This document shows positions 1 to 64,000 of a DNA stretch of 64,000 nt, in pieces. Both the position numbers and the translations under genes were made by a program. This DNA is from Acetobacterium sp. KB-1 (GTDB taxonomy: Bacteria; Bacillota; Clostridia; Eubacteriales; Eubacteriaceae): positions 2,899,176 through 2,963,175 of the forward strand of contig NZ_CP030040.1 of assembly GCF_003260995.1 (NCBI RefSeq). Reading direction: 5' to 3'. Under the pieces are notes generated by a model. That model did not search any database and was not told the origin of the DNA. It saw nothing but the letters and a program-made list of their open reading frames with translations. Every line of letters begins with the position of its first letter. Position 1 is the first letter of the stretch.

Positions 1-1086
1 GATACGGAACTTGGATTTAGTGTTTTGGTAACCCAAAAGGGTTTATGGTATAAGATTCAGGTTGCAGCCCTTTATTTTGCAATGGGATACGCAATGGTGG
101 TTCTGATCAATCGGTTACTCAAAACCCGGGGGGTATCGCGAAGGCGAGTTGGTCTGGTTTTGGCAGGAATGGCGATACCAGTGATTACGAGTACGATTTA
201 TTTGATGGGATGGGGAATTGGCGAAATTGATCTGCTTCCTTTTTCATTTGTTTTTTTAAGTGTGTTGATTGCCAGTGGCATCTATCGTTACGATATTCTT
301 TTTTTTAGTGAAGTAACCCATGAAATGATTTTGGATACCATTGATGAAGCTGTGATTGTAGTGGATTGTGAGGGCTATATTTTAAAAATGAACCAGGCCA
401 CCCGTAGTTTGTTTGGAACCTTGGGACAAATTAAGCTGGGAGACCCAGTTGGACATTTTACAGTGTTGGCGCAGCTTCTTAAAATAAACCAACCGAAGTC
501 GCTATCGATGGGTGATAAGCATTATCAGGTTCGTCTGATTCCGATTGGCAAACGTCATGGGACCATTGTGGTTTTTACCGATGTGACCGAAATAATCGAG
601 GCAAAAAAACAGGTTGAGCTTTTGGCCATTACCGATCAACTCACTAAACTCTATAATCGTCGGCATTTTGTGGATTGTTTTGATCTGCTTAAGCAGGAGG
701 GGATCGTCATGTTATTGGATATTGATCATTTTAAGAATGTCAATGATCAATATGGGCACCCTGCCGGGGATCAGGTTCTTCGTGAAATGGCTCAGTGCTT
801 AAATGAACATTTTTCCGACGGTGTGGTTTGTCGCTATGGCGGCGAAGAGTTTGCTGTCATTATTGAAGGGGAAACCCTTGAAAATGCCAAAAGACGGGGC
901 AATAAATTCAAAGAGGCTTTTCAATTCCGGCAAACCCAAGTTCCTTGTACGGTCTCCATTGGCGTATGCGCTTACGAAAAGGGAAATTATAGCAGTACCA
1001 TGAATCTGGTTGATAAGCTTTTGTACCAGGCCAAAAATGCCGGGCGAAATGCTCTGGTTTCTGAGGATGCAGCAGTGAAAAATTAG
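1..1086 (+). CDS. Membrane PAS-GGDEF diguanylate cyclase (5' truncated by window edge)
   Basis: The gene is open from the first base, so the start lies outside the window; numbering here takes nt 1-3 as codon 1. The visible part has hydrophobic segments (about residues 20-100) like the end of a 7TM histidine-kinase-type sensor module, a PAS-like domain (about 105-200) and a GGDEF domain (about 205-350). The GGEEF active-site motif is at residues 280-284, and the metal-binding stretch LLDIDHFKNVND precedes it. This family makes cyclic di-GMP from two GTP. The usual inhibitory RxxD motif before GGEEF is absent (the residues are HFSDGVVCRY), so product inhibition may be weak. The gene ends at a bidirectional terminator shared with the convergent enoate reductase gene. 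Family call is secure; the sensed signal is unknown. Confidence 0.9.
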   Translation, partial: DTELGFSVLVTQKGLWYKIQVAALYFAMGYAMVVLINRLLKTRGVSRRRVGLVLAGMAIPVITSTIYLMGWGIGEIDLLPFSFVFLSVLIASGIYRYDILFFSEVTHEMILDTIDEAVIVVDCEGYILKMNQATRSLFGTLGQIKLGDPVGHFTVLAQLLKINQPKSLSMGDKHYQVRLIPIGKRHGTIVVFTDVTEIIEAKKQVELLAITDQLTKLYNRRHFVDCFDLLKQEGIVMLLDIDHFKNVNDQYGHPAGDQVLREMAQCLNEHFSDGVVCRYGGEEFAVIIEGETLENAKRRGNKFKEAFQFRQTQVPCTVSIGVCAYEKGNYSSTMNLVDKLLYQAKNAGRNALVSEDAAVKN

Positions 1087-1092
1087 TTATAA

Positions 1093-1131
1093 AAAATTGG
1101 CGAATACCACTAGGGGTATTCGCCAATTTTT
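1093..1131. terminator. Bidirectional Rho-independent terminator
   Basis: Perfect inverted repeat with 16-base arms (AAAATTGGCGAATACC at 1093-1108 and its complement at 1115-1130) and a short loop. A-rich and T-rich flanks make it work on either strand. It lies between the convergent GGDEF gene and the leftward enoate reductase gene. Confidence 0.9.
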
Positions 1132-1163
1132 AGATAAAAGAAGAATAGTGTGCGATTTAAGTG

Positions 1164-3140
1164 CTAAACTAAATGATAAGCGGCAACAAAACCGGTTTTT
1201 ACGGCGTTGGCAATGCGGCCGACTTGGGCGGTATCACCAATCTTTTCGACACGGTCAAAGTTCTTGAGGATTTCATCCGCCAGCGTCTGATCTGCTTTGA
1301 CACCGAGGGATAGAACCACATGATCAACAGCGAGGTCAATATGTTGGCCATCTGGTTGCTCTAATTTAATGGACTGATCTTCAATTTCAACTAGTTTGTG
1401 AGCTGGCATAAAAACAGTGCCGAAGCGCATCAGTCGGGCTTGGACATCGCTGAAACTCTGCCAGCTGGCATCGGGTCCGATGCGATCCGCCATTTCCACC
1501 ACAAAGACCTCGTTGTCCTGGGTTTCTAAAAGTTCAGCCGTTTCCACCCCAGTCATGCCAGAGCCGATGACAGCTACTTTTTTACCGGTTAAGGTTACCT
1601 TCCCGGAAAGAATATCAGAACTGGTACAGACATGGGCTTTTTTAACACCCTTGATCGATTGGGGAACAATGGCTTCGGCACCGGTTCCCACAAAGACGGC
1701 ATAAGGATCGAGGGCGCTTATGGCATTATGGGTTGCTGGGGTATTGAGGCGGACATCCACACCGAGCTTTGTGAGTTGCGTTTTATAATAATCAATCAGC
1801 CAGTTGATTTTATCTTTGTGGGGCGGTTTGTTGCCTAAGCAGAGCTGCCCGCCCAGTTCACTATTTTTCTCAAATAAGACGACCTTGAATTGGCGCTGCG
1901 CTAGTTTTCTAGCGGCTTCCATTCCCGCTGGCCCGCCGCCGATTACAACCACTAAACGGCCATCACCATCGCGGCGGTCATCGTTGTAGAACCATTCCCG
2001 GGCAGCCCGGGCATTGATGGCACAGGCAAAGGGTTCGCCCTTCATCCCATTTTCAATCATCGAGTCCATACAATTCAGACAGGAAATACAGCGGCGGATC
2101 TCATCGACTTGCCCAGCGGCAGCCTTATTGACCCAATCGGGATCGGCCAATAAGCCCCGGGCAATGGTAACCCCGTCGACCCGGCCTTCGGCAATGATTT
2201 TTTCGGCAAACTCAGGGTTTCTGATTACACCAACGCCAAAGACCGGTACATCCACCGCTTTTTTAACGGCTTCGGCCAGGTAGATCTTCCAGCCTTCAGC
2301 AAAAGAAATCGGCTCCCAGGCCTGATTCATAGTTTCATAAATACCAGCGGAGACATTGATCGCATCCAGACCAAAGGGGACCAGATATTTACAGATTTCT
2401 ATCGCTTCATCAAGCAGCAGGCCATCTTCGGAAAAGGGGAACATTGATTCCCGCAGAAATTCATCCGCTGAGATCCGCAGCATCACCGGGTAGTCCCGCC
2501 CCAGTCGCTTGCGAATACCTTCAATAATTTCTTTAATAACGCGAGCACGGTTTTCGGTGCTGCCACCGTATTCGTCGGTTCGTTTATTCGTCAGCGGTGA
2601 AATAAACTGATTGAGCAAGTAACCATGGGCACTGTGGAGTTCAACCCCGTCGATCCCCGCTTTGTAGCAACGTTCGGCGGCATTGATATAATCCTGAACA
2701 AAGCTTTTGATTTCGGCATTGGTCATTTCCCGGCATTCGGCCTGGGTTAGCATACTTTTGATGCCGCTGGGGGAAATGGTCGCTCGTCCGCCGATCGCCA
2801 TATTATCGGTTTGGCGGCCGGGATGGTGCAGCTGGATAAAGATGGCACCATCGTAAAAATGAACGGCTCGGGCCAGTTTTGTCAGCCCGGGGATGCAGTC
2901 ATCGGTGGCTGCCGAGGTTTGCCGCGGCATCATCACCCCGGTTTCGTTGTTGACCCGGGTGACTTCGGTAATAATCAGGCCAGCGCCGCCTTTGGCGCGC
3001 TCGGCATAATAGGCACATTCGCATTCAGAAACAGTAGCGTTATCATGGGCTGTTCCTGAGCCCATGGCACCCATGACTACCCGGTTTCTAAGTTTTAGGG
3101 TGCCAATATTAATTGGTGATAAAAGATTTTCAAATGACAT
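1164..3140 (-). CDS. 2-enoate reductase / 2,4-dienoyl-CoA reductase-like flavo-iron-sulfur enzyme
   Basis: A 658-residue Old Yellow Enzyme-family protein of the long, three-cofactor type. Residues 1-340 form the FMN TIM barrel, with VELHSAHGYLLNQF (H169, H172, Y174) in the active site. Cys351, Cys354, Cys357 and Cys373 match the [4Fe-4S] cluster pattern. GGGPAGMEAA (401-410) begins the FAD/NAD(P) half. Members reduce alpha,beta-unsaturated carbonyl compounds, carboxylates or acyl-CoAs with NAD(P)H; length fits clostridial 2-enoate reductase (about 660). It follows an iron alcohol dehydrogenase by 36 bases on the same strand, so the pair could process an unsaturated alcohol or aldehyde. The exact substrate is not predictable; FadH-like or bile-acid/terpenoid reductases are alternatives. 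Confidence 0.88.
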   Translation of the reverse strand: MSFENLLSPINIGTLKLRNRVVMGAMGSGTAHDNATVSECECAYYAERAKGGAGLIITEVTRVNNETGVMMPRQTSAATDDCIPGLTKLARAVHFYDGAIFIQLHHPGRQTDNMAIGGRATISPSGIKSMLTQAECREMTNAEIKSFVQDYINAAERCYKAGIDGVELHSAHGYLLNQFISPLTNKRTDEYGGSTENRARVIKEIIEGIRKRLGRDYPVMLRISADEFLRESMFPFSEDGLLLDEAIEICKYLVPFGLDAINVSAGIYETMNQAWEPISFAEGWKIYLAEAVKKAVDVPVFGVGVIRNPEFAEKIIAEGRVDGVTIARGLLADPDWVNKAAAGQVDEIRRCISCLNCMDSMIENGMKGEPFACAINARAAREWFYNDDRRDGDGRLVVVIGGGPAGMEAARKLAQRQFKVVLFEKNSELGGQLCLGNKPPHKDKINWLIDYYKTQLTKLGVDVRLNTPATHNAISALDPYAVFVGTGAEAIVPQSIKGVKKAHVCTSSDILSGKVTLTGKKVAVIGSGMTGVETAELLETQDNEVFVVEMADRIGPDASWQSFSDVQARLMRFGTVFMPAHKLVEIEDQSIKLEQPDGQHIDLAVDHVVLSLGVKADQTLADEILKNFDRVEKIGDTAQVGRIANAVKTGFVAAYHLV

Positions 3141-3176
3141 TGTGTTCTCCTTTTTTAATCTTAAAGTGACAGAAAT

Positions 3177-4337
3177 TTATTGATAAGAATCGTAAAGCTT
3201 GCCCAGGGATTCGGTAATTACCGCTTCGGTAACGGGAACCGGGCAGAGGAAGCGTAGTCCCTCGTTGGCGACATAGTCCGTACAACCAAGAATCTGCTCC
3301 CGGGTCAGATCAAGTTCTGTAAGGGTTGGCAGGCCCAGTTCTTTCTGAAAAGTGCGAAGGTGATTGGCGACCGCCAGACCAATTTCCTGAGGGTCTTTTG
3401 ATGACACGGTTAGGCCCATACAGGCACCGATTTTTTTAATCTTGTCAGGATAAACCGGGGCCGTCAGTTCAATAATGACTGGTGTTACCAGCGCACAGGC
3501 CACACCGTGGGGAATGTGGTAGGTTGCACCCAGGGAGTGGGCAATAGCATGACCAAGATGGACCATAGCATCATTAAAGGCAATGCCGGCATGGTTGCTG
3601 GCCAGGGCCAGGTTTTCCCGGGCTTCCAGATTCATGGGCTCATCGGCGGCCACCGGCAACCACTTATAAATACGCTCAATAGTGTCATAGCAAAGTACAT
3701 CAGAATGGGGATTGGGTTGAATACTGGTCAGGGCTTCACATACATGAGACAAGGCATCCATACCAGTATAAAGGGTGATTGCTTTCGGCATACCCAGGGT
3801 TAATTCCGGATCGACAATGGCAAAGCTAGGTGGTGAAGGGACTCCGATTTTTTCATGAGTTTTTGTGTCACTGATGACGGCAACAAAGGTGCTTTCTGAT
3901 CCGGTACCGGAAGTGGTAGGGATTAAAATCAGTTTCATCGATGGATTTGCAAGTGGCATCATTTTTCGGGTGTAATCGAGCATTTCGGCGACGTTTATAT
4001 CATTTGCGGCGAGCACACTGATGCCCTTGGCGGTATCCAGAACGCTGCCACCACCGATACCTATGATACCATCGACGGCTTCGCCTTTGGCAAGATCGGC
4101 CCCGGCTTGAACAGAGTAATCCGGTGCGTCCATTTCACTGCGGTTAAATAAAATCATCTCAATACCAGCGGCCTCTAAACTGTCGACTACTTTTTGAATA
4201 TGACTCAATTTTTCAACGTTTTCATCGGTTACAACTAAAACCTTACAGAATCCCAGTTCTTTTGCCACATCTCCAGTTGTGCTCACGGCACCTGCTCCGA
4301 AAGCGACCGGACATAATTGCGTGTATCGTTGTACCAT
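3177..4337 (-). CDS. Iron-containing alcohol dehydrogenase (group III ADH)
   Basis: 386 residues, the full length of the family. The NAD-binding GGGSVLDTAKG is at about 96-105, and the metal ligands are visible as D194, H198, H263 and H277, the same spacing as in FucO-type enzymes. It should oxidise a primary alcohol, or reduce an aldehyde, with NAD(H) in the cytoplasm. The start has an ideal AAGGAGG at 4345-4351 (read on the minus strand). First gene of a two-gene operon with the enoate reductase, divergent from a PucR-type regulator. Two boxes resembling CcpA cre sites lie upstream, suggesting carbon-source control. Substrate unknown (ethanol, butanol, 1,2-propanediol and others are possible). 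Confidence 0.93.
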   Translation of the reverse strand: MVQRYTQLCPVAFGAGAVSTTGDVAKELGFCKVLVVTDENVEKLSHIQKVVDSLEAAGIEMILFNRSEMDAPDYSVQAGADLAKGEAVDGIIGIGGGSVLDTAKGISVLAANDINVAEMLDYTRKMMPLANPSMKLILIPTTSGTGSESTFVAVISDTKTHEKIGVPSPPSFAIVDPELTLGMPKAITLYTGMDALSHVCEALTSIQPNPHSDVLCYDTIERIYKWLPVAADEPMNLEARENLALASNHAGIAFNDAMVHLGHAIAHSLGATYHIPHGVACALVTPVIIELTAPVYPDKIKKIGACMGLTVSSKDPQEIGLAVANHLRTFQKELGLPTLTELDLTREQILGCTDYVANEGLRFLCPVPVTEAVITESLGKLYDSYQ

Positions 4338-4399
4338 CTCAAATCCTCCTTGATTTTGTTAAAGACATGTCAGTCCTATTTTGTTATCAGTATATCAGT

Positions 4400-4431
4400 T
4401 GCAAGCGTTTTCGTCTTTGTGAGCGTTTGAG
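4400..4431. promoter_or_regulatory. Two cre-like boxes in the ADH/PucR divergent region
   Basis: On the minus strand, 4413-4400 reads CGAAAACGCTTGCA, which fits 12 of 14 positions of the CcpA consensus TGAAARCGYTTWCA. A weaker look-alike, TGTGAGCGTTTGAG, lies 18 bases further on at 4418-4431 (plus strand). Both are 60-95 bases before the alcohol dehydrogenase start. The rest of the 303-base gap shows only the putative PucR promoter (TGTACA 4578-4583, 17 bases, TATAAT 4601-4606). Confidence 0.4.
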
Positions 4432-4640
4432 ATTTTAGTGATCGGAAAGAAGTCTGACGACAAAGGAAACTTGTAAAAACTGACAAGAAGCAGATGGTGA
4501 AATTGTAAAAGATTACAAAGAGGTGGTTGGGATCAATGGATGCGACCAGGGTTAAAGGTTTTTATTTAAGACCTTAATGTACAGGGATTTGACCTCGTGA
4601 TATAATGGGTTAAATTCGAAAAGATAGTAAGGTGGTTCTG

Positions 4641-6191
4641 ATGGCAGTAACACTTAAAAAAATTATTTCGGTCTTGAATGGGCGTTCCCTTAAAATGATC
4701 AGTAGTGGCGACGGCGAAAACATTGAGATTAAAGGCGTTGACTATTTTACGGAGCAGCTCACAGATTTATCGCCTGACGAGGTCTATGTTCTAAAAGGGT
4801 CAGAAATTTACCGACGGCCACTGGGGAATAAGAATTACTTTATCATCATTGAGAATGAGCCGCTGGACGAAAAACAACTCCGCGAAAACAATGCCATTCT
4901 GGTCGATAAAGAGTGGGAACCGGAACGTGTGGTCAGACAGATAAGACAATTATTTGAGGATCAGTATCGGGTTGGTGACAGCTCAATAAAAATTCTAAAG
5001 GCTTGCCAGAAAGGCGCAACCATCCAGCAACTACTCGATCTGGGCTACCAGATGCTTTGTAATCCGTTACTTCTGGTGGACGTTTCACTTTGTTTTATTG
5101 CCCATTCCGGAGGCAATAATATTGAAAATGAACCGCTCTGGGAATGGACCCTTTCTAAGGGATATGTCAATAAAGAGTACGCCCGCTCAGTGATGACCGA
5201 CGACTCTCAAACGGACATGCTTGAGGGGGATACGGTGCTGGTCATCTGGGAAACCGGTCTGTTAAACCATCGCCAATTGGTTGGCCGGGTTTTAGACAAT
5301 AATCGCCCGCTGGCATATCTCAAACTGTTGGAATATCATCATCCGATTAGCGAAAGTGATAAGGAAATTTTAATTATGCTGTGTCATGCGGTGGCCATGA
5401 CGATGGCGCACATAAATGGTAGCAGTCATGTCGCAAGTTCACTTAGTGATACCTTCTTGATTGCCCTTTTGAATCAGAAAATGTATGATCACAGGGCCAT
5501 TGAGGAACGGGAAAGAATCTATGGGTTGAAGCTCTATAAAAATCTCTTCGCTCTGGTCATTCGCATTGATAATCGCCAGAATACCAACGATCGCCTGTAT
5601 TATTTAAAACGGATCTATCAGAATTTCTTTAATCGTCAAACGGTGATCATTTACAATGGACAATTGGTGATTTTGCTTGACACGATGACCGAAGAAATCC
5701 AGAATGAACGGGAAATGGCTTCTTTTGAGAGTTTACTGGAAGAAAATGACTGTACTGCCGGGATCAGCAAAATATTTTATCATCTTTATGATTTTTGTGA
5801 ACACTATAAACAGGCGCACAACGCGCTGAATTTAGGGGATCAGCTAAAGAAGCCGGGTCGAATCAGAAGTTATGACGAACTGATTATTCCCCATATGATC
5901 CTCAGCTTCAGAGGTGAGACAAACATTAAGAATTTAATCCATCCGGTGGTAAGAGCACTAAAAGAATTGGATGAGAAAAAAGGCAGCAGTTTTTTAAAAA
6001 CCCTGGTTGCCTATATAAATCATAATCAGGACACCACCCTGACGGCTAAAAGTCTGCATATTCACTATAATACCCTGAAATATCGGATTAATCGGATCAT
6101 TGAAATAACCGATCTTGATTTATCTGACAGTGAAACCTTGTTTAAGATTCAACTTTCCGTGAAAGTGGATGATATACTCGATTGTATATAG
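4641..6191 (+). CDS. PucR-family transcriptional regulator
   Basis: 516 residues from the ATG at 4641; AAGGTGG at 4629-4635 supports this ATG over the in-frame GTG at 4632. The N-terminus (about 1-125) matches the PucR-type ligand-sensing region. The middle is GGDEF-like in the PucR sense and not a cyclase. The C-terminus has the family's helix-turn-helix (LTAKSLHIHYNTLKYRINRI, then a DLSDSETLFKIQLS helix). PucR proteins usually activate neighbouring catabolic genes upon binding a small molecule. Here the neighbours are the divergent ADH/enoate reductase operon and fdhD, which follows by 24 bases. Either could be the target; the ADH operon seems likelier from the divergent layout. Confidence 0.85.
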   Translation: MAVTLKKIISVLNGRSLKMISSGDGENIEIKGVDYFTEQLTDLSPDEVYVLKGSEIYRRPLGNKNYFIIIENEPLDEKQLRENNAILVDKEWEPERVVRQIRQLFEDQYRVGDSSIKILKACQKGATIQQLLDLGYQMLCNPLLLVDVSLCFIAHSGGNNIENEPLWEWTLSKGYVNKEYARSVMTDDSQTDMLEGDTVLVIWETGLLNHRQLVGRVLDNNRPLAYLKLLEYHHPISESDKEILIMLCHAVAMTMAHINGSSHVASSLSDTFLIALLNQKMYDHRAIEERERIYGLKLYKNLFALVIRIDNRQNTNDRLYYLKRIYQNFFNRQTVIIYNGQLVILLDTMTEEIQNEREMASFESLLEENDCTAGISKIFYHLYDFCEHYKQAHNALNLGDQLKKPGRIRSYDELIIPHMILSFRGETNIKNLIHPVVRALKELDEKKGSSFLKTLVAYINHNQDTTLTAKSLHIHYNTLKYRINRIIEITDLDLSDSETLFKIQLSVKVDDILDCI

Positions 6192-6215
6192 TAAAAAAGT
6201 GGAGAAAGAAGCGCG

Positions 6216-7022
6216 ATGAAAATAATCAATGAAACCCACAGTTTAAATTTAAAAGAAGATTTTTCAATCGAACGATTACGGCTACAGGCAGATCATCAGT
6301 TGATCGGTGAAAAAATGACTGATCTGGTGATTGTAGAACATCATCTAAACGCCTATATCAACGATCAATTGGCCTTTAAGCTGGTTTGCACGCCAGAAAA
6401 ACTGGATGCCCTGGTGATGGGGTTTCTCCTCAGTGAGGGCTACATTGAAAACTTTGCTGAAATTGAATTTATTTATGTCTGCGAAAGTGGGGAGCGCGTT
6501 AAGGTCCAGCTAAATAAACCGCTGGTATTACCAGAAATTAGCCATGACACTGGCAGCAACTCGATTTCTTGTGGCAATAACCAAAAAATCCGTCAGGCTG
6601 CTTATAAAAAAAGCCTGGTTCCCTTGCCGGTCCATGACTGGTCCCACGAAACAGTGTTGATGCTGGCTAATGCCTGTAACCAAAATGCCGGACTATTTGC
6701 CGAAACCGGCGGAACCCACTGCTGTGCCATGAGTATAGCTGGGGAACTGGCTTTTATCTGTGAAGATATTGGCCGCCACAATGCGGTGGATAAAGCCATC
6801 GGCCAGGCCGTAATGGCAGAACAAAACCTTGGTGAGGCGATCCTCTTTACCACCGGTCGGATTCCCTCGGATATGGTCATAAAAGCGATCAGAAGCCGAA
6901 TCCCGGTGATTGCTTCTCATTCAGCCCCCACCGATGAAGCTGTTTTACTGGCCCGCCAGTTTAATCTCACCCTGATTGGCTTTGTCAGAGGCAAAAGAAT
7001 GAACCTTTACGCAGGAAAGTAA
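6216..7022 (+). CDS. fdhD: Formate dehydrogenase accessory sulfurtransferase FdhD
   Basis: 268 residues, the normal size for FdhD. Hallmarks are GFLLSEGYIE (about 70-79), the loop SISCGNN, FAETGGTHCCAMS, and CEDIGRHNAVDKAIG followed by LFTTGRIPSDMV. FdhD passes sulfur from a cysteine desulfurase to the molybdenum or tungsten cofactor so that formate dehydrogenase becomes active. In an acetogen this would serve the CO2-reducing formate dehydrogenase of the Wood-Ljungdahl pathway. In E. coli FdhD the sulfur relay uses a CxxC pair; here the corresponding loop shows one Cys (SCGN), with a CC pair later in THCCA. Start ATG follows GGAGAAAG. Probably co-transcribed with the upstream pucR-like gene. 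Confidence 0.93.
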   Translation: MKIINETHSLNLKEDFSIERLRLQADHQLIGEKMTDLVIVEHHLNAYINDQLAFKLVCTPEKLDALVMGFLLSEGYIENFAEIEFIYVCESGERVKVQLNKPLVLPEISHDTGSNSISCGNNQKIRQAAYKKSLVPLPVHDWSHETVLMLANACNQNAGLFAETGGTHCCAMSIAGELAFICEDIGRHNAVDKAIGQAVMAEQNLGEAILFTTGRIPSDMVIKAIRSRIPVIASHSAPTDEAVLLARQFNLTLIGFVRGKRMNLYAGK

Positions 7023-7108
7023 TTTCCTGTTTTTTTTCGTAACTGCAATATCATCCAAGAGATTAAATCAGATCAATGTTACACTGGGATAGAAACGGAG
7101 GTAGCGTG

Positions 7109-7999
7109 ATGAAACACCATGAAGAACGGATCGTGCGTTATGATCACACCCTGAAAATAGAAGCCTTTCGACTAAAAGGCATTATTCAAAAATTCCCCAA
7201 TCACTTTCATGAGCATTATGTGATTGGCTTTATTGAAAGTGGACAGCGAAAACTGTCCTGTAAGAACAAAGAATACCGGGTCGGTCCGGGAGATTTATTA
7301 CTTTTTAATCCCTACGACAACCATTTTTGCGAACAAATTGATAAAAACCCGCTGGACTACCGGTGTATCAACATCAAACCGGGAATAATGAGGGACGTGG
7401 TCTTAGAAATTACCGGGAAGCAGGATACGCTTTATTTTAAACAGCCGGTGGTATGTCGGTGCGAGCAGGTAAAGGCACTAGCGGAACTGCATCAAATGTT
7501 GATGCTGGAAGAAAAAGAATTTAACAAGGACGAAGCCTTTCTATTTTTGATTGAACAACTGGTGGAAGAATATGGAAACTGGGAATCAGATCGTGATCGG
7601 GTGAAAATCAATGAAGACATTGAAACGATCTGTGATTACCTGGAAGAACATTTTAAGGAGCGGATCTCATTAGATGATTTATGTGCCTTAATCGGATGCG
7701 GCAAATATTATCTGGTACGGGCGTTTACAAAAACAAAGGGAATCACACCCTATCGATATCTGGAGACAGTACGCATCAATCAGGCTAAGCACTTGCTGGA
7801 AAATGGGGTGGAACCGATTGAAATAGCCCACCAGACGGGCTTTTCGGATCAGAGTCACTTCTCCAATTTTTTCAAAGAATTTATCGGAATTACCCCCAAA
7901 CAATATCAGAAAATTTTTATCCCGAATACTTTACAAACCCTAATTCAAAAATCTGGAAAGGTAAAGATGGGGACGAAGGGAGTAAAAATTGATGCGTGA
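7109..7999 (+). CDS. AraC-family transcriptional regulator
   Basis: 296 residues from ATG 7109, chosen because GGAGGT sits at 7097-7102; an earlier in-frame ATG at 7076 has no ribosome binding site. The N-terminal half is an AraC-type cupin (FPNHFHEHYVIGFIESG, then GDLLLFNPYDNH). The C-terminal 100 residues hold the paired helix-turn-helix domain, ending in the family signature DQSHFSNFFKEFIGITPKQY. Its last codons overlap the start of the EamA transporter gene, so the two are translationally coupled and the regulator probably controls, or is informed by, export through that carrier. Inducer unknown. Confidence 0.92.
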   Translation: MKHHEERIVRYDHTLKIEAFRLKGIIQKFPNHFHEHYVIGFIESGQRKLSCKNKEYRVGPGDLLLFNPYDNHFCEQIDKNPLDYRCINIKPGIMRDVVLEITGKQDTLYFKQPVVCRCEQVKALAELHQMLMLEEKEFNKDEAFLFLIEQLVEEYGNWESDRDRVKINEDIETICDYLEEHFKERISLDDLCALIGCGKYYLVRAFTKTKGITPYRYLETVRINQAKHLLENGVEPIEIAHQTGFSDQSHFSNFFKEFIGITPKQYQKIFIPNTLQTLIQKSGKVKMGTKGVKIDA

Positions 8000-8912
8000 A
8001 CACCGACTGAGTGGCCATCTGGCTGCGGCGTTTACCATTTTTATCTGGGGGATAACCTTTGTTTCGACAAAGATTTTACTCGATGTCTTTACGCCCATCG
8101 AGATTCTGGTTTTTCGATTCGCCATTGGGTATATCGCCCTGACCCTTGTCTATCCGCAACGAATGGGCATTCGCAGCAGGTCTGAGGAAGTTCTTTTGAT
8201 GGGCGCCGGTCTGTGTGGGGTAACGCTTTATTTTTTGCTTGAAAACATTGCCCTCACCTATACCTATGCATCCAACGTCGGGGTGATTATTTCGATTGCA
8301 CCCTTTTTCACGGCTATTTTGGCCCATTTGTTTTTGGCTGGCGAAAAATTGAGCCTGAATTTTTTCATCGGCTTTATTGCTGCCATCATGGGAATTTTTC
8401 TGATCAGCTTTAATGGGATCATGGTGCTGCAACTCAATCCCATTGGTGATTTGCTGGCGGTACTGGCGGCCGGGGTGTGGGCAGTTTATTCGGTGCTCAC
8501 CAGGAAGATAAGTGGTTTTGGTTATCACCCCATTCAAACCACCCGGCGGATCTTTTTTTACGGGATATTATTTATGATGCCAGCCCTGCCTTTTTTTAAT
8601 TTCAATTGGAGTTTTAAACCATTTGCCCAACCGGTTTATCTTTTTAATATGTTATTTTTGGGATTACTGGCGTCAGCACTTTGCTTTGTCACCTGGAGTC
8701 TCGCAGTCAAGCGGCTGGGTGCCACGAAGACCGCAGTTTATATTTATCTGGTGCCGGTAATCACCGTGGCAACATCGGTGATTGTCTTGCAGGAAAGACT
8801 TACCGGAATGGCTGTTCTGGGCATTACACTGACGCTATTGGGATTGTTCATTTCAGAAAAGCAGAGCGCCCCGGGTAAAAGCACGAGCGAACAACCCGAA
8901 AAGAGCAGCTAA
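7992..8912 (+). CDS. EamA/DMT-superfamily transporter
   Basis: 306 residues from ATG 7992 (an overlapping TTG at 7989 is also in frame). Ten predicted membrane helices in two EamA repeats are visible: the first begins AAAFTIFIWGITFVSTKILL, the second starts near GDLLAVLAAGVWAVYSVLTRK. The protein ends in a hydrophilic SEQPEKSS tail. Members of this drug/metabolite transporter group export amino acids, metabolites or toxic compounds. Overlap by 8 bases with the AraC gene suggests a dedicated regulator-exporter pair. A strong hairpin terminator follows 44 bases after the stop. Confidence 0.9.
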   Translation: MREHRLSGHLAAAFTIFIWGITFVSTKILLDVFTPIEILVFRFAIGYIALTLVYPQRMGIRSRSEEVLLMGAGLCGVTLYFLLENIALTYTYASNVGVIISIAPFFTAILAHLFLAGEKLSLNFFIGFIAAIMGIFLISFNGIMVLQLNPIGDLLAVLAAGVWAVYSVLTRKISGFGYHPIQTTRRIFFYGILFMMPALPFFNFNWSFKPFAQPVYLFNMLFLGLLASALCFVTWSLAVKRLGATKTAVYIYLVPVITVATSVIVLQERLTGMAVLGITLTLLGLFISEKQSAPGKSTSEQPEKSS

Positions 8913-8956
8913 AAAGTCCAGCAGACATGATTCAAGTAAAAAACAAATTATCTGAC

Positions 8957-9001
8957 CATTCTCATGATTTATGATAGAATAAATTATGAGAATGTTTTTT
9001 T
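8957..9001 (+). terminator. Rho-independent terminator after the AraC-EamA operon
   Basis: Perfect 9-base arms CATTCTCAT (8957-8965) and ATGAGAATG (8986-8994). The stem extends inward through one GU and further AU pairs to about 16 bp with a six-base loop, and a run of seven T follows. Confidence 0.85.
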
Positions 9002-9041
9002 ATGAGATGACATGTGATCGATAAAAGAAAGGTTGAATGAA

Positions 9042-10673
9042 ATGTTAAAATTAAGGTCAATTAGAATCGTATGGATTGGTTTATTCTGTCTGGCTTTATT
9101 AATGGGGATGACGCCGCTGTTAAGTAGCGTTAAAGCGGAGGATCGTACGGCGCATGATGAAAACGATATCAATTCGGATTCGCAGGGTCAGGCGACGACT
9201 TCGGAGCCCGCGGCAAGTGCTACGATAGGCTGTTCCTATCGCACCCATGTCCAGAATGTCGGATGGCAGAGTTTTGTCAGCAATGGCGTGATGAGTGGAA
9301 CAGAAGGTCAGGGACTTCGTTTAGAGGGGATTGAAGTGAAGCTGGAAAATGTCACCGCGGATGTGGGGGTGGAATATACCACCCATGTGGAGAATATCGG
9401 TTGGCAGAATTATGTAAAAAATGGGTCCATGAGCGGGACCTCCGGTCAGGCCCTTCGTCTGGAAGCTATCAAAATCCGACTGACCGGGGTTGATGCTGCG
9501 AATTACGATCTTTACTATCAGGTTCACGCCCAGAATTTTGGCTGGCTGGATTGGGCCAAAAATGGTAGCAGTGCCGGAACCGAAGGATTTGGCTTTCGGC
9601 TGGAGGGGATTAAAATCATGGTTGTTCCGAAAGGTGATCCGGCACCGGGTGCAACAGACCGTCCGTTTGTCACCACAAATCTTCAAATGACCTATCAGAC
9701 CCATATCCAGAACATTGGTTGGGAGGGCTTTAAACAAAATGGTGAATTAAGCGGAACCACCGGCCAGAATCTTCGCCTGGAAGCGATTGAAATTAAAAAT
9801 GATAATTCTGAAAGTAATGTCGGGATAAAATATCAAACTCATGTCCAGAATGTCGGCTGGCAGGGCTTCAAACAGGACGGCGAAATGAGTGGGACTTCGA
9901 ATCAGGGTCTTCGTCTGGAGGGCATTCAAATCCAGTTGACCGGTGTCAATGCCGATCTTTTTGAAGTTTATTACGCCGCCTATGTGGAAGGTTTTGGATG
10001 GATGCCCTGGGTGATGAATGGCGAAAGTGCGGGAACCGAAGGTCTGGGCCTGAGATTGGAGGGGATTCGGATTCTGGTCCAACTAAAAGGATCAGGTGGC
10101 CCCAAAAATTTAGAAAATGCCTTGGGTTCGATGCCCCAGTTGGTTAATAAAAACCACAGTCTCTCCCAGGATTATGTTCCGGATGATCTGGTCTGGGTTA
10201 GTTTGCCATCCACCCGGGATACCCAGCTCCGGGCTGAGGCTGCCCAGCATTTAATAAAGCTATTTAATGGCGCCAGTGCTCAAGGATTAACCCTCTACTG
10301 TTCTTCCGGGTATCGCTCCTATGCGACCCAGGCATCCCTTTATCAATGGCATCTGGAGACGTATGGGGTGGCCGGAGCGGAACTGCTCAGTGCCCGGCCG
10401 GGAATGAGTGAGCATCAATTGGGACTCGCCATGGATGTCACATCGGCAACCGTTTCCTTTGATCTGGTGGAAGGCTTTGGTGCCACAGCAGAAGGTCAGT
10501 TTGTCAGAGACCACGCCCATGAATATGGGTTTATTGTTCGCTATCCCCAGGGAAAAACCCATATTACCGGGTATGCTTACGAACCTTGGCATCTCCGCTA
10601 CCTGGGTGTTCCGGTGGCAACCACCATTTACAACAGTGGCAAAACGATGGAAGAGTTTTATGGGATTTATTAA
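9042..10673 (+). CDS. ChW-repeat surface protein with D-alanyl-D-alanine carboxypeptidase (VanY/peptidase M15) domain
   Basis: 543 residues from ATG 9042 (AAAGG at 9028-9032, nine bases away; the upstream TTG 9033 is less likely). A signal peptide (about residues 1-30, hydrophobic core LFCLALLMGMTPLL) is followed by six clostridial hydrophobic W (ChW) repeats, each with a GW pair near the start and SGT/AGT...LRLE(G/A)I near the end. They form two successive triplets. The C-terminal 190 residues are a zinc D,D-carboxypeptidase: SSGYRSYATQ, PGMSEHQLGLAMDVTSA and EPWHLRYLG supply the zinc His/Asp/His set. Such enzymes trim the terminal D-Ala from peptidoglycan stem peptides; ChW repeats are thought to bind the cell surface. 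A monocistronic unit bounded by terminators. Confidence 0.93.
   Translation: MLKLRSIRIVWIGLFCLALLMGMTPLLSSVKAEDRTAHDENDINSDSQGQATTSEPAASATIGCSYRTHVQNVGWQSFVSNGVMSGTEGQGLRLEGIEVKLENVTADVGVEYTTHVENIGWQNYVKNGSMSGTSGQALRLEAIKIRLTGVDAANYDLYYQVHAQNFGWLDWAKNGSSAGTEGFGFRLEGIKIMVVPKGDPAPGATDRPFVTTNLQMTYQTHIQNIGWEGFKQNGELSGTTGQNLRLEAIEIKNDNSESNVGIKYQTHVQNVGWQGFKQDGEMSGTSNQGLRLEGIQIQLTGVNADLFEVYYAAYVEGFGWMPWVMNGESAGTEGLGLRLEGIRILVQLKGSGGPKNLENALGSMPQLVNKNHSLSQDYVPDDLVWVSLPSTRDTQLRAEAAQHLIKLFNGASAQGLTLYCSSGYRSYATQASLYQWHLETYGVAGAELLSARPGMSEHQLGLAMDVTSATVSFDLVEGFGATAEGQFVRDHAHEYGFIVRYPQGKTHITGYAYEPWHLRYLGVPVATTIYNSGKTMEEFYGIY
9225..10082 (+). repeat. Six ChW coding repeats arranged as two triplets
   Basis: Tandem units of about 45 codons within the carboxypeptidase gene. 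Units 1 and 4, 2 and 5, and 3 and 6 resemble each other most. Units 3 and 6 share an AGTEG...FRLEGI or AGTEG...LRLEGI variant and an (Y/F)(D/E)(L/V)YY start, whereas 1, 2, 4 and 5 read (S/Y)(Y)xTHxxNxGW. The pattern points to duplication of a three-repeat block. Confidence 0.85.
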
Positions 10674-10708
10674 AAAAAACGGGCCGGTCATTTTCGGTTT
10701 AATAATAA

Positions 10709-10754
10709 GGGAGGTGAGGTAGTCAACGCTTGACTACCTCACCTCCCGTTTTTT
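10709..10754. terminator. Bidirectional terminator
   Basis: Perfect 17-base stem (10709-10725 with 10731-10747), loop ACGCT, then GTTTTTT on the plus strand. It separates the carboxypeptidase gene from the convergent phoH-like gene. Confidence 0.92.
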
Positions 10755-10766
10755 ACAGCTGTTGTT

Positions 10767-12137
10767 TTACATGCGTTGGGTTGCATCAAATGCTAGTGCC
10801 GAACGTAAACACTCATCAGCATGCATGGTCAATTGGAAACACAGGGGACTGCCCTTCATTCGGTCAGAAGCATAGCTTAAACCATTGGTTTTTTCATCCA
10901 GTAAAGGGTGGTCGATCTGTTGTGGGTCACCGAGTAAAATCACTTTGGTACCCTTGCCGACACGGGTTATAATTCCTTTAACTTGTTTGGGGGTGAGGTT
11001 CTGGGCTTCATCGATAATCAGGTAGGTGTGAGTAATGGAGCGGCCCCGGATGAAATTCATCGCTTCGGCGGTAATAATGCCGCGTTCAAAAAGCTCTTCA
11101 ATTTTTTTTCGCATTTCGATTTCATTCTGGAACCGGGATTTGTCACTGCGATCCATCAGAACTTCCAGATTATCAATAATGGGGCGGAGAAGCGGAGCAA
11201 TTTTCTCCTGCTCATTGCCGGGAAGAAAGCCAATTTCATCATCAAATTGAACATTGGGTCGGGTTACTAATATCTTGCGATAGCCCGTAAAATCCGGGTC
11301 TAAGGTTTGATGGAGACCGACAGCCAGAGAATAGAAGGTTTTCGCCGTTCCAGCAGTGCCCTTCACAATGACCAGTGGTGCGGTTTCGGCGTCCTGCATC
11401 AGGGCTTCCTGTAAAAAACGCTGGCCGACATTTTTAGGTTTTACCCCAAAAGGTTCCTGATTCTGGCTTTTTAAACCAACAATCTTTTTGCCATTATATC
11501 GGCCAAGAAGGGTTTTTCTTTCATTGATATCAGAATGGATAATAAAAAACTGATTATATTCAGGGACAACAGCCGTTTTATTTTTATGGGCATCCAGATA
11601 ATATAAATTTTCAATGGCGATTCCTTTTTTCTTTAAATCTTCCATTTTTTCGTCTGGGACATACACTTCCATGCGTCCGGTGTATTGGTCCTGCAAAAGA
11701 GGGGATTGTTCGGCGGTGAAATCCTCGGTGGGGATCGAAAGCATCTGGGACTTTAAGCGGAGGAGAATATCTTTTGTGATTAGAGTTACCGGCTCGTCCT
11801 GATTAATGAGACCCTTGCAGACTTTTAAAATCCGGTTATCATTGGAGTTGCTCTGAAAACCATAAGGAAGATCAATTGAAGCGAAATTTGCTTCGATCTT
11901 AACTGTTCCGCCATTGTCCAGACTGACGCCTTCAAACAAATTACCCCTTTGTCGCAATTGCTCCAAAAAGCGGATGGACTGTCGGGAGTTGGCGCCCCGC
12001 TCACCGTCCTCGTTTTTAAGTTTGTCCAAATCTTCCAGCACGGCAATGGGCAGCACAATTCGGTTATCCTCGAAGGCGAACAGCGCATGGGGGGATTGAA
12101 TCAATACATTGGTATCAAGTACATACGTTTTTGGCAT
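10767..12137 (-). CDS. PhoH-like ATPase with N-terminal PIN domain
   Basis: 456 residues. The N-terminal PIN domain (about 1-140) starts with VLDTNVLIQSP and holds the acidic residues expected of a metal-dependent ribonuclease (D8, then EDLDKLK). The C-terminal PhoH P-loop ATPase has Walker A KGTAGTAKT at about residue 260 and Walker B TYLIIDEAQNLTP, followed by TRVGKGTKVILLGDPQQID. PIN-PhoH (YlaK/PhoH2-type) proteins are RNA-acting ATPases implicated in RNA unwinding and cleavage. The A of GTAKT replaces the usual G of GTGKT. The ATG has a GGAGG site upstream. No operon partner is seen. Confidence 0.9.
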   Translation of the reverse strand: MPKTYVLDTNVLIQSPHALFAFEDNRIVLPIAVLEDLDKLKNEDGERGANSRQSIRFLEQLRQRGNLFEGVSLDNGGTVKIEANFASIDLPYGFQSNSNDNRILKVCKGLINQDEPVTLITKDILLRLKSQMLSIPTEDFTAEQSPLLQDQYTGRMEVYVPDEKMEDLKKKGIAIENLYYLDAHKNKTAVVPEYNQFFIIHSDINERKTLLGRYNGKKIVGLKSQNQEPFGVKPKNVGQRFLQEALMQDAETAPLVIVKGTAGTAKTFYSLAVGLHQTLDPDFTGYRKILVTRPNVQFDDEIGFLPGNEQEKIAPLLRPIIDNLEVLMDRSDKSRFQNEIEMRKKIEELFERGIITAEAMNFIRGRSITHTYLIIDEAQNLTPKQVKGIITRVGKGTKVILLGDPQQIDHPLLDEKTNGLSYASDRMKGSPLCFQLTMHADECLRSALAFDATQRM

Positions 12138-12349
12138 AAAAAACCTCCATAAAATCTATTTTATGTTTTGCAGTTTCAAGTTGAGTGTACACCAAAAAAT
12201 CACGAAGAAGGTTTGGAACATGTTAAATATTTAAGACCAAGTCAGATGAGCAGATATTTGAAAGATTAGAAAATTTATGGGTATGAATCAAAAATACAGC
12301 GACATCTTAATTCTTGTGATCAAAATCTTGTCATAGGAAAGGAGCAATT

Positions 12350-15300
12350 GTGGAAGCATTACCATTACTGATTTCGTTTATATTTTTCATGCTTGGTTGC
12401 AGCTATGGTTTTTTTGGCAGCTATGTTGTTTTGAATAATTCAAAAGAAAAAAGTTATCGACTTTTTTTGTATTGTGTACTTTTATGAGTGTCTGGGCTAT
12501 TGGTTTTGCTCTGGCTGTTTCGGCTCCGGATCATGAGACCTGTTTATTCTGGCGGCGGGTTTCGGCATTGGGCTGGGGAACCTTTCCGGGAATTCTCCTG
12601 CATTATTTGTTAATTCTGACCCACCGGAATAAGCTGTTAAAACAGGGGTGGCTTTATTTTCTGATCTATATACCGGCGGCAGTGATAATTTACGTTTTTG
12701 CGCTGGCCCGGAACTTAGCCATTATTCAGTATAACTTAGTAAGTACGTCCTTTGGATGGATCAATCATTTGGGAAATAATGTCTGGGATCAGTTTTATAA
12801 CCTATACTACTTTGGCTGCATCCTGGTGGGGCTGGTGCTATTAGCTGACTGGACAAAAAACACCCAAAATCAGCACAATAAAAAACAGGGACGATTTATC
12901 TTGCTGTGTTTTTTCGTTTCGCTTGGAGTAGGCATTATTTTAGAGGTGTTTAGTCAACTATTTTTGACCATCGCTGTTTTTCAGTTGATTCCAAATATCA
13001 TGTACATCGTGACGCCTGGTATTTTTTATTCAATAAAAAAATACGGATGGGTGAAAATGAAGGCATTTAGCAAGGACGAAATAATTTTAAATACAGCTTC
13101 ACGTAAAAAAATCTATGATTATCTGACCGGGGCCTTTATTGCGGGCAGCTTTTTAAATATCATTTCTCAGTATTTTTTGGAAAAACGCGGCGATCTCACG
13201 GTAATTTTGCAATTCAGCAGCCTGCTTTTGATTATCGGACTGGCCGTTCAGATCATTCAACGGATGGCGATAGTGAAGAAGTATCAGAATAAGATTATTC
13301 TGGCGATTCTGGTAGCTGTCATTCCGGTGATCACGCTCCGGTTTATCAGTTCAGCCAGTATGACGATCTGGGCATTTCCCTTTATCCTGATTTTGATTGC
13401 CCTTGTATTTAATAATCGTATTGCCATCGTCGGGATTACCGTATCAATATTTTTAACTCAGATTCTGGTATTTATCATCAATCCCCAGGTGATTGTGAAT
13501 ATTGATAGCAAGGATCATATCGTTAGAATCGGTCTGTTTGGCATCGGGATTTGGGTCGCCTTTTTTGTCAACGATTTATACGTTAAGCGTTTGAAAGAGA
13601 ATACTGAACAAATTAAGATTCAAAAAATGGTCGCCCAGGTATCCACCGATTTTTTGAATGTTAATAAAGAAAATTTTGATGTGATAACCGATAAATGGTT
13701 GGCTAAAAGCGGCGATATTTTTGACGTAGATCGGGCCTGCCGATGCTTTTTTAGTGAGGATAAAAAAAGGTTCAACTGCAAGAGTGAGTGGCGAAGAGAA
13801 GGGCTTGGGTCTCACAAAAAAAAACATCAGGATATGGCCGTAGCGGATGCTCCGGACTGGATTAGTGAAATATTGGCCAATAAAGTCGCTTATCGTTTTG
13901 ATAAAGAAAGTAAGCCGGGAGAAAAAAATGACGATGATCAGGATTTACACTATTGCAGCAATGTGACCATAGCCATCCCCATTGCCTACAAGGGCGATGT
14001 TCGGGGGTTTTTGGCCTTTAATATCGATAAAGAAGAGAAAACGATTAGCGACAAGCATAAGGATCTACTGGAAATTATCGCCAATCTTTTAGCTGACGCG
14101 ATGTTAAAGATTGAGTCAGAAAAAGAGATTGCCTATCTCGCCTACTATGATCAGCTAACGGGAAGGCCTAACCGGTTACTCTTTGGCGAACGTGTTGCAG
14201 AGCAAATTGAAATAGCCAAAAAAACAGAAGAAATGATCGGAATCATCTATTTGGATATTGATAGCTTTAAAACCGTCAATGATATCATGGGCCATGAGGG
14301 TAGCAGTGAACTTTTGGTTCAGGTTAGTCAGAAGTTGGTCCGATCAATAAAGCAAACCGATACGGTTTGTCGTTTTGAGGGAGACGGATTTTTAATCATG
14401 CTAAGTAATATTTCCCGCGAAAAGGAGGTCGTAAAGGTAACCAGCCGGATGACCGGTTTATTTAAGCATGCCTTTATCGTCAATGGCCAGGAATTCTATA
14501 TCTCTGCTAATGCCGGTGTTGCGATTTATCCGAAGGATGGAGAAACGACCGAAGAATTGATAAAAAATGCCGATATTGCCATGTATAAGGCGAAAGAAAA
14601 GGGAAAAAACAATTATGTATTATGTTCATTACTGATTAAAGAAGAAGTGAAGTTAAGAAATAAGCTCACCAGCAATTTGTATCATGCTTTGGAAAATAAG
14701 GAATTGCAGGTTTACTATCAACCACAGGTTTGTTTGCAAACCGGAAAGATCGTCGCCGTCGAGGCATTGCTGAGATGGAATCATCCTGAATTGGGGATAA
14801 TTCTACCCAAGGTGATCATTCCTCTGGCCGAACAAACGGGGCTAATTAATCCCATTGGCGAATGGGTGTTAAAAACAGCATGCAGTCAAAATAAAGCTTG
14901 GCAGGACAGTGGTCTGCCTCAGGTACGGATCGCTGTTAATATCTCAGCTAGCCAATTTGGAAATCCGATGCTGATTGGCATGATTAAAAAGATACTAAAA
15001 AAAGCCGATTTAAAACCGAAGCATCTGGAATTGGAGCTGACCGAAAACATTGCCATCAACAAATCCAGCTATGTTATTTGTATATTAAGCGAGCTAAAAA
15101 AGCTGGGGGTATATCTTTCCATTGATGATTTCGGCACCGAATACTCATCTCTGAGCCGATTAAAAGGACTGCCTGTTGACCAGCTGAAAATTGATAAGCA
15201 GTTTATTGATGGCGTCGTCGGAAATGAAAAAGATCAGGCGATCGTCAATACAATTATCCAGCTGGCTAAAAATCTGGGAATAAATGTAATTGCCGAAGGA

Positions 15301-15432
15301 GCTGAAACCGAAGAACAGGTTAATTTTCTAAAAGAAAATCAGTGTGACACGATACAGGGCTTCTATTACTATCATCCATTGCCGGCAGATGAGATGGCAG
15401 CGGTGCTGCGACAAAATGGGTCGACATCCTGA
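12350..15432 (+). CDS. 7TM-GAF-GGDEF-EAL c-di-GMP phosphodiesterase, apparent frameshift near the 5' end
   Basis: The main frame runs from 12472 to 15432, but it has no ribosome binding site and starts inside a membrane domain. A GTG at 12350, behind GGAAAGGAG, opens a frame that encodes the missing first helix (VEALPLLISFIFFMLGC...) and stops at 12485. The two join across the T tract at 12462-12468 if one T is added, or by a -1 slip on T TTT TTG. Spliced, the protein has about 1027 residues: many N-terminal membrane helices, a GAF-like region, a GGDEF domain with a degenerate EGDGF motif (14377-14391) and an EAL domain. EAL (14761-14769), ELTEN, DDFGTEYSS, KIDKQF, EGAE and QGF are all kept. 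It should hydrolyse c-di-GMP rather than make it. Frameshift could be a sequencing error, programmed, or a real lesion. Confidence 0.8.
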
Positions 15433-15450
15433 TTAAGGCATCAGGATGTC
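15423..15450 (+). terminator. Weak terminator hairpin overlapping the stop codon
   Basis: Perfect 11-base arms GACATCCTGAT (15423-15433) and ATCAGGATGTC (15440-15450) with a six-base loop. The stop codon of the EAL gene lies in the left arm. The T run that follows is poor (GGTTTATT), so termination efficiency is uncertain. Confidence 0.55.
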
Positions 15451-15457
15451 GGTTTAT

Positions 15458-16708
15458 TCAGTTTAACTGATTTTCTTCCAAGGCCAGTTTGGCGGCCGGG
15501 AAGGGCTCCAGAGCTCGGCTTAAGATGCCCTGTACATAGGCAATCAGCATCCCGTAGTTGGTGATGTGAACCCCTTTATTTCTGGCGGTGTGAACCCGGT
15601 ACTGCATTTCCCGGCGGTTGAGCATACAGCCGCCGCAGTGGACAATAACCGCATATTCGCCAATATCCTTGGGATAATGAGCGCCCGAAGCCCAGTGAAA
15701 TTCAATATCACAGCCGGTAATCTGGCGGATCCAGCGAGGGATTTTGACCTTGCCAATATCATCGGCCTGGCGGTGATGGGTACAGCCTTCGACGATCAGC
15801 ACCTTATCCCCGGGGGCTAATTGTTCAATCCGTTTGATCCCCTTAACCATTTCGGCCAGATCCGTTTTTTGGCGGGCAAACAGGATCGAAAAGGAGGTCA
15901 GCGGTATATCGGCTGGGGTGTCGGCCGAGACCTTCAGAAAGGCCTGGGAATCAGTGATGACAAGAGCTGGAGGCTTAGCCAGGTTTTCCAGGGTGTGTTT
16001 TAGCTCGTGTTCCTTGGTGATCATGGCCACCGCATCTTTTTCAAGGATGTCCCGGATGGTTTGCTGCTGGGGCAGAATCAGTCGGCCTTTGGGAGCGGAT
16101 TTGTCGATCGGGGTAACCAGTACCACCATATCACCGGATTCGATCAGATCCCCAACCAGCGCTGGTTCGACATCTTCATAGTTGGCGTGGTCGATGATCA
16201 TTTGCTTAACGGCTTTAATCCCGCTACCATTATAAACACTGGTAAAGGATAAGGGGATTTTAAGTGTTTTTTTCAAAGCTTCAATTTCTTCAGGAGCAGG
16301 ACAACCCTTATCGGCTTTATTAAGCACAAAAACGCTGGGGATTTTTCGCTTAATTAACTGGTCAATAAATTCTTCTTCAAATTCAGTAATGCCGGTTTCA
16401 ATATCAGCGACCACAATGGCAAAATGACATTTCCTGAGCACCTCGTAGGTTTTTTCAATTCGCAACATCCCCAGTTCTCCGGTGTCGTCCAGACCGGCGG
16501 TGTCAATAAAGACGACCGGGCCAATCGGCAGCAGTTCCATGGTTTTGTAAACCGGGTCAGTGGTGGTTCCGGCCACATCCGAAATAACCGCCACCGATTG
16601 GTCGGTGAGGGCATTGATCAGCGAAGACTTTCCAGCATTTCGTTTGCCAAAAAGACCAATCGCCATCCGGCTGGACATGGGGGTTTCATTCATGCTATTC
16701 ACATTCAT
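15458..16708 (-). CDS. hydF: [FeFe]-hydrogenase H-cluster maturation GTPase HydF
   Basis: 416 residues, the usual HydF length. The N-terminal GTPase domain has the P-loop GKRNAGKSS (21-29), a switch GTTTDPV, DTAGLDD and NKAD. The C-terminal iron-sulfur domain shows C309-THH, then H357-C358-x2-C361, the diagnostic HydF cluster motif. HydF is the scaffold that receives the iron, CO, CN and dithiomethylamine parts made by HydE and HydG and delivers the [2Fe] subcluster to hydrogenase. It lies 20 bases downstream of aspA on the same strand, an arrangement known for hydrogenase maturation clusters. hydE and hydG are not in this window. The ATG at 16708 has an AAAGGA site. Confidence 0.96.
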   Translation of the reverse strand: MNVNSMNETPMSSRMAIGLFGKRNAGKSSLINALTDQSVAVISDVAGTTTDPVYKTMELLPIGPVVFIDTAGLDDTGELGMLRIEKTYEVLRKCHFAIVVADIETGITEFEEEFIDQLIKRKIPSVFVLNKADKGCPAPEEIEALKKTLKIPLSFTSVYNGSGIKAVKQMIIDHANYEDVEPALVGDLIESGDMVVLVTPIDKSAPKGRLILPQQQTIRDILEKDAVAMITKEHELKHTLENLAKPPALVITDSQAFLKVSADTPADIPLTSFSILFARQKTDLAEMVKGIKRIEQLAPGDKVLIVEGCTHHRQADDIGKVKIPRWIRQITGCDIEFHWASGAHYPKDIGEYAVIVHCGGCMLNRREMQYRVHTARNKGVHITNYGMLIAYVQGILSRALEPFPAAKLALEENQLN

Positions 16709-16728
16709 AACTTTTTATTTCCTTTCGA

Positions 16729-18123
16729 TCAGTGCTTTTTATCTGTACTGGGTGAGGTCAGTCGTTCCGGTTTTAAAAGGGCCTCGAGTTCAGCCGCGGT
16801 CATCCAATTTTTTTCAAGGATAATATCGCGAATGGATTGTCCCGTTTCTTTTAATATCAGGGCCGCTTCGGTGCCCTTGTCATACCCGAGAATGGGCGTG
16901 AGGGCAGTGAGCATCACGGTACTGTTTTCCAGATTTTCCCGACAGGTTTGCGTGTTGGCGGTGATTCCCTCAATGCAGCGTTTAATAAAGATCGGCAGGG
17001 TGTGATCGAGCAGATTAAGTTCTTCAAACAGATTTTTGGCAATCACTGGCAGGAAGGCATTGAGTTCTAATTGCCCCGACATGGCGGCCAGAGTAATCGC
17101 GGTGTCATTGGCGATAATCTGAAAGGCCACCTGATTGACAGCCTCAGGAATGACCGGATTGACCTTTCCCGGCATAATTGAAGACCCGGCCTGCGCTGCG
17201 GGTAAGGTGATTTCACCAATGCCGGTGTAAGGGCCCGAGGAAAGCAGTCGCAGATCATTGGCAATTTTGGACAGGTTGACGGCGGCGGTTTTTAACAGGC
17301 CGGAAACTTCCACAAAGACATCGCAGTTCTGGGTCGGATCCATCATGTAATCGGTCCGGGCCAGGCTGATGCCGGTGAGATCCCGGAGTTTTTCAATCAT
17401 CGTAAAGATGTAAGAACGGGGCGCATTTAATCCGGTGCCTACGGCAGTACCACCGATGTTTACCTGCCTGAGTCGTTCTTCGGCTTTGTAAAGTCGCCAG
17501 CGATCCCGGGAAATAGCCTGAGCCCAGGCGCCAAACTCCTGGCCCAGGGTTACCGGTACCGCATCCTGAAGCTGAGTCCGTCCGGCTTTGATGACCCGGG
17601 AGAATTCTTCTTCTTTTTCCTGGAGCGCTGATTGCAGGTTGGCAAAGGATTCAGCCACCGGCTTTAACAGTCGGATGGCGGCAATCCGTACCGCCGTTGG
17701 AAAGACATCATTGGTGGATTGGTGAAGATTGACATGATCCAGGGGATGAATCAAATGATAATCTCCTTTTTGTCCGCCCAGGCGCTCAATGGCCCGGTTG
17801 GCAATCACCTCGTTGACATTCATATTGGCAGAGGTGCCGGCGCCCCCCTGCATACAATCCACGACAAACTGGCTTCGCAGCGCGCCGGCTAGGATCTCGT
17901 CACAGGCTGCCGTGATGGCTTCGCCCTTTTTTGCATCCAGGGCACCAATGCTAATATTGGTAAGGGCTGCCGCTTTCTTGATCACCACCAGGGCTTCCAC
18001 TAACTCTTTATGAATGGGAATGCCGGTGATAGAAAAATTTTCCCGGGCCCGAACGGTATGGATGCCGTAGTAAGCATCAACGGGCACGTCCCGTTGGCCC
18101 AATAAATCGTGTTCTGTTCGCAT
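16729..18123 (-). CDS. aspA: Aspartate ammonia-lyase
   Basis: 464 residues from the ATG at 18123. The sequence GAGGAAA just upstream favours it over ATG 18135, and homologues begin M(R/K)xEHDLLG. The fumarase/aspartase superfamily signature GSSIMPGKVNP and the early TSANMNVNEV and QSTNDVFPT motifs are present. The enzyme splits L-aspartate into fumarate and ammonia. Located directly before hydF behind a long leader with a terminator. Ammonia is a possible nitrogen source for the azadithiolate bridge of the H-cluster, but that link is inference from co-location; ordinary aspartate catabolism is the default role. Separation from fumarase rests on overall similarity and the EHDLLG start. Confidence 0.92.
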   Translation of the reverse strand: MRTEHDLLGQRDVPVDAYYGIHTVRARENFSITGIPIHKELVEALVVIKKAAALTNISIGALDAKKGEAITAACDEILAGALRSQFVVDCMQGGAGTSANMNVNEVIANRAIERLGGQKGDYHLIHPLDHVNLHQSTNDVFPTAVRIAAIRLLKPVAESFANLQSALQEKEEEFSRVIKAGRTQLQDAVPVTLGQEFGAWAQAISRDRWRLYKAEERLRQVNIGGTAVGTGLNAPRSYIFTMIEKLRDLTGISLARTDYMMDPTQNCDVFVEVSGLLKTAAVNLSKIANDLRLLSSGPYTGIGEITLPAAQAGSSIMPGKVNPVIPEAVNQVAFQIIANDTAITLAAMSGQLELNAFLPVIAKNLFEELNLLDHTLPIFIKRCIEGITANTQTCRENLENSTVMLTALTPILGYDKGTEAALILKETGQSIRDIILEKNWMTAAELEALLKPERLTSPSTDKKH

Positions 18124-18153
18124 TTTTTTCCTCATTTCAACAAAATCAAAGAT

Positions 18154-18191
18154 AAAAAAACTCTCTTTCCGAAAAAAGGACGGAAAGAGAG
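18154..18191 (-). terminator. Leader terminator (attenuator) just upstream of aspA
   Basis: On the minus strand, CTCTCTTTCCG (18191-18181) pairs perfectly with CGGAAAGAGAG (18171-18161), followed by seven T. It ends only about 30 bases before the aspA start, and no gene precedes it on that strand. It must therefore act on the aspA-hydF leader itself. Confidence 0.85.
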
Positions 18192-18336
18192 CGTAATAGC
18201 ATTAGGATGTTTATTAAAATAAAATATAAAAAATATTAAATCAAATAAACTTGCCAATTTCGCACCTTTCCGGTCAGAAAAATCTTTTCGGTCAGGATAA
18301 TAGCAACAATATAACGTTTTCAGTTTAATAAGGCAA
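18192..18336 (-). promoter_or_regulatory. Promoter and structured leader of aspA-hydF
   Basis: On the minus strand a promoter TTGCCT (18336-18331), 17 bases, TATATT (18313-18308) predicts a start near 18301, giving a leader of about 180 bases. The leader holds a direct repeat CTGACCGAAAAGAT / CTGACCGGAAAGGT (18295-18282 and 18277-18264). The second copy contains CGGAAAG (18272-18266), identical to the 3' arm of the terminator and able to pair with its 5' arm, so it could serve as an antiterminator. No known riboswitch class or T-box is recognised. The remaining 188 bases up to the cheW start show nothing else clear. Confidence 0.6.
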
Positions 18337-18523
18337 TCTTAGCATTGTTTGGTGGGTTTGTCAAAGTCGGGTTAGGGTATTATTTTGCAATAGCGACAGC
18401 GGTGTTTTTTTCTTAAAATTAACAATCTTTTTTCTTGACTATTTAAGCAGGTTTAACTAACATAGAGTTTAACGAGTTTGTAATAAACATTTAATCAACA
18501 CAATATAAATCGGGAGGCCTGCA

Positions 18524-19324
18524 ATGAGTGAATTAGAGACAACAACATACCCATGGGCGCTTTTTAATCTGGAACAGAGTGTCTATGGTGTGTCCAGTCA
18601 GTACATTCAATCCATTTTTATTATCGAAAATTTAATTCGGATGCCAGGTATGTCCGACTACATGAAGGGAGCAGTTAATTTACGGGGGAGAATTGTACCA
18701 ATTATTGATACCCGGAAATTTTACGGTCTGCCGACAGTAGAAGAGGAAATTGCAAAATTAAAAATGCTAATGAAAACCCGAAAGGAAGATCATATCAACT
18801 GGCTTAATGAACTGGAAAACTCCGTTTTGGAAAAGCGTGAGTTTAAGCTAACCACAGATCCGCATGCCTGTGCCTTTGGCAAATGGTATGATCACTTTGA
18901 AACGAATGACCTGACCTTAAATCATTTGTTGAAAAAATTTGACGCGCCACATAAACAAATACATGCCGTGGGGGTTGAGGTTCGAAACCTTGTTGATAAG
19001 GGCGAATATGACAAAGCTTCGGAAACCATTAACAAAGCCAAAAACCGCGAATTAAAAAAAATGATTAACCTTTTTAATTCGTTATGTAGGGAATATTCAG
19101 ATACCAAACGGGAAGTTGTCATTGTTCTTGAAGATTCCACAGGTAGCAAAGAAATCGGACTGACTGTAGATGAGGTATTTGCTATCGAACCGATTGAAGA
19201 AGATCGGGAAACCACCTTGGATTCGGTGACCCATCAATCTCACGAAAGTTTATTTTTAGGGAAGCGTTCCAAGGACGGCTCGCCAGTATTTATTTTAGAT
19301 GAGCAATATTTCCTGAACTTATAA
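18524..19324 (+). CDS. CheW-like coupling protein with internal CZB domain
   Basis: 266 residues. A CheW-type half domain (about 10-70, ending GAVNLRGRIVPIIDTRKFYGL) is followed by a chemoreceptor zinc-binding (CZB) helical domain at about 88-185. The second part of the CheW fold comes last (about 195-266, EVVIVLEDSTGSKEIGLTVDEVFAIEP). The CZB zinc ligands are visible: H90, C116 in the motif CAFGKW, H143 and H147. CheW bridges chemoreceptors to the CheA kinase; CZB domains sense zinc or oxidants through the Cys-zinc site. Having the sensor inside the coupling protein suggests signal input at the adaptor level. No che genes adjoin it. The start follows GGGAGG. Confidence 0.87.
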   Translation: MSELETTTYPWALFNLEQSVYGVSSQYIQSIFIIENLIRMPGMSDYMKGAVNLRGRIVPIIDTRKFYGLPTVEEEIAKLKMLMKTRKEDHINWLNELENSVLEKREFKLTTDPHACAFGKWYDHFETNDLTLNHLLKKFDAPHKQIHAVGVEVRNLVDKGEYDKASETINKAKNRELKKMINLFNSLCREYSDTKREVVIVLEDSTGSKEIGLTVDEVFAIEPIEEDRETTLDSVTHQSHESLFLGKRSKDGSPVFILDEQYFLNL

Positions 19325-19390
19325 AAATTCAGCTAAAAACTGTAATCTTAGAGTTAATGCTTAAAAAAGACGTGCTAAAACATAATTACA

Positions 19391-19427
19391 AAAAAAGAAG
19401 GTGAGGAAAACGCGCCTTCTTTTTTTG
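19391..19427 (+). terminator. Rho-independent terminator after the CheW-CZB gene
   Basis: A7-GAAGG pairs with CCTTC-T7 around a loop of about 13 bases. The remaining 160 bases before the next gene show only its ribosome binding site. Confidence 0.8.
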
Positions 19428-19590
19428 TGTTTAATAAATCGAGAAAGGATAACAGTCTTTAAAATTAAGAAGGTTTAAGAGACGTATAATCACTTGGAAG
19501 GGCCGTGCTTATTTAGCAGCGATGAAAAAAAGTGTGATTTAGTAAAAAAAACGGGTAAATACTTTATAAATCAGAGAGGAGGATTTGTAG

Positions 19591-20727
19591 ATGAACTATC
19601 AAATCATTAGAGAATTTCCCCATCCCATGATGGAAAAAGGAAAGAGGCCGGTTATTTCCATCTATGTGGAAACAAACATAAAGAAACCGGATCGTCTGGA
19701 AAATCCCATCCGTTTTAAAAATCTCGTCAAAGAAGTCCAGGCTTCATTAAAAGACAAGGAATTCAAAGGATTTAAAGAGTTGTTTTTGCTGTTTAAAGAA
19801 ATGGAGGAGGATGCATTGTTCTGGGAAGGTGCCACTGAAAGTTTGGCAATTCTGGGTGATGAAGAAGAATGCATTGTCTATAAGCTGCCAGTAAAAACAA
19901 AAAGCCTGGCAATTGTGTCAGACAGCTATTATATAAAACCGATCTTAAGGAGTTTTCAATCTTATGGTCATTATCACGTGTTAGGACTCAATCGGGATAA
20001 TTTTATCCTCTATGAAGCTGATCGCTATGGAATCCATGAAATACCGGTGGCAGAACAAGACTCAACCATGGAAGGGGTTTTGGGAACCGAAAAAACCGCT
20101 CCTCATCTTTCCGTGGCCAGTATTGGTGGAGACCAAGCGATGTATCATGGCCATGGCGGTGCCAAAGATGAGCGGAAGGTTGATCAGGAAAAATTTTTCC
20201 GTTATGTTGATGCCTTTATTCTAGAACAGTATTCCCATACATATAAGATACCACTGATCCTGGTGGGGTTAGATGAACATCAGGGTGAATTCAGAAAGCT
20301 GTCAAAGAATAATTATCTGATTGATCACGGGATAAAAATTGATGGCGTGTCACTGGATAAAAAGAGTTTTCAAGAAAAAATCCAAAGCGTGATGAAGGAA
20401 CTGTTTAAAAAGGAATTAAAAGAACGAATGGACATTTTTACCGAAGCTCACGCCAAGGACTTGGGGTCCGATGATTTGGTCCAAATTGGTAGAGCCATTG
20501 CCGAAGGTCGGGTCGCCACCCTATACCTGGAGGAAAACACCGTTCATCCGGGACTTTTTGATCCCAATCAGGGCACTATCGTCCAGGGCAAAATTGAGAA
20601 CCCCCGAGTCGGGGATGTCTACGATGACATGGCTGAGGTGGTTCTGAGCCGGGGCGGTGAGGTGTTGATTTTAGAAAAGGAAGAGATGCCAACCCAAAGC
20701 GATCTTGCTGCGGTATATAGGTACTAA
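19591..20727 (+). CDS. baeRF-type protein (bacterial archaeo-eukaryotic release factor-like)
   Basis: 378 residues. The central portion carries MYHGHGGAKDERKVDQEKFF, typical of the baeRF family 3 proteins, which share the eRF1/Rel-like fold with archaeal and eukaryotic release factors. The C-terminal section (GRAIAEGRVATLYLEEN, then VLSRGGEVLILEKEEMP) has the expected Pelota/L7Ae-like ending. The N-terminus PVISIYVET opens the first domain. Ribosome rescue, stress-related translation or nucleic acid binding have been proposed for these proteins, but no activity is established. Excellent GGAGGA ribosome binding site; monocistronic, with terminators on both sides. Confidence 0.75.
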   Translation: MNYQIIREFPHPMMEKGKRPVISIYVETNIKKPDRLENPIRFKNLVKEVQASLKDKEFKGFKELFLLFKEMEEDALFWEGATESLAILGDEEECIVYKLPVKTKSLAIVSDSYYIKPILRSFQSYGHYHVLGLNRDNFILYEADRYGIHEIPVAEQDSTMEGVLGTEKTAPHLSVASIGGDQAMYHGHGGAKDERKVDQEKFFRYVDAFILEQYSHTYKIPLILVGLDEHQGEFRKLSKNNYLIDHGIKIDGVSLDKKSFQEKIQSVMKELFKKELKERMDIFTEAHAKDLGSDDLVQIGRAIAEGRVATLYLEENTVHPGLFDPNQGTIVQGKIENPRVGDVYDDMAEVVLSRGGEVLILEKEEMPTQSDLAAVYRY

Positions 20728-20750
20728 CTACCAGGTAAGAAATAAAACCG

Positions 20751-20795
20751 AGGATTAACCCCTAGAATTTAAAGGGGTTAATCCTTGTTGTTTTT
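20751..20795 (+). terminator. Rho-independent terminator after the baeRF gene
   Basis: Perfect 12-base stem AGGATTAACCCC (20751-20762) with GGGGTTAATCCT (20774-20785), then TGTTGTTTTT. Confidence 0.85.
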
Positions 20796-20907
20796 CCAGA
20801 CTTAGATGGATTTTGTAGTATAATAAAGATAAATTTTTAAGGAAACTTAATTTGGTTTAATGATCGATTCAAAAGAACAAAAATAAGAGAAAAGAGAAGG
20901 TAACGTC

Positions 20908-21852
20908 ATGAGTAACGAATATAAAACAAAAATAGGCGTCCTGGTAGACAGTATTTCAGAGAGTTATAAAAAGGAATGTTATATAGCGCCCCATGATTTA
21001 GGCTTTTTACCCAACCGAAGTGTGATTATCGATACAACAAAAGCCTTGCGGCAGCTTGTTTTCCCCAGTTATTTTGGTAGAACTAATTTTCGCAGAGAAA
21101 TACAGGATTACCACATTGGAGAGTTATTGGTCTGTATTATTGAAAGTCTGACCAAACAGTTTGCCCTGGCACTTAAGCATCAGGCCGGGGGAGCAGAAAA
21201 TCGGGATGAAGAACATTATCGACTGGAAGCGGAAAGAATCTGCTACGAATTTATGAGCAAAATCCCTCAGATCCGGGAGTTTCTGGCAACCGATGTGATT
21301 GCCGCCTTTGATGGAGATCCTGCTGCAAAGAGTAAAGATGAAATTGTGTTTTGTTATCCGGGCGTTTTTGCTATCAGCATTCACCGCCTCGCTCATGAAC
21401 TTTACAAACTCTCGGTGCCACTGATCCCCAGAATTATGAGTGAATACGCTCATAATATTACTGGTATTGACATCCATCCCGGGGCCACCATCGGCAAGTA
21501 TTTTTTCATTGATCATGGCACTGGTGTGGTTATTGGGGAAACCGCCATTATTGGTGAGCATGTAAAAATTTATCAGGGTGTGACCCTGGGGGCACTCTCA
21601 ACCCGAGGTGGACAAAAATTAAGAGGGGTGCGACGCCATCCCTGTCTGGAAGATGAGGTGACCGTTTACTCAGGGGCCTCCATTTTGGGGGGCGAGACGG
21701 TTGTTGGAAAAGGGGTTGTCATTGGCAGTAATGTATTTATTACAAAATCAGTGCTGGAAGGGACAAAGGTTAGCATAAAAACACCAGAACTCCATTTTTC
21801 TGGACATGAAACAAAGGAACAGTCCATGGCAGCCTTTGATTGGGTAATTTAA
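20908..21852 (+). CDS. cysE: Serine O-acetyltransferase
   Basis: 314 residues. A helical N-terminal section (about 1-190) leads into a left-handed beta-helix of hexapeptide repeats: GIDIHPGATIGKYFFIDHGTG, VIGETAIIGEHVKIYQGVTLGA. The acyl-CoA binding region contains RHPCLEDEVTVYSGASILGG. The enzyme transfers acetyl from acetyl-CoA to L-serine, the first step of cysteine synthesis. It is about 40-60 residues longer at the N-terminus than E. coli CysE, like the longer type in anaerobic Firmicutes and Bacteroidetes. Single gene with its own terminator; no cysK nearby. No T-box or S-box is seen in the 112-base leader. Confidence 0.92.
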   Translation: MSNEYKTKIGVLVDSISESYKKECYIAPHDLGFLPNRSVIIDTTKALRQLVFPSYFGRTNFRREIQDYHIGELLVCIIESLTKQFALALKHQAGGAENRDEEHYRLEAERICYEFMSKIPQIREFLATDVIAAFDGDPAAKSKDEIVFCYPGVFAISIHRLAHELYKLSVPLIPRIMSEYAHNITGIDIHPGATIGKYFFIDHGTGVVIGETAIIGEHVKIYQGVTLGALSTRGGQKLRGVRRHPCLEDEVTVYSGASILGGETVVGKGVVIGSNVFITKSVLEGTKVSIKTPELHFSGHETKEQSMAAFDWVI

Positions 21853-21926
21853 ATCATCACAGGCATAACTAAAAAGTGGTACTTTGGGCGTGTTTTAATC
21901 CGCTTACCTTATAATAAAAGCACATT

Positions 21927-21966
21927 AAAAAAGTTTCAAAATCTAATTGGATTTTGAAACTTTTTT
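21927..21966. terminator. Terminator after cysE
   Basis: Perfect 17-base arms (21927-21943 with 21950-21966), loop TAATTG, A6 on the left and T6 on the right. It should act on both strands. Confidence 0.9.
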
Positions 21967-22100
21967 AAGTCACCGTTTAAGCGTGGGGAGACGGGGTAAA
22001 TTAAGAATATTAGTTTGAACTGAAAAAAACAAGCATCATTATGATAAAATGAAATAAATAGTGATCAAGGAATCAATCAAAAAAAGCTTAGGGGGGAACA

Positions 22101-23198
22101 ATGAGCACAAAGATATTGATTGTGGATGATTCAACCACGGATCGGCTGATTATCAGCACCATGTTAGCGGATTATCATACGCTGACCGCCTGTGATGGAT
22201 TGGATGCCATGGCGTTGATTGAAAAAAACCCGGATATCGATCTGGTGATTCTTGATTTAAACATGCCCAGAATGAATGGTTTTGAGGTGCTAGAAGCAAT
22301 GCAGGAAAATCCGGAGTTTCGAAAGATCCGCACCATTATTCTGACAAACTATGACGAGATTGACAATGAGGTCAAAGGTCTGGAATTAGGGGCGGTTGAC
22401 TATATCAGAAAACCACTCAATATTCAGTCGCTGCTGATTCGGATTAATATTCATATCAAATTAAAACAGGTTCAAAAAATGATTGAGCAGGATAATGAGC
22501 GGCTGGATGCCATGGTTTTAAAGAAAACCAGAGAGGTGGCAGCGACTCGGGATATTACCATCCAGGCCCTGGTTGGGCTACTGGAAGTTCGCAATGTTGA
22601 ATCATCCAGACATACGATCAGAACCCAATTGATTATGAAAATTCTTTGTGACCATTTAAAAACGAAGGATAAATACAAAGACATCCTTACCGAAGCCTAT
22701 GTCAAGGAGCTGGTAACCACCACGCCTCTCCATGATATCGGCAAGGTAGGTATTCCCGATAATATTTTATTAAAACCCGGAAGGCTCACGGATGATGAGT
22801 TTACGATCATGAAAAAACATGTGAACTACGGAGTCAACGCGCTGCAAAACGAAATCTATTGCGATGAAGACGTTCCCAGCTTTATCAAAACGGCGATGGA
22901 AATTGTCGGTGCGCATCATGAAAAATATGACGGAACTGGTTATCCCAATGGGTTATTGGGGGGTGCGATTCCTCTGCCGGGACGTCTGATGGCTATTATT
23001 GATGTTTATGATGCCCTGACCAGCAAACGAATTTATAAACCGGCTTATGATTTTGACTACAGCATTGATTTGATCATAAGCGAAAGTGGCAAGCATTTTG
23101 ATCCTGATATCGTGGTGGGATTTTTGGAAATTAAAGAGCAGGTAGCTGAGATTTCCCGTAAATTTATACAGGAGATCCATGAAGTGGAGACATTGTGA
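22101..23198 (+). CDS. Response regulator with HD-GYP phosphodiesterase domain
   Basis: 365 residues. The N-terminal receiver (about 1-120) has the acidic pair VDDS and phospho-acceptor D52 in ILDLNMP. After a coiled linker comes an HD-GYP domain (about 150-345) with H211-D212 (HDIGKVGIP), HH at 272-273 and G280-Y281-P282 in YDGTGYP. HD-GYP proteins degrade c-di-GMP to pGpG or GMP, here presumably under control of phosphorylation. The stop codon overlaps the ATG of the hybrid histidine kinase that follows, so the kinase is its likely partner. A GGGGGGA ribosome binding site precedes the start. Confidence 0.93.
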   Translation: MSTKILIVDDSTTDRLIISTMLADYHTLTACDGLDAMALIEKNPDIDLVILDLNMPRMNGFEVLEAMQENPEFRKIRTIILTNYDEIDNEVKGLELGAVDYIRKPLNIQSLLIRINIHIKLKQVQKMIEQDNERLDAMVLKKTREVAATRDITIQALVGLLEVRNVESSRHTIRTQLIMKILCDHLKTKDKYKDILTEAYVKELVTTTPLHDIGKVGIPDNILLKPGRLTDDEFTIMKKHVNYGVNALQNEIYCDEDVPSFIKTAMEIVGAHHEKYDGTGYPNGLLGGAIPLPGRLMAIIDVYDALTSKRIYKPAYDFDYSIDLIISESGKHFDPDIVVGFLEIKEQVAEISRKFIQEIHEVETL

Positions 23199-26137
23199 TG
23201 AAAAGGTTGGGTCGCTTAATCATGTTACTTATCTTGATTATCGGTTTCCCTTCTTTTTGTTATGCCCGTGATGATAGCATCGATTGGACAGCAGAAGAGC
23301 TGGCCTTTATGGAGGAGCATCCGGTGATCCGCCTGGGCGTTGATCCGATGTTTGTGCCCTTTGAATTTTTTGATAACGATGGCACCTATCAGGGTATTAC
23401 CTCAGATTATCTTGAAATAATCAGCGAAAAAACAGGCTTAGAGATGCAAGTGATTAAAGGGCTGACCTGGACCGAAGCTTATGAAAAAGCCCTTCATGGT
23501 GAGGTCGATATGCTTCCGGCGATTTCTAAAACGTCGGCCAGAGAACAGTATTTTTTATTTTCAGAACCGTATTATTATTTTAAACGGGTTATTGTTATCA
23601 GAGAGTCGACCGAAAATATCAGTAGTATTGAAGATCTATACCGGCAAACGGTGGCAGTTCAAAAGAATAGCTCCCATCACAGCTATCTGGCCGAGTACCC
23701 GCAGATTAATCTAAGCCTGTACGATTCCGTCGAAGCGGCCCTAACCGCCGTTGCCAACGGCACAGAAACGGCTTTTATGGGGAATCTGGCGACCACCAAC
23801 TACCTTATTAATTCAACCGGTTTGACCAATTTGAAATACGTTGCTTTTGAAGCCGAGCAACAACAGGGGTTATATTTTAGCGTGCGTAATGACTGGCCGG
23901 TGCTGATTGGCATTATTGATAAAACCCTGGCAACCATTACGCCGGAAGAGCGGATTGCCATTAACAGTAAGTGGGTTGGGGCCACGGTGGAACCAGATTA
24001 CGGACCCATTTATCAGGCGATCCTGATAATCAGCGGGGTGATTATACTAATCTGGCTGGTCTCAATTTACTGGATTTTGAGACTGCGAAGAGAAATTGAA
24101 AAGCGTAAAAAAATTCAGACGGATCTGGAACAGGCCAAACTGGAAGCCGAGGCCGCCAATAATATCAAATCCAGTTTTTTGGCACGGATGTCCCATGAAA
24201 TCAGAACCCCTCTTAATGCGATTACCGGTATGGCATATCTGGTAAAGAAAACGCAGGTAACCCTGACCCAGAAGATATATTTAGATCGCATTACCCAATC
24301 GGCCAATACAATGCTCAGTATCATTAATGACATTCTTGATTTTTCAAAAATTGAAGCTGGAAAAATCGAATTGGAGTGTGTTGCGTTTAATCTGGATCTG
24401 GTGATTCAGGATGTGATTAACATTGTTTCTTATAAAATTGAAGAGCAACAACTTGGCTTTAAATTGAGTAAGGATCCGAAAATACCAAACTGTTATTTTG
24501 GCGATGCTAAACGGATTGAACAGATTTTACTAAACCTGATCAACAATGCCACCAAGTTTACAATGACTGGGGAAGTCGCGGTTGATATCCGATTGGTAGC
24601 GCGAGAATCCAATTTTTACCACCTCGCCTTTACGGTTAGTGATACCGGCATTGGCATGTCTGATGAACAGATAAAAAACCTTTTCGAACCCTTTGCCCAG
24701 GGTGATGCCAGCATTAATCGTCGTTTTGGTGGTACCGGGCTGGGCCTTTCGATTGTTAAAAGTCTGGTGGAAATGATGAATGGAGAGATCGCGGTTTACA
24801 GTACAGAGGGCGAAGGTTCAACGTTTATCGTTGAATTATCATTGGAAAAAGATCAGATAAAAGAGCAGGAATATGAACAACAGGTCTCATCCTTGTATTT
24901 CAATGACATTAAAACGCTGGTACTGGAAAAGACCGGCGCAAATATGAATATAATTGACAGTTACTTAGGCGCCTTTGGGATGCATTGTGAACTGACAACT
25001 TCTCCGGCCAGTGCCGTCAATATGCTGGAGTTGGAAAATGGTAAGTTTTCAGAGCCCTTTGATCTGCTGATTCTGGATTATGATACCCCTGCCGGCGGTG
25101 GGTTCAAGTTTGTGGAAATGATTCAGGACAACAGGAAAATCTTGAAAAAGCCCAGGGTTATTATGCTGTTGCCAATGATGCGGGAAGACTTGTTTGATAA
25201 ACTGGATAGCCAGGGGGTGGATATCGGTATCGGAAAGCCGATTATCCCATCAGTTTTATACAATGGTATTCTGGAAATTTTCAGAACCAAAGCCATTGTC
25301 GCCAATCAGGTATTTAAACAGGAAGATAAGGATAGCCTTGAAAATAATTATGGTATTCTGGTAGTAGAAGACAATAAAACCAATCAGCTTATTGCAAAAT
25401 CATTACTGGAGCCGGCGGGATTCCGGGTCTGGTTGGGTAATGACGGGCAAGAAGGGATTGATCTGTTTAAGGTACATCGCACAGAGATTGATTTAATTCT
25501 AATGGATCTGCATATGCCAGTACTTAACGGTTATGAAGCAGCCCAGCAAATCAGGGAACTTTCGGTTGAGATTCCGATTGTGGCCATAACGGCTGATGTG
25601 ATTGAGAGGGTTAAGGAAAAATGCGAATCTTATGGTATTCATCACTATATCAGTAAACCCTTTAATCCCGAAAAATTTGTGGAAACCATCCGAAAAATTG
25701 CAAGCGCTGAAATAAAGGGCAAAGAAAACAGAATTAAAGAAGCTAACAGCCAGAGCATCGAACAAAACAGCCGAAAAGTGGCGGATGCCCCGGTGCTTGA
25801 CCGGGAAGAAGGACTCCGATACATGGGAGACAACGCGGTACTTTATGAGCGTGTTTTAAAAGCCTATTTCAATGAAAATCAGGAAGTGATAGCAAATCTG
25901 GATTTTGCCATCAAAGCTGAAAGCTTTCAGGAGGCAGCCCAGATCGTTCATAAGGTTAAAAGCAGTTCTGGAAGCATTGGTGCCAAACAACTGTTTGAAA
26001 TCGCCAAAGACTTCCAGAAAGCACTTGAAAGCGGGGCAGAAAAAGAAATCATCAATTTCTATTCTCAGTTTGTGGCGGCTATGAAGCTACTGCTGGATAC
26101 AATCGAGCCAGTTGAAGATAGTGGCGGTCAGGAATGA
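23198..26137 (+). CDS. Hybrid sensor histidine kinase (SBP-HisKA-HATPase-REC-REC-Hpt)
   Basis: 979 residues from ATG 23198, which overlaps the stop of the HD-GYP gene (TGATG). Order: signal peptide (1-24), an extracellular amino-acid-binding-protein-like (SBP_bac_3) sensor (about 38-268), one membrane helix (about 275-297), HisKA with H333 in MSHEIRTPLN, HATPase (NLINNAT, DTGIGM, GGTGLGLS), two receivers and a C-terminal Hpt domain with H918. The first receiver lacks the N-terminal acidic pair and looks inactive. The second is intact (VVEDN, D770 in LMDLHMP, SKPF). This EvgS/BvgS-like plan predicts a phosphorelay, probably to the adjacent HD-GYP regulator. Ligand unknown. Its 3' end overlaps the convergent flavodoxin gene by 10 bases. 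Confidence 0.92.
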   Translation: MKRLGRLIMLLILIIGFPSFCYARDDSIDWTAEELAFMEEHPVIRLGVDPMFVPFEFFDNDGTYQGITSDYLEIISEKTGLEMQVIKGLTWTEAYEKALHGEVDMLPAISKTSAREQYFLFSEPYYYFKRVIVIRESTENISSIEDLYRQTVAVQKNSSHHSYLAEYPQINLSLYDSVEAALTAVANGTETAFMGNLATTNYLINSTGLTNLKYVAFEAEQQQGLYFSVRNDWPVLIGIIDKTLATITPEERIAINSKWVGATVEPDYGPIYQAILIISGVIILIWLVSIYWILRLRREIEKRKKIQTDLEQAKLEAEAANNIKSSFLARMSHEIRTPLNAITGMAYLVKKTQVTLTQKIYLDRITQSANTMLSIINDILDFSKIEAGKIELECVAFNLDLVIQDVINIVSYKIEEQQLGFKLSKDPKIPNCYFGDAKRIEQILLNLINNATKFTMTGEVAVDIRLVARESNFYHLAFTVSDTGIGMSDEQIKNLFEPFAQGDASINRRFGGTGLGLSIVKSLVEMMNGEIAVYSTEGEGSTFIVELSLEKDQIKEQEYEQQVSSLYFNDIKTLVLEKTGANMNIIDSYLGAFGMHCELTTSPASAVNMLELENGKFSEPFDLLILDYDTPAGGGFKFVEMIQDNRKILKKPRVIMLLPMMREDLFDKLDSQGVDIGIGKPIIPSVLYNGILEIFRTKAIVANQVFKQEDKDSLENNYGILVVEDNKTNQLIAKSLLEPAGFRVWLGNDGQEGIDLFKVHRTEIDLILMDLHMPVLNGYEAAQQIRELSVEIPIVAITADVIERVKEKCESYGIHHYISKPFNPEKFVETIRKIASAEIKGKENRIKEANSQSIEQNSRKVADAPVLDREEGLRYMGDNAVLYERVLKAYFNENQEVIANLDFAIKAESFQEAAQIVHKVKSSSGSIGAKQLFEIAKDFQKALESGAEKEIINFYSQFVAAMKLLLDTIEPVEDSGGQE

Positions 26138-26619
26138 GTATTGATCGTATTTGCCATCCGAAGAATGCTTTCGGGCAACGGCTTCATCGGAGACGTGTTA
26201 TCCTTTTGGGCAGACTTCTCGACCATGTTTGACACGAACTTATGAAAAAACTTCATTTTATCCGGTCTCATTTCGCCACCAAAATTATCGAGAGTAAGGG
26301 CTTTTTCGAGCAGAATGTCGGTAAAAGAGTCTTTAAAATAAGTATCAATTGTTTCAGCCGAACCACAGGAGATAAAAAAGCCCAGAGTTTTGTTTTTCAG
26401 TTCATCTAAATGTGAAAGACAGTATTTCTTTATTTTCTTGTCAATCTGTCCAATGTAAATAGAACCGCCGATTAAGACTGTATCGTAGTCGTCCAGAGCG
26501 GGAATTTTATCGGAATTGATATTGACGAGTCGGGTTTCTCCGTTTAAGTTCTTTTTTAGTTCTGCGACGCAGTCCGCGGTAAAGCCATATTTACTGGCAT
26601 AAAGTATCATGGTTTTCAT
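26128..26619 (-). CDS. Flavodoxin-domain protein
   Basis: 163 residues from the ATG at 26619, picked because AAAGGA lies six bases before it; the in-frame ATGs at 26625 and 26640 are poorly placed. The N-terminus MKTMILYASKYGFTADCV is an FMN phosphate-binding loop, and IGGSIYIGQ and GFFISCGSAE are further flavodoxin contacts. The protein resembles the HemG-like flavodoxin_5 group and is probably an FMN electron carrier or small reductase. Last gene of a MarR/FMN-binding/flavodoxin operon. The stop codon lies inside the convergent kinase gene. Confidence 0.85.
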   Translation of the reverse strand: MKTMILYASKYGFTADCVAELKKNLNGETRLVNINSDKIPALDDYDTVLIGGSIYIGQIDKKIKKYCLSHLDELKNKTLGFFISCGSAETIDTYFKDSFTDILLEKALTLDNFGGEMRPDKMKFFHKFVSNMVEKSAQKDNTSPMKPLPESILRMANTINTHS

Positions 26620-26641
26620 GGGCATTTCCTTTCTTTGCATC

Positions 26642-27019
26642 TTATTGAGTTAAGGCATTTTCAATGGATTTGAGATAGGCTTTGCTGGTAACCGTGGCAC
26701 CGCTGACTGTATCGACAGTGGTATTTTGTATTTTAATGACTTGGTTGATAATCGTACTGGTCACATCTGGAGATTCCATGGTGACGGATTTGACCACATC
26801 AATTGATGTAATCTGATGATTGGCCACACTGACGGCAACCTCATTGGTCCAACGTCCAGATTCGTAAACACCGGCATAGGTGCCATCTTCAATTTTTTGT
26901 AGATCCACCGGATTGATTGCCAGGTTTTCCCCGGATTCCAGGCCGCTGGTGAGATAAAAAAATCCGCCGGCACCTACTAGTACCAATACGCCCAGAATAA
27001 TAATCATTGCTTTTTTCAC
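26642..27019 (-). CDS. Membrane-anchored FMN-binding domain protein
   Basis: 125 residues with a GTG start behind GGAGG. Residues 1-25 form a signal anchor, and the remainder is an FMN_bind domain: DGTYAGVYESGRW, then VDTVSGATVTSKAYLKSIENAL. SGATVTS matches the site where FMN is attached through a phosphodiester to Thr/Ser in RnfG/NqrC-like proteins. It probably carries electrons on the outer membrane face, perhaps paired with the flavodoxin encoded downstream. Covalent attachment would need an ApbE flavin transferase, not seen here. Confidence 0.87.
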   Translation of the reverse strand: MKKAMIIILGVLVLVGAGGFFYLTSGLESGENLAINPVDLQKIEDGTYAGVYESGRWTNEVAVSVANHQITSIDVVKSVTMESPDVTSTIINQVIKIQNTTVDTVSGATVTSKAYLKSIENALTQ

Positions 27020-27033
27020 GTATTTTCCTCCTG

Positions 27034-27498
27034 TTATCTTGATTCTTGATCCATCTTTTCCAGGTTTGTCAGTATCTTTGCAAGGGTTGACCGAGTCATA
27101 GCCAGCTCCTCTGCCGAGATGCCGTTAAATAATTTTTCAGTAAAAATCACTGCTTTCGCCTGACTTTCGTTACCGAAAGAATCGACGGCGTCGGTTAGTT
27201 TGATCCGGGTGATTCGGGCATCTTGAGGGTCTTTTTCCATAACAATGAAGCCTTTTTGTTCTAACTTCAGAGCTACCTGCTTGACGTTCTGATGAGAACT
27301 GCCCATTCCTTTGGCGACTTCTTTGATGGTGGGGTTATGATCAAAGGTATTCGCAACGACAATCGTGAGCAGCCACTGCTTGGTTGTTAGATTGTATTCT
27401 CTTAGTTCCCGCTCCAGTTGGGTGGTCATCTGGTTGGCAACGACTTGAACACTGCCAAAGATAAATTTTTGATCGGTCATTGAGTCGATATGGTCCAA
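27034..27498 (-). CDS. MarR-family transcriptional regulator
   Basis: 154 residues with a TTG start seven bases after GGAGG; ATG 27480 (MTDQKF) is an alternative. The winged helix is at about 55-105: PTIKEVAKGMGSSHQNVKQ, then LEQKGFIVMEKDPQDARI. MarR proteins bind palindromes as dimers and release them on binding phenolics or oxidants. An 11-base-arm palindrome lies over its own promoter, so it very likely represses itself and the FMN-binding and flavodoxin genes downstream (14-base and 22-base gaps). The operon may respond to redox or aromatic stress. Confidence 0.9.
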   Translation of the reverse strand: MDHIDSMTDQKFIFGSVQVVANQMTTQLERELREYNLTTKQWLLTIVVANTFDHNPTIKEVAKGMGSSHQNVKQVALKLEQKGFIVMEKDPQDARITRIKLTDAVDSFGNESQAKAVIFTEKLFNGISAEELAMTRSTLAKILTNLEKMDQESR

Positions 27499-27518
27499 AA
27501 TATAACCTCCTCGCTTCT

Positions 27519-27573
27519 ATTAAGGTAAGACCTTACCTTAATAGATAATACCTTACCTATTTTTGTCTGTCAA
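27519..27573 (-). promoter_or_regulatory. MarR operon promoter with operator palindrome
   Basis: On the minus strand the promoter is TTGACA (27573-27568), 17 bases, TATTAT (27550-27545). Around the predicted start lies a palindrome with 11-base arms ATTAAGGTAAG and CTTACCTTAAT and a two-base centre (27519-27542). A further half site, CCTTACCTA, repeats exactly 20 bases away (27551-27559) between the -35 and -10. This is the layout of an autorepressed MarR promoter. Confidence 0.85.
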
Positions 27574-27757
27574 TACTTATCAGCCGAATATATATATTTC
27601 TGAAGAAAGTTAAGACTAGCAAAATTTGAAAGGGTTTGCAAAAAATTTAACGGTAGAAATTTTTAAATTTATGTTATCATAAACAAGCGAAAAAGTTCAC
27701 GATAGGGATGATGTTACTTGATTGAAATAGTGATTAACGTTTGCATTATAAATCAGT

Positions 27758-27786
27758 TTGACACTACATCTTGTATGTGATAAAAT
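27758..27786 (+). promoter_or_regulatory. Promoter of the nrdDG riboswitch transcript
   Basis: TTGACA (27758-27763), 17 bases, TAAAAT (27781-27786), starting about 20 bases before the riboswitch aptamer. Confidence 0.75.
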
Positions 27787-27811
27787 ACAAACAACAAAAT
27801 AAGGAGATAAT

Positions 27812-27970
27812 GGTGCTGTGCCAACAGGTGCAGTTTGGGGGAAGCAGGTGTGAATCCTGCACGGTCCCGCCGCTGTAATGGTGAGATGTTAAAAGAAAAT
27901 AAACAGGTTAAGCTGTTTGTTTCTGAACGTTCAAACCGGAGTCAGATTACCCGCCGTTATTAAATGCACC
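27812..27970 (+). ncRNA. Cobalamin riboswitch upstream of nrdDG
   Basis: The conserved B12-box features are present in order: GGTGC closing strand (27812-27816), GGGGGAAGCAGGTGTGAAT, CCTGCACGGTCCCGCCGCTG, AACCGGAGTCAGATTACCCG, and the closing GCACC (27966-27970). It is followed by a small hairpin and a terminator, so adenosylcobalamin binding should stop transcription of the class III ribonucleotide reductase genes. The rest of the 590-base gap between the MarR and nrdD starts holds only the two promoters. Confidence 0.95.
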
Positions 27971-28011
27971 AGACTCTACGCGTGATAGAGGGTGTTCAAT
28001 GTATCATTATG

Positions 28012-28040
28012 CCTCTTGACCACGCCGTTGAGGGGTTTTT
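28012..28040 (+). terminator. Riboswitch expression-platform terminator
   Basis: Nine-base stem CCTCTTGAC with GTTGAGGGG (GU pairs included), loop CACGCC, then TTTTT. It is placed between the cobalamin aptamer and nrdD. Confidence 0.75.
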
Positions 28041-28090
28041 GCATGCCTAAAACAACAAAAAGACTAGCAGGAAAGAAGGAAACGACCAGA

Positions 28091-30451
28091 ATGATTACAA
28101 AAATTAGAAAAAGAGACGGACGAGAAGCCCCGTTTAACATTGAAAAAATTGCCAACGCTATTTTCAAGGCAGCCAGTGAAATCGGCGGCCAGAATTATCA
28201 GACGGCCATGGATCTGGCCGAGCGGGTTACCATTTATATTGAGCAGGAAATGAATACGAATGCGCCAACAGTGGAAGAAATTCAGGATGCGGTGGAAAAA
28301 ATCCTGATTGAAACCGGACACGCCAAAACGGCCAAGGAGTATATTCTATACCGGGCTGAACGAACCCGAATTCGGGAGATGGATACCCGGCTGATGAAAA
28401 TATATGAAGACCTGACCTTCAAGGACGCTAAGGATAATGATGTAAAACGAGAAAATGCCAATATTGACGGGGACACCGCTATGGGCACGATGCTGAAGTA
28501 CGGGTCAGAGGGCGCCAAGCAGTTTTATGAAATGTTTGTCTTGAATCCAGAGCATTCAGCCGCTCATAAAGCCGGTGAAATCCACATTCATGATATGGAC
28601 TTTCTAACCCTGACGACGACCTGCACTCAGATTGATTTGGAAAAGCTGTTTAAAAATGGTTTTTCTACTGGCCATGGACATCTGCGCGAACCCAATGATA
28701 TTCAAAGCTATTCGGCTCTGGCCTGCATTGCCATCCAGTCGAACCAGAATGATCAGCATGGCGGACAGAGCATTCCCAATTTTGACTATGCCATGGTTCC
28801 GGGGGTAAAAAAAACCTTTGTCCGGCTTTATCAGGAGAACCTTGCCAAGGCCTTAACCTTATTAACAGAGACAAAGAATGCCTTAGCAAAGGTTAAAGCC
28901 ATCGGCACGGACATCGAAAAGAAACTGGGGTTAAGACCCGAATTAAATCAACCCAAAGGTTATCAAGAAGCAGAAGCCCGGAGCCTGGCCCAATGGATTG
29001 TTGACGCCAATGTCATTAACCGGGTGCAAGGCTTTGCAATGGAAAATGCCGAGCGGGAAATCGACCGTAGTGTCTATCAGTCAATGGAAGCGTTTGTCCA
29101 TAACCTGAACACGATGCACAGCCGAGCCGGGGCCCAAATCCCCTTTAGTTCGATTAATTATGGTATGGATAGTTCTACCGAAGGGCGGTTGGTGATAAAA
29201 AACCTGTTGCTGGCTACTGAGGCTGGTCTGGGCAATGGGGAGACGCCGATCTTTCCGATTCATATTTTTAAGGTCAAAGAAGGGGTGAACTATAATCCCT
29301 GGGACCCCAATTATGATTTGTTCAAATTGGCCTGCCGGGTTAGTGCCAAGCGATTGTTTCCCAATTTCTCCTTTCTGGATGCACCCTACAACCTGAAGTA
29401 TTACAAAGAAGGTCAACCGGAAACAGAAATAGCCTATATGGGCTGCCGCACCCGGGTGATTGGAAATGTCCATGATACCAATCGGGAAATCACCTATGGC
29501 CGCGGGAATCTGAGCTTCACCACCATTAATTTGCCCCGTATTGCCTTAAATAGTCAAGGAGACAAAGAACTGTTTTTTATTGAGCTGGATAAAAAAATTG
29601 ATTTGGTTATTGATCAATTACTGGAACGATTTGAAATTCAGGCCCATAAAAAGGTCAAAAATTTTCCCTTTTTGATGGGACAGGGGGTTTGGATTGATTC
29701 CGATGATCTTACTGAAGAGATGGAAATCCGGGAAGTGCTCAAACATGGGACCCTGAGTATGGGCTTTATTGGACTGGCGGAATGCCTTGTCGTTTTAACC
29801 GGAAAGCACCATGGGCAAGCGCAAGAAGTCCAGGAACTGGGGCTGGCAATTGTGGGCCACATGCGAAAGCGAATGGATGAAACCAGCCAGCACTATCAGA
29901 TGAACTTTACCCTGCTGGGCACGCCGGCAGAAGGTACCGCCGGACGATTTGTCAAGCTGGATAAAACTATTTTTGGCGATATCCCGGGTGTAACCGACCG
30001 GGAATACTACACCAACTCTTTCCACATCCCGGTTTACTATGGAACCAGTGCTTACGACAAAATCAGACTGGAAGCACCTTATCATGAGCTTACCAATGCT
30101 GGGCACATTACCTATGTGGAAATGGATGGCGACCCGATGGATAATCTGGAGGCCTTTGAAAAGGTGGTCCGAGCGATGAAGGAAGCCGGTATTGGCTATG
30201 GTTCCATTAACCATCCGGTGGACCGGGATCCGGTTTGCGGCTATACTGGAATTATCGGGGATGTTTGCCCGAGTTGCGGTCGGTCAGAAGGAGAGCAGAA
30301 ATTTGAACGCATTCGCCGAATCACCGGTTATCTGGTGGGCACTCTGGACCGTTTTAACGATGCTAAAAAAGCGGAAGTTAGAGATCGGATCAAACATTTT
30401 AATGCTGCTGAGCAGATTGCTACTGGTGAAGCAATGGAGCAATTGCAATGA
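28091..30451 (+). CDS. nrdD: Anaerobic (class III) ribonucleoside-triphosphate reductase
   Basis: 786 residues from ATG 28091. This start matches the family's opening (KIRKRDGREAPFNIEKI) and has GAAGGAAA upstream; frames back to 27992 run through the riboswitch terminator and are leader. An ATP-cone allosteric domain (about 1-90) precedes the ten-stranded barrel. The C-terminal zinc site shows C716, C726 and C729, with Asp713 where some family members have a fourth Cys. The glycyl radical segment RITGYLVG places the radical at G746. The enzyme makes deoxyribonucleotides without oxygen, using formate as reductant in known members. It is controlled by a cobalamin riboswitch and overlaps nrdG by four bases. 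Confidence 0.96.
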   Translation: MITKIRKRDGREAPFNIEKIANAIFKAASEIGGQNYQTAMDLAERVTIYIEQEMNTNAPTVEEIQDAVEKILIETGHAKTAKEYILYRAERTRIREMDTRLMKIYEDLTFKDAKDNDVKRENANIDGDTAMGTMLKYGSEGAKQFYEMFVLNPEHSAAHKAGEIHIHDMDFLTLTTTCTQIDLEKLFKNGFSTGHGHLREPNDIQSYSALACIAIQSNQNDQHGGQSIPNFDYAMVPGVKKTFVRLYQENLAKALTLLTETKNALAKVKAIGTDIEKKLGLRPELNQPKGYQEAEARSLAQWIVDANVINRVQGFAMENAEREIDRSVYQSMEAFVHNLNTMHSRAGAQIPFSSINYGMDSSTEGRLVIKNLLLATEAGLGNGETPIFPIHIFKVKEGVNYNPWDPNYDLFKLACRVSAKRLFPNFSFLDAPYNLKYYKEGQPETEIAYMGCRTRVIGNVHDTNREITYGRGNLSFTTINLPRIALNSQGDKELFFIELDKKIDLVIDQLLERFEIQAHKKVKNFPFLMGQGVWIDSDDLTEEMEIREVLKHGTLSMGFIGLAECLVVLTGKHHGQAQEVQELGLAIVGHMRKRMDETSQHYQMNFTLLGTPAEGTAGRFVKLDKTIFGDIPGVTDREYYTNSFHIPVYYGTSAYDKIRLEAPYHELTNAGHITYVEMDGDPMDNLEAFEKVVRAMKEAGIGYGSINHPVDRDPVCGYTGIIGDVCPSCGRSEGEQKFERIRRITGYLVGTLDRFNDAKKAEVRDRIKHFNAAEQIATGEAMEQLQ

Positions 30452-30954
30452 GTAAAAAAGTAAGAATCGCCGGAGTGGTCAAAGAATCCATTGTCGATGG
30501 GCCAGGCATCCGCTTTGTGGTTTTTGCTCAGGGATGTCCGCACCAGTGTGAGGGTTGTCATAACCCGGCGACCCATGATTCTAACGGGGGTAACCTGGTG
30601 GACGTGGATGCTATCATCGATGAAATGAGAAAGAACCCGCTACTTGATGGCATTACCCTAAGTGGTGGCGAACCCTTTGAACAACCAGAGGCCTTTTGTG
30701 AATTGGCCAAACGATCAAAAGAACTGGGGTATCATGTGATGACTTATACCGGGTACACCTATGAAACCCTATTAGAGAAAAAAGATGCCAGACGGCTCCG
30801 CTTACTGGAAAACACCGATCTGCTGGTTGATGGAAAGTTTGAAGTAAAAAAGAAGAGCCTGATGCTTAAATTCAGAGGATCGAAAAACCAGCGGATCATT
30901 GATGTGAATAGGTCCCGTCGGGACAATAGACTGACGCTTAGTGAGATCAGCTAG
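30448..30954 (+). CDS. nrdG: Anaerobic ribonucleotide reductase activating protein
   Basis: 168 residues, radical SAM. The cluster motif CPHQCEGC is at about residues 30-37, preceded by VDGPGIRFVVFAQG; ITLSGGEPFEQ is the SAM-binding GGEP motif. NrdG cleaves S-adenosylmethionine to install the glycyl radical on NrdD. It starts at an ATGA overlap with nrdD, so the two are co-translated and share the riboswitch. A terminator follows the stop. Confidence 0.96.
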   Translation: MSKKVRIAGVVKESIVDGPGIRFVVFAQGCPHQCEGCHNPATHDSNGGNLVDVDAIIDEMRKNPLLDGITLSGGEPFEQPEAFCELAKRSKELGYHVMTYTGYTYETLLEKKDARRLRLLENTDLLVDGKFEVKKKSLMLKFRGSKNQRIIDVNRSRRDNRLTLSEIS

Positions 30955-30981
30955 AGATAAAGAATAATCAAAAACAATAAT

Positions 30982-31015
30982 AAAAGCAATCGCATTTTCA
31001 GCGGTTGCTTTTTGT
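30982..31015 (+). terminator. Terminator after nrdDG
   Basis: AAAAGCAATCGC (30982-30993) pairs with GCGGTTGCTTTT (31001-31012) with one GU, loop ATTTTCA, then T's. The roughly 260 remaining bases before the symporter gene are AT-rich with a short direct repeat CGATTG; I see no other element there. Confidence 0.85.
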
Positions 31016-31277
31016 TTAGTGGGCAATCACAAAAGCGGCAAAGAGAGCAGATATGAATACCCAAGACAGTTAAAGCGTATCCACGTTAGTGGTCATTTTT
31101 AACAAAATAGGCTCAAAGTCATAAACAGCATTTGTTCAATAAAAAAAATAGTAGTGGAAAAAAATATTAAAACGGTTAAAATAGTAAAGGTGCGGATTAA
31201 TTTGGAATCGATTGTAAAACGATTGAGGAAAAATTTGGATGAAATAAATTAAAACAGAAACAAGTGGAGGAAATGGT

Positions 31278-32630
31278 GTGAATAAACGCAGTGAGTTTTC
31301 AAGTAAAATCGGGTTTGTATTGGCAGCGGCCGGATCGGCAGTGGGGCTGGGAAATATCTGGCGATTTCCCTATTTAGCGGCTAAATATGGTGGAGGACTC
31401 TTTCTGGTAATTTACCTGATTTTTGTGGTAACTCTGGGGTTTGCAATTATGACAGCAGAATTGGCGATTGGTCGAAAAACTCAGCTTAGCCCCATGGGAG
31501 CCTATCGAGCACTCGATAAACGGTTTAGTTTCGTGGGGATTATTGCCTCATTGGTAGCGTTTCTGATTTTTCCCTATTACAGTGTAATCGGGGGATGGGT
31601 AATCAAATATTTTGCCGTTTTTGTAACCGGGGGTGGCATGGCAACAACCGGTGCCGATTATTTTTCGAACTATATCGCAAAACCCTTTGAACCGATTATC
31701 TGGCAATCAATTTTTGTTCTGGCGACCACCTTCGTGGTGATCAGAGGAGTTAAGGATGGTATTGAGAAAGCCAGTAAGATATTAATGCCGATACTGATTG
31801 TAATGTCAGTTTTTTTGTCGGTCTATTCGATTATGCAGCCTGGGGCCATGGACGGGGTATGGTACTTTCTTTACCCGGATTTGGCAAACTTCAGCTTTCA
31901 GGCCGTTTTAGCGGCCATGGGACAGATGTTTTACTCATTATCGCTGGCGATGGGAATTATGGTCACCTATGGTTCATACCTCAGTAAAAAAGAAGACCTG
32001 GAAGTTTCGGTTAAGCAAATCGAAATGTTTGATGCAGGTATTGCCATATTGGCCGGATTTATGATCATTCCAGCAGTTTTTGCTTTTTCAGGAGGAGATC
32101 CCGCAGCCCTTAGCAAGGGACCAGGCTTGATGTTTGTCACGCTGCCCAAGGTGTTTGAAACCATGGGTTTTGGAAATGTAATGGGTGGCGTCTTCTTTTT
32201 ATTGGTGTTGTTTGCCGCGCTGACATCTTCCATTTCGCTGATGGAAGCGGTAGTAGCAAGTGCCTGTGATCAGTTTAAGTGGGAACGTAAGAAGGGCGTG
32301 CTTATCGTTGCGGTGCTGGCAGTTCTGATTGGGATACCATCTTCATTGGGACAAGGGGTATGGAGTGAGGTGCTTATTTTTGGGTTCAACTTTCTGGATT
32401 TCTTTGATTTTATCACGAACTCTATTCTCATGCCGATTGGTGCCTTTTTCACCTGCATCCTTGTTGGGCATGTTCTGGAAACAAAGATCATCACCGATGA
32501 AGTCAAGTTGTCTTCACCTTTTAAACGCGAAAAGCTCTTTATCATCATGGTCAAATACATTGCACCGCTATGTATTATTGGTATTTTGATCAGCTCAATC
32601 TTAGAGGCGATGGGTGTGATTAAATATTGA
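31278..32630 (+). CDS. Sodium:neurotransmitter symporter-family (NSS) transporter
   Basis: 450 residues with a GTG start behind GGAGG. The first helix carries the signature AAAGSAVGLGNIWRFPYLAAKYGGG, which contains the unwound sodium- and substrate-binding region of LeuT-like carriers. Eleven or twelve hydrophobic helices follow. Bacterial NSS carriers import amino acids with sodium; the exact amino acid cannot be read from sequence. Sodium coupling would suit an organism with a sodium gradient. Stands alone. Confidence 0.92.
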   Translation: MNKRSEFSSKIGFVLAAAGSAVGLGNIWRFPYLAAKYGGGLFLVIYLIFVVTLGFAIMTAELAIGRKTQLSPMGAYRALDKRFSFVGIIASLVAFLIFPYYSVIGGWVIKYFAVFVTGGGMATTGADYFSNYIAKPFEPIIWQSIFVLATTFVVIRGVKDGIEKASKILMPILIVMSVFLSVYSIMQPGAMDGVWYFLYPDLANFSFQAVLAAMGQMFYSLSLAMGIMVTYGSYLSKKEDLEVSVKQIEMFDAGIAILAGFMIIPAVFAFSGGDPAALSKGPGLMFVTLPKVFETMGFGNVMGGVFFLLVLFAALTSSISLMEAVVASACDQFKWERKKGVLIVAVLAVLIGIPSSLGQGVWSEVLIFGFNFLDFFDFITNSILMPIGAFFTCILVGHVLETKIITDEVKLSSPFKREKLFIIMVKYIAPLCIIGILISSILEAMGVIKY

Positions 32631-32781
32631 TGTGGTAAATGAACAGCATAAACAAAACGTCCCCGTGTCATGTGCAAATGTCAACCGCCTTTATCGTGGC
32701 GTGATTAAACGAAGTTGTTAAGTATCTATTTTTAAGGCGAAAATTATTTGTCATGGATTTGCTATGTTGAGCGTTTAAACA

Positions 32782-32810
32782 TTTACTATTGTTGCAAAAG
32801 CAGATATAAT
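32782..32810 (+). promoter_or_regulatory. Promoter of the Ntn amidase gene
   Basis: TTTACT (32782-32787), 17 bases, TATAAT (32805-32810), about 30 bases before the start codon. Confidence 0.6.
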
Positions 32811-32840
32811 AATTAAAAAGTAGAAAGAAGGTAATTCTTA

Positions 32841-33824
32841 ATGTGTACGAGCCTCACCTTAATGACCACAAATCAGATTAATACGCTTGCCAGAACCATG
32901 GATTTCGCTTTTTTATTAGACCCTGAGCTGATTTTCCTGCCAAGGAAGTTTTCGTTAGTGTCTGAGGTGGATCAAACAGTAAGATCAGTCAAATATGCGA
33001 TGATGGGAATCGGTCGAAATTTAGGCACCTATCTTTTTGCCGATGGCCTTAATGAAGCGGGTCTATCCTGTGCCAGTTTATACTTTCCAGGCTATGCGGA
33101 GTACAACGATTCTGTCATCCCTAAGAAAACCAACCTTGCTCCTCATGAAATCGTTGGATGGTTGTTAACCAATTTTTCGACACTTGAAGAAGTGAAAGCG
33201 GCAATTCCCCAGTTAAATATCGTTAGTACGCCGCTTAAGCTTATGAATGTAATTACCCCACTGCACTGGATAATTACTGATAAGAAAGGGAATACGTTGG
33301 TGATTGAACCAACGAAGGATGGTATCATCATCTATGAAAATCCTCTGGGGGTGATGACGAACAGTCCTGACTTCAATTGGCACTTAACGAACATTCGCAA
33401 TTATATTGGCGTTTCGCCAAATAAAACAGGACCAATTCAGTTAAATGGTATGACATTCAATCCCTTTGGCGGGGGTTCGGGAACCTTTGGCTTGCCCGGA
33501 GATTACACACCGCCTTCCCGATTTTTGCGGGCATTGTTTGGAAGAGAAGCCATTAATCCTATTGAAACGGAAGAAGAGTGCATTAACGCCGCCTTTCATA
33601 TTTTGGCATCAGTTGATATACCCAAAGGAAGTGTTATCACCGATGAGGGAATCGATTTTACCCAATATACCGCTTGTATGGTTTGCAATACGGGTTCCTA
33701 TTACTTTAAAACTTACGATAACAACCAGATCGCCCGGGCTTGCCTTTTTAATGAAGATTTTGAAGCCGCGCAACCAAGGGTCTGGGGTATTACAAAGAAA
33801 CAGCAATACCATCAATTGAACTAA
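32841..33824 (+). CDS. Linear amide C-N hydrolase (choloylglycine hydrolase / penicillin V acylase family)
   Basis: 327 residues. The protein starts MCTSLTL, so Cys2 becomes the N-terminal nucleophile once Met is removed, as in all Ntn hydrolases of this family. ARTMDF (about 19-24) and NEAGLSCASLYFP, plus a late NTGSYYFKTYDN, are family positions. Substrates in the family include bile-salt conjugates, penicillin V and N-acyl homoserine lactones. No signal peptide is visible, so it should be cytoplasmic. Which amide it cleaves is unknown; bile-salt hydrolase activity should not be assumed in a free-living anaerobe. Confidence 0.88.
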   Translation: MCTSLTLMTTNQINTLARTMDFAFLLDPELIFLPRKFSLVSEVDQTVRSVKYAMMGIGRNLGTYLFADGLNEAGLSCASLYFPGYAEYNDSVIPKKTNLAPHEIVGWLLTNFSTLEEVKAAIPQLNIVSTPLKLMNVITPLHWIITDKKGNTLVIEPTKDGIIIYENPLGVMTNSPDFNWHLTNIRNYIGVSPNKTGPIQLNGMTFNPFGGGSGTFGLPGDYTPPSRFLRALFGREAINPIETEEECINAAFHILASVDIPKGSVITDEGIDFTQYTACMVCNTGSYYFKTYDNNQIARACLFNEDFEAAQPRVWGITKKQQYHQLN

Positions 33825-33920
33825 AAAACAAACGGTTATGACAAGGATAAACAATGGTGACACGGATAGGATGCTGTTCGTTAGTGTTTTAAGCATGTTG
33901 AGATAGAAAAGGAAGAAAAA

Positions 33921-34382
33921 ATGGAAAAGGGCTTTTGTTATCAAACCCCATTGGGGAAAATTGTTCTGATTGAGAATGGTAGTGCCGTTACTCGGCTAAT
34001 TTTTAGCGAGGTATTGCCAGAAGGCGTTAATTGCACGGAAACACCCTTGCTCAAAAAAGCGGTTTTGGAACTCCAGGAATATTTCGCCGGGACGCGTAAG
34101 CGTTTCGATCTGCCCCTTTCTCCTCAAGGCACCGACTTTCAGCAAAAGGTCTGGAAAGCCCTCCAGGATATTCCCTATGGGGCGGTCGTCAGCTACAAAG
34201 ACATCGCCTTGGCCATCGGTAACGAGAAAGCCTGCCGGGCAGTGGGCGGCGCCAATAACAAAAACCCCATCTCCATTATTATTCCCTGTCACCGAGTAAT
34301 TGGTGCCGATGGAAGTCTGGTGGGGTATGGCGGTGGGCTGGAAATAAAAAGGCGGTTGCTGGCATTGGAAAAACAAAAATAA
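33921..34382 (+). CDS. ogt: Methylated-DNA-[protein]-cysteine S-methyltransferase
   Basis: 153 residues. The active-site motif PCHRVIG with the acceptor Cys is near residue 121. It is preceded by the helix-turn-helix region IPYGAVVSYKDIA and AVGGANNKNP, and followed by GYGGGLEIKRRLLALE. The enzyme removes O6-methyl (or alkyl) groups from guanine in DNA by a suicidal transfer to itself. Normal length for Ogt. Lone gene with an AAAGGAAG site. Confidence 0.95.
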   Translation: MEKGFCYQTPLGKIVLIENGSAVTRLIFSEVLPEGVNCTETPLLKKAVLELQEYFAGTRKRFDLPLSPQGTDFQQKVWKALQDIPYGAVVSYKDIALAIGNEKACRAVGGANNKNPISIIIPCHRVIGADGSLVGYGGGLEIKRRLLALEKQK

Positions 34383-34506
34383 CGCAATTTTAAAGTGCTT
34401 TTAACAGAGTTATTCTTGTAGTTTATTGCAATTTGATATAAATTCACGTCTAAGCAGATTTATTTGCAGATGATTTATAGCAATAAAACAACGGAGGATG
34501 ATCATT

Positions 34507-35757
34507 TTGAAATTAAGCAAAGAAGAATTTTCGTGGATTTTGGTCGATTGTGGGAACTCCGCCTATTCAATGGCGGTAACGACGGCTTTACTTCCAATTG
34601 TATTTGGAATGTTTGAAAATGTTCAAAGCAGTATGGACCTGGGGTATTTTAATTCGATTGCCAGTATCTTAGTTGCGGTACTTAGCCCAATTTTGGGTAC
34701 CATTGCCGATTATAAGGACAAGAAGAAGCGTTTTTTTGTATTCTTTACGTTGCTGGGGATTTTTGCAACGGCCGCTCTTGCCTTTGTGCCACCTTCAAGT
34801 GGACAGTGGCAGGTGCTGATTTTTTTCTTTGTTTTGTCGGCTATTGGTTTTTCCGGTGCGAATATCTTTTATGATGCCTTTATCGTGGACGTTACCAGCA
34901 ATGAACGGATGGATCGGGTTTCTTCAGTAGGTTTTGCTTTTGGCTATATCGCCAGTGTGATTCCGTTTGGCATCAGCCTGGCACTAATCCTTCTGCTGGG
35001 CATGGACCAGGCGATTGGCTATCAGATCGGGTTTATCGTCACGGCACTTTGGTGGGGACTGTTTACTATCCCGATGATTAGAGATGTAAAGCAACGGCAT
35101 TATATTGAACCTGAACCCCGGCCAATCGTCAATAGTTTTAAGCGGCTAGCGAATACTTTTAAGAATATCCGAAATCATAAAACGGTTTTTATCTTTTTGG
35201 CAGCATATTTTTTTTATATCGATGGGGTCGATACGATCATCAAAATGGTAGTGCCTTATGCTACTGCAATCCTCGGGAAGGATTCACTAGATACCGTCAC
35301 GTTACTGGGAATCCTGCTGATTATCCAGATTATTGCCTTCCCCTGTGCGATTCTTTATGGTAACCTGGCCAAACGATTTTCAACCAGCACCATGATCATT
35401 GTTGGTATTATGACCTATATTGTGGCCTGTATCGCGGCCATTTTTATCACTTCGATCGGACATGTCTTTATTCTCGGGGCGATGATTGGTTCCGCTCAGG
35501 GCGGCATTCAGGCCTTGAGCCGGTCTTATTATGCCAAGATTGTTCCCAAGGAAAAATCCAATGAATTTTTCGGCTTCTATAATATTTTTGGTAAATTTTC
35601 AGCCATTGTGGGACCGGCGATCATGGCACTGACAACAACGCTGACCGGCAACGCCCGACTGAGTATACTGGGAATTATCCCTTTGTTTGTGATCGGATTT
35701 ATTATTTTTATAACCTTGCCAAGAGACCCACAGCAAGGTTATAACGTCATGGAGTGA
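34507..35757 (+). CDS. MFS transporter of the UMF1/Atg22-like family
   Basis: 416 residues from the TTG at 34507. GGAGG (34493-34497) is nine bases away from it, whereas ATG 34498 directly abuts the site. The opening WILVDCGNSAYSMAVTTALLPIVF and the later SAQGGIQALSRSYYAKIVPKEKSNEFFGFY are characteristic of the UMF1 group, related to the vacuolar amino acid effluxer Atg22. Twelve membrane helices are expected. The stop codon overlaps the region where the phosphodiesterase gene begins, so the two are one operon. Substrate unknown. Confidence 0.87.
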   Translation: MKLSKEEFSWILVDCGNSAYSMAVTTALLPIVFGMFENVQSSMDLGYFNSIASILVAVLSPILGTIADYKDKKKRFFVFFTLLGIFATAALAFVPPSSGQWQVLIFFFVLSAIGFSGANIFYDAFIVDVTSNERMDRVSSVGFAFGYIASVIPFGISLALILLLGMDQAIGYQIGFIVTALWWGLFTIPMIRDVKQRHYIEPEPRPIVNSFKRLANTFKNIRNHKTVFIFLAAYFFYIDGVDTIIKMVVPYATAILGKDSLDTVTLLGILLIIQIIAFPCAILYGNLAKRFSTSTMIIVGIMTYIVACIAAIFITSIGHVFILGAMIGSAQGGIQALSRSYYAKIVPKEKSNEFFGFYNIFGKFSAIVGPAIMALTTTLTGNARLSILGIIPLFVIGFIIFITLPRDPQQGYNVME

Positions 35758-35765
35758 ATTTAAAG

Positions 35766-37079
35766 ATGGGCCCAGGAAAATCAAACTATTTAATGGTCAT
35801 CTCTTACGATGCCTTTTCACAGGATAACTGGGAACAAGCAAGCAGGCTTCCCAATTTATCAAAACTGATCAAAGACGGTGCTTATAGTACTCAATTAAAA
35901 AGTGTTTATCCGACCCTGACCTATGTCGTTCATACGACCATGGTAACCGGAGTCTATCCCGACAAACACGGAATCTATCATAATAATCCTTTTCAGCCAT
36001 TTGAAAAGGAAGCGGAGCAGCGCTGGTTTTGGTATAAAAATGAAATCAAGGTGCCGGCGATTTATGATTGCTTAAAAAAGCATCATCTTAAATCAGCCGG
36101 AATCCTTTGGCCGGTGACGGGTAGAACGGCCATTGATTATAACTTGCCCGAGATCCGGGCCATTAAAAAGGAAAACCAGGTGCTGAAAATTTTAAGAAAC
36201 GGCAGTCCACTTTATTGCCTCGACCTGGAAAAGAAATTTGGACGCTTTAGAAAAGGCTTCAAACAACCATATCTGGATGATTTTACAACCCTGTGCGCGG
36301 TGGATACGATTAAAAAAAAGAAACCCAATTTACTGCTAATGCACCTCATTGACCTGGATGACGCAAAGCATCAGCATGGTACCGACAGTCCGGAAGTAAA
36401 AGAAGCCATCATCCGGATGGATAAAAGGTTGGGCGATCTCATTCAGGCAGTCGAAGAAGCGGGGATCAAAGAGAATACGACCTTTCTTGTGCTGGGGGAT
36501 CATGGACAGATTAATGTCCACTATAAGATAAAGCTCAATGCCTTATTAAAAGAAAAAGGCCTTATTTTTGAAGAAAACAAAAAAATGCAATGGCGGGCCT
36601 ATATCCAGGGGGCTGGGGGCGCAGCTTATCTGCATTTGCGCAAAAATGACAGCGAAGCCGAGAAAATGGCAGTCGCGATTCTAAATCAGGCCATCTGCGA
36701 GGACTGTTTTGGAATTGAAAAACTATATAACCGAAAGGAACTGGGTCAGTATCATGCCGAGGACTCCGTTTCTTATATGCTGGAAGCGAAAATCGGCTAC
36801 TGTTTTGAGGACGATCTGGAAGGCCCGGTTATTGAGGCGATGGACGCATCAAAAGACGAGCAGGCAACCCATGGTTATTTACCAGATAAGCCCGATCAAC
36901 AGGGTTACCGGTGCGTTTTCGTGGCCTCCGGCGCACGGATAAAAAGTAACTTTCAGTTAGGTGAAATTCAAATGGTCGATATCGCACCAACAATGGCAAG
37001 GAGTCTGGGGATTGATTTTTTTAAGGGTGATGGCCGACCATTAAATGAGATTTTTCAGGATCAAGAATCCGGGTTCTGA
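35766..37079 (+). CDS. Type I phosphodiesterase / nucleotide pyrophosphatase-like protein
   Basis: 437 residues from ATG 35766 (GGAG at 35751-35754); GTG 35754 is an in-frame alternative. An alkaline-phosphatase superfamily enzyme with two-metal ligands visible: SYDAF, PTLTYVVHTTMVTG with the Thr nucleophile, LIDLDDAKHQHG, VLGDHGQ and ATHGYLP. Members cleave phosphodiester or pyrophosphate bonds in nucleotides or lipid head groups. No signal peptide is seen, unusual since many relatives are extracytoplasmic. Coupled to an Atg22-like carrier, suggesting import or export of the substrate or product. A terminator follows. Confidence 0.87.
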   Translation: MGPGKSNYLMVISYDAFSQDNWEQASRLPNLSKLIKDGAYSTQLKSVYPTLTYVVHTTMVTGVYPDKHGIYHNNPFQPFEKEAEQRWFWYKNEIKVPAIYDCLKKHHLKSAGILWPVTGRTAIDYNLPEIRAIKKENQVLKILRNGSPLYCLDLEKKFGRFRKGFKQPYLDDFTTLCAVDTIKKKKPNLLLMHLIDLDDAKHQHGTDSPEVKEAIIRMDKRLGDLIQAVEEAGIKENTTFLVLGDHGQINVHYKIKLNALLKEKGLIFEENKKMQWRAYIQGAGGAAYLHLRKNDSEAEKMAVAILNQAICEDCFGIEKLYNRKELGQYHAEDSVSYMLEAKIGYCFEDDLEGPVIEAMDASKDEQATHGYLPDKPDQQGYRCVFVASGARIKSNFQLGEIQMVDIAPTMARSLGIDFFKGDGRPLNEIFQDQESGF

Positions 37080-37106
37080 AGCGTTCCGATATCACATCGG
37101 TATCAT

Positions 37107-37143
37107 AAAAAAGCAACCGCCGAATCATGGGGTTGCTTTTTTG
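37107..37143 (+). terminator. Terminator after the phosphodiesterase gene
   Basis: A6-GCAACC (37107-37118) pairs with GGTTGC-T6 (37131-37142) around a 12-base loop. Confidence 0.88.
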
Positions 37144-37240
37144 TTTGTCGAATGCAAAAAATCAGATGAATTTTCTTAAAAAAAAGCTTACAATAATAAA
37201 AGTGTAGCAAATAAGCAAAAAAATAGAGGGGAGGTAGAAC

Positions 37241-38962
37241 ATGAAACGAATCATTACAGAATATTTAAAACCCTATTATGGCCGGATGGCCTTTGGGGTA
37301 TTCTTTAAATTTACCGGTTCGATCATGGATTTGATTATTCCCTCAATTCTGGCCACGATTATTGATCAGGTGATCCCGTTAAATGAATGGTTGCCGATAT
37401 TTTATTGGGGCGTTGTGATGGTGGTCTGTGCGATCATCGGGCTGGTCTTTAACATTATTGCCAATCGTATGGCGGCCAGGGTGGCCAGTGATGCCACCGA
37501 GGTGATTCGGCATGATCTATTTGCCAAGGTAATGTATTTTTCCAATCACCAAATGGATACGCTAACCAAGCCGTCGGTAATTTCGCGGTTAACATCCGAC
37601 ACCTACATCATTCACCAGATGATTATCCGCATCCAAAGGCTGGGGGTTCGGGCACCGATTATGCTGGTTGGTGGTATCATTATCACGATGACCCTGGACC
37701 CGGTTTTGGCGACGGTACTAATTGGCATTATGCCCATTATGGCGGTATTGATTACCCTGGTTTCGAGAAAAAGCATGCCGCTTTTTGCTGGACTGCAAAA
37801 GGCGTTTGACGGCTTTGTCAGAGTGGTCAGAGAAGATATCAATGGCATCCGGGTGATTAAGGCCCTGTCTAAAACAGACTATGAGAAAAAACGGTTTGAT
37901 GCCATTAATACCGATGTCGTAAACCGGGAGAAAAAAGCCCGGATGACGGTAGCGGTGATTTCGCCAGCCATGAATATCTGTCTGAATATGGGCTTGGTTG
38001 GGGTCGTGGTAATGGGGGCTTATGGTGTCAATAATGGTACCTCAGAAGTGGGGATCATTCTGGCTTTTATGACCTATTTTACGATTATTCTTCATGCCGT
38101 TGTAGCCATTTCCAGAATGTTTGAAATGTGGCCAAAGGCCACAGCTTCGGCAGATCGGATTATCCAGGCGTTAGATAGTGTGGATGCACTAAAAGTTCAG
38201 GAAGTGGCCGAAGTGATTAAAACGCACAAAACGGACGTTTTTGTGGAATTTAAAGAGGTCTCCTTTTCGTATAATAAAGAGGAACCTAATCTGAGCAATA
38301 TTTCTTTTGCACTGGCCAAAGGGGAAACTTTGGGAATTATCGGTGAAACTGGTGCTGGCAAAACGACCCTGCTGAACCTGTTGATGCGGCTTTATGATGT
38401 GGACGAGGGGATGATTCTCATCGATGGTCGTGACGTTAGAACGATGGATCCCCGGGAATTGCATCAGAAGTTCGGGGTGGCCTTTCAGAATGATATGATC
38501 TTTGAAGCCACCATTGAGGAAAACATCGATCTGGGCAGAAATCTCTCTAAAGACGCCGTTACAGCAGCGATTGATTGTGCCGGTGCCAAAGAATTTGTGG
38601 ATGAAAAATCAGGTAAGTCCTGCGAACAGCTGACTATCAAAGGTGCCAACCTCAGTGGCGGTCAAAAGCAACGGATTCTGATCGCCCGAGCACTGGCTTC
38701 GCGGCCGGAAATACTGGTGTTAGATGATTCATCGAGTGCCTTGGACTATCAAACAGATGCGGCTTTTCGCAAATCCATCAAGGAAAATTTTGATGATACC
38801 ACGATTATTATTGTGGCTCAGCGGGTTAGTTCGATCCGCCATGCCGATCATATTCTGGTGCTTGAAAACGGTGCGATCATCGGCTATGGCAAGCATAAGC
38901 ATCTGATGAAAAGCTGTGACGTTTATCGGGAAATCAGTCATTCCCAGATGGGGGTGTCCTGA
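37241..38962 (+). CDS. ABC exporter half-transporter, subunit 1 (degenerate ATPase site)
   Basis: 573 residues: six membrane helices (about 1-320) and an ATPase domain. Walker A is GETGAGKTT and the signature is LSGGQKQR. The residue after Walker B is Asp rather than Glu (LVLDDSSSALD), and the switch His is Gln (IIVAQRVSS). These are the hallmarks of the non-hydrolysing site in heterodimeric exporters such as TM287/288. It pairs with the next gene, which starts two bases after its stop. Such exporters usually expel drugs, lipids or peptides. Start ATG behind GGGGAGGT. Confidence 0.92.
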   Translation: MKRIITEYLKPYYGRMAFGVFFKFTGSIMDLIIPSILATIIDQVIPLNEWLPIFYWGVVMVVCAIIGLVFNIIANRMAARVASDATEVIRHDLFAKVMYFSNHQMDTLTKPSVISRLTSDTYIIHQMIIRIQRLGVRAPIMLVGGIIITMTLDPVLATVLIGIMPIMAVLITLVSRKSMPLFAGLQKAFDGFVRVVREDINGIRVIKALSKTDYEKKRFDAINTDVVNREKKARMTVAVISPAMNICLNMGLVGVVVMGAYGVNNGTSEVGIILAFMTYFTIILHAVVAISRMFEMWPKATASADRIIQALDSVDALKVQEVAEVIKTHKTDVFVEFKEVSFSYNKEEPNLSNISFALAKGETLGIIGETGAGKTTLLNLLMRLYDVDEGMILIDGRDVRTMDPRELHQKFGVAFQNDMIFEATIEENIDLGRNLSKDAVTAAIDCAGAKEFVDEKSGKSCEQLTIKGANLSGGQKQRILIARALASRPEILVLDDSSSALDYQTDAAFRKSIKENFDDTTIIIVAQRVSSIRHADHILVLENGAIIGYGKHKHLMKSCDVYREISHSQMGVS

Positions 38963-38963
38963 G

Positions 38964-40730
38964 ATGAGACGATCACAAAAATTTGAGAAACCGCAAAACC
39001 GCAAAGGTACCCTGATCCAGTTGGGCGGCTATCTGATGCGCTATAAATGGCGATTGTTTGCGGCCATTGCCTTAACCATTGGAAGTAACCTCCTGGCACT
39101 GGTGGGGCCATTGCTTTCGGGTTACGCCATTGATGCCATCGAACTGGGAACCGGTCAGGTCAATTTTTCGCAGGTGTTTTATTACGCCTTCTGGATGGTC
39201 ATTTTTTATATCGGCTCAGCCGGACTGACCTATATTCTGGAAGTGCTGATGATCCGGGTCAGCCGTCAGGTTACCTATGCGATGCGCAAGGATGTCTTTA
39301 ATAAGCTGATGGATCTGCCGGTGGGGTATTTTGATCTGCATCAGACGGGCGACGTTATCAGCCGGATTACCTATGACATTGATACGGTCAATAGTTCGAT
39401 TTCCAGCGACCTGATTCAGGTAGCTTCAGCAGTTATCACCGTTCTGGGTTCATTTTTGATGATGCTGGCGATTTCGCCTAAATTGGTGCTTGTTTTTGCT
39501 TTTACCGTACCGGCATCGATTTTTATATCCCGTTACCTGGTTAAAAAAACCCGGCCCCTTTTTAGTCGGCGATCCCGAAAATTGGGGGAACTCAATGGCT
39601 TTGTGGAGGAAATGGTATCGGGCCAAAAGACCTTGAAAATTTATGACCAGGAAGAGCATACCATTGAGAAATTCAATATTAAGAATAAAGAAGCGGTAGC
39701 GGCTTATTATCAGGCCGAATACTACGGCAGTATGATTTTTCCCACCATTAATTTTATTAACAACCTGTCTTTGGCCTGCATCAGTGTCTTTGGTGCACTA
39801 TTATATCTGGCCGGAGCGATGTCGATTGGGCAGATTTCCTCCTTTGTGTTGTACTCCCGAAAGTTTTCCGGACCCATTAATGAGATGGCCAATATCATGA
39901 ACGATCTGCAGTCGTCCCTGGCAGCGGCTGAACGGGTCTTTGCCTTGCTAAATGAACGGTCAGAGGCCAGAGATACAAAAAAAATGACAGCACTGACCAA
40001 TGTAAATGGCGATATTGTTCTTAAAGATGTCCGGTTTAGCTATGATGCCAATCAGGTAATTATTAAAAACCTCAGCTTGCAGGTAGAGGCGGGCAAGCTG
40101 ATTGCCATCGTCGGCCCGACCGGGGCCGGGAAAACCACCATTATTAATCTGTTGATGCGCTTTTATGATACTGACGCCGGGAATATTTATGTCGATGGTA
40201 ATGAGGTCCAGGAACTGACCCGGGACAGTCTGAGAAAATCCTTTGCTATGGTGCTTCAAGATACCTGGATTTTTCATGGTACGATTTATGAAAACCTGAC
40301 TTATGGTAAAGAGAATGCCACAATGGCCGAGGTGGTGCAGGCGGCCAAAGCTGCCCGCATTCATTCGTTTATTGAGCATCTGCCCCATGGCTATGAAACT
40401 ATTTTGAGTGATGAAGGAACCAATATTTCCAAGGGCCAGAAGCAGCTCTTGACGATTGCTCGGGCGATGTTGTTAAATGCCAAAATGCTGATCCTCGATG
40501 AGGCCACTTCCAACGTCGATACTCGCACCGAGAAAAAGATCCAGGAGGCCATGCGTCATCTGATGAAAGATAAAACCTGTTTTGTCATTGCTCATCGGTT
40601 GTCAACGATCCAGAATGCCGACTTGATTCTGGTAGTGGATCAGGGTGATGTGGTGGAACAGGGAACTCACGAAGAACTGATGGCGAAGGGCGGCAGTTAT
40701 TGGCAGATGTATCAGGCGCAGTTTGAGTAA
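38964..40730 (+). CDS. ABC exporter half-transporter, subunit 2 (canonical ATPase site)
   Basis: 588 residues from ATG 38964; the upstream in-frame start at 38916 would lie inside the previous gene. A hydrophilic lead of about 30 residues precedes six membrane helices (about 35-310). The ATPase has Walker A GPTGAGKTT, Walker B LILDEATSNVD with the catalytic Glu, and the switch His in VIAHRLST. Its signature is altered to ISKGQKQ. Together with subunit 1 this gives one working and one degenerate nucleotide site. Substrate unknown. Confidence 0.92.
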   Translation: MRRSQKFEKPQNRKGTLIQLGGYLMRYKWRLFAAIALTIGSNLLALVGPLLSGYAIDAIELGTGQVNFSQVFYYAFWMVIFYIGSAGLTYILEVLMIRVSRQVTYAMRKDVFNKLMDLPVGYFDLHQTGDVISRITYDIDTVNSSISSDLIQVASAVITVLGSFLMMLAISPKLVLVFAFTVPASIFISRYLVKKTRPLFSRRSRKLGELNGFVEEMVSGQKTLKIYDQEEHTIEKFNIKNKEAVAAYYQAEYYGSMIFPTINFINNLSLACISVFGALLYLAGAMSIGQISSFVLYSRKFSGPINEMANIMNDLQSSLAAAERVFALLNERSEARDTKKMTALTNVNGDIVLKDVRFSYDANQVIIKNLSLQVEAGKLIAIVGPTGAGKTTIINLLMRFYDTDAGNIYVDGNEVQELTRDSLRKSFAMVLQDTWIFHGTIYENLTYGKENATMAEVVQAAKAARIHSFIEHLPHGYETILSDEGTNISKGQKQLLTIARAMLLNAKMLILDEATSNVDTRTEKKIQEAMRHLMKDKTCFVIAHRLSTIQNADLILVVDQGDVVEQGTHEELMAKGGSYWQMYQAQFE

Positions 40731-41004
40731 GAAAAAGTGAAGGGGCACTGAGTTTTGATCTATAATGATTAAACCTTGAAGTTTTTGTCTAAATGAAGGT
40801 GTTGAAACTATAGTTAAATGGGTAAATAACAAAAAATTATTTAAACAAAAATTCGCTTTAATTTATATAAAGTTGAAATATCTTTTATAATTATTATGCA
40901 ACTGAATCGATGCATAACATAAGGAACGTGAAACGTTAAATTTTAGACTCGATTTGTTTATAAATCTTAGTAACATTAAAAATTTTTTTCAGCAGGAGGG
41001 AAGA

Positions 41005-43746
41005 ATGAAATGGTTTTATAATATGAAAATTAGAAATAAGCTCTTAGTCGGGTTTATTCTGGTAGCTTTAGTTATCGGAGTTGTGGGTTATATGGGTATT
41101 TCAAATATTAACAAACTCGATGCAGCAAGTCAGAATTCTTATGAGAATGTGACGGTTCCGATTTCTGAACTCGGTGAGATTGCGGCACTGTTTCAGCGCT
41201 TACGCATTAATGTAAGGGATATTATCATCGAAAATGATGTTCAGGTTAATCAAAAAAATATCAATTCATTTGAAGCAAACAACAAGGAAATTGACGAATT
41301 TATTGTTTTGTTTCAAGAAAAAAAGCAAGCTGAAGCGGTGAATGAAGCCTTCCAGACGTTTATTGAGGCCCGCAAGAAAATGGCGCCGGAGTTTGAAAAG
41401 GTCATAAATTTGGGGTCCCAAAACAAAAATAATGAGGCGCTGGCACTGATGCAAGAAGGTGGTTCGGCATATATTGCCTCCCAGAATGTTCAAATGGCCC
41501 TGGATCAGGTCATTCAAATAAAGTTAGAGAAAAGTAGAGAAACCGCTGAGGCGAATGCAGCTCTTGCCAGACAGGTGTCGACGACGATGGTGATTGTAAT
41601 CGTTTTTGGTGTAATTTTTGCAATTATCTTGGGGATTGGGATAGCTGCGGTTATCTGCAAACCACTCAAAAAATCAGTATATATGTTAAAAGAAATGAGC
41701 CGGGGACATTTAGGCGAACGGCTGGGCATGAACACAAACGATGAGATCGGCCAGATGGCAGCGGCCATGGACGGATTTGCCGATAATCTGCAGAATATGG
41801 TCATCGGCACCATGAATCAGATTTCTGAAGGCGATGTATCAGCCAATATTGAAGAAGTGGATGATGCCAAAGATGAAATTACCCCGGCACTAAAGCGAAC
41901 CATTGAGACGATCCGAGCCCTTATTTTCGAAGTTGGCATGCTTTCTCAGGCGGCCATCCAGGGACGACTAAGTACCCGGGGCTATTCAGAGGCGTTTAGC
42001 GGCGGGTTTAAAGAGGTTGTTGACGGCATGAATGAAACCATGGATGCGGTAGTGAATCCCCTTAACATGGCGGCAGATTATGTTGAAAAAATAGGCAAAG
42101 GACAAATCCCGGATAAAATTACCGACACCTATTATGGGGATTTTAACACCATCAAAAATAATATAAATGCCTGTATTGACGGATTGAGAGCGCTTACCGA
42201 AGGACGTCGGGTGCTCACAAAACTAAGCGTGAATGACTACTCGGAAACCATTCAAGACGATTATTCGGGGATCTATGGCGAGATCGCCCAGGCCATTAAT
42301 GGCGTTCACGAACGGCTGATCCGTATTGTTGCCGTTTCAACCCACATTGCCAATGGTGATATGAGCGATCTGGAAACACTGAAAGACATTGGTAAGCGCA
42401 GCGATAATGATACCTTAAACCCAAGCTTAATAAGAATGATTGAAAACATTGTCAGTTTAGTCGAAGAAACCAAATCCATGTCCCATCTGGCTGTGGCAGG
42501 TGATCTTAGTAATCGTGGTGATGTGGATAGGTTCCAGGGTGAGTTTGCAAAAGTGATCGAGGGTTTTAATCTTACCATGGATGCTATTATAGAGCCTGTT
42601 ATTGAAGCATCGAATACACTTAGTGAACTGTCCAGTGGAAATCTTAACACCGAAATGACCGGAAATTATCAGGGCGATCACGCGCAGATAAAAAGCGCAT
42701 TAAACAGCACCATTGCATTTCTTAAGGCCTATGTGGATGAAATCACTGATACGCTAAGAGCGATCGGCCAGGGCAATCTGAATCTGTATATTAGCAATGA
42801 ATACCTGGGTGACTTCCAGGCCATTAAAACCTGTCTCAATGGGATCACTGAAACCTTAAACGAAACAATGGGCGAAATTAATGAAGCGGCCAGTCAGGTT
42901 GAAGCCGGTGCCAGGCAGATCTCGGATGGGGGTCAGGCGCTTTCACAGGGAACAACTGAGCAGGCCAGTGCTATCCAGCAGCTCAATGCATCCATTGAAG
43001 AGGTGGCTGGGGAAACTAAAAAAAATGCTATCAATGCCAACGAAGCCAATGATCGGGCGCTTGAAGTGCGCAGTAGCGCTGAGGTTGGCAATGAACAGAT
43101 GGGGAACATGGTAACCGCCATGTTGGATATTAACGAATCGTCCAAAAATATTTCGAAAATTATCAAGGTGATTGATGACATTGCCTTCCAAACCAATATT
43201 CTGGCCTTGAATGCCGCGGTGGAAGCGGCCCGCGCCGGACAGCATGGCAAAGGATTTGCAGTGGTTGCCGAAGAAGTCCGTAATCTGGCGGCCCGTAGTG
43301 CCGAAGCGGCTAAGGAAACCACGGTGCTCATCGAAGGCTCCATTAATCGGGTCGATGCGGGGACAAAAATTGCCAATGAAACGGCCGAAAGCCTGGCGGA
43401 GATTCTCCAAGAAATTGAAAAAGTAACCGGACTAGTCGGTAACATTGCGCAGGCCTCCAATGATCAGGCCACGGAAATTGCCCAGATTACTCAGGGTGTT
43501 GAACAGGTATCTATTGTGGTTCAAACTAATTCGGCTACCGCCGAAGAAAGCGCAGCAGCGGGCGAAGAACTCTCCGGTCAAGCTGAAATGTTAAAACAAA
43601 TGGTCGGGACTTTCAAACTTAAGAATAATACCACCGATTGCGGCACCGCGTCAAAACCCCAGATTCAAAGGCAGGCAACTCAGGCGGAAGTGCTTTCGGA
43701 AATGCCTCAAATTATTCTGGACGATATGGAAAATGATAAATATTAA
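41005..43746 (+). CDS. Methyl-accepting chemotaxis protein with repeated HAMP-like modules
   Basis: 913 residues from ATG 41005 behind AGGAGGG; the longer frame from 40954 lacks a site. A membrane helix (about 10-30), a four-helix-bundle sensor (about 35-185), a second helix (about 190-215) and a HAMP domain lead into a long cytoplasmic run. That run contains several HAMP-like units with the repeated themes GxLxxRxxxxxFxGxFKEVxxGxNxTxDAxxxP and YxGDFxxIKxxxNxxIxxL. The signalling hairpin follows ([33 protein letters not shown]). The C-terminus has no pentapeptide for CheR/CheB tethering. Signal unknown; the 273-base upstream gap shows only AT-rich sequence with possible promoter elements. Confidence 0.92.
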
Positions 43747-43805
43747 AGAGGCATTGCTAAAACACGTATATCCAACATACATTGAAGCTTCTCTAAAAGT
43801 AGTTA

Positions 43806-43834
43806 TTGACAATTGTCAGTAATCTTGTTATAAT
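43806..43834 (+). promoter_or_regulatory. Consensus promoter with a palindrome across the -35
   Basis: TTGACA (43806-43811), 17 bases, TATAAT (43829-43834), a perfect sigma-A promoter. TGACAATTGTCA (43807-43818) is a 12-base perfect palindrome overlapping the -35 and may be an operator. Confidence 0.75.
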
Positions 43835-43863
43835 TCACTTACTTAAATTAAGAATTAATTAAG

Positions 43864-43919
43864 ACGCCAGTGAGGCAGAAGCTCTTTGAAAAGAGTTTTG
43901 GTTCATTGGCGTTTTTTTT
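43864..43919 (+). terminator. Leader terminator upstream of the first methyltransferase gene
   Basis: Ten-base stem ACGCCAGTGA (43864-43873) with TCATTGGCGT (43903-43912), enclosing a second hairpin (43880-43897), and followed by eight T. It lies only about 30 bases after the predicted transcription start and 25 bases before the methyltransferase gene. It is therefore an attenuator or the end of a roughly 80-base small RNA. Confidence 0.75.
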
Positions 43920-43944
43920 GCAAAAAAGAAGGAGTGTAAAGAAG

Positions 43945-44538
43945 TTGAGTGTGAATAATTGTCAAGCGACAAAAGAGTATTTTAATAACATTGCAAAAAA
44001 ATGGGACAGTATCTGTCAGCATGATCCCTACAAGATTTCCGCGATTCTGACCCTGGCAGGAATAAAAAAGGCTAGTCGGATTCTGGATATTGCAACCGGG
44101 ACAGGGATACTGATTCCACATTTATTAAAGCAAGAACCAGCTGAGATTGTTGCCATTGATTTATCAGAACAAATGATCATTCAGGCACAGAAGAATTACA
44201 AGAGTCAGCTGGTTCATTTTGAAAATGCCAATTTTTATGCGTTTGATCAGAAGGGATTTGATTTTGCCATCGTCTATAGTGCTTATCCCCATTTTGAAAA
44301 CAAAGAAGCCTTGATGCTGCAATTATCGTCCTGCCTGAAACCAGGGGGACGGTTTATGATTGCCCACAGTGAAAGCAAAGAGACGATCAATGGCCGACAT
44401 TCGGGTGAACATGTAAAAATGGTTTCAACGACTTTAAATGACGTGATGACAGAATCGGAAAAATTCCGGGCCTGTTTTTCCGTTGATATAATGGTGGATA
44501 CCGAAGCCTTATATATTATTTCAGGACGAAAATTATAA
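43945..44538 (+). CDS. Class I SAM-dependent methyltransferase (MT1)
   Basis: 197 residues from the TTG at 43945, nine bases behind AAGGAGTG; GTG 43951 is possible. The longer frame to 43870 crosses the leader terminator and is rejected. Motif I is LDIATGTG (47-54), with the acidic end of strand 2 in IVAIDLSEQM, and post-motif FDFAIVYSAYPHF. The fold is UbiE-like, but the protein is short and the target is unknown. It heads a region in which three further methyltransferases alternate with ABC importers, so a small-molecule or metal-ligand substrate is inferred rather than shown. Confidence 0.82.
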   Translation: MSVNNCQATKEYFNNIAKKWDSICQHDPYKISAILTLAGIKKASRILDIATGTGILIPHLLKQEPAEIVAIDLSEQMIIQAQKNYKSQLVHFENANFYAFDQKGFDFAIVYSAYPHFENKEALMLQLSSCLKPGGRFMIAHSESKETINGRHSGEHVKMVSTTLNDVMTESEKFRACFSVDIMVDTEALYIISGRKL

Positions 44539-44601
44539 GATGAGGTGATAATTTTTTTGTCCTATATAGTATATACAACTTTATACATGTATATAAAAAC
44601 G

Positions 44602-44636
44602 TTGTATTATCAAAAGATAGTCATTTGATAATACAA
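44602..44636 (+). promoter_or_regulatory. Perfect 13-base inverted repeat in the MT2 promoter region
   Basis: TTGTATTATCAAA (44602-44614) and its complement TTTGATAATACAA (44624-44636), separated by nine bases and not followed by a T run, so an operator is likelier than a terminator. A second, weaker symmetric element, TATATAC...GTATATA, lies 15-45 bases upstream. The arms GTATTATC/GATAATAC vaguely recall nickel-regulator sites, but the spacing differs from known NikR consensus. Confidence 0.55.
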
Positions 44637-44671
44637 TCTGAAATTAACAAGCTAGTTGAAGGAGATCAAAC

Positions 44672-45793
44672 GTGTTTAATGATGATGTGTTGCTTAATAA
44701 ACCAATAGTGGAAACGGATCCATTGTATCAATTCCTGAATACCTGCTCGAGGAGTTTTAAACAGTTTAAAATTCTCGATACTGCGATAAAGCGAGGCTTT
44801 TTTAATCATCTGGATGAATGGAAATCAGCAGTTGATTTAGCAAAAGTGTTGGGTACCAATCCAGATTTGACCGATTGTATATGTATGAGTCTGGCTGAAA
44901 TCGGTTTTATTGAGCAGAGCGGCGAGGTGTTTAAGAACTCAGAACTCAGCACATGCTATTTTAAAAGTGAGTCGCCGTATTTTCAGGGAGAAGTGCTGTT
45001 TAACATCAAAAATGGTTTTTCACTCTGGGAAAGACTTGATGAAGTAATAGAAAATGGACCGATCAAAGTAAGCGAAGCTGATTATTTTAAGGACAATCTG
45101 ATTCATTCCCTCGCCTCTGAAATTATGTGTGGGGAGCTGCAAAAAACTACAAGTCTAATCGCATCATTGCCCGAATTTTCCAGGGCAGAAAAACTGCTGG
45201 ATCTGGGCGGGGGACACGGTCTTTATTCAGTCGCGTTGAGTCGGCTTAACCAGAATCTCGAGATCGATATTTATGATTTTCCCGATGTTATTGAGGCGAC
45301 CCAAAAATATCTGGAAAAATATGATGCCCATCGAATTAATTTAAAACCGGGTAATCTTTTTATGGACGCTATTGGTAATGACTATGATCTGCTATTGTTC
45401 TCCTACAATCCGGGCGGAAAAAACCCGGAGCTGGTGCCGAAGATTTTTTCGGCGCTGAAAGAAGGGGGCTTATTTATTAGCAAGCACGTTTTCTATGGCA
45501 AGGATGAAGGATCGAGAGATCCGCTGCTTGATCTTGAGTATAATCTTTCAGATTTTGAAGGTGTTAAAAAGGGCCGAAAAATCTATAGTTTTGCTAGAGA
45601 TCTGACATTTGAAGCCTATCTTAGCTTGCTTGAACAGTATTTTACGATTGTCCAGATTGTTGAGACTGAAGACTTTGCCACAGAACCGCTGTCAAAATTT
45701 GGCGATGCATTGGAGGCAAAGATGATTATTGCAAAAAAGAAAGCTAAAAAGCAGTGTGTCGAGCGGGATGAGGTTGAAGTGATTGGGGGTTGA
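44672..45793 (+). CDS. O-methyltransferase-type SAM methyltransferase with dimerisation domain (MT2)
   Basis: 373 residues with a GTG start behind GAAGGAG. The N-terminal winged-helix dimerisation module (about 15-100) is followed by a SAM domain with motif I LDLGGGHG (176-183). FDFPDVIE and KPGNLF match the methyltransferase_2 (hydroxyindole/caffeate OMT-like) family. These enzymes methylate hydroxyl groups of small aromatic or polyketide molecules. It is the first gene of a run with a complete nickel/peptide-type ABC importer, starting three bases before the permease gene, so its substrate may be what that importer brings in. Function otherwise unknown. Confidence 0.83.
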   Translation: MFNDDVLLNKPIVETDPLYQFLNTCSRSFKQFKILDTAIKRGFFNHLDEWKSAVDLAKVLGTNPDLTDCICMSLAEIGFIEQSGEVFKNSELSTCYFKSESPYFQGEVLFNIKNGFSLWERLDEVIENGPIKVSEADYFKDNLIHSLASEIMCGELQKTTSLIASLPEFSRAEKLLDLGGGHGLYSVALSRLNQNLEIDIYDFPDVIEATQKYLEKYDAHRINLKPGNLFMDAIGNDYDLLLFSYNPGGKNPELVPKIFSALKEGGLFISKHVFYGKDEGSRDPLLDLEYNLSDFEGVKKGRKIYSFARDLTFEAYLSLLEQYFTIVQIVETEDFATEPLSKFGDALEAKMIIAKKKAKKQCVERDEVEVIGG

Positions 45794-45796
45794 GCA

Positions 45797-46738
45797 ATGT
45801 ACCGCTATATCGGTAAACGTTTATGCTTGTTATTGATTGTCATAATCGGGGTAACCGTCCTGACCTTTACACTGATGCATGCGGCGCCGGGGGATATGGC
45901 GGAAATGATTGCCATTTCCCGCTATGGGGTAGAAAACCTGACAACCGCAGAGGTGGAAGCAATCCGGCTGTCAGAAGGTCTGGATTCACCGGTAATGGTG
46001 CAGTATTTTCATTGGCTGACTCATATGATCAGCGGTGATTTTGGCAACTCACTGATTACCGGAGAACCGGTTATGGAAGAAATTCTGATCCGCTTACCGG
46101 CCACCCTGAAATTATCATTTGCTGCGCTGCTGGTATCGCTGGTAATTGCGATTCCGGCCGGTGTGATTGCGGCATCCAAACAGCATTCACTGATGGATCA
46201 TCTAACCATGTCCAGCGCCTTGATCGGAACCAGTGTTCCGAATTTTTGGCTGGGACTCCTGTTAATTCTGCTATTTTCGGTTACCCTGGGATGGTTTCCG
46301 GTTTTTGGCTATGGTGGCCTTCGTTATATGGTGTTACCGGCACTGACACTGGGAGCGGGACTGGCGGGCATTACCACCCGCCTGACCCGCTCCAGCATGC
46401 TGGAGGTACTCAATCAGGATTATGTTACCACGGCCCGGTCAAAAGGATTGTCGGAGCGGCGGATCATTTTCAAACATGCCTTAAAAAATGCCTTTATCCC
46501 GATCATCACCGTAATTGGCATTCAACTGGGTCATTTGTTGGGTGGAACAGTGATTGTCGAGTCGATTTTTGCCTGGCCGGGAATTGGCAAGCTTCTGGTT
46601 GATTCAATTTACGCCCGGGATTTTGCCACGGTTCAGGCCTGTGCCTTGTTGTTTGCGATTATTTTTGTCCTGATCAACCTGATTGTGGATATTCTTTATC
46701 TGTTTTTGAATCCTAAAATAAGTTACCAGAAGGAATAA
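45797..46738 (+). CDS. Nickel/oligopeptide-type ABC importer permease (NikB/DppB-like), system 1
   Basis: 313 residues, six membrane helices. The opening MYRYIGKRLCLLLIVIIGVT and the GDFGNSLITG segment are typical of DppB/NikB permeases. The ATPase-contacting EAA loop is DYVTTARSKGLSERRIIFKHAL. It forms the import channel with the next gene product. The stop overlaps the next start (TAATG), showing translational coupling. Peptide and nickel permeases cannot be told apart by sequence alone. Confidence 0.9.
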   Translation: MYRYIGKRLCLLLIVIIGVTVLTFTLMHAAPGDMAEMIAISRYGVENLTTAEVEAIRLSEGLDSPVMVQYFHWLTHMISGDFGNSLITGEPVMEEILIRLPATLKLSFAALLVSLVIAIPAGVIAASKQHSLMDHLTMSSALIGTSVPNFWLGLLLILLFSVTLGWFPVFGYGGLRYMVLPALTLGAGLAGITTRLTRSSMLEVLNQDYVTTARSKGLSERRIIFKHALKNAFIPIITVIGIQLGHLLGGTVIVESIFAWPGIGKLLVDSIYARDFATVQACALLFAIIFVLINLIVDILYLFLNPKISYQKE

Positions 46739-47574
46739 TGATGATACGTGATATTCTAAAAAATAAGATGGCACTCAGCGGACTGCTCATTATCACGATG
46801 CTGATTCTGGTGGCGCTATTGGCACCGGTTCTGGCACCTCATGATCCCTATGAGCAATTACTGGAAAAGGCATTGATGGCGCCTTGTTGGGATTATCCCT
46901 TTGGTACCGATGAGTACGGTCGTTGTGTTTTAAGCCGGATCATCTTCGGAACCCAGACGGCCTTGTTTATCGGTTTGAGTGTGACCGTGGTCTCAGCTTT
47001 TGTTGGGGTGGGGATCGGGTTGACCGCAGGGTTTTACGGTGGTCACTTTGATGAATTTCTGATGCGCATTGTGGATGTGTTTCTGGCCTTTCCCGGGTTG
47101 ATTCTGGCGCTGGTGGTAGCGGGTTTGCTGGGGCCGGGGCTGCCAAACGTTATTTTTGCTCTGGCTTTAGTTGGCTGGATGGGTTATGCCCGGGTCGTCA
47201 GAGGGGCGGTTCTGGCCGAAAAAGAGAAAGAGTTCGTCGAAACCGCGCGCTCCCTTGGTGCCAGTGATGGTTACATCATCTTTTTGCATCTGCTGCCCAA
47301 TATTATTTCGCCGGTGATTGTGATGGCCAGTATTGGCATCGGTCAGGCCATTCTGGGAGCGGCGGCTCTGAGTTTTCTCGGAATCGGGGTACAGCCACCG
47401 ACAGCGATGTGGGGTTCGATGCTGAGTTACGGCAAAGACTATCTCCAGTCAGCCCCTTATTTAACGATTTTTCCGGGCGTGATTATTATGGTGACGGTAC
47501 TGGCTTTTAACTTTCTGGGGGATGGGTTAAGAGATGTCTGTGACCCCCGGTATGGAAAAGTGATCGAAGAATAG
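46738..47574 (+). CDS. Nickel/oligopeptide-type ABC importer permease (NikC/DppC-like), system 1
   Basis: 278 residues; ATG 46738 or ATG 46741 may be used (AGAAGGA at 46728). One N-terminal helix, the family segment HPYGTDEYGRCVLSRI-like (FGTDEYGRCVLSRI), then five more helices. The EAA loop is EFVETARSLGASDGYIIFLHLLPN. Partner of the preceding NikB-like permease. It is followed by the first ATPase gene with a short overlap-like junction. Confidence 0.9.
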   Translation: MMIRDILKNKMALSGLLIITMLILVALLAPVLAPHDPYEQLLEKALMAPCWDYPFGTDEYGRCVLSRIIFGTQTALFIGLSVTVVSAFVGVGIGLTAGFYGGHFDEFLMRIVDVFLAFPGLILALVVAGLLGPGLPNVIFALALVGWMGYARVVRGAVLAEKEKEFVETARSLGASDGYIIFLHLLPNIISPVIVMASIGIGQAILGAAALSFLGIGVQPPTAMWGSMLSYGKDYLQSAPYLTIFPGVIIMVTVLAFNFLGDGLRDVCDPRYGKVIEE

Positions 47575-47579
47575 GGGTG

Positions 47580-48524
47580 ATGGAGTTGACATTACTGAGC
47601 ATAAAAAATCTGAATACCGCATTTAAAACGCGAAATGGGGAAGTGCAGGCCTGTAAAAATATCGATCTGGACATTGAAGTGGGTCAAACCGTGGGAATTA
47701 TAGGCGAAACCGGCTGTGGAAAATCGGTGCTGGGGATGTCGATCTTAAAGTTGTTGCCCTATAATGCCAGGGTCACCGGCGAAATCCGGTATCTGGAACA
47801 GAACTTGCTAACCTTATCGGATCAGGCGATGCGGGAAATTCGCGGCGGCGGCATTGGTCTTTTGCCCCAGAGTCCGTCAACTTCTCTGAATCCGGCGATG
47901 AAAATCGGCACACAGATCGAGGAAGGACTGGTTCTTCACCGAAAAATGGGTAAGCCGGCCGCCAAACAGAAAGCGGTGGACATGCTTACTTTTCTGGGGA
48001 TTAAAAAAGCAAAAAAAGTCAGCGAACAATTTCCCCACCAGTTAAGTGGCGGAATGAAACAGCGGGCGTTGGCAGCCATCAGCATTACCGGAGAACCCCG
48101 GCTTCTGATTGCCGATGAGCCCACCAAAGGGTTGGATGCCATTGTCAAAACTCAGGTGGTTGAGCTGCTAAAGCAATTGAAAGCGGAAACAGGCGCCGCC
48201 TTACTTTTAATCACTCATGATCTGAAAGTGGCTGAATGTCTTTGTGATAAAATCGTGGTAATGTATTCGGGGGAAATCATTGAAATGGCAGCGACCCAAA
48301 AAATTCTTAAAAAGCCCGCACATCCGTATACCAAGGGGCTGTTACAGTCTTTGCCGGAGGCTGGAATGACGCCAATCCCCGGACAAAGCCCGAGTTTGAG
48401 TCAGGTGATTTCAGGTTGCCGCTTTTATGACCGCTGTGAAATCAGACAGGCAGCCTGCCAGCATCAAAGGGTACCCTTGAGCGTGGTAAACGGTTCTCAG
48501 GTAAGGTGTTTATATGCTGATTAG
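47580..48524 (+). CDS. ABC importer ATPase (NikD/DppD-like), system 1
   Basis: 314 residues from ATG 47580 (GTG 47577 also in frame). Walker A GETGCGKS, Q-loop LLPQSPSTSLNP, signature LSGGMKQR, Walker B LLIADEPTKGLD and switch His ITHDLK are all intact. The C-terminus has the oligopeptide/HPY extension with Cys residues CRFYDRCEIRQAAC...RCLY, which in this family can hold an iron-sulfur cluster. The 3' end overlaps the next ATPase gene by 11 bases. Powers uptake together with the second ATPase. Confidence 0.91.
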   Translation: MELTLLSIKNLNTAFKTRNGEVQACKNIDLDIEVGQTVGIIGETGCGKSVLGMSILKLLPYNARVTGEIRYLEQNLLTLSDQAMREIRGGGIGLLPQSPSTSLNPAMKIGTQIEEGLVLHRKMGKPAAKQKAVDMLTFLGIKKAKKVSEQFPHQLSGGMKQRALAAISITGEPRLLIADEPTKGLDAIVKTQVVELLKQLKAETGAALLLITHDLKVAECLCDKIVVMYSGEIIEMAATQKILKKPAHPYTKGLLQSLPEAGMTPIPGQSPSLSQVISGCRFYDRCEIRQAACQHQRVPLSVVNGSQVRCLYAD

Positions 48525-49449
48525 AGTAGAAAACCTATGCAAACATTACAAAACTGGAAACATGCATGCAAAACAGCAGTCGGTGCTTGAACAGCTGAAC
48601 TTCTCGATTGCCCAGGGCCAAACCCTGGGGTTGATTGGTGAAAGTGGCTGTGGCAAGTCCACGCTGGCGAGAACCATGCTGGGACTGACACCGCCCTCCG
48701 GAGGAAAGATATTTTTAAATGAACAAGAAGTTTTAACCCAACGGGGAAGCTTGAAAAAAGAGTTTTGTGGGAAAATGCAGATTATTTTCCAACATCCGGA
48801 AAGCGCACTAAACCCGCGGATGAAGATTGCGCAGAGTCTGGCTGAGCCCCGGCGGATTCAGCAGCGGTACGCAAAAAACTTGGCTGCACAGGAGGACATG
48901 GACAGTCTTTTGAAACAGGTGGGTTTGAGTGAAGAGCATCTAAGCCGCTATCCCCATGAACTCAGTGGCGGACAAATTCAGCGGGTGGTGCTGGCGCGGA
49001 TTCTATCACTCAATCCAGAATTTCTGGTGGCGGATGAACCCACCTCGATGCTGGATGTCTCGGTACAGGCCCAGGTGCTTCACATTTTAAAAGAAAATCA
49101 GAAAAAACATGGAATTGGGTTATTGTTTATCTCTCATGATCTGGAAGTCGTCCGATGGATGAGCGATCAGATTGCGGTGATGTACAAAGGCCAGATTGTA
49201 GAAATGGCCCCAGCCGCAGACTTGTATAACCATCCCCGACATCCCTACAGCCAGTTGCTGGTAGAATCATCACTAGCCCATCAGCCGGTTTGGGAGACAA
49301 AAAACACAGAACCACTGCGGCCGGAGGGGGGCAATGGCTGTCAGTTTTTTCAGCATTGTTGCCAATCTGAAGAAGCCTGCAAAAACAAACCGGCACTGCA
49401 CGAAAAAGCACCTGGTCATACAGTAGCCTGCTGGAAAGCGTCGTTATAA
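48514..49449 (+). CDS. ABC importer ATPase (NikE/DppF-like), system 1
   Basis: 311 residues. Walker A GESGCGKST, Q-loop IIFQHPESALNPRM, signature LSGGQIQR, Walker B FLVADEPTSMLD, switch His ISHDLE. A C-terminal Cys-containing extension (CQFFQHCCQSEEAC...ACWK) repeats the cluster-like pattern of its partner. Translationally coupled to the preceding gene by overlap. Complete and expected to be active. Confidence 0.91.
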   Translation: MLIRVENLCKHYKTGNMHAKQQSVLEQLNFSIAQGQTLGLIGESGCGKSTLARTMLGLTPPSGGKIFLNEQEVLTQRGSLKKEFCGKMQIIFQHPESALNPRMKIAQSLAEPRRIQQRYAKNLAAQEDMDSLLKQVGLSEEHLSRYPHELSGGQIQRVVLARILSLNPEFLVADEPTSMLDVSVQAQVLHILKENQKKHGIGLLFISHDLEVVRWMSDQIAVMYKGQIVEMAPAADLYNHPRHPYSQLLVESSLAHQPVWETKNTEPLRPEGGNGCQFFQHCCQSEEACKNKPALHEKAPGHTVACWKASL

Positions 49450-49560
49450 ACTGATGACAATGGTTAACGATTATCGTTGCCCGGAAGAAATGATAAAAAA
49501 GCAATCTTTTTCCGGCATAGAAAAATTAATAGATCGATCTAAAACCTGAGGAGGAGAAAA

Positions 49561-51099
49561 GTGAAAAGTAAAAAATTATATCTAGTAGCCATTATTTTGA
49601 TGGGCATGTTCCTGGTTGGTGGATGCAGTGTGAATGGATCCACTGCCAGTAAAGATCAGATATTGGATGTGGCGATCGGAACGGATATTAATACTTGGGA
49701 TATTACCAAATTCCCGGAAGGTGACGCCCGTTTTGTATGGTCCCAGATTTATGAAACCCTGGTACGATTGGATGCCGACTTGAATATGGTTCCCGGTTTG
49801 GCGGAATCTTGGGAATCCCAGGAGAATGGAAAAGTCTGGATCTTTAAATTACGGCAGGATGTCAAATTTCATGACGGTACCCCTTTGACTGCTGAAGCGG
49901 TGAAATATTCCTATGGGGATCGGGCCTATGTGACAATGGCTAAAACCCTGCAATTTGAAAACATCGAAGTAATCGATGATTATACCGTAAAGTTTACCTG
50001 TCCCAAACCCATGCCGTTGCCCACTTATATGACCCATATTGCCTGGCCGGTCGTCAGCCCTACCAGTGTCAGTGCAACGGGTGAGTTTATTAAACCCATT
50101 GGAACCGGACCCTTTAAGTATAATTCCTATACCAAGGGACAGGAAGTGGTTCTTGATAAGAATGAAGAGTACTGGGGAGATGAAGTAAAGCTCAGCCAGG
50201 TTATCTTTAAAATTATTCCGGATTCATCAACCCGGATTATGGCGCTGACCTCTGGCGATGTCGATATGAGCCTTAAAATTTCCGAAAGTGATGTTGCCCA
50301 GCTGGAAGCGGATAAGGATATCACCGTCAACCGCAAACTCAGTACCTTTACCGACTTTCTTCAGTTTAACACGGCCAAAGCACCGTTTGATGATGTCAGT
50401 GTTCGAAAAGCTGTCGCCAATGCCATCGATACCGAGGGAATCATTAAGAATGCGTTAAATGATGTGGGGGTGGCAGCTCAGGGAAGAGCCTATTCACCCG
50501 TTATGATGTTTTCGGCTAAAGATCTGCCGCTTTACAGCCAGAATCAGGCAACCGCCAAATCGTTATTGGCAGCCGCTGGCTGGAAAGACAACAATGGTGA
50601 TAAAATTCTGGAAAAAGACGGACAGCCCTTAAAGGTTGTGCTGCTGGTTGGTCAGTCCTGGAGTCCGAGAGAGCTAAAAATTTCAGAAATTTGTCAGGCT
50701 CAGTTGAAAGAAATTGGTTTTGATGTGGAGGTGCAGCAGGTGGAAGCGGCGGCTTTTAGTGAAATTGAAAAAGCCGGGAATTTTGATATGCTGATGCGAA
50801 CCGGTTATTATGTTTGGGGCCCTTATCCTCACCACGTTAAGGTCCATTTCTCAAAAAATTACGCCAGTCACTACAACAATCCAGCTTATGATCAACTGGT
50901 ACAAGAAGGTGAAAGTACAACAGATGAAGCTAAAAAAGCCGAGATATACGGTAACTTGCAGAAAATGATATTGGAAGAGGTTCCTGCTTTTTACCTGCTG
51001 CATGAAGAAAAAATTGTGGCAACAAGAAATAACGTTCAGGGTTACGAGATCTCAGCGGAAGACCCCTGGCTTGAATTAAGAGGCGTTTACCTGAAGTAA
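49561..51099 (+). CDS. Extracellular solute-binding lipoprotein (NikA/DppA-like), system 1
   Basis: 512 residues with a GTG start behind GAGGAG. A lipoprotein signal peptide ends MFLVGGCSV (lipobox, Cys about 22), so it is anchored outside the membrane. The body is SBP_bac_5: YETLVRLDADLNMVPGLAESWE, KFHDGTPLTAEAVKYS, GTGPFKYNSYTKGQEVVLDKN. It captures the ligand and hands it to the NikB/NikC-like channel. Family members bind peptides, nickel complexes, haem or opines; there is no reliable motif for choosing. The six genes from MT2 to the flavodoxin form one operon. Confidence 0.89.
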   Translation: MKSKKLYLVAIILMGMFLVGGCSVNGSTASKDQILDVAIGTDINTWDITKFPEGDARFVWSQIYETLVRLDADLNMVPGLAESWESQENGKVWIFKLRQDVKFHDGTPLTAEAVKYSYGDRAYVTMAKTLQFENIEVIDDYTVKFTCPKPMPLPTYMTHIAWPVVSPTSVSATGEFIKPIGTGPFKYNSYTKGQEVVLDKNEEYWGDEVKLSQVIFKIIPDSSTRIMALTSGDVDMSLKISESDVAQLEADKDITVNRKLSTFTDFLQFNTAKAPFDDVSVRKAVANAIDTEGIIKNALNDVGVAAQGRAYSPVMMFSAKDLPLYSQNQATAKSLLAAAGWKDNNGDKILEKDGQPLKVVLLVGQSWSPRELKISEICQAQLKEIGFDVEVQQVEAAAFSEIEKAGNFDMLMRTGYYVWGPYPHHVKVHFSKNYASHYNNPAYDQLVQEGESTTDEAKKAEIYGNLQKMILEEVPAFYLLHEEKIVATRNNVQGYEISAEDPWLELRGVYLK

Positions 51100-51118
51100 G
51101 GAAGGATGAGGAGATCAA

Positions 51119-51622
51119 ATGAAAATTACAATTCTATATTTTAGTAAAACCGGTAATACCGAAAAGGCAGCTAGCTATATCAAAGAGGGTCTGTTGACGG
51201 CGGGAGATTTCGAGATTCGGCCGATGAATTTAAATCAGCCGGAATCCGTCGACAGTCAATTTATTAACGACAGTGAAGCCTTGATCATGGGTACCCCCAC
51301 CTATGTGGCCAATATGTGCTGGCAGTTTAAAAAATGGTTTGACGAGGATTGGTCGTGTCAGTTGGGTGGAAAACTGGGAGCGGCCTTTGCCACGGCCAAC
51401 GCCATGCATGGGGGCGGTGATATTGCTCTGCAGTCGATGATCAGCCATATGCTGGTTAGAGGGATGCTGACCTATTCATCGGGTGCCGGCTGTGGACGTC
51501 CCTATATTCATCTGGGTCCGATTGGCATTGGCGTGAATAATGGTGTGGAAGAACGGAAAGATTTTTTTGAACTGTTCGGGAAACGGGTCGGCGAACAGGC
51601 GCTGCGACTGTTTGTTAAATAG
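51119..51622 (+). CDS. Flavodoxin / NAD(P)H-quinone-type flavoprotein
   Basis: 167 residues. The FMN phosphate loop is FSKTGNTEKAA (about 8-18), and the second and third flavin contacts are MGTPTYVANMCWQFK and TANAMHGGGDIA. The general look is WrbA or NAD(P)H-dependent FMN reductase-like. It sits 19 bases after the system 1 binding protein and before that of system 2. A cytoplasmic reducing step on the imported compound, such as release of metal by reduction, is a plausible but unproven role. GAGGAG site present. Confidence 0.83.
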   Translation: MKITILYFSKTGNTEKAASYIKEGLLTAGDFEIRPMNLNQPESVDSQFINDSEALIMGTPTYVANMCWQFKKWFDEDWSCQLGGKLGAAFATANAMHGGGDIALQSMISHMLVRGMLTYSSGAGCGRPYIHLGPIGIGVNNGVEERKDFFELFGKRVGEQALRLFVK

Positions 51623-51698
51623 CCAATCGTAAAAAGCTTATTGAGTAGGGCATGATTTGAGGGAATGCTTTACTTGAAATAAAAAAGAGGAGAGCGTT

Positions 51699-53306
51699 AT
51701 GGTAAAAAATGGTTTAAAAAAAGGGTTGGCAGTGTTGCTGGCCGTGGTGATGTTGTCAATCTTGCCGGGCTGCAGCAGCAGTACGGCAAAGTCGGACAGT
51801 GAGGAAAAAAACAGTCTGGCTAATCAGAAACAGGTTGAAGTGATAAAGCTGTCCGGTGGGGATTGGGGTTATCCCACCCCTTACGGGATCTACCCCCGGG
51901 GACCGGGTTCCCGAAAGATGGCATTGATCTTTGATACCCTGTTGGCTACCGATGTCGATGGTAATCCGGGGGCCAAGCTGGCCACAGAATGGGAAAAAAG
52001 CGAGGATGGACTAACCTATACCTTTAAAATTCGTCCCGAAGTAAAATGGAACGACAGCCAAGCACTGACCGCTGAGGATGTGGCGTTTACGTATAATTAT
52101 TTTAAAACCATTCCCCCGGTGAATACTCCAGATTTTTCAAAGGTTGCCAACATGGAAGCCGTGGATGTTCAGACGGTCAAGGTGACCTTAACGGAAGCCG
52201 ATCCAAAGTTTTTAGCAAATATGACCAGCTTTTATATCATTCCCAAACATGTCTGGGAATCGGTAGCCGATCCGGTCAATTATCTGGATTCCAAGGCAGT
52301 GGTGGGAACTGGCCCATATAAATTGACGGAGTATAGTAAGGAGCATGGCACTTATCGGTATGTCATCAATGAAGCGTATTGGGGCAGCGAACCCAAGGCC
52401 AAAGAACTGCAGTTTATTCCGATCAGTGAAGAAATTCTCGCCTTTGAACAGGGAGATATTGACCGCATCAGTATTACCCCGGATGTAATGGAACGGTTCG
52501 AAAGCGATGATGAATATGAAATTATGCAATATGTCACTTCTTGGGCATATCGGTTGTATTACAATATGAATACTCAGCCGGAATTTGCCAATGTCACCTT
52601 CCGTCAGGCGGTGGCCAACGCGATTAATCGTGATCAGTTGGTTGAAAAAATCGAACGAGGTTCAGCAGTAGCCGGGAATCCCGGGGTTCTCCATCCAACG
52701 AGTAATAAACTTTATAACAGCGCGGTTGAACAATATGCCAACGATCCTAAAAAAGCTGAAGAGCTGCTGGACAGCATCGGCTTTAAAGATACGGATGGTG
52801 ACAAGATCCGGGAAAATGCCAGTGGCGAAAAACTGAGTTTTACCCTGCTGGCCGATGAAGGCAGTACCCGAATTGCTGAATTGATTAAACAGGATTTGTC
52901 GTTGGTCGGCATTGACATTACCGTACAGACTACGGATTCTAAAACCCGCGATTCCCGTTTTGCAGCGGGAGATTTTGAGATGGTCATCAACGGCAGTGGC
53001 GGTGGAGAAGACTTGGGCGAAGTGACGAATGTTAAAAAATCAGCCAAGGCCACCTCGACCACGGCTGCAGTAGTTGGTTATCATAATCCCCAGGTGGATC
53101 AATTGTACACTGACCTTCAAAAAACAACGGATCCGGCTGAACAGCTTAAAATCAGTGGTGAACTTCAGGTACTGTTAGCCCAGGAACTACCAAAGCTGAC
53201 CCTGTACTATAAGAACACCATCATGGTCCATCGTCCAGCGGTTTATGACGGCTGGAGTCCGGATACCTATCATAACGATTCTCGGACAAATTTTGTAGTA
53301 GAGTAG
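51699..53306 (+). CDS. Extracellular solute-binding lipoprotein (SBP_bac_5), system 2
   Basis: 535 residues. Lipoprotein signal with lipobox LPGC (Cys about 26), then a Ser-rich linker. The body opens with GGDWGYPTPYGIYPRGPGSR and continues LIFDTLLATDVDGNPGAKLATEWEKS, WNDSQALTAEDVAFTYNYF and VVGTGPYKLTEY. It is clearly different from the system 1 protein, so a second ligand or a ligand variant is expected. First gene of the second importer; the gap to its permease has only a weak hairpin. Confidence 0.88.
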   Translation: MVKNGLKKGLAVLLAVVMLSILPGCSSSTAKSDSEEKNSLANQKQVEVIKLSGGDWGYPTPYGIYPRGPGSRKMALIFDTLLATDVDGNPGAKLATEWEKSEDGLTYTFKIRPEVKWNDSQALTAEDVAFTYNYFKTIPPVNTPDFSKVANMEAVDVQTVKVTLTEADPKFLANMTSFYIIPKHVWESVADPVNYLDSKAVVGTGPYKLTEYSKEHGTYRYVINEAYWGSEPKAKELQFIPISEEILAFEQGDIDRISITPDVMERFESDDEYEIMQYVTSWAYRLYYNMNTQPEFANVTFRQAVANAINRDQLVEKIERGSAVAGNPGVLHPTSNKLYNSAVEQYANDPKKAEELLDSIGFKDTDGDKIRENASGEKLSFTLLADEGSTRIAELIKQDLSLVGIDITVQTTDSKTRDSRFAAGDFEMVINGSGGGEDLGEVTNVKKSAKATSTTAAVVGYHNPQVDQLYTDLQKTTDPAEQLKISGELQVLLAQELPKLTLYYKNTIMVHRPAVYDGWSPDTYHNDSRTNFVVE

Positions 53307-53324
53307 CAGGACAATAAATAATTG

Positions 53325-53362
53325 AAATGGCGGCAGATCGGAATGCTGTCTGTCATTTCTTT
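53325..53362 (+). other. Weak hairpin between binding protein and permease genes of system 2
   Basis: AAATGGCGG pairs with CTGTCATTT (two GU pairs) across a loop containing GATCGGAATG, followed by TCTTT. It may be a processing or partial termination signal that lets the binding protein be made in excess over the channel. Confidence 0.4.
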
Positions 53363-53382
53363 AAAAAAAAGGAGGCAGTAGA

Positions 53383-54387
53383 ATGGGTCGAAACAAAGGA
53401 CTGAAACTCCTTGAATATGCTTTGACAATCTGGATTATTATCACCCTTAATTTTCTTTTACCCCGGTTTCTTCCAGGCGATCCATTTCTGTTGCTCTCAT
53501 CAGATAGCCCGGATAATGAGGAAATCATCATGACTCAGGAGCAGCAGGATTATTATAAGAGCTATTATGGACTGGACAAGAGCCTGGGTGAGCAATACGT
53601 TACTTATCTCGGACAATTGCTTCACGGTGATCTGGGATTTAGTATCTATTACAAGGTGCCAGTCAGTGAGCTGATTACGGGAAGATTGGGATGGACCATT
53701 TTTATCGTTATTTCGGCAATGGTGATCAGCACAGCAATCGGGGTGTTACTGGGGAGTATTTCAGCCTGGTATCGTGATCATTGGCTGGATAAAGCGCTTT
53801 ATTTTCAGTTGATTCTGATTTCGGAGATTCCCGTTTTTCTGATTGGGCTGATGATACTAATTGTGTTTTCAGCCTGGCTGCGGCTGTTCCCTTTGTCTGG
53901 TGCGATGAGCCATTTTAAAGAATACAGCAGCTGGTGGGAACAGCTGGCAGATATTCTTAGCCACGCGTTCCTGCCAATACTGGTATTAGCAATTTCACAG
54001 TTGGGTGGGATGTATCTGCTTGTCAGAAACAGTATGACTACGGTTTTATCAAAAGATTATCTGATAACAGCCCGGGCAAAGGGGCTAACCGAGAAACGAG
54101 TTCTATTTCATCATGCCCTCAGAAATGCGTTACTACCAGTGATTACCCGAATATTTTTAAGTTTAGGTGGTTTGGTTGGTGGCGCCATTCTGGTAGAAAA
54201 CGTCTTTGCCTATCCGGGTTTGGGACGGTTAATGCGAGAATGCATCCGGGTTCAGGATTACCAGGTAGTACAGGGGATTTTTCTGGTCGTAACCCTGCTG
54301 GTTTTATTGGCGAATTTTATCGCCGATCAGGTCTATAAACAGTTAGATCCCCGGGTTAAGGATGCCGGAAAGCTGCGGGAGGGGTGA
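53383..54387 (+). CDS. Nickel/oligopeptide-type ABC importer permease (NikB/DppB-like), system 2
   Basis: 334 residues, six helices. PRFLPGDPFLLL near the start replaces the usual loop, followed by GDLGFSIYYKVPV. The EAA loop is DYLITARAKGLTEKRVLFHHALRN, and VENVFAYPGLGRLM is the standard C-terminal segment. Excellent AAAGGAGG site. The stop overlaps the next gene's start region. Confidence 0.9.
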   Translation: MGRNKGLKLLEYALTIWIIITLNFLLPRFLPGDPFLLLSSDSPDNEEIIMTQEQQDYYKSYYGLDKSLGEQYVTYLGQLLHGDLGFSIYYKVPVSELITGRLGWTIFIVISAMVISTAIGVLLGSISAWYRDHWLDKALYFQLILISEIPVFLIGLMILIVFSAWLRLFPLSGAMSHFKEYSSWWEQLADILSHAFLPILVLAISQLGGMYLLVRNSMTTVLSKDYLITARAKGLTEKRVLFHHALRNALLPVITRIFLSLGGLVGGAILVENVFAYPGLGRLMRECIRVQDYQVVQGIFLVVTLLVLLANFIADQVYKQLDPRVKDAGKLREG

Positions 54388-54389
54388 TG

Positions 54390-55259
54390 ATGCCAAAAAT
54401 ATTAGAAACGTTTAACAAAGGCTGGAAAGTCATTAAAGATTTTTCCATTCAGGGGAAAATTAGTTTGTTCATTCTGATTCTCGTGATTTTTATGGCGGTG
54501 TTTGCCACTTGTTTGTCGCCCTATCCCTATAATTTCACCTCGGGAGATGCATTGATGCCACCCAGGAATGGACATATCATGGGAACCGATGATCTGGGCA
54601 TTGATCTTTGGGCACAAATTTGTTATGGTGCCCGGGTAAGTCTGATTGTCGGCTTCGGGACAGCTTTGCTGGCGGCTATCGGGGGCGGCTTGATCGGGAT
54701 TTTTTCAGGTTATGTGGGCGGTGTGCCGGACAAGATCATCATGCGGATGATTGATATTCTGATTGTAATTCCGGATTTCCCGTTAATGGTTTTATTGGCG
54801 GCGCTGCTGGGGCCGAGCCTTTTCAATGTGGTGATTGTATTGGCCTTGTTTGCCTGGGTAACGCCAGCCAGAATTGTGCGATCCCAGGTGCTGATGTTAA
54901 AAGAACAGACCTATATCAAAGCCGCTGAAACCTATGGGGCAGGAACCTGGTATCTGATTCAACGCCACTTTCTGCCAGCAGTTTTCCCGATTCTGACAGT
55001 CAACATTATCCGGCTGACCGGAAGAGCGATTATCTCAGAAGCTGGTTTGTCTTTTTTGGGGTTGGGAGATCCCACTTCAAAAAGCTGGGGACTGATCATT
55101 CACTATGCCACCAGCTTTAAGGGGATTTATTATACCAATTTCTGGAAATGGTGGCTGGTGTATCCCTGGCTGATTCTGACCATGGTGGTTATGTCTCTGG
55201 CTTTTTTAAGCCGGGAAATGGAAAATCTTCTGGATCCGCGGATTAAAATAAAGGTGTAA
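54390..55259 (+). CDS. Nickel/oligopeptide-type ABC importer permease (NikC/DppC-like), system 2
   Basis: 289 residues from ATG 54390 (ATG 54387 and GTG 54384 are in frame; GGGAGGGG at 54377). Landmarks are IMGTDDLGIDLWAQICYG and the EAA loop TYIKAAETYGAGTWYLIQRHFLP. The stretch KSWGLIIHYATSFKGIYYTNFWKWWL before the last helix matches the permease C-terminus. Pairs with the preceding permease; the fused ATPase gene follows after 21 bases. Confidence 0.9.
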   Translation: MPKILETFNKGWKVIKDFSIQGKISLFILILVIFMAVFATCLSPYPYNFTSGDALMPPRNGHIMGTDDLGIDLWAQICYGARVSLIVGFGTALLAAIGGGLIGIFSGYVGGVPDKIIMRMIDILIVIPDFPLMVLLAALLGPSLFNVVIVLALFAWVTPARIVRSQVLMLKEQTYIKAAETYGAGTWYLIQRHFLPAVFPILTVNIIRLTGRAIISEAGLSFLGLGDPTSKSWGLIIHYATSFKGIYYTNFWKWWLVYPWLILTMVVMSLAFLSREMENLLDPRIKIKV

Positions 55260-55280
55260 ATCGAGTAAGGAGGAATTCTT

Positions 55281-57002
55281 TTGAGTAAGGATGGTCAATG
55301 TTTATTGGAACTGAAAAATTTTTCGGTTACGTATCATGGAATGGAACCATCGGTAAGAGCCGTTGACGACTTGAATATCCGACTGAATAAAAATGAAACG
55401 CTGGGAATTATCGGGGAATCGGGCTGTGGAAAAAGCTCTATGGCACTAGGGATAATGGGTTTACTGAGTCAGGCTGAGGTTTGCGGTGAAGTCATTTATA
55501 AAGGCGAGCAACTAGATGGGATGTCAGAAAATAATTTGCGACAGTATCGCTGGAAAGAGATGGCCCTGGTTTTTCAGAACTCACTGGAGATATTAAATCC
55601 GGTACTAACCATCGGGGAGCAGGTCGGCGAACCGATTAAAACCCATTGTCAGAAAAGCAGGACAGAGATTGATCAGCGGGTGAGAGAATTGCTTGAAAAA
55701 GTAGGTTTGGATCCGAAATGGCGACAGGCCTATCCTCATCAGTTATCCGGAGGGATGCGTCAACGGGTGTTGCTGGCCATGGCCTTATCGTGTGATCCGG
55801 AGCTGTTAATCGTTGATGAACCAACAACGGCGCTGGACGTGGTCAGCAAGAATGAAATACTGAGATTATTGCAAAAATTGCAGAAGGAACAGGGTTTTAC
55901 GATGATCATTATTTCTCATGATCTGGGCGTGATTAAAAAGCTGACTACTCGTGTTTTAGCGATGTATTGTGGCCGCATCATTGAAAAAGGCTTGACCAGC
56001 GAGATGATTAAAAATCCCTTGCATTGTTATACCCGGGGGCTTTTGAATTCATCCCCCAATCTCTATAAATATAAAGATTTATGGGGAATTGAAGGTGAAG
56101 CCGGATCGGGAGTGGGAACAACGGGCTGTGCTTTTTACCCCCGCTGTTGCCAGCATGAAGAGTCCTGTCAGAAGGATAAGCCGAAATTGGAGTATGTGGC
56201 TTTGGAGCATATGGTGGCCTGTCACAAAGGCGGGATTGAGATCTTTCTCACGGCCAGTCAGATTCGTAAAACCCATCGGCTGAAAAACAGCGAAGTTCTG
56301 GCGGTTGACAATGTGAATATGGAAATTAAAAGCGGCGAAATCGTCGCATTGGTGGGAGAATCCGGATCAGGTAAATCCACATTGGCACAGGTTCTGGCGG
56401 GGATCTGGAAGGCCGATAGTGGCGAAGCTTATTTTCAGAAGAAGAAGCTGGAAGGCCATTGGGCAACAGCGATGATGGGTGGGATGCAAATTGTTTTTCA
56501 GGACCCCTTCTCAGCTACCAGTTATCGGCTGAAGGTCCTGGATGTAGTTAAAGAACCGCTGGATATTATGAAATGGGGATTAAGGGAAGAACGGGACGAG
56601 GCGGTAAAAAAAGCACTTGAGGCCGTTCAATTGCCCGTTTCAGATGAATTTTTAGAGCGGAACTGTCAGGCACTGAGTGGCGGACAACGGCAGCGTTTGG
56701 CCATTGCCAGAGCCTTAATAACAAAACCAAAGCTGCTGATTGCCGATGAGGTGACTTCAATGCTGGATCCATCCACCCAGGCCAGTTTACTGCGGGAACT
56801 TAAAGGTCTGCAGAATCGTCATGGTTTTGCGATGCTCTATATCACCCATGATCTTCATCTGGCCAGAAAGGTGGCTGATAAGGTCTATGTGATGTATCAG
56901 GGCCAAATTGTGGAACATGGAGTATCCGGTGATGTTTTTCGGAATCCGGAGCATGTTTATACTAAACAACTGCTCAAAGAATCATTCAGCGACCTGATAT
57001 AA
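55281..57002 (+). CDS. Fused double ABC ATPase (DppD-DppF-like), system 2
   Basis: 573 residues with a TTG start seven bases behind AAGGAGG. Two ATPase domains lie in one chain. The first (about 5-330) has GESGCGKSS, LSGGMRQR and LLIVDEPTTALD, with a Cys cluster CAFYPRCCQHEESC. The second (about 335-573) has GESGSGKST, LSGGQRQR and LLIADEVTSMLD. System 1 keeps the same two functions in separate genes. Both sites keep their catalytic Glu and switch His (ISHDLG, ITHDLH). It drives uptake through the system 2 permeases. Confidence 0.92.
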   Translation: MSKDGQCLLELKNFSVTYHGMEPSVRAVDDLNIRLNKNETLGIIGESGCGKSSMALGIMGLLSQAEVCGEVIYKGEQLDGMSENNLRQYRWKEMALVFQNSLEILNPVLTIGEQVGEPIKTHCQKSRTEIDQRVRELLEKVGLDPKWRQAYPHQLSGGMRQRVLLAMALSCDPELLIVDEPTTALDVVSKNEILRLLQKLQKEQGFTMIIISHDLGVIKKLTTRVLAMYCGRIIEKGLTSEMIKNPLHCYTRGLLNSSPNLYKYKDLWGIEGEAGSGVGTTGCAFYPRCCQHEESCQKDKPKLEYVALEHMVACHKGGIEIFLTASQIRKTHRLKNSEVLAVDNVNMEIKSGEIVALVGESGSGKSTLAQVLAGIWKADSGEAYFQKKKLEGHWATAMMGGMQIVFQDPFSATSYRLKVLDVVKEPLDIMKWGLREERDEAVKKALEAVQLPVSDEFLERNCQALSGGQRQRLAIARALITKPKLLIADEVTSMLDPSTQASLLRELKGLQNRHGFAMLYITHDLHLARKVADKVYVMYQGQIVEHGVSGDVFRNPEHVYTKQLLKESFSDLI

Positions 57003-57048
57003 AAGTTTTTAATATGAACAAAATGATAAGAATAGAAAGGCAGAAATA

Positions 57049-57915
57049 ATGGAAGAAATTTTAAAACTAAGAGAAGCAACTTATTGGGAAGCGGTTTGGG
57101 ACAAGGCTAAGCTGTATGGCAAAAAACCGGGCAGTGATGGGCTTGCTCATAGTGTTGAGCTGTGGGAAAAACGGGCTGAAAAGTTTAAAAACAATGTGAA
57201 AGGCGGGCGGGGTAAAAAAAGAACCGGCGATGTGATCAACTGGTTTGAAAATCAGGGGCTATCCCTTGAAGGCATGACGATTCTGGATATTGGTGCCGGG
57301 CCGGGGGCTTTTTCCTGTGCGTTTGCAGAAAAGAAGGCTCGGGTAACCGCGCTGGAACCAACCCTGGGGATGTCGTCAACCATCCGAGAACGCATTGAAA
57401 CAGAAGCAATCACAGGGTTGGAAGTTGTTCAAATGCCCTGGGAAGAAGTGGATGTAAAAAAGATGGGCTGGCAGGAGAATTTTGACATGGTATTTATTTC
57501 CATGTGCCCTGGGGTTCATAATGCCGAGCTGTTTAAAAAAGCGATGAGCTGTGCAAAAAAGTATGTTTATTATAGCGGTTGGGCGGGACGACGGGACAGC
57601 GAAGCCTTCAGTGAACTCTGGAAAGAACTTTATGGCGAAGAAATACCAATATGGCGCAGCGATATTATTTATAATCTGAACTGGCTTTATGCCCAGGGGT
57701 ACAGTCTGGCTTTTGAAGTGCAACAGGATGTGCATCCGGAAGAATCCTCGGTTGAGGATGCTGTGGAAGAGCTGATGTCGCGATTGAGCTTTTTGGGTAA
57801 GGATACCACCGGATTGATAGAAAAGGTAGCGGCTTTTGTTAGTGAACGGGCTGAAGCGGGGGTTTTTAAGACAAATGCAGTCTCCCGTCGGGGGAAAATT
57901 TTAGTGAAGCTTTAG
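57049..57915 (+). CDS. Class I SAM-dependent methyltransferase (MT3)
   Basis: 288 residues. Motif I is LDIGAGPG (79-86). Distinctive downstream pieces are MPWEEVDVKKMGW (129-141), DMVFISMCPGVHNAE and YVYYSGWAGR. The same pieces recur in MT4 at the end of the window (MPWEKADLAAEGW, DLVFASMSP, YCFMSGH), so MT3 and MT4 are paralogues of one uncommon family. It closes the system 2 importer operon, starting 46 bases after the ATPase gene. No ArsM-type cysteine set is seen. The substrate is presumably the ligand of the neighbouring transporter, which is unknown. Confidence 0.82.
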   Translation: MEEILKLREATYWEAVWDKAKLYGKKPGSDGLAHSVELWEKRAEKFKNNVKGGRGKKRTGDVINWFENQGLSLEGMTILDIGAGPGAFSCAFAEKKARVTALEPTLGMSSTIRERIETEAITGLEVVQMPWEEVDVKKMGWQENFDMVFISMCPGVHNAELFKKAMSCAKKYVYYSGWAGRRDSEAFSELWKELYGEEIPIWRSDIIYNLNWLYAQGYSLAFEVQQDVHPEESSVEDAVEELMSRLSFLGKDTTGLIEKVAAFVSERAEAGVFKTNAVSRRGKILVKL

Positions 57916-57980
57916 TGCCACAGGGGTTACTGATCATTGGGAAACGTAAAAATGTGGACCGAAAAAATGAAATAAACTAG

Positions 57981-58026
57981 AATAAACACAGCGCCGGGAA
58001 TTTTTATTTCAGATGCTGTGTTTATT
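57981..58026 (+). terminator. Terminator-like hairpin after MT3
   Basis: Perfect 12-base stem AATAAACACAGC (57981-57992) with GCTGTGTTTATT (58015-58026) around a 22-base loop. The following T run is weak, so it may be a modest terminator. Confidence 0.6.
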
Positions 58027-58065
58027 TGATTAACCGATCAACATTAAAATGATTCAAAATAATTA

Positions 58066-58115
58066 TTGACATATGTTACTTATAAGATTTATAATAAATA
58101 TTATAAGTAACATAT
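58066..58115 (+). promoter_or_regulatory. Promoter with 15-base inverted repeat (operator) before the DUF5320-like gene
   Basis: TTGACA (58066-58071), 18 bases, TATAAT (58090-58095). ATATGTTACTTATAA (58071-58085) and its exact complement (58101-58115) flank the -10, 15 bases apart. The arms begin right at the -35 and end past the transcription start, the position of a repressor operator. The regulator is not in this window. Confidence 0.75.
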
Positions 58116-58143
58116 ACCAATAAGATATAAAGGAGTCCTTAAA

Positions 58144-58359
58144 ATGCCAGGTAGAGATCGGACCGGACCGGATGGTCAGGGATCAAAAAGTGGAAAAGGA
58201 TTGGGACGTTGCTCGGGAATTAACGCCAAACGCCGTGGAAAAGGTTGTGGCTGCGGTTGTCGCAGAAGTTCGAAAAGCAAATCGACGCATGAACCTGAGA
58301 ATCTTGATGAACCAGGTCAAGCAACTGATCAGCAACGTAAAGAAATCGAAGGAAATTAA
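58144..58359 (+). CDS. Small Cys/Gly-rich DUF5320-like protein
   Basis: 71 residues, AAGGAG eight bases before the ATG. The opening MPGRDRTGPDGQGSKSGKGL is the DUF5320-type signature; a patch GKGCGCGCRR follows and the tail is acidic. Proteins with this start are often found near NifX/NafY-like and Mrp-type metal-cofactor proteins in anaerobes. Function is unknown; a metal- or cluster-binding peptide is a reasonable guess from the cysteines (one in GRC, three in CGCGC). First gene after the operator-bearing promoter; the MBL-fold gene follows. Confidence 0.75.
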   Translation: MPGRDRTGPDGQGSKSGKGLGRCSGINAKRRGKGCGCGCRRSSKSKSTHEPENLDEPGQATDQQRKEIEGN

Positions 58360-58407
58360 TACGGAAGGGATGTTTCCAATTGAGCAAGAATGGAAACCGG
58401 TGAAGGC

Positions 58408-59229
58408 ATGAAAATTGTAACATTAGCTGAAAACACATCGGTGTCTGAAGAATTCAAAAATGAACATGGATTGAGTTTATACATTGAAACCGAAACCCAT
58501 AAATTGCTATTTGATGTGGGTGCCAGCGGTCTGTTTGCAGAAAATGCCAAAAAACTGGGGGTTGACCTTTGCGAAGTGGATACCCTGGTCATTAGTCATG
58601 GTCATTATGATCATGGTGGTGGTTTAGAAACATTTCTTAAGATCAATGATAAGGCCGCAATCTATATCAATGGTCAAGCCTTTGAAAATCATTATTCTAA
58701 AAGAGCAGACGGGGAGGCCTATATCGGTCTGGATCAGGAACTGTTTTCTAATCCGCGCTTTATCTTTTTGGCAGCGGATTTCGTCATCGATGATGCTTTG
58801 TGCATTTTTTCAAATGTTCAGGGAGAACGCTGTTGCTCTACGGCCAACGCTGACCTGCTGATGGAAAAAGATGGGCTACGGATGGCAGATGATTTTTGTC
58901 ATGAACAGAACCTGATCATCCGGGAAAGAAATCAGGTCGTGCTGGTGGCAGGTTGTGCTCATAAGGGAGTCGTTAATATTCTTGATCATATGGCATCAAA
59001 CTATGATATGCAGCCGACTGTTGTCATTGGGGGATTTCATCTTTATAATCGCACCCGAAAAAAACCGGAGGCAAAAGAATTGATTGAGGAAATTGGTAAC
59101 GAACTCAAAAAAACTGCGATAATTTATTACACCTGCCATTGTACTGGGAAAGAGCCTTATCAAATCCTAAAAATGATGCTGGGAGAACAGGTTAATTATC
59201 TGGCAACCGGTAGCCGGGTTATTATTTAA
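58408..59229 (+). CDS. Metallo-beta-lactamase-fold protein of the MJ0301-like group
   Basis: 273 residues from ATG 58408 (family members start MKIxxLxENT); ATG 58390 would add six residues. The metal motif is H64-x-H66-x-D68-H69 in SHGHYDHGGG. VLVAGCAHKGVVNIL, GGFHLY and YYTCHCTGKEPY supply the later ligands. The archaeal relative MJ0301 has been linked to pterin (dihydropterin-RFAP-type) chemistry, but many relatives have no known substrate. Likely a cytoplasmic hydrolase. Located between a DUF5320-like peptide and a flavin reductase. Confidence 0.83.
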   Translation: MKIVTLAENTSVSEEFKNEHGLSLYIETETHKLLFDVGASGLFAENAKKLGVDLCEVDTLVISHGHYDHGGGLETFLKINDKAAIYINGQAFENHYSKRADGEAYIGLDQELFSNPRFIFLAADFVIDDALCIFSNVQGERCCSTANADLLMEKDGLRMADDFCHEQNLIIRERNQVVLVAGCAHKGVVNILDHMASNYDMQPTVVIGGFHLYNRTRKKPEAKELIEEIGNELKKTAIIYYTCHCTGKEPYQILKMMLGEQVNYLATGSRVII

Positions 59230-59255
59230 AAATAAAAAAGAACAAGGAGAAAATG

Positions 59256-59747
59256 ATGAACAAAGTAAAAGGAAATATGAAGTCGTGTTTAAATCCAGTG
59301 GCTAAGGTGTTGGTATCTTGTCGGGGATTAAATGGCGAAAACAATGCCCTGGCGGTGGGCTATTGCGGAAACTGCAGTTATGATCCGCCGATGGTCATGG
59401 TCGGGATTGTACCCTCACGGTATTCGTATCATCTGATTAAAGAGTCCGGCTGTTTTGTGGTGAATCTGGTTGATCAAGCCTATGAAGAAACCTTTAAATA
59501 TTTGGGTAGCCACAGCAAACGCGATGAAGATAAGCTGGCGGTGATGAAGGTCAATTTAGAAGAAGCTAAATTTGTCAATGCTCCGATTCTTGCCGATTGC
59601 CCAGTTAATATTGAATGTAGCATTGTAGACTCAATTGTCACCGGTTCTCACGAAATGTTTGTCGGAAAAATTGAGTATGTCCACGCCGATTCAAAAATGG
59701 TCAGTGACGATGGCTGTATTGATTTTTCACAGATAAAATTCTTATAA
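59256..59747 (+). CDS. Flavin reductase-like FMN-binding protein
   Basis: 163 residues from ATG 59256 (AAGGAGA just upstream; ATG 59253 is too close). The fold is the split-barrel flavin reductase (DIM6/NTAB) type: NPVAKVLVSCRG, PPMVMVGIVPSRYSYHLIKESGCFVVNL and FVGKIEYVHAD. Such proteins reduce FMN or pass electrons to a partner. The Cys residues in YCGNCSYDPP are unusual at the flavin loop. Ends the DUF5320/MBL cassette; a riboswitch-controlled operon follows. Confidence 0.86.
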   Translation: MNKVKGNMKSCLNPVAKVLVSCRGLNGENNALAVGYCGNCSYDPPMVMVGIVPSRYSYHLIKESGCFVVNLVDQAYEETFKYLGSHSKRDEDKLAVMKVNLEEAKFVNAPILADCPVNIECSIVDSIVTGSHEMFVGKIEYVHADSKMVSDDGCIDFSQIKFL

Positions 59748-59773
59748 ACAGATCAGAATATAGAGTTTTGTGG

Positions 59774-59807
59774 TTGACATAAAAAAATTATAATGGTATT
59801 ATGTCAA
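59774..59807 (+). promoter_or_regulatory. Promoter with symmetric element upstream of the second cobalamin riboswitch
   Basis: TTGACA (59774-59779), 17 bases, TATTAT (59797-59802). TTGACATAA (59774-59782) is repeated in reverse as TTATGTCAA (59799-59807), so the -35 and -10 lie in the two arms of one dyad. A protein repressor could act here in addition to the riboswitch. Confidence 0.7.
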
Positions 59808-59914
59808 AAACGTGTTAGTGGTTTGTAACATAAAAACACAGACAACTTATTGAAAACGTTAGCCTAAAAAATTTTGGGCGTTGATTTTATCAAATGAGTT
59901 TAATTTAATAACTT

Positions 59915-60072
59915 ATCATTCAAGGTGCCGATCATGAAGATCGGAGAATAGGGAAGCTTAGAAAGCACGGACCCACCACTGTGAACAGGGACGAATTCTT
60001 AAAAAACCACTGGGCTAAAGCCTGGGAAGGTGAGAATAGGATGAACTGTTAGTCAGGAGACCTGCCTTGATT
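59915..60072 (+). ncRNA. Cobalamin riboswitch upstream of MT4 and the FecBCD-like importer
   Basis: Diagnostic blocks appear in order: CAAGGTGCCG (59921), ATAGGGAAGC, GCACGGACCCACCACTGTG (the catalytic-looking core), GGGACGAA, CCACTGGGC...GCCTGGGAAGG, and the B12 box AGTCAGGAGACCTGCC with closing CCTTG (60065-60069). A terminator follows at 60127. Expression of the downstream methyltransferase and ABC importer should fall when corrinoid is plentiful. It accounts for most of the 488-base gap; the first 100 bases hold the promoter. Confidence 0.93.
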
Positions 60073-60126
60073 TAAAAAATATGCCAGGGGATGATTGGCC
60101 GCATGATTTAGAATACCTTGAGATGG

Positions 60127-60164
60127 GAAGGGTTTCTTTTATTAATAAAAGAAGCTCTTTTTTT
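60127..60164 (+). terminator. Riboswitch-linked terminator before MT4
   Basis: Core perfect palindrome TTCTTTTAT-TA-ATAAAAGAA (60134-60153), extended by seven further pairs with GU wobble, and ending in seven T. It is placed 70 bases before the MT4 start. Confidence 0.8.
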
Positions 60165-60235
60165 GTTTGCCCAGGGTAAGCGATTAAAGAAATTAAAAGC
60201 GTTTAAAATAATGAAAAAAGAAAAGAGGAGAAGCG

Positions 60236-61060
60236 ATGACTTTTGAGGAAAAATGGGTTGACAACAAGAAAAAGACGGATCTAAATGAAACCCAGCAGTT
60301 TTGGGATGATCGGGCTTCGGAGTTTAATGAGATGGGAAAGAGGGAAATGGCTGATGATCCGGTGCTGTCGCTTTTAAAAAGCAAGGATGCTATTTTCCCG
60401 GGAGCGAGAGTACTGGATATCGGATGTGGTGCTGGGCGCTATTCCAAAGAATTCTTAAAAATGGGCTGTGAAGTAGTGGGGATTGATATTTCCCCTAATA
60501 TGATTGATTTTACAAAGGAAAATGCTGCCAGTGTAAAGGCTGATTTTTTTACGTTTAAGGTTATGCCCTGGGAAAAGGCGGATCTGGCCGCAGAAGGATG
60601 GGAAGGCTATTTTGATCTCGTTTTTGCTTCTATGAGCCCAGCTATTAGCGGCCCCGAGGAATTAAAAAAAATGAATCAGGCCTCCAAAGGCTATTGTTTT
60701 ATGAGCGGACACCTGATCAAAGAAGATAAAATTGGAAATGAACTACGAGTGGCACTGAATAAAGAAAACCGCACCGCTGACTACCGGAATACCTTATATT
60801 ACGCCTTTAATATATTATGGGATATGGGCTTTTTTCCGGAGTTTCGACATAGTGAGAATCAACAGACAAAGATTTGGGAGCTGGAAAAAGCAACCAATTA
60901 TTATGCCCATATGTTAAGGGCTACCGATGAAGAGACAAAACAGACGATTCGGGATTATCTTAAGAATAAAAGCAAAGACGGACAGATTGAAGATATAAAC
61001 TATTCCAAAAACGGTCAATTGCTGTGGTCTGTTCTGTCTGCTCAAATAGACGGGAGATAA
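60236..61060 (+). CDS. Class I SAM-dependent methyltransferase (MT4), riboswitch-controlled
   Basis: 274 residues. Motif I is LDIGCGAG (60-67) and the acidic strand-2 residue is in VVGIDISPNM. It shares with MT3 the pattern FWDDRASEF/LWEKRAEKF, MPWE (110-113), GW, FD(L/M)VF, SM(S/C)P and an N(I/L)LW-x-GFFPEF-like segment. It begins the operon under the cobalamin riboswitch, ending two bases before the permease gene. Methylation of, or ligand exchange on, a corrinoid or metal chelate is an attractive guess because of that control. The family is otherwise uncharacterised. Confidence 0.85.
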   Translation: MTFEEKWVDNKKKTDLNETQQFWDDRASEFNEMGKREMADDPVLSLLKSKDAIFPGARVLDIGCGAGRYSKEFLKMGCEVVGIDISPNMIDFTKENAASVKADFFTFKVMPWEKADLAAEGWEGYFDLVFASMSPAISGPEELKKMNQASKGYCFMSGHLIKEDKIGNELRVALNKENRTADYRNTLYYAFNILWDMGFFPEFRHSENQQTKIWELEKATNYYAHMLRATDEETKQTIRDYLKNKSKDGQIEDINYSKNGQLLWSVLSAQIDGR

Positions 61061-61062
61061 AG

Positions 61063-62154
61063 ATGCTAAAAAAACCAAGTGCCGTGATTGAGGTGGAGGG
61101 CGACAGCCTGGAATTATACCAGAAATTCACGGGCAAAAAAACCGTGTTGATTCTCATTCTTTGCGCTTTGTTGCTGGTGGTAGCCATTTTTGCCATGAAT
61201 AGTGGGGCCATGGAATTGGATCCCACCGACATTGTCAAAACCCTGATGAGCATTGGTACCGAAATCTCTAGTGTAGTAGTATGGCGGATTCGTCTGCCCC
61301 GAGTTTTGGCCGCGGTTATTGCCGGTGCAGGTTTGGCAGTGGCCGGATGTGTGATGCAAAATAATTTAAGAAATCCGTTAGCATCGCCTTCTACCTTGGG
61401 GATTTCCAGTGCAGCTGCCTTTGGTGCCAATATCGCTATTATTGTATTGGGGGCTGGGACGGTGCAAAGCTCGGCAGCGCAGCCGATTATTGTCAACAAT
61501 CCTTATCTGGTAACGATTTTTGCCTTTGCTTTTTCCATGGGAGCGACCATGATAATTTTGCTGCTGTCCCGAATGCGCAGTTTTTCGCCGGAGTCTATTG
61601 TTCTGGCAGGGGTGGCACTGAGCTCTCTTTTTGGAGCAGGCACCACCTTGATTCAGTATTTTGCTGAATCAGTGCAGATTGCTGCCGCTATCTTCTGGAC
61701 CTTTGGGGACCTGGGTCGGGCTGGCTGGACAGAGGTTTATATTTTGGCTGCGGTGGTGGGTCTTGCGATGATCTACTTTATGATGAAGCGTTGGGATTAT
61801 AATGCACTGGACAATGGTGCCGATGCCGCTAAGAGTTTGGGGGTCAATGTCGAGCAAACCCGATTTGGCGGGATGCTGGTATCATCGATGATTACCGCAG
61901 TGACGGTATCATTTCTTGGTGTGATTGGGTTTATCGGTTTGGTGGCACCACAGATGGTCAGGCGGATAATCGGCGGGGATCATCGCTTTCTGATTCCCAT
62001 TTCTGCCTTAATGGGGGCGCTTTTGTTGCTGGTCTCGGATACCTTTGCCCGAACGATTATTTCCCCCATTATATTGCCAGTGGGAGCAGTGACATCATTT
62101 TTAGGGGCACCCCTGTTTTTGTATCTCTTACTTAAAGGAGGTAAACGTCGTTGA
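61063..62154 (+). CDS. FecCD/BtuC-type ABC importer permease
   Basis: 363 residues from ATG 61063 (the frame back to 61024 runs into MT4). About ten membrane helices are expected. Signature pieces are WRIRLPRVLAAVIAGAGLAVAGCVMQNNLRNPLASPSTLGIS and FIGLVAPQMVRRIIGGDHRFLIP. These permeases import cobalamin, siderophores or haem. The cobalamin riboswitch upstream favours corrinoid, but iron-chelate specificity cannot be excluded. It overlaps the ATPase gene by four bases. Confidence 0.92.
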   Translation: MLKKPSAVIEVEGDSLELYQKFTGKKTVLILILCALLLVVAIFAMNSGAMELDPTDIVKTLMSIGTEISSVVVWRIRLPRVLAAVIAGAGLAVAGCVMQNNLRNPLASPSTLGISSAAAFGANIAIIVLGAGTVQSSAAQPIIVNNPYLVTIFAFAFSMGATMIILLLSRMRSFSPESIVLAGVALSSLFGAGTTLIQYFAESVQIAAAIFWTFGDLGRAGWTEVYILAAVVGLAMIYFMMKRWDYNALDNGADAAKSLGVNVEQTRFGGMLVSSMITAVTVSFLGVIGFIGLVAPQMVRRIIGGDHRFLIPISALMGALLLLVSDTFARTIISPIILPVGAVTSFLGAPLFLYLLLKGGKRR

Positions 62155-62903
62155 ATTTACAAGTTGAAGGATTGGCTTTTGATTATCCTTGCCAAAACGT
62201 CTTAAAAGGGATCTCTTTTTCCATGAAGCGCGGGGAATGTTTGGCGATACTGGGAACAAATGGCGCCGGGAAATCGACTTTGCTTAAGTGTATTAACAAA
62301 ATCTTGAAGCCCCAGGGCGGGAGTGTCTTAATTGATCAGGAAAATATTAAAGCGTTTAAGCAGAGTGAGCTGGCCCAGAGAGTGGCTTATGTTTCTCAGA
62401 GTAATCAAAGTACAACCACGACAGTTTTTGATTCGATTCTGATTGGTAGAAAACCTTATATCAAATGGGATGTGGGGAAGAATGATTTAAATATTGTCAA
62501 TGAGACCATCAAGATGTTAAATTTGGAAAAATTTGCATTAAAAAATGTCGATGAGTTAAGCGGCGGCGAATATCAGAAGGTGTTAATTGGTCGGGCATTA
62601 GCCCAGGAAACTGATGTGCTAATGCTGGATGAGCCAACGAGCAGCTTGGATCTAAAAAATCAATTGGAGGTGCTTCAATTGATCAAAGAAATTGCCTACC
62701 TTAAAAATATCACGGCGGTGGTAACTATTCATGATCTGAATCTGGCATTACGCTTTGCCGATCAGTATATTTTACTAAAAGACGGTGTTATCCATGCTGC
62801 CGGTGGGAAGGAGGTTATTACCGAAGCAAATATAAAAGAAGTATATGGGGTAGACGTAACGGTTGAGCAAGTCAACAATCGTTCGGTTGTGGTTCCAATA
62901 TAA
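62151..62903 (+). CDS. FecE/BtuD-type ABC importer ATPase
   Basis: 250 residues with a TTG start nine bases behind AAAGGAGG; TTGA overlaps the permease stop. Walker A GTNGAGKSTLL, Q-loop YVSQSN, signature LSGGEYQK, Walker B VLMLDEPTSSLD and switch His TIHDLN are intact. It powers the FecCD/BtuC-like permease. Same operon as MT4 and the binding protein that follows after 18 bases. Confidence 0.93.
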   Translation: MNLQVEGLAFDYPCQNVLKGISFSMKRGECLAILGTNGAGKSTLLKCINKILKPQGGSVLIDQENIKAFKQSELAQRVAYVSQSNQSTTTTVFDSILIGRKPYIKWDVGKNDLNIVNETIKMLNLEKFALKNVDELSGGEYQKVLIGRALAQETDVLMLDEPTSSLDLKNQLEVLQLIKEIAYLKNITAVVTIHDLNLALRFADQYILLKDGVIHAAGGKEVITEANIKEVYGVDVTVEQVNNRSVVVPI

Positions 62904-62921
62904 AAGAAGCGAGGAGAAGCG

Positions 62922-64000
62922 ATGAAAAGAAAACGAATATTAGCTCTGGTGTTGTCGGCGGTGTTGATTTTAATGATGGCGGGCTGTTCTACCGAAGGGG
63001 GGACAACGGCAGATGAAATGATCACGGTTACCGATACCTTGGGTCGGACTGTCGAATTAGCAGGACCAGCGGAAAAAATTGTGGCAACCGGAGTTGGGGC
63101 CTTACGTTTATATACCTATGTTGGTGATGTAAAAAAAATTGTCGGAATTGAAGGCATTGATCAAAAGTCGTCAGTGGGCAAACCTTATGTTATTGCCAAC
63201 CCCAGTTTTACCAGCCTGACCACAATTGGGGCTGGTGGTCCGAATAGTACTCTCGATCCGGAACAGATTCTTAAGGTTGAGCCGGATGTTATCTTTACAA
63301 CCCTGGCCACCGATACTGCGGCAGCAGATGAACTTCAAAACAAAACGGGTATTCCGGTAATTGCTTTGAGCAGTGGTTCTTCGGGATTGTTTGATGATAC
63401 TCTTTATCAGTCGTTGGCAGTTATTGGCCAGGTTATGGGGACCGACGAAAGAGCAACGGAAGTGGTTGATTTTGTAAAAGGTTATGAAGCTGATTTAAAA
63501 AAGCGAACAGAAGGGATCGATGATGGTGCAAAGGTAACCTCCTATGTTGGGGCATTGGGATCTAAAGGCGCCCAGGGAATTGAAAGTACCCGAGCTTTGT
63601 ATCCGCCTTTTGTGGCTGTTGGTGCAATAAACGTTGTGGATCAGACGGGAAAAACCGGTAGTATGATGATTGATAAAGAACAATTGCTGCAATGGAATCC
63701 CAACAAGATATTCATCGATTTTGACGGGATTGAAAAAGTGAAAGCGGATATGTCGACAAATCCGGAATATTATCAAAGTCTCAGCGCTTTTAAAAACAAT
63801 GATGTTGAGATGATTCTACCTTATATTTTATATGGAACAAATGTTGAAGTCGCCATTGCTGATGCTTATTCAATTGGAAAGGTGCTCTATCCAGATCAGT
63901 TCAAGGATGTCGAGCCTGGTGATATTATGGATGAAGTGTCAATGGAATTATTAGGTGCCAAGGTTTATGACCAGATGGTTAAAGATTATGGTGCTTATGG
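62922..64000 (+). CDS. Periplasmic-binding-type lipoprotein of the FecB/BtuF family (3' truncated by window edge)
   Basis: Open from ATG 62922 (GAGGAG site) to the end of the window, 359 codons seen. A lipoprotein signal ends LMMAGC (Cys22). The TroA/BtuF-like domain begins ITVTDTLGRTVELAGPAEKI. The segments GKPYVIANPSFTSLTTIGAG and DPEQILKVEPDVIFTT resemble a branch common in anaerobes and methanogens, whose ligand is not settled. It presumably delivers corrinoid or another metal chelate to the FecCD-like permease. The stop codon lies beyond base 64000. Confidence 0.9.
   Translation, partial: MKRKRILALVLSAVLILMMAGCSTEGGTTADEMITVTDTLGRTVELAGPAEKIVATGVGALRLYTYVGDVKKIVGIEGIDQKSSVGKPYVIANPSFTSLTTIGAGGPNSTLDPEQILKVEPDVIFTTLATDTAAADELQNKTGIPVIALSSGSSGLFDDTLYQSLAVIGQVMGTDERATEVVDFVKGYEADLKKRTEGIDDGAKVTSYVGALGSKGAQGIESTRALYPPFVAVGAINVVDQTGKTGSMMIDKEQLLQWNPNKIFIDFDGIEKVKADMSTNPEYYQSLSAFKNNDVEMILPYILYGTNVEVAIADAYSIGKVLYPDQFKDVEPGDIMDEVSMELLGAKVYDQMVKDYGAY

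Follow-up and report, generated by a model that had tools for sequence, protein, structure and literature searches.

Class I methyltransferases recurrently linked to Nik/Opp- and Fec/Btu-type importers at an Acetobacterium locus and in other Bacillota

The window, a 64,000-nucleotide stretch of Acetobacterium sp. KB-1 DNA, carries at 43.8–64.0 kb four methyltransferase genes (MT1–MT4), two Nik/Opp-type importers, one Fec/Btu-type importer and a cobalamin riboswitch. Nineteen of the 20 genes in this region were named from a Pfam scan and OppF by its similarity to OppDF2 (35% identity). Together with an RF00174 match, the scan bears out the gene list and positions of a preliminary description; the single orientation it gave also holds, all listed genes lying on the + strand, as do the RNA elements and signals below. 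MT1 (43870..44538, 222 aa) is a UbiE-like class I SAM methyltransferase (Methyltransf_25, 58.5 bits). The gap to MT2 contains a hairpin without a T-run (44601..44637; inverted repeat, fold of 44596-44650, -14.0 kcal/mol). MT2 (44672..45793, 373 aa) is O-methyltransferase-like (Methyltransf_2, 37.3 bits, above cut-off), with a dimerisation domain at 24.5 bits, slightly under the Pfam cut-off of 25.6. Importer 1 consists of OppB, OppC, OppD and OppF (45797..49449; BPD_transp_1, ABC_tran, oligo_HPY) and a NikA-like binding protein (49561..51099; SBP_bac_5, 318 bits). A flavodoxin/FMN-reductase-like protein (51119..51622; FMN_red, 28.9 bits) is followed by importer 2, made up of a binding protein (51699..53306; SBP_bac_5, 254 bits), the permeases OppB2 and OppC2 (53383..55259; BPD_transp_1) and the fused ATPase OppDF2 (55281..57002; two ABC_tran stretches). 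MT3 (57049..57915) belongs to an importer-linked methyltransferase family, MT-A. Downstream are a DUF5320 peptide (58144..58359; PF17253, 44.3 bits, cut-off 27), an MBL-fold protein (58390..59229; Lactamase_B, 51.9 bits) and a flavin reductase (59253..59747; Flavin_Reduct, 103.3 bits).

The last operon is led by the cobalamin riboswitch (59906..60083; RF00174, 106.3 bits, gathering 31.5) and a terminator-like 15-bp hairpin with a T-run between riboswitch and MT4 (60127..60166; fold of 60091-60175). MT4 (60236..61060), also of MT-A, precedes a FecCD/BtuC-type permease (about 61069..62154, start chosen, the ORF opening at 61024; FecCD, 303.5 bits), a BtuD/FecE-type ATPase (62151..62903; ABC_tran, 113.1 bits) and a BtuF/FecB-type binding protein (62922..64000; Peripla_BP_2, 62.5 bits). 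The last gene ends 16 bases past the window, and its full-length product in the genome has 364 aa (L024, 97-1191). The operon thus has the FecCD, ABC ATPase and Peripla_BP_2 components of a BtuFCD-type system behind a cobalamin riboswitch with a terminator-like hairpin, and it may carry corrinoid. A second terminator-like hairpin lies 3' of MT3 (about 57980..58027; fold of 57961-58040, -21.3 kcal/mol), and promoter-like hexamers, TTGACA/TATAAT, were found by eye 5' of DUF5320 (58066..58115). They overlap a perfect 15-base inverted repeat (58071-58085 / 58101-58115) found in a repeat scan. Since this hairpin and the hexamer pair separate units and the riboswitch opens another, the sequence signals point to three transcription units instead of one 20-kb operon. 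The relatives, which combine the modules differently, likewise argue against one 20-kb unit.

MT3 and MT4 are class I SAM methyltransferases by Pfam, motif, models and fold matches. Their SAM-binding glycine motif has an invariant D and three Gly. The AlphaFold2 models have mean pLDDT values of 89.1 (MT3) and 91.2 (MT4), and the matches listed for them are generic methyltransferases of class I fold at 10–20% identity, many of them small-molecule enzymes. No listed NCBIfam model for UbiE, CpaM, CbiT or ArsM reached its cut-off with MT1–MT4 or seven relatives. MT1 scores low with two importer-linked profiles (28.7 and 43.3 bits). At E 1e-25, MT2 had no homologue among 391 genomes except the window's own; it is also present in the near-identical strain G030 (L088), which lay outside that sample. 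As judged by this search, MT2 is lineage-specific. Importer 1, labelled 'nickel/peptide-type' earlier, is of the Nik/Opp type, but nickel is not established, the binding protein falling under both NCBIfam nickel cut-offs (250.5 of 600 and 234.4 of 393 bits). The ligand residues of NikA are R137 and H416. In one pairwise alignment with 1zlq, which is loose there, R137 is opposite a gap and H416 opposite a Ser, with a His two columns off.

A profile of the MT3/MT4 family was run against 398 Bacillota genomes and 95 MT-A loci were scored, a locus being linked when an importer gene lies within three ORFs of the methyltransferase. Linkage was found at 43 of the 95 loci and, for a second family, MT-B, at 26 of 40 matches, compared with 2 of 58 control class I methyltransferases, a set that includes other phyla (Fisher, p 4e-9 for MT-A and 2e-11 for MT-B). 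Both linked control ORFs are themselves MT-B (262 and 230 bits). The profile seeds were picked at importers, and the linked shares are therefore not unbiased rates. An importer or FmdE gene is the immediate same-strand neighbour in 36 of the 43 linked MT-A loci, and the median gap is 33.5 bases across 50 neighbour gaps at methyltransferase–importer loci. An ATPase of more than 450 aa lies within six ORFs of the methyltransferase in 14 of 27 Opp-linked loci. The order FmdE-MT-BtuF-FecCD-BtuD occurs in L065, L068 and L071, and FmdE-MT-SBP-OppBC-OppDF in L082. The importer type, Opp or Fec, swaps while the methyltransferase stays; a tree of 126 proteins requires 15 changes of the Opp label and 8 of the Fec label, with at least 8 changes of each forced by starred branches. 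In the KB-1 genome, a rotation test, run after the pairs were already noticed, placed 6 of 27 over-cut-off Methyltransf_25 matches within 5 kb of SBP_bac_5 or FecCD (expected 0.98; 0 of 5000 joint rotations) and 4 of 27 within 3 kb (expected 0.66; 27 of 5000 rotations as high). The recurrent linkage is real. Conserved linkage, set beforehand as the test for all four methyltransferases, holds for MT3 and MT4, on several branches of the tree, but not for MT2, found only in its own genome among the 391. As 52 of the 95 MT-A loci and 10 of 20 places with MT4 homologues in the order are unlinked, the MT-A family is not importer-specific.

Cobalamin riboswitches lead methyltransferase–importer operons both in this genus and in four genomes distant from it. 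Three same-genus genomes have one at four loci in total (L054 and L056 in G030, L055, L057); others lie directly 5' of MT-SBP-OppBC-ATPase in L218 and L232, the latter in the clade of MT3 in the tree of 126 proteins, and 5' of SBP-OppDF-OppBC-MT in L081 and L097. A Moco RNA lies directly 5' of MT-BtuF-FecCD-ATPase at two loci, L284 and L286, and separates MT from BtuF at a third, L294 (RF01055; 69.2, 62.0 and 62.6 bits, respectively). The P3 hairpin is missing in all three, and loss of P3 has been tied to the tungsten cofactor (Regulski 2008, PMC2408646); by this feature of their sequence, the three RNAs are of the tungsten type. At L009, a locus of the tungsten clade in the KB-1 genome, no Moco RNA scored above the gathering score. 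Among the 43 linked MT-A loci, a cobalamin riboswitch is found anywhere in the piece at 5 (directly before the operon at 2) and a Moco RNA at 3. These counts lack a control rate, since the Rfam scan covered only 4 unlinked loci out of 52, chosen for their pattern hits; L222, one of the four, has a cobalamin riboswitch too. The metal cargo anticipated at the outset is thus supported at some loci, by the cobalamin and tungsten-type riboswitches, but the majority of linked loci are without a metal-specific signal.

The flavodoxin and flavin reductase genes remain nearby within the genus, and a flavodoxin/FMN-reductase-like gene adjoins MT3 in L080 and L084. Across 98 Bacillota pieces, however, a flavodoxin label is found at a methyltransferase only in L207 and L212 and a flavin reductase label in none, so the case for reduction of cargo inside the cell is weak. 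TonB receptors lie beside the methyltransferase–importer set in the Gram-negatives L105 and L127, L127 also having a ModE-like protein. Relatives in the genus carry the window modules in differing combinations. The riboswitch and Fec genes occur without MT4 in L080, and G030 has lost importer 2 together with MT3; the methyltransferases can therefore be dispensable.

Our tentative reading, which we put somewhat short of probable, is that importers for complexed trace metals are stacked at this locus, every one of them partnered by a SAM methyltransferase that acts in the cytoplasm on the incoming cargo. Metal complexes are the likeliest cargo, with cobalt or corrinoid here and tungsten in the other clade. 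We predict that at low cobalamin the MT4-FecCD-BtuD-BtuF operon imports either a cobalt complex or a corrinoid, and that abundant cobalamin halts its transcription through the riboswitch. Importer 2 and MT3 probably serve the same need, and the same pairing is predicted for tungsten in another clade. The least certain step is that the methyltransferase would methylate the imported ligand at a donor atom (N, O or S); the methylated ligand would release the metal, and the spent ligand may be expelled or discarded. Ligand methylation freeing the metal is our best guess for the cytoplasmic step common to cobalt and tungsten cargo. Doubtful in its wider form is the extension that anaerobes in general unload imported trace-metal complexes by SAM-dependent ligand methylation, besides reduction and hydrolysis, by a single kind of enzyme drawn from at least two methyltransferase families, cobalt complexes entering via Opp or Fec and tungsten via Fec, under the matching cofactor riboswitch.

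It is unlikely, though it draws on the riboswitch and FecCD/BtuF-type importer at MT4, that the importers instead take up foreign corrinoids or porphyrin-like rings whose ring or side chain the methyltransferases alter before reuse or breakdown. Two other riboswitch-led operons of the KB-1 genome fit such salvage, one (L014) with nitrogenase-like subunits, a Fec importer and an MT-B gene, the other (L017) with CbiZ, a gene we take to be CobN and a Fec importer. Because the same pairing also comes with tungsten-type riboswitches and with Opp-type importers, corrinoid does not fit as the cargo of every member. More improbable is that the methyltransferases make or finish a metallophore that the cell secretes and then re-imports. 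Exporters, presumably MATE-type by an assignment based on one protein, occur near MT-B and Opp genes in L012, L084, L332 and L333, and in L218 one immediately precedes the riboswitch and the MT-A gene. In some zincophore clusters an additional methyltransferase is present, for which modification of the zincophore has been proposed (in the part of PMC7438024 consulted). Within five ORFs, no unlabelled neighbour family recurs in at least four of the 43 linked loci; a synthesis gene accompanying the pair was thus not observed there, and the window genes at 43.8–64.0 kb carry other assignments. The earlier suggestion of a secreted chelator matured by the methyltransferases gains no support from these neighbourhoods; with the reduction step it is the part of the original idea left unsupported, and the linkage and, at some loci, the metal cargo are the part that stands. 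An action of the methyltransferase on the importer itself, by modification or regulation, seems rather remote: the partner is kept though the riboswitch class changes, but the permease families differ between Opp and Fec importers, and the fold matches listed include the small-molecule enzymes noted above. Least probable of all are mere passengers on gene-rich, often exchanged importer islands, which would suit the modular gain and loss and the unlinked MT-A loci but not linkage repeated on separate branches, the short gaps and the low control count.

Acetogens and methanogens rely on cobalt, nickel and either tungsten or molybdenum, and to our knowledge their oxygen-free acquisition of these metals from bound forms is largely open. 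A methyltransferase accompanying importers of two metals of unlike chemistry, one a cation and the other an oxyanion, would indicate chemistry on the ligand and not on the metal; the pairing suggests an unrecognised step in the cellular use of scarce metals. Because enzymes and binding proteins are named and the riboswitches predict the metal, the question is testable at the bench.

Several known systems resemble parts of this arrangement. The opine metallophore systems (staphylopine, pseudopaline, yersinopine) have Opp or FecCD importers, efflux pumps and sometimes an extra methyltransferase, as far as PMC7438024 was consulted. No nicotianamine-synthase-like or opine dehydrogenase gene is found at 43.8–64.0 kb, in agreement with the initial view that this is not a plain staphylopine-type locus. 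In the consulted text of PMC2954224, most FmdE (PF02663) genes adjoin metal-ion transporter genes, recalling the FmdE-MT-importer operons, and the FmdE structures include one with a mixed Zn/Ni site and another with Zn in that place; the word methyltransferase is absent from the paper's text. The Moco/Tuco regulon shares a P3-lacking RNA 5' of import genes, but FecCD and methyltransferase are both absent from the text of that paper (Regulski 2008, PMC2408646). Dehalobacter operon-2, for which synteny with A. woodii is reported, also places a Fec/Btu-type importer under a cobalamin riboswitch; according to the sections consulted it has CbiZ and CobN, as L017 appears to, whereas in the MT4 operon a class I methyltransferase takes their place (PMC4285132). 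The NikABCDE-type cobalt importers of C. tetani and D. hafniense are likewise Nik/Opp-type systems led by a cobalamin riboswitch, and are distinct from nickel-specific ones (Zhang 2009, PMC2667541). Methyltransferases appear in the consulted part of that paper as B12-dependent enzymes and not as importer partners; unlike those importers, the ones described here have as partner a class I methyltransferase, which is found with Fec-type importers too.

The genes named in the preliminary description between 43.8 and 64.0 kb of the window are present on the + strand (ORF list and Pfam; 19 of 20 genes scanned), in a closed genome of 3.99 Mb whose genes and closest kin make Acetobacterium the probable genus. 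The cobalamin riboswitch (59906–60083, + strand, 106.3 bits) is separated from methyltransferase MT4 by a terminator-like hairpin and T-run. Because a hairpin also follows MT3, and a promoter-like pair (recognised by eye) with an inverted repeat precedes the DUF5320 gene, the sequence suggests three transcription units: MT1 to MT3; DUF5320-MBL-flavin reductase; and riboswitch-MT4-FecCD-BtuD-BtuF. The repeat is perfect (15-base arms), overlaps the promoter-like hexamers of the second unit (58066–58115 in all) and recurs with one change in a near-identical genome of the genus, G030. Two ABC exporters lie upstream of the locus (37241–43746), with similar genes likewise placed in the related loci L080 and L055. 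A second cobalamin riboswitch (27794–27972, 66.6 bits) precedes a gene that we take to encode an anaerobic ribonucleotide reductase.

The locus is not a single conserved 20-kb unit; its modules are differently combined in relatives. L080, from a closed genome of the same genus, reads SBP2-OppB2-OppC2-OppDF2-MT3-flavodoxin-MBL-flavin reductase-riboswitch-FecCD-BtuD-BtuF and lacks MT1, MT2, importer 1 and MT4. In G030, MT1-MT2-importer 1-flavodoxin is followed by DUF5320-MBL-flavin reductase-MT4-Fec, importer 2 and MT3 being absent; two further Opp importers with methyltransferases lie upstream. Importer 2 was probably lost in G030, as the gap keeps the apparent last codons of OppDF2, readable by eye. 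In G035, a further relative, MBL-flavin reductase-MT4-Fec occurs without Opp genes. MT4 homologues were found in 30 of 67 genomes of the order (1e-20); half of the 20 places fetched adjoin Fec-type genes, and the other 10 have no neighbour labelled SBP5, OppBC, FecCD or BtuF. Three related loci, L054 (11853–11951), L055 (12983–13082) and L080 (16543–16643), have an azaaromatic (yjdF) riboswitch and a small gene downstream of BtuF; the counterpart small gene in the window's genome (L024, 3418–3837) is separated from BtuF by a presumably transposase-like gene (L024, 1388–3136).

The conserved linkage of methyltransferases to importers, set as a test in the preliminary description, stands for the family of MT3 and MT4 (MT-A): 43 of 95 scored loci have SBP5, OppBC, FecCD or BtuF within three ORFs of the methyltransferase (hereafter linked), which is not an unbiased rate, as seed choice favours linked members. 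It is not supported for MT2, which, tried as a member of a conserved system, was matched in one of 391 genomes, the window's own. MT1 scores 28.7 and 43.3 bits against the two family profiles used, the importer-linked own-genome members 192 to 366. The MT-A profile (A2; 25 members, nearly all picked for adjoining importers or FmdE) gave 103 matches at 1e-30 in 73 of 398 Bacillota genomes, four of the matches lying in the window's genome. The other 99 lie on 98 fetched pieces, 95 of which were scored by one methyltransferase each, the best-scoring where there were two (L277 has two of the 99). Three pieces (L230, L281 and L295) were dropped when the ORF choice gave no gene labelled as methyltransferase; L230 and L295 do contain importer genes. 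An importer or FmdE gene is an immediate same-strand neighbour in 36 of the 43 linked MT-A loci. The second family, MT-B (profile A5, nine seeds also picked at importers), had matches (1e-45) in 22 of 293 genomes from the class, and 26 of 40 non-own matches are linked, in 17 of 27 loci (several matches per locus in places). Only 2 of 58 other class I methyltransferases were linked among the matches listed in a pattern scan (usable ORF in 58 of 63 loci), a contrast with MT-A and MT-B that may be partly taxonomic, as this control was drawn from many phyla. Both linked control proteins score as MT-B (262 and 230 bits), and in L151, of the control set, the methyltransferase is oriented away from the importer. 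Coverage outside Bacillota is that of the pattern scan, among the matches listed.

Part of the MT-A family sits in a housekeeping setting: in 12 unlinked loci (L248, for example) one protein family, an example of which we take to be alanyl-tRNA synthetase, lies within five ORFs. Apparent tandem MT-B domains occur by Opp importers in L084 (17225–18532, 435 aa) and L088 (5489–6829, 446 aa). DUF4198 genes lie near Opp importers and MT-B-type genes in L084 (by Pfam) and in L166, L336 and L350 (by a profile of the single L084 protein).

The window's genome has 27 Methyltransf_25 matches over the cut-off, 6 SBP_bac_5 and 10 FecCD, the weak tenth FecCD match (38.8 bits) being excluded from the proximity test, which was devised only once pairs had been noticed. 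Six of the 27 are no more than 5 kb from an SBP_bac_5 or FecCD match, against 0.98 expected (0 of 5000 rotations), and four no more than 3 kb, against 0.66 (27 of 5000). Pairs outside the window are MT-FecCD-BtuD-BtuF (L009); MT-OppBC-SBP-OppDF (L010); a cobalamin riboswitch, OppBC-SBP-OppDF, a presumed MATE gene and MT (L012); and a cobalamin riboswitch, nitrogenase-like genes (one presumably NifH-like), BtuF-FecCD-ATPase and MT (L014). Nitrogenase-like component genes adjoin Fec/Btu importers in L014 (11979–15528), L015 (12086–14789) and L331; L014 and L331 also contain an MT-B gene, and a cobalamin riboswitch heads L014 and L015; one scanned protein of these operons scores 176.7 bits for Oxidored_nitro.

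On a tree of 126 MT-A proteins (quick method; labels from neighbours within three ORFs), importer labels are clustered yet recurrent. They require 15 changes for Opp and 8 for Fec, at least 8 each being forced by starred branches; the four loci with both importer kinds had a separate label, which can raise these counts. For neither label were 500 shuffles ever as low.

Rfam was run on all 43 linked MT-A loci and on 4 of 52 unlinked ones, picked on pattern hits. Only Rfam matches were counted as riboswitches, since a quick search by sequence pattern for the cobalamin type produced spurious hits (those at L224, L234, L255 and L268 were not confirmed). The cobalamin riboswitch is present in 5 of the 43, a count with no control rate from unlinked loci. 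It stands immediately 5′ of MT-SBP-OppBC-ATPase in L218 and L232, past the importer genes in L219, and 3′ of the SBP-OppBC-ATPase-MT set in L217 and L221, where the genes after it are presumably CbiM/Q/O. It is also present in L222, one of the four unlinked loci. Outside this sample, it precedes SBP-OppDF-OppBC-MT in L081 and L097 and the MT4 operon in L054–L057 (three genomes; MT4 is split in two in L057). Moco RNAs, all without P3, were found in 3 of the 43 (L284, L286 and L294). These share one starred clade with L009, which has no Moco RNA over the Rfam gathering score, and with L127, a Proteobacteria MAG encoding a TonB receptor, FmdE-like gene, MT, BtuF-FecCD-ATPase, TonB and a ModE-like protein (91.8 bits, cut-off 98.5). 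L105, from a Desulfobacteraceae MAG, combines a TonB receptor and MT with SBP-OppB-OppDF and an FmdE-like gene; in the archaeal records L102 and L107, MT lies between SBP and OppB. According to the available part of Regulski 2008 (PMC2408646), 17 of 19 organisms with P3-lacking RNAs also have genes indicative of tungsten-cofactor use.

Nickel as plain cargo of importer 1 is not established, its binding protein falling under the nickel-model cut-offs. A secreted chelator, proposed earlier for the whole locus, is rejected, as no synthesis gene family recurs among the neighbours in the 43 linked MT-A loci. We tentatively favour metal-complex importers each paired with a cytoplasmic SAM methyltransferase acting on the incoming cargo. 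The TonB receptors point to a large or scarce cargo and the two riboswitch classes to metals: cobalt or corrinoid in the window and tungsten in the Moco-RNA clade. The methyltransferase, the constant element across both metals' loci, is expected to be cytoplasmic, since it needs SAM and inspection by eye shows it to lack a signal peptide. Both metals would be compatible with a reaction on the ligand, and in the simplest version methylation of a donor atom would release the metal. The AlphaFold2 models of MT3 and MT4 are confident; Foldseek searches for function listed generic methyltransferases of low identity, most of them acting on N, O or S of small molecules, which may be read as compatible with ligand methylation but not diagnostic. 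That such methylation is a general unloading route for imported trace-metal complexes in anaerobes seems doubtful.

We found no account in open-licence literature of importer-linked methyltransferases without synthesis genes or, in the portions of it available, of a methyltransferase conserved with both importer types and both riboswitch classes. Known from the available parts of their sources are Nik-type importers led by a riboswitch and distinct from the nickel ones (PMC2667541), FmdE adjoining metal transporters (PMC2954224) and zincophore clusters with extra methyltransferases (PMC7438024).
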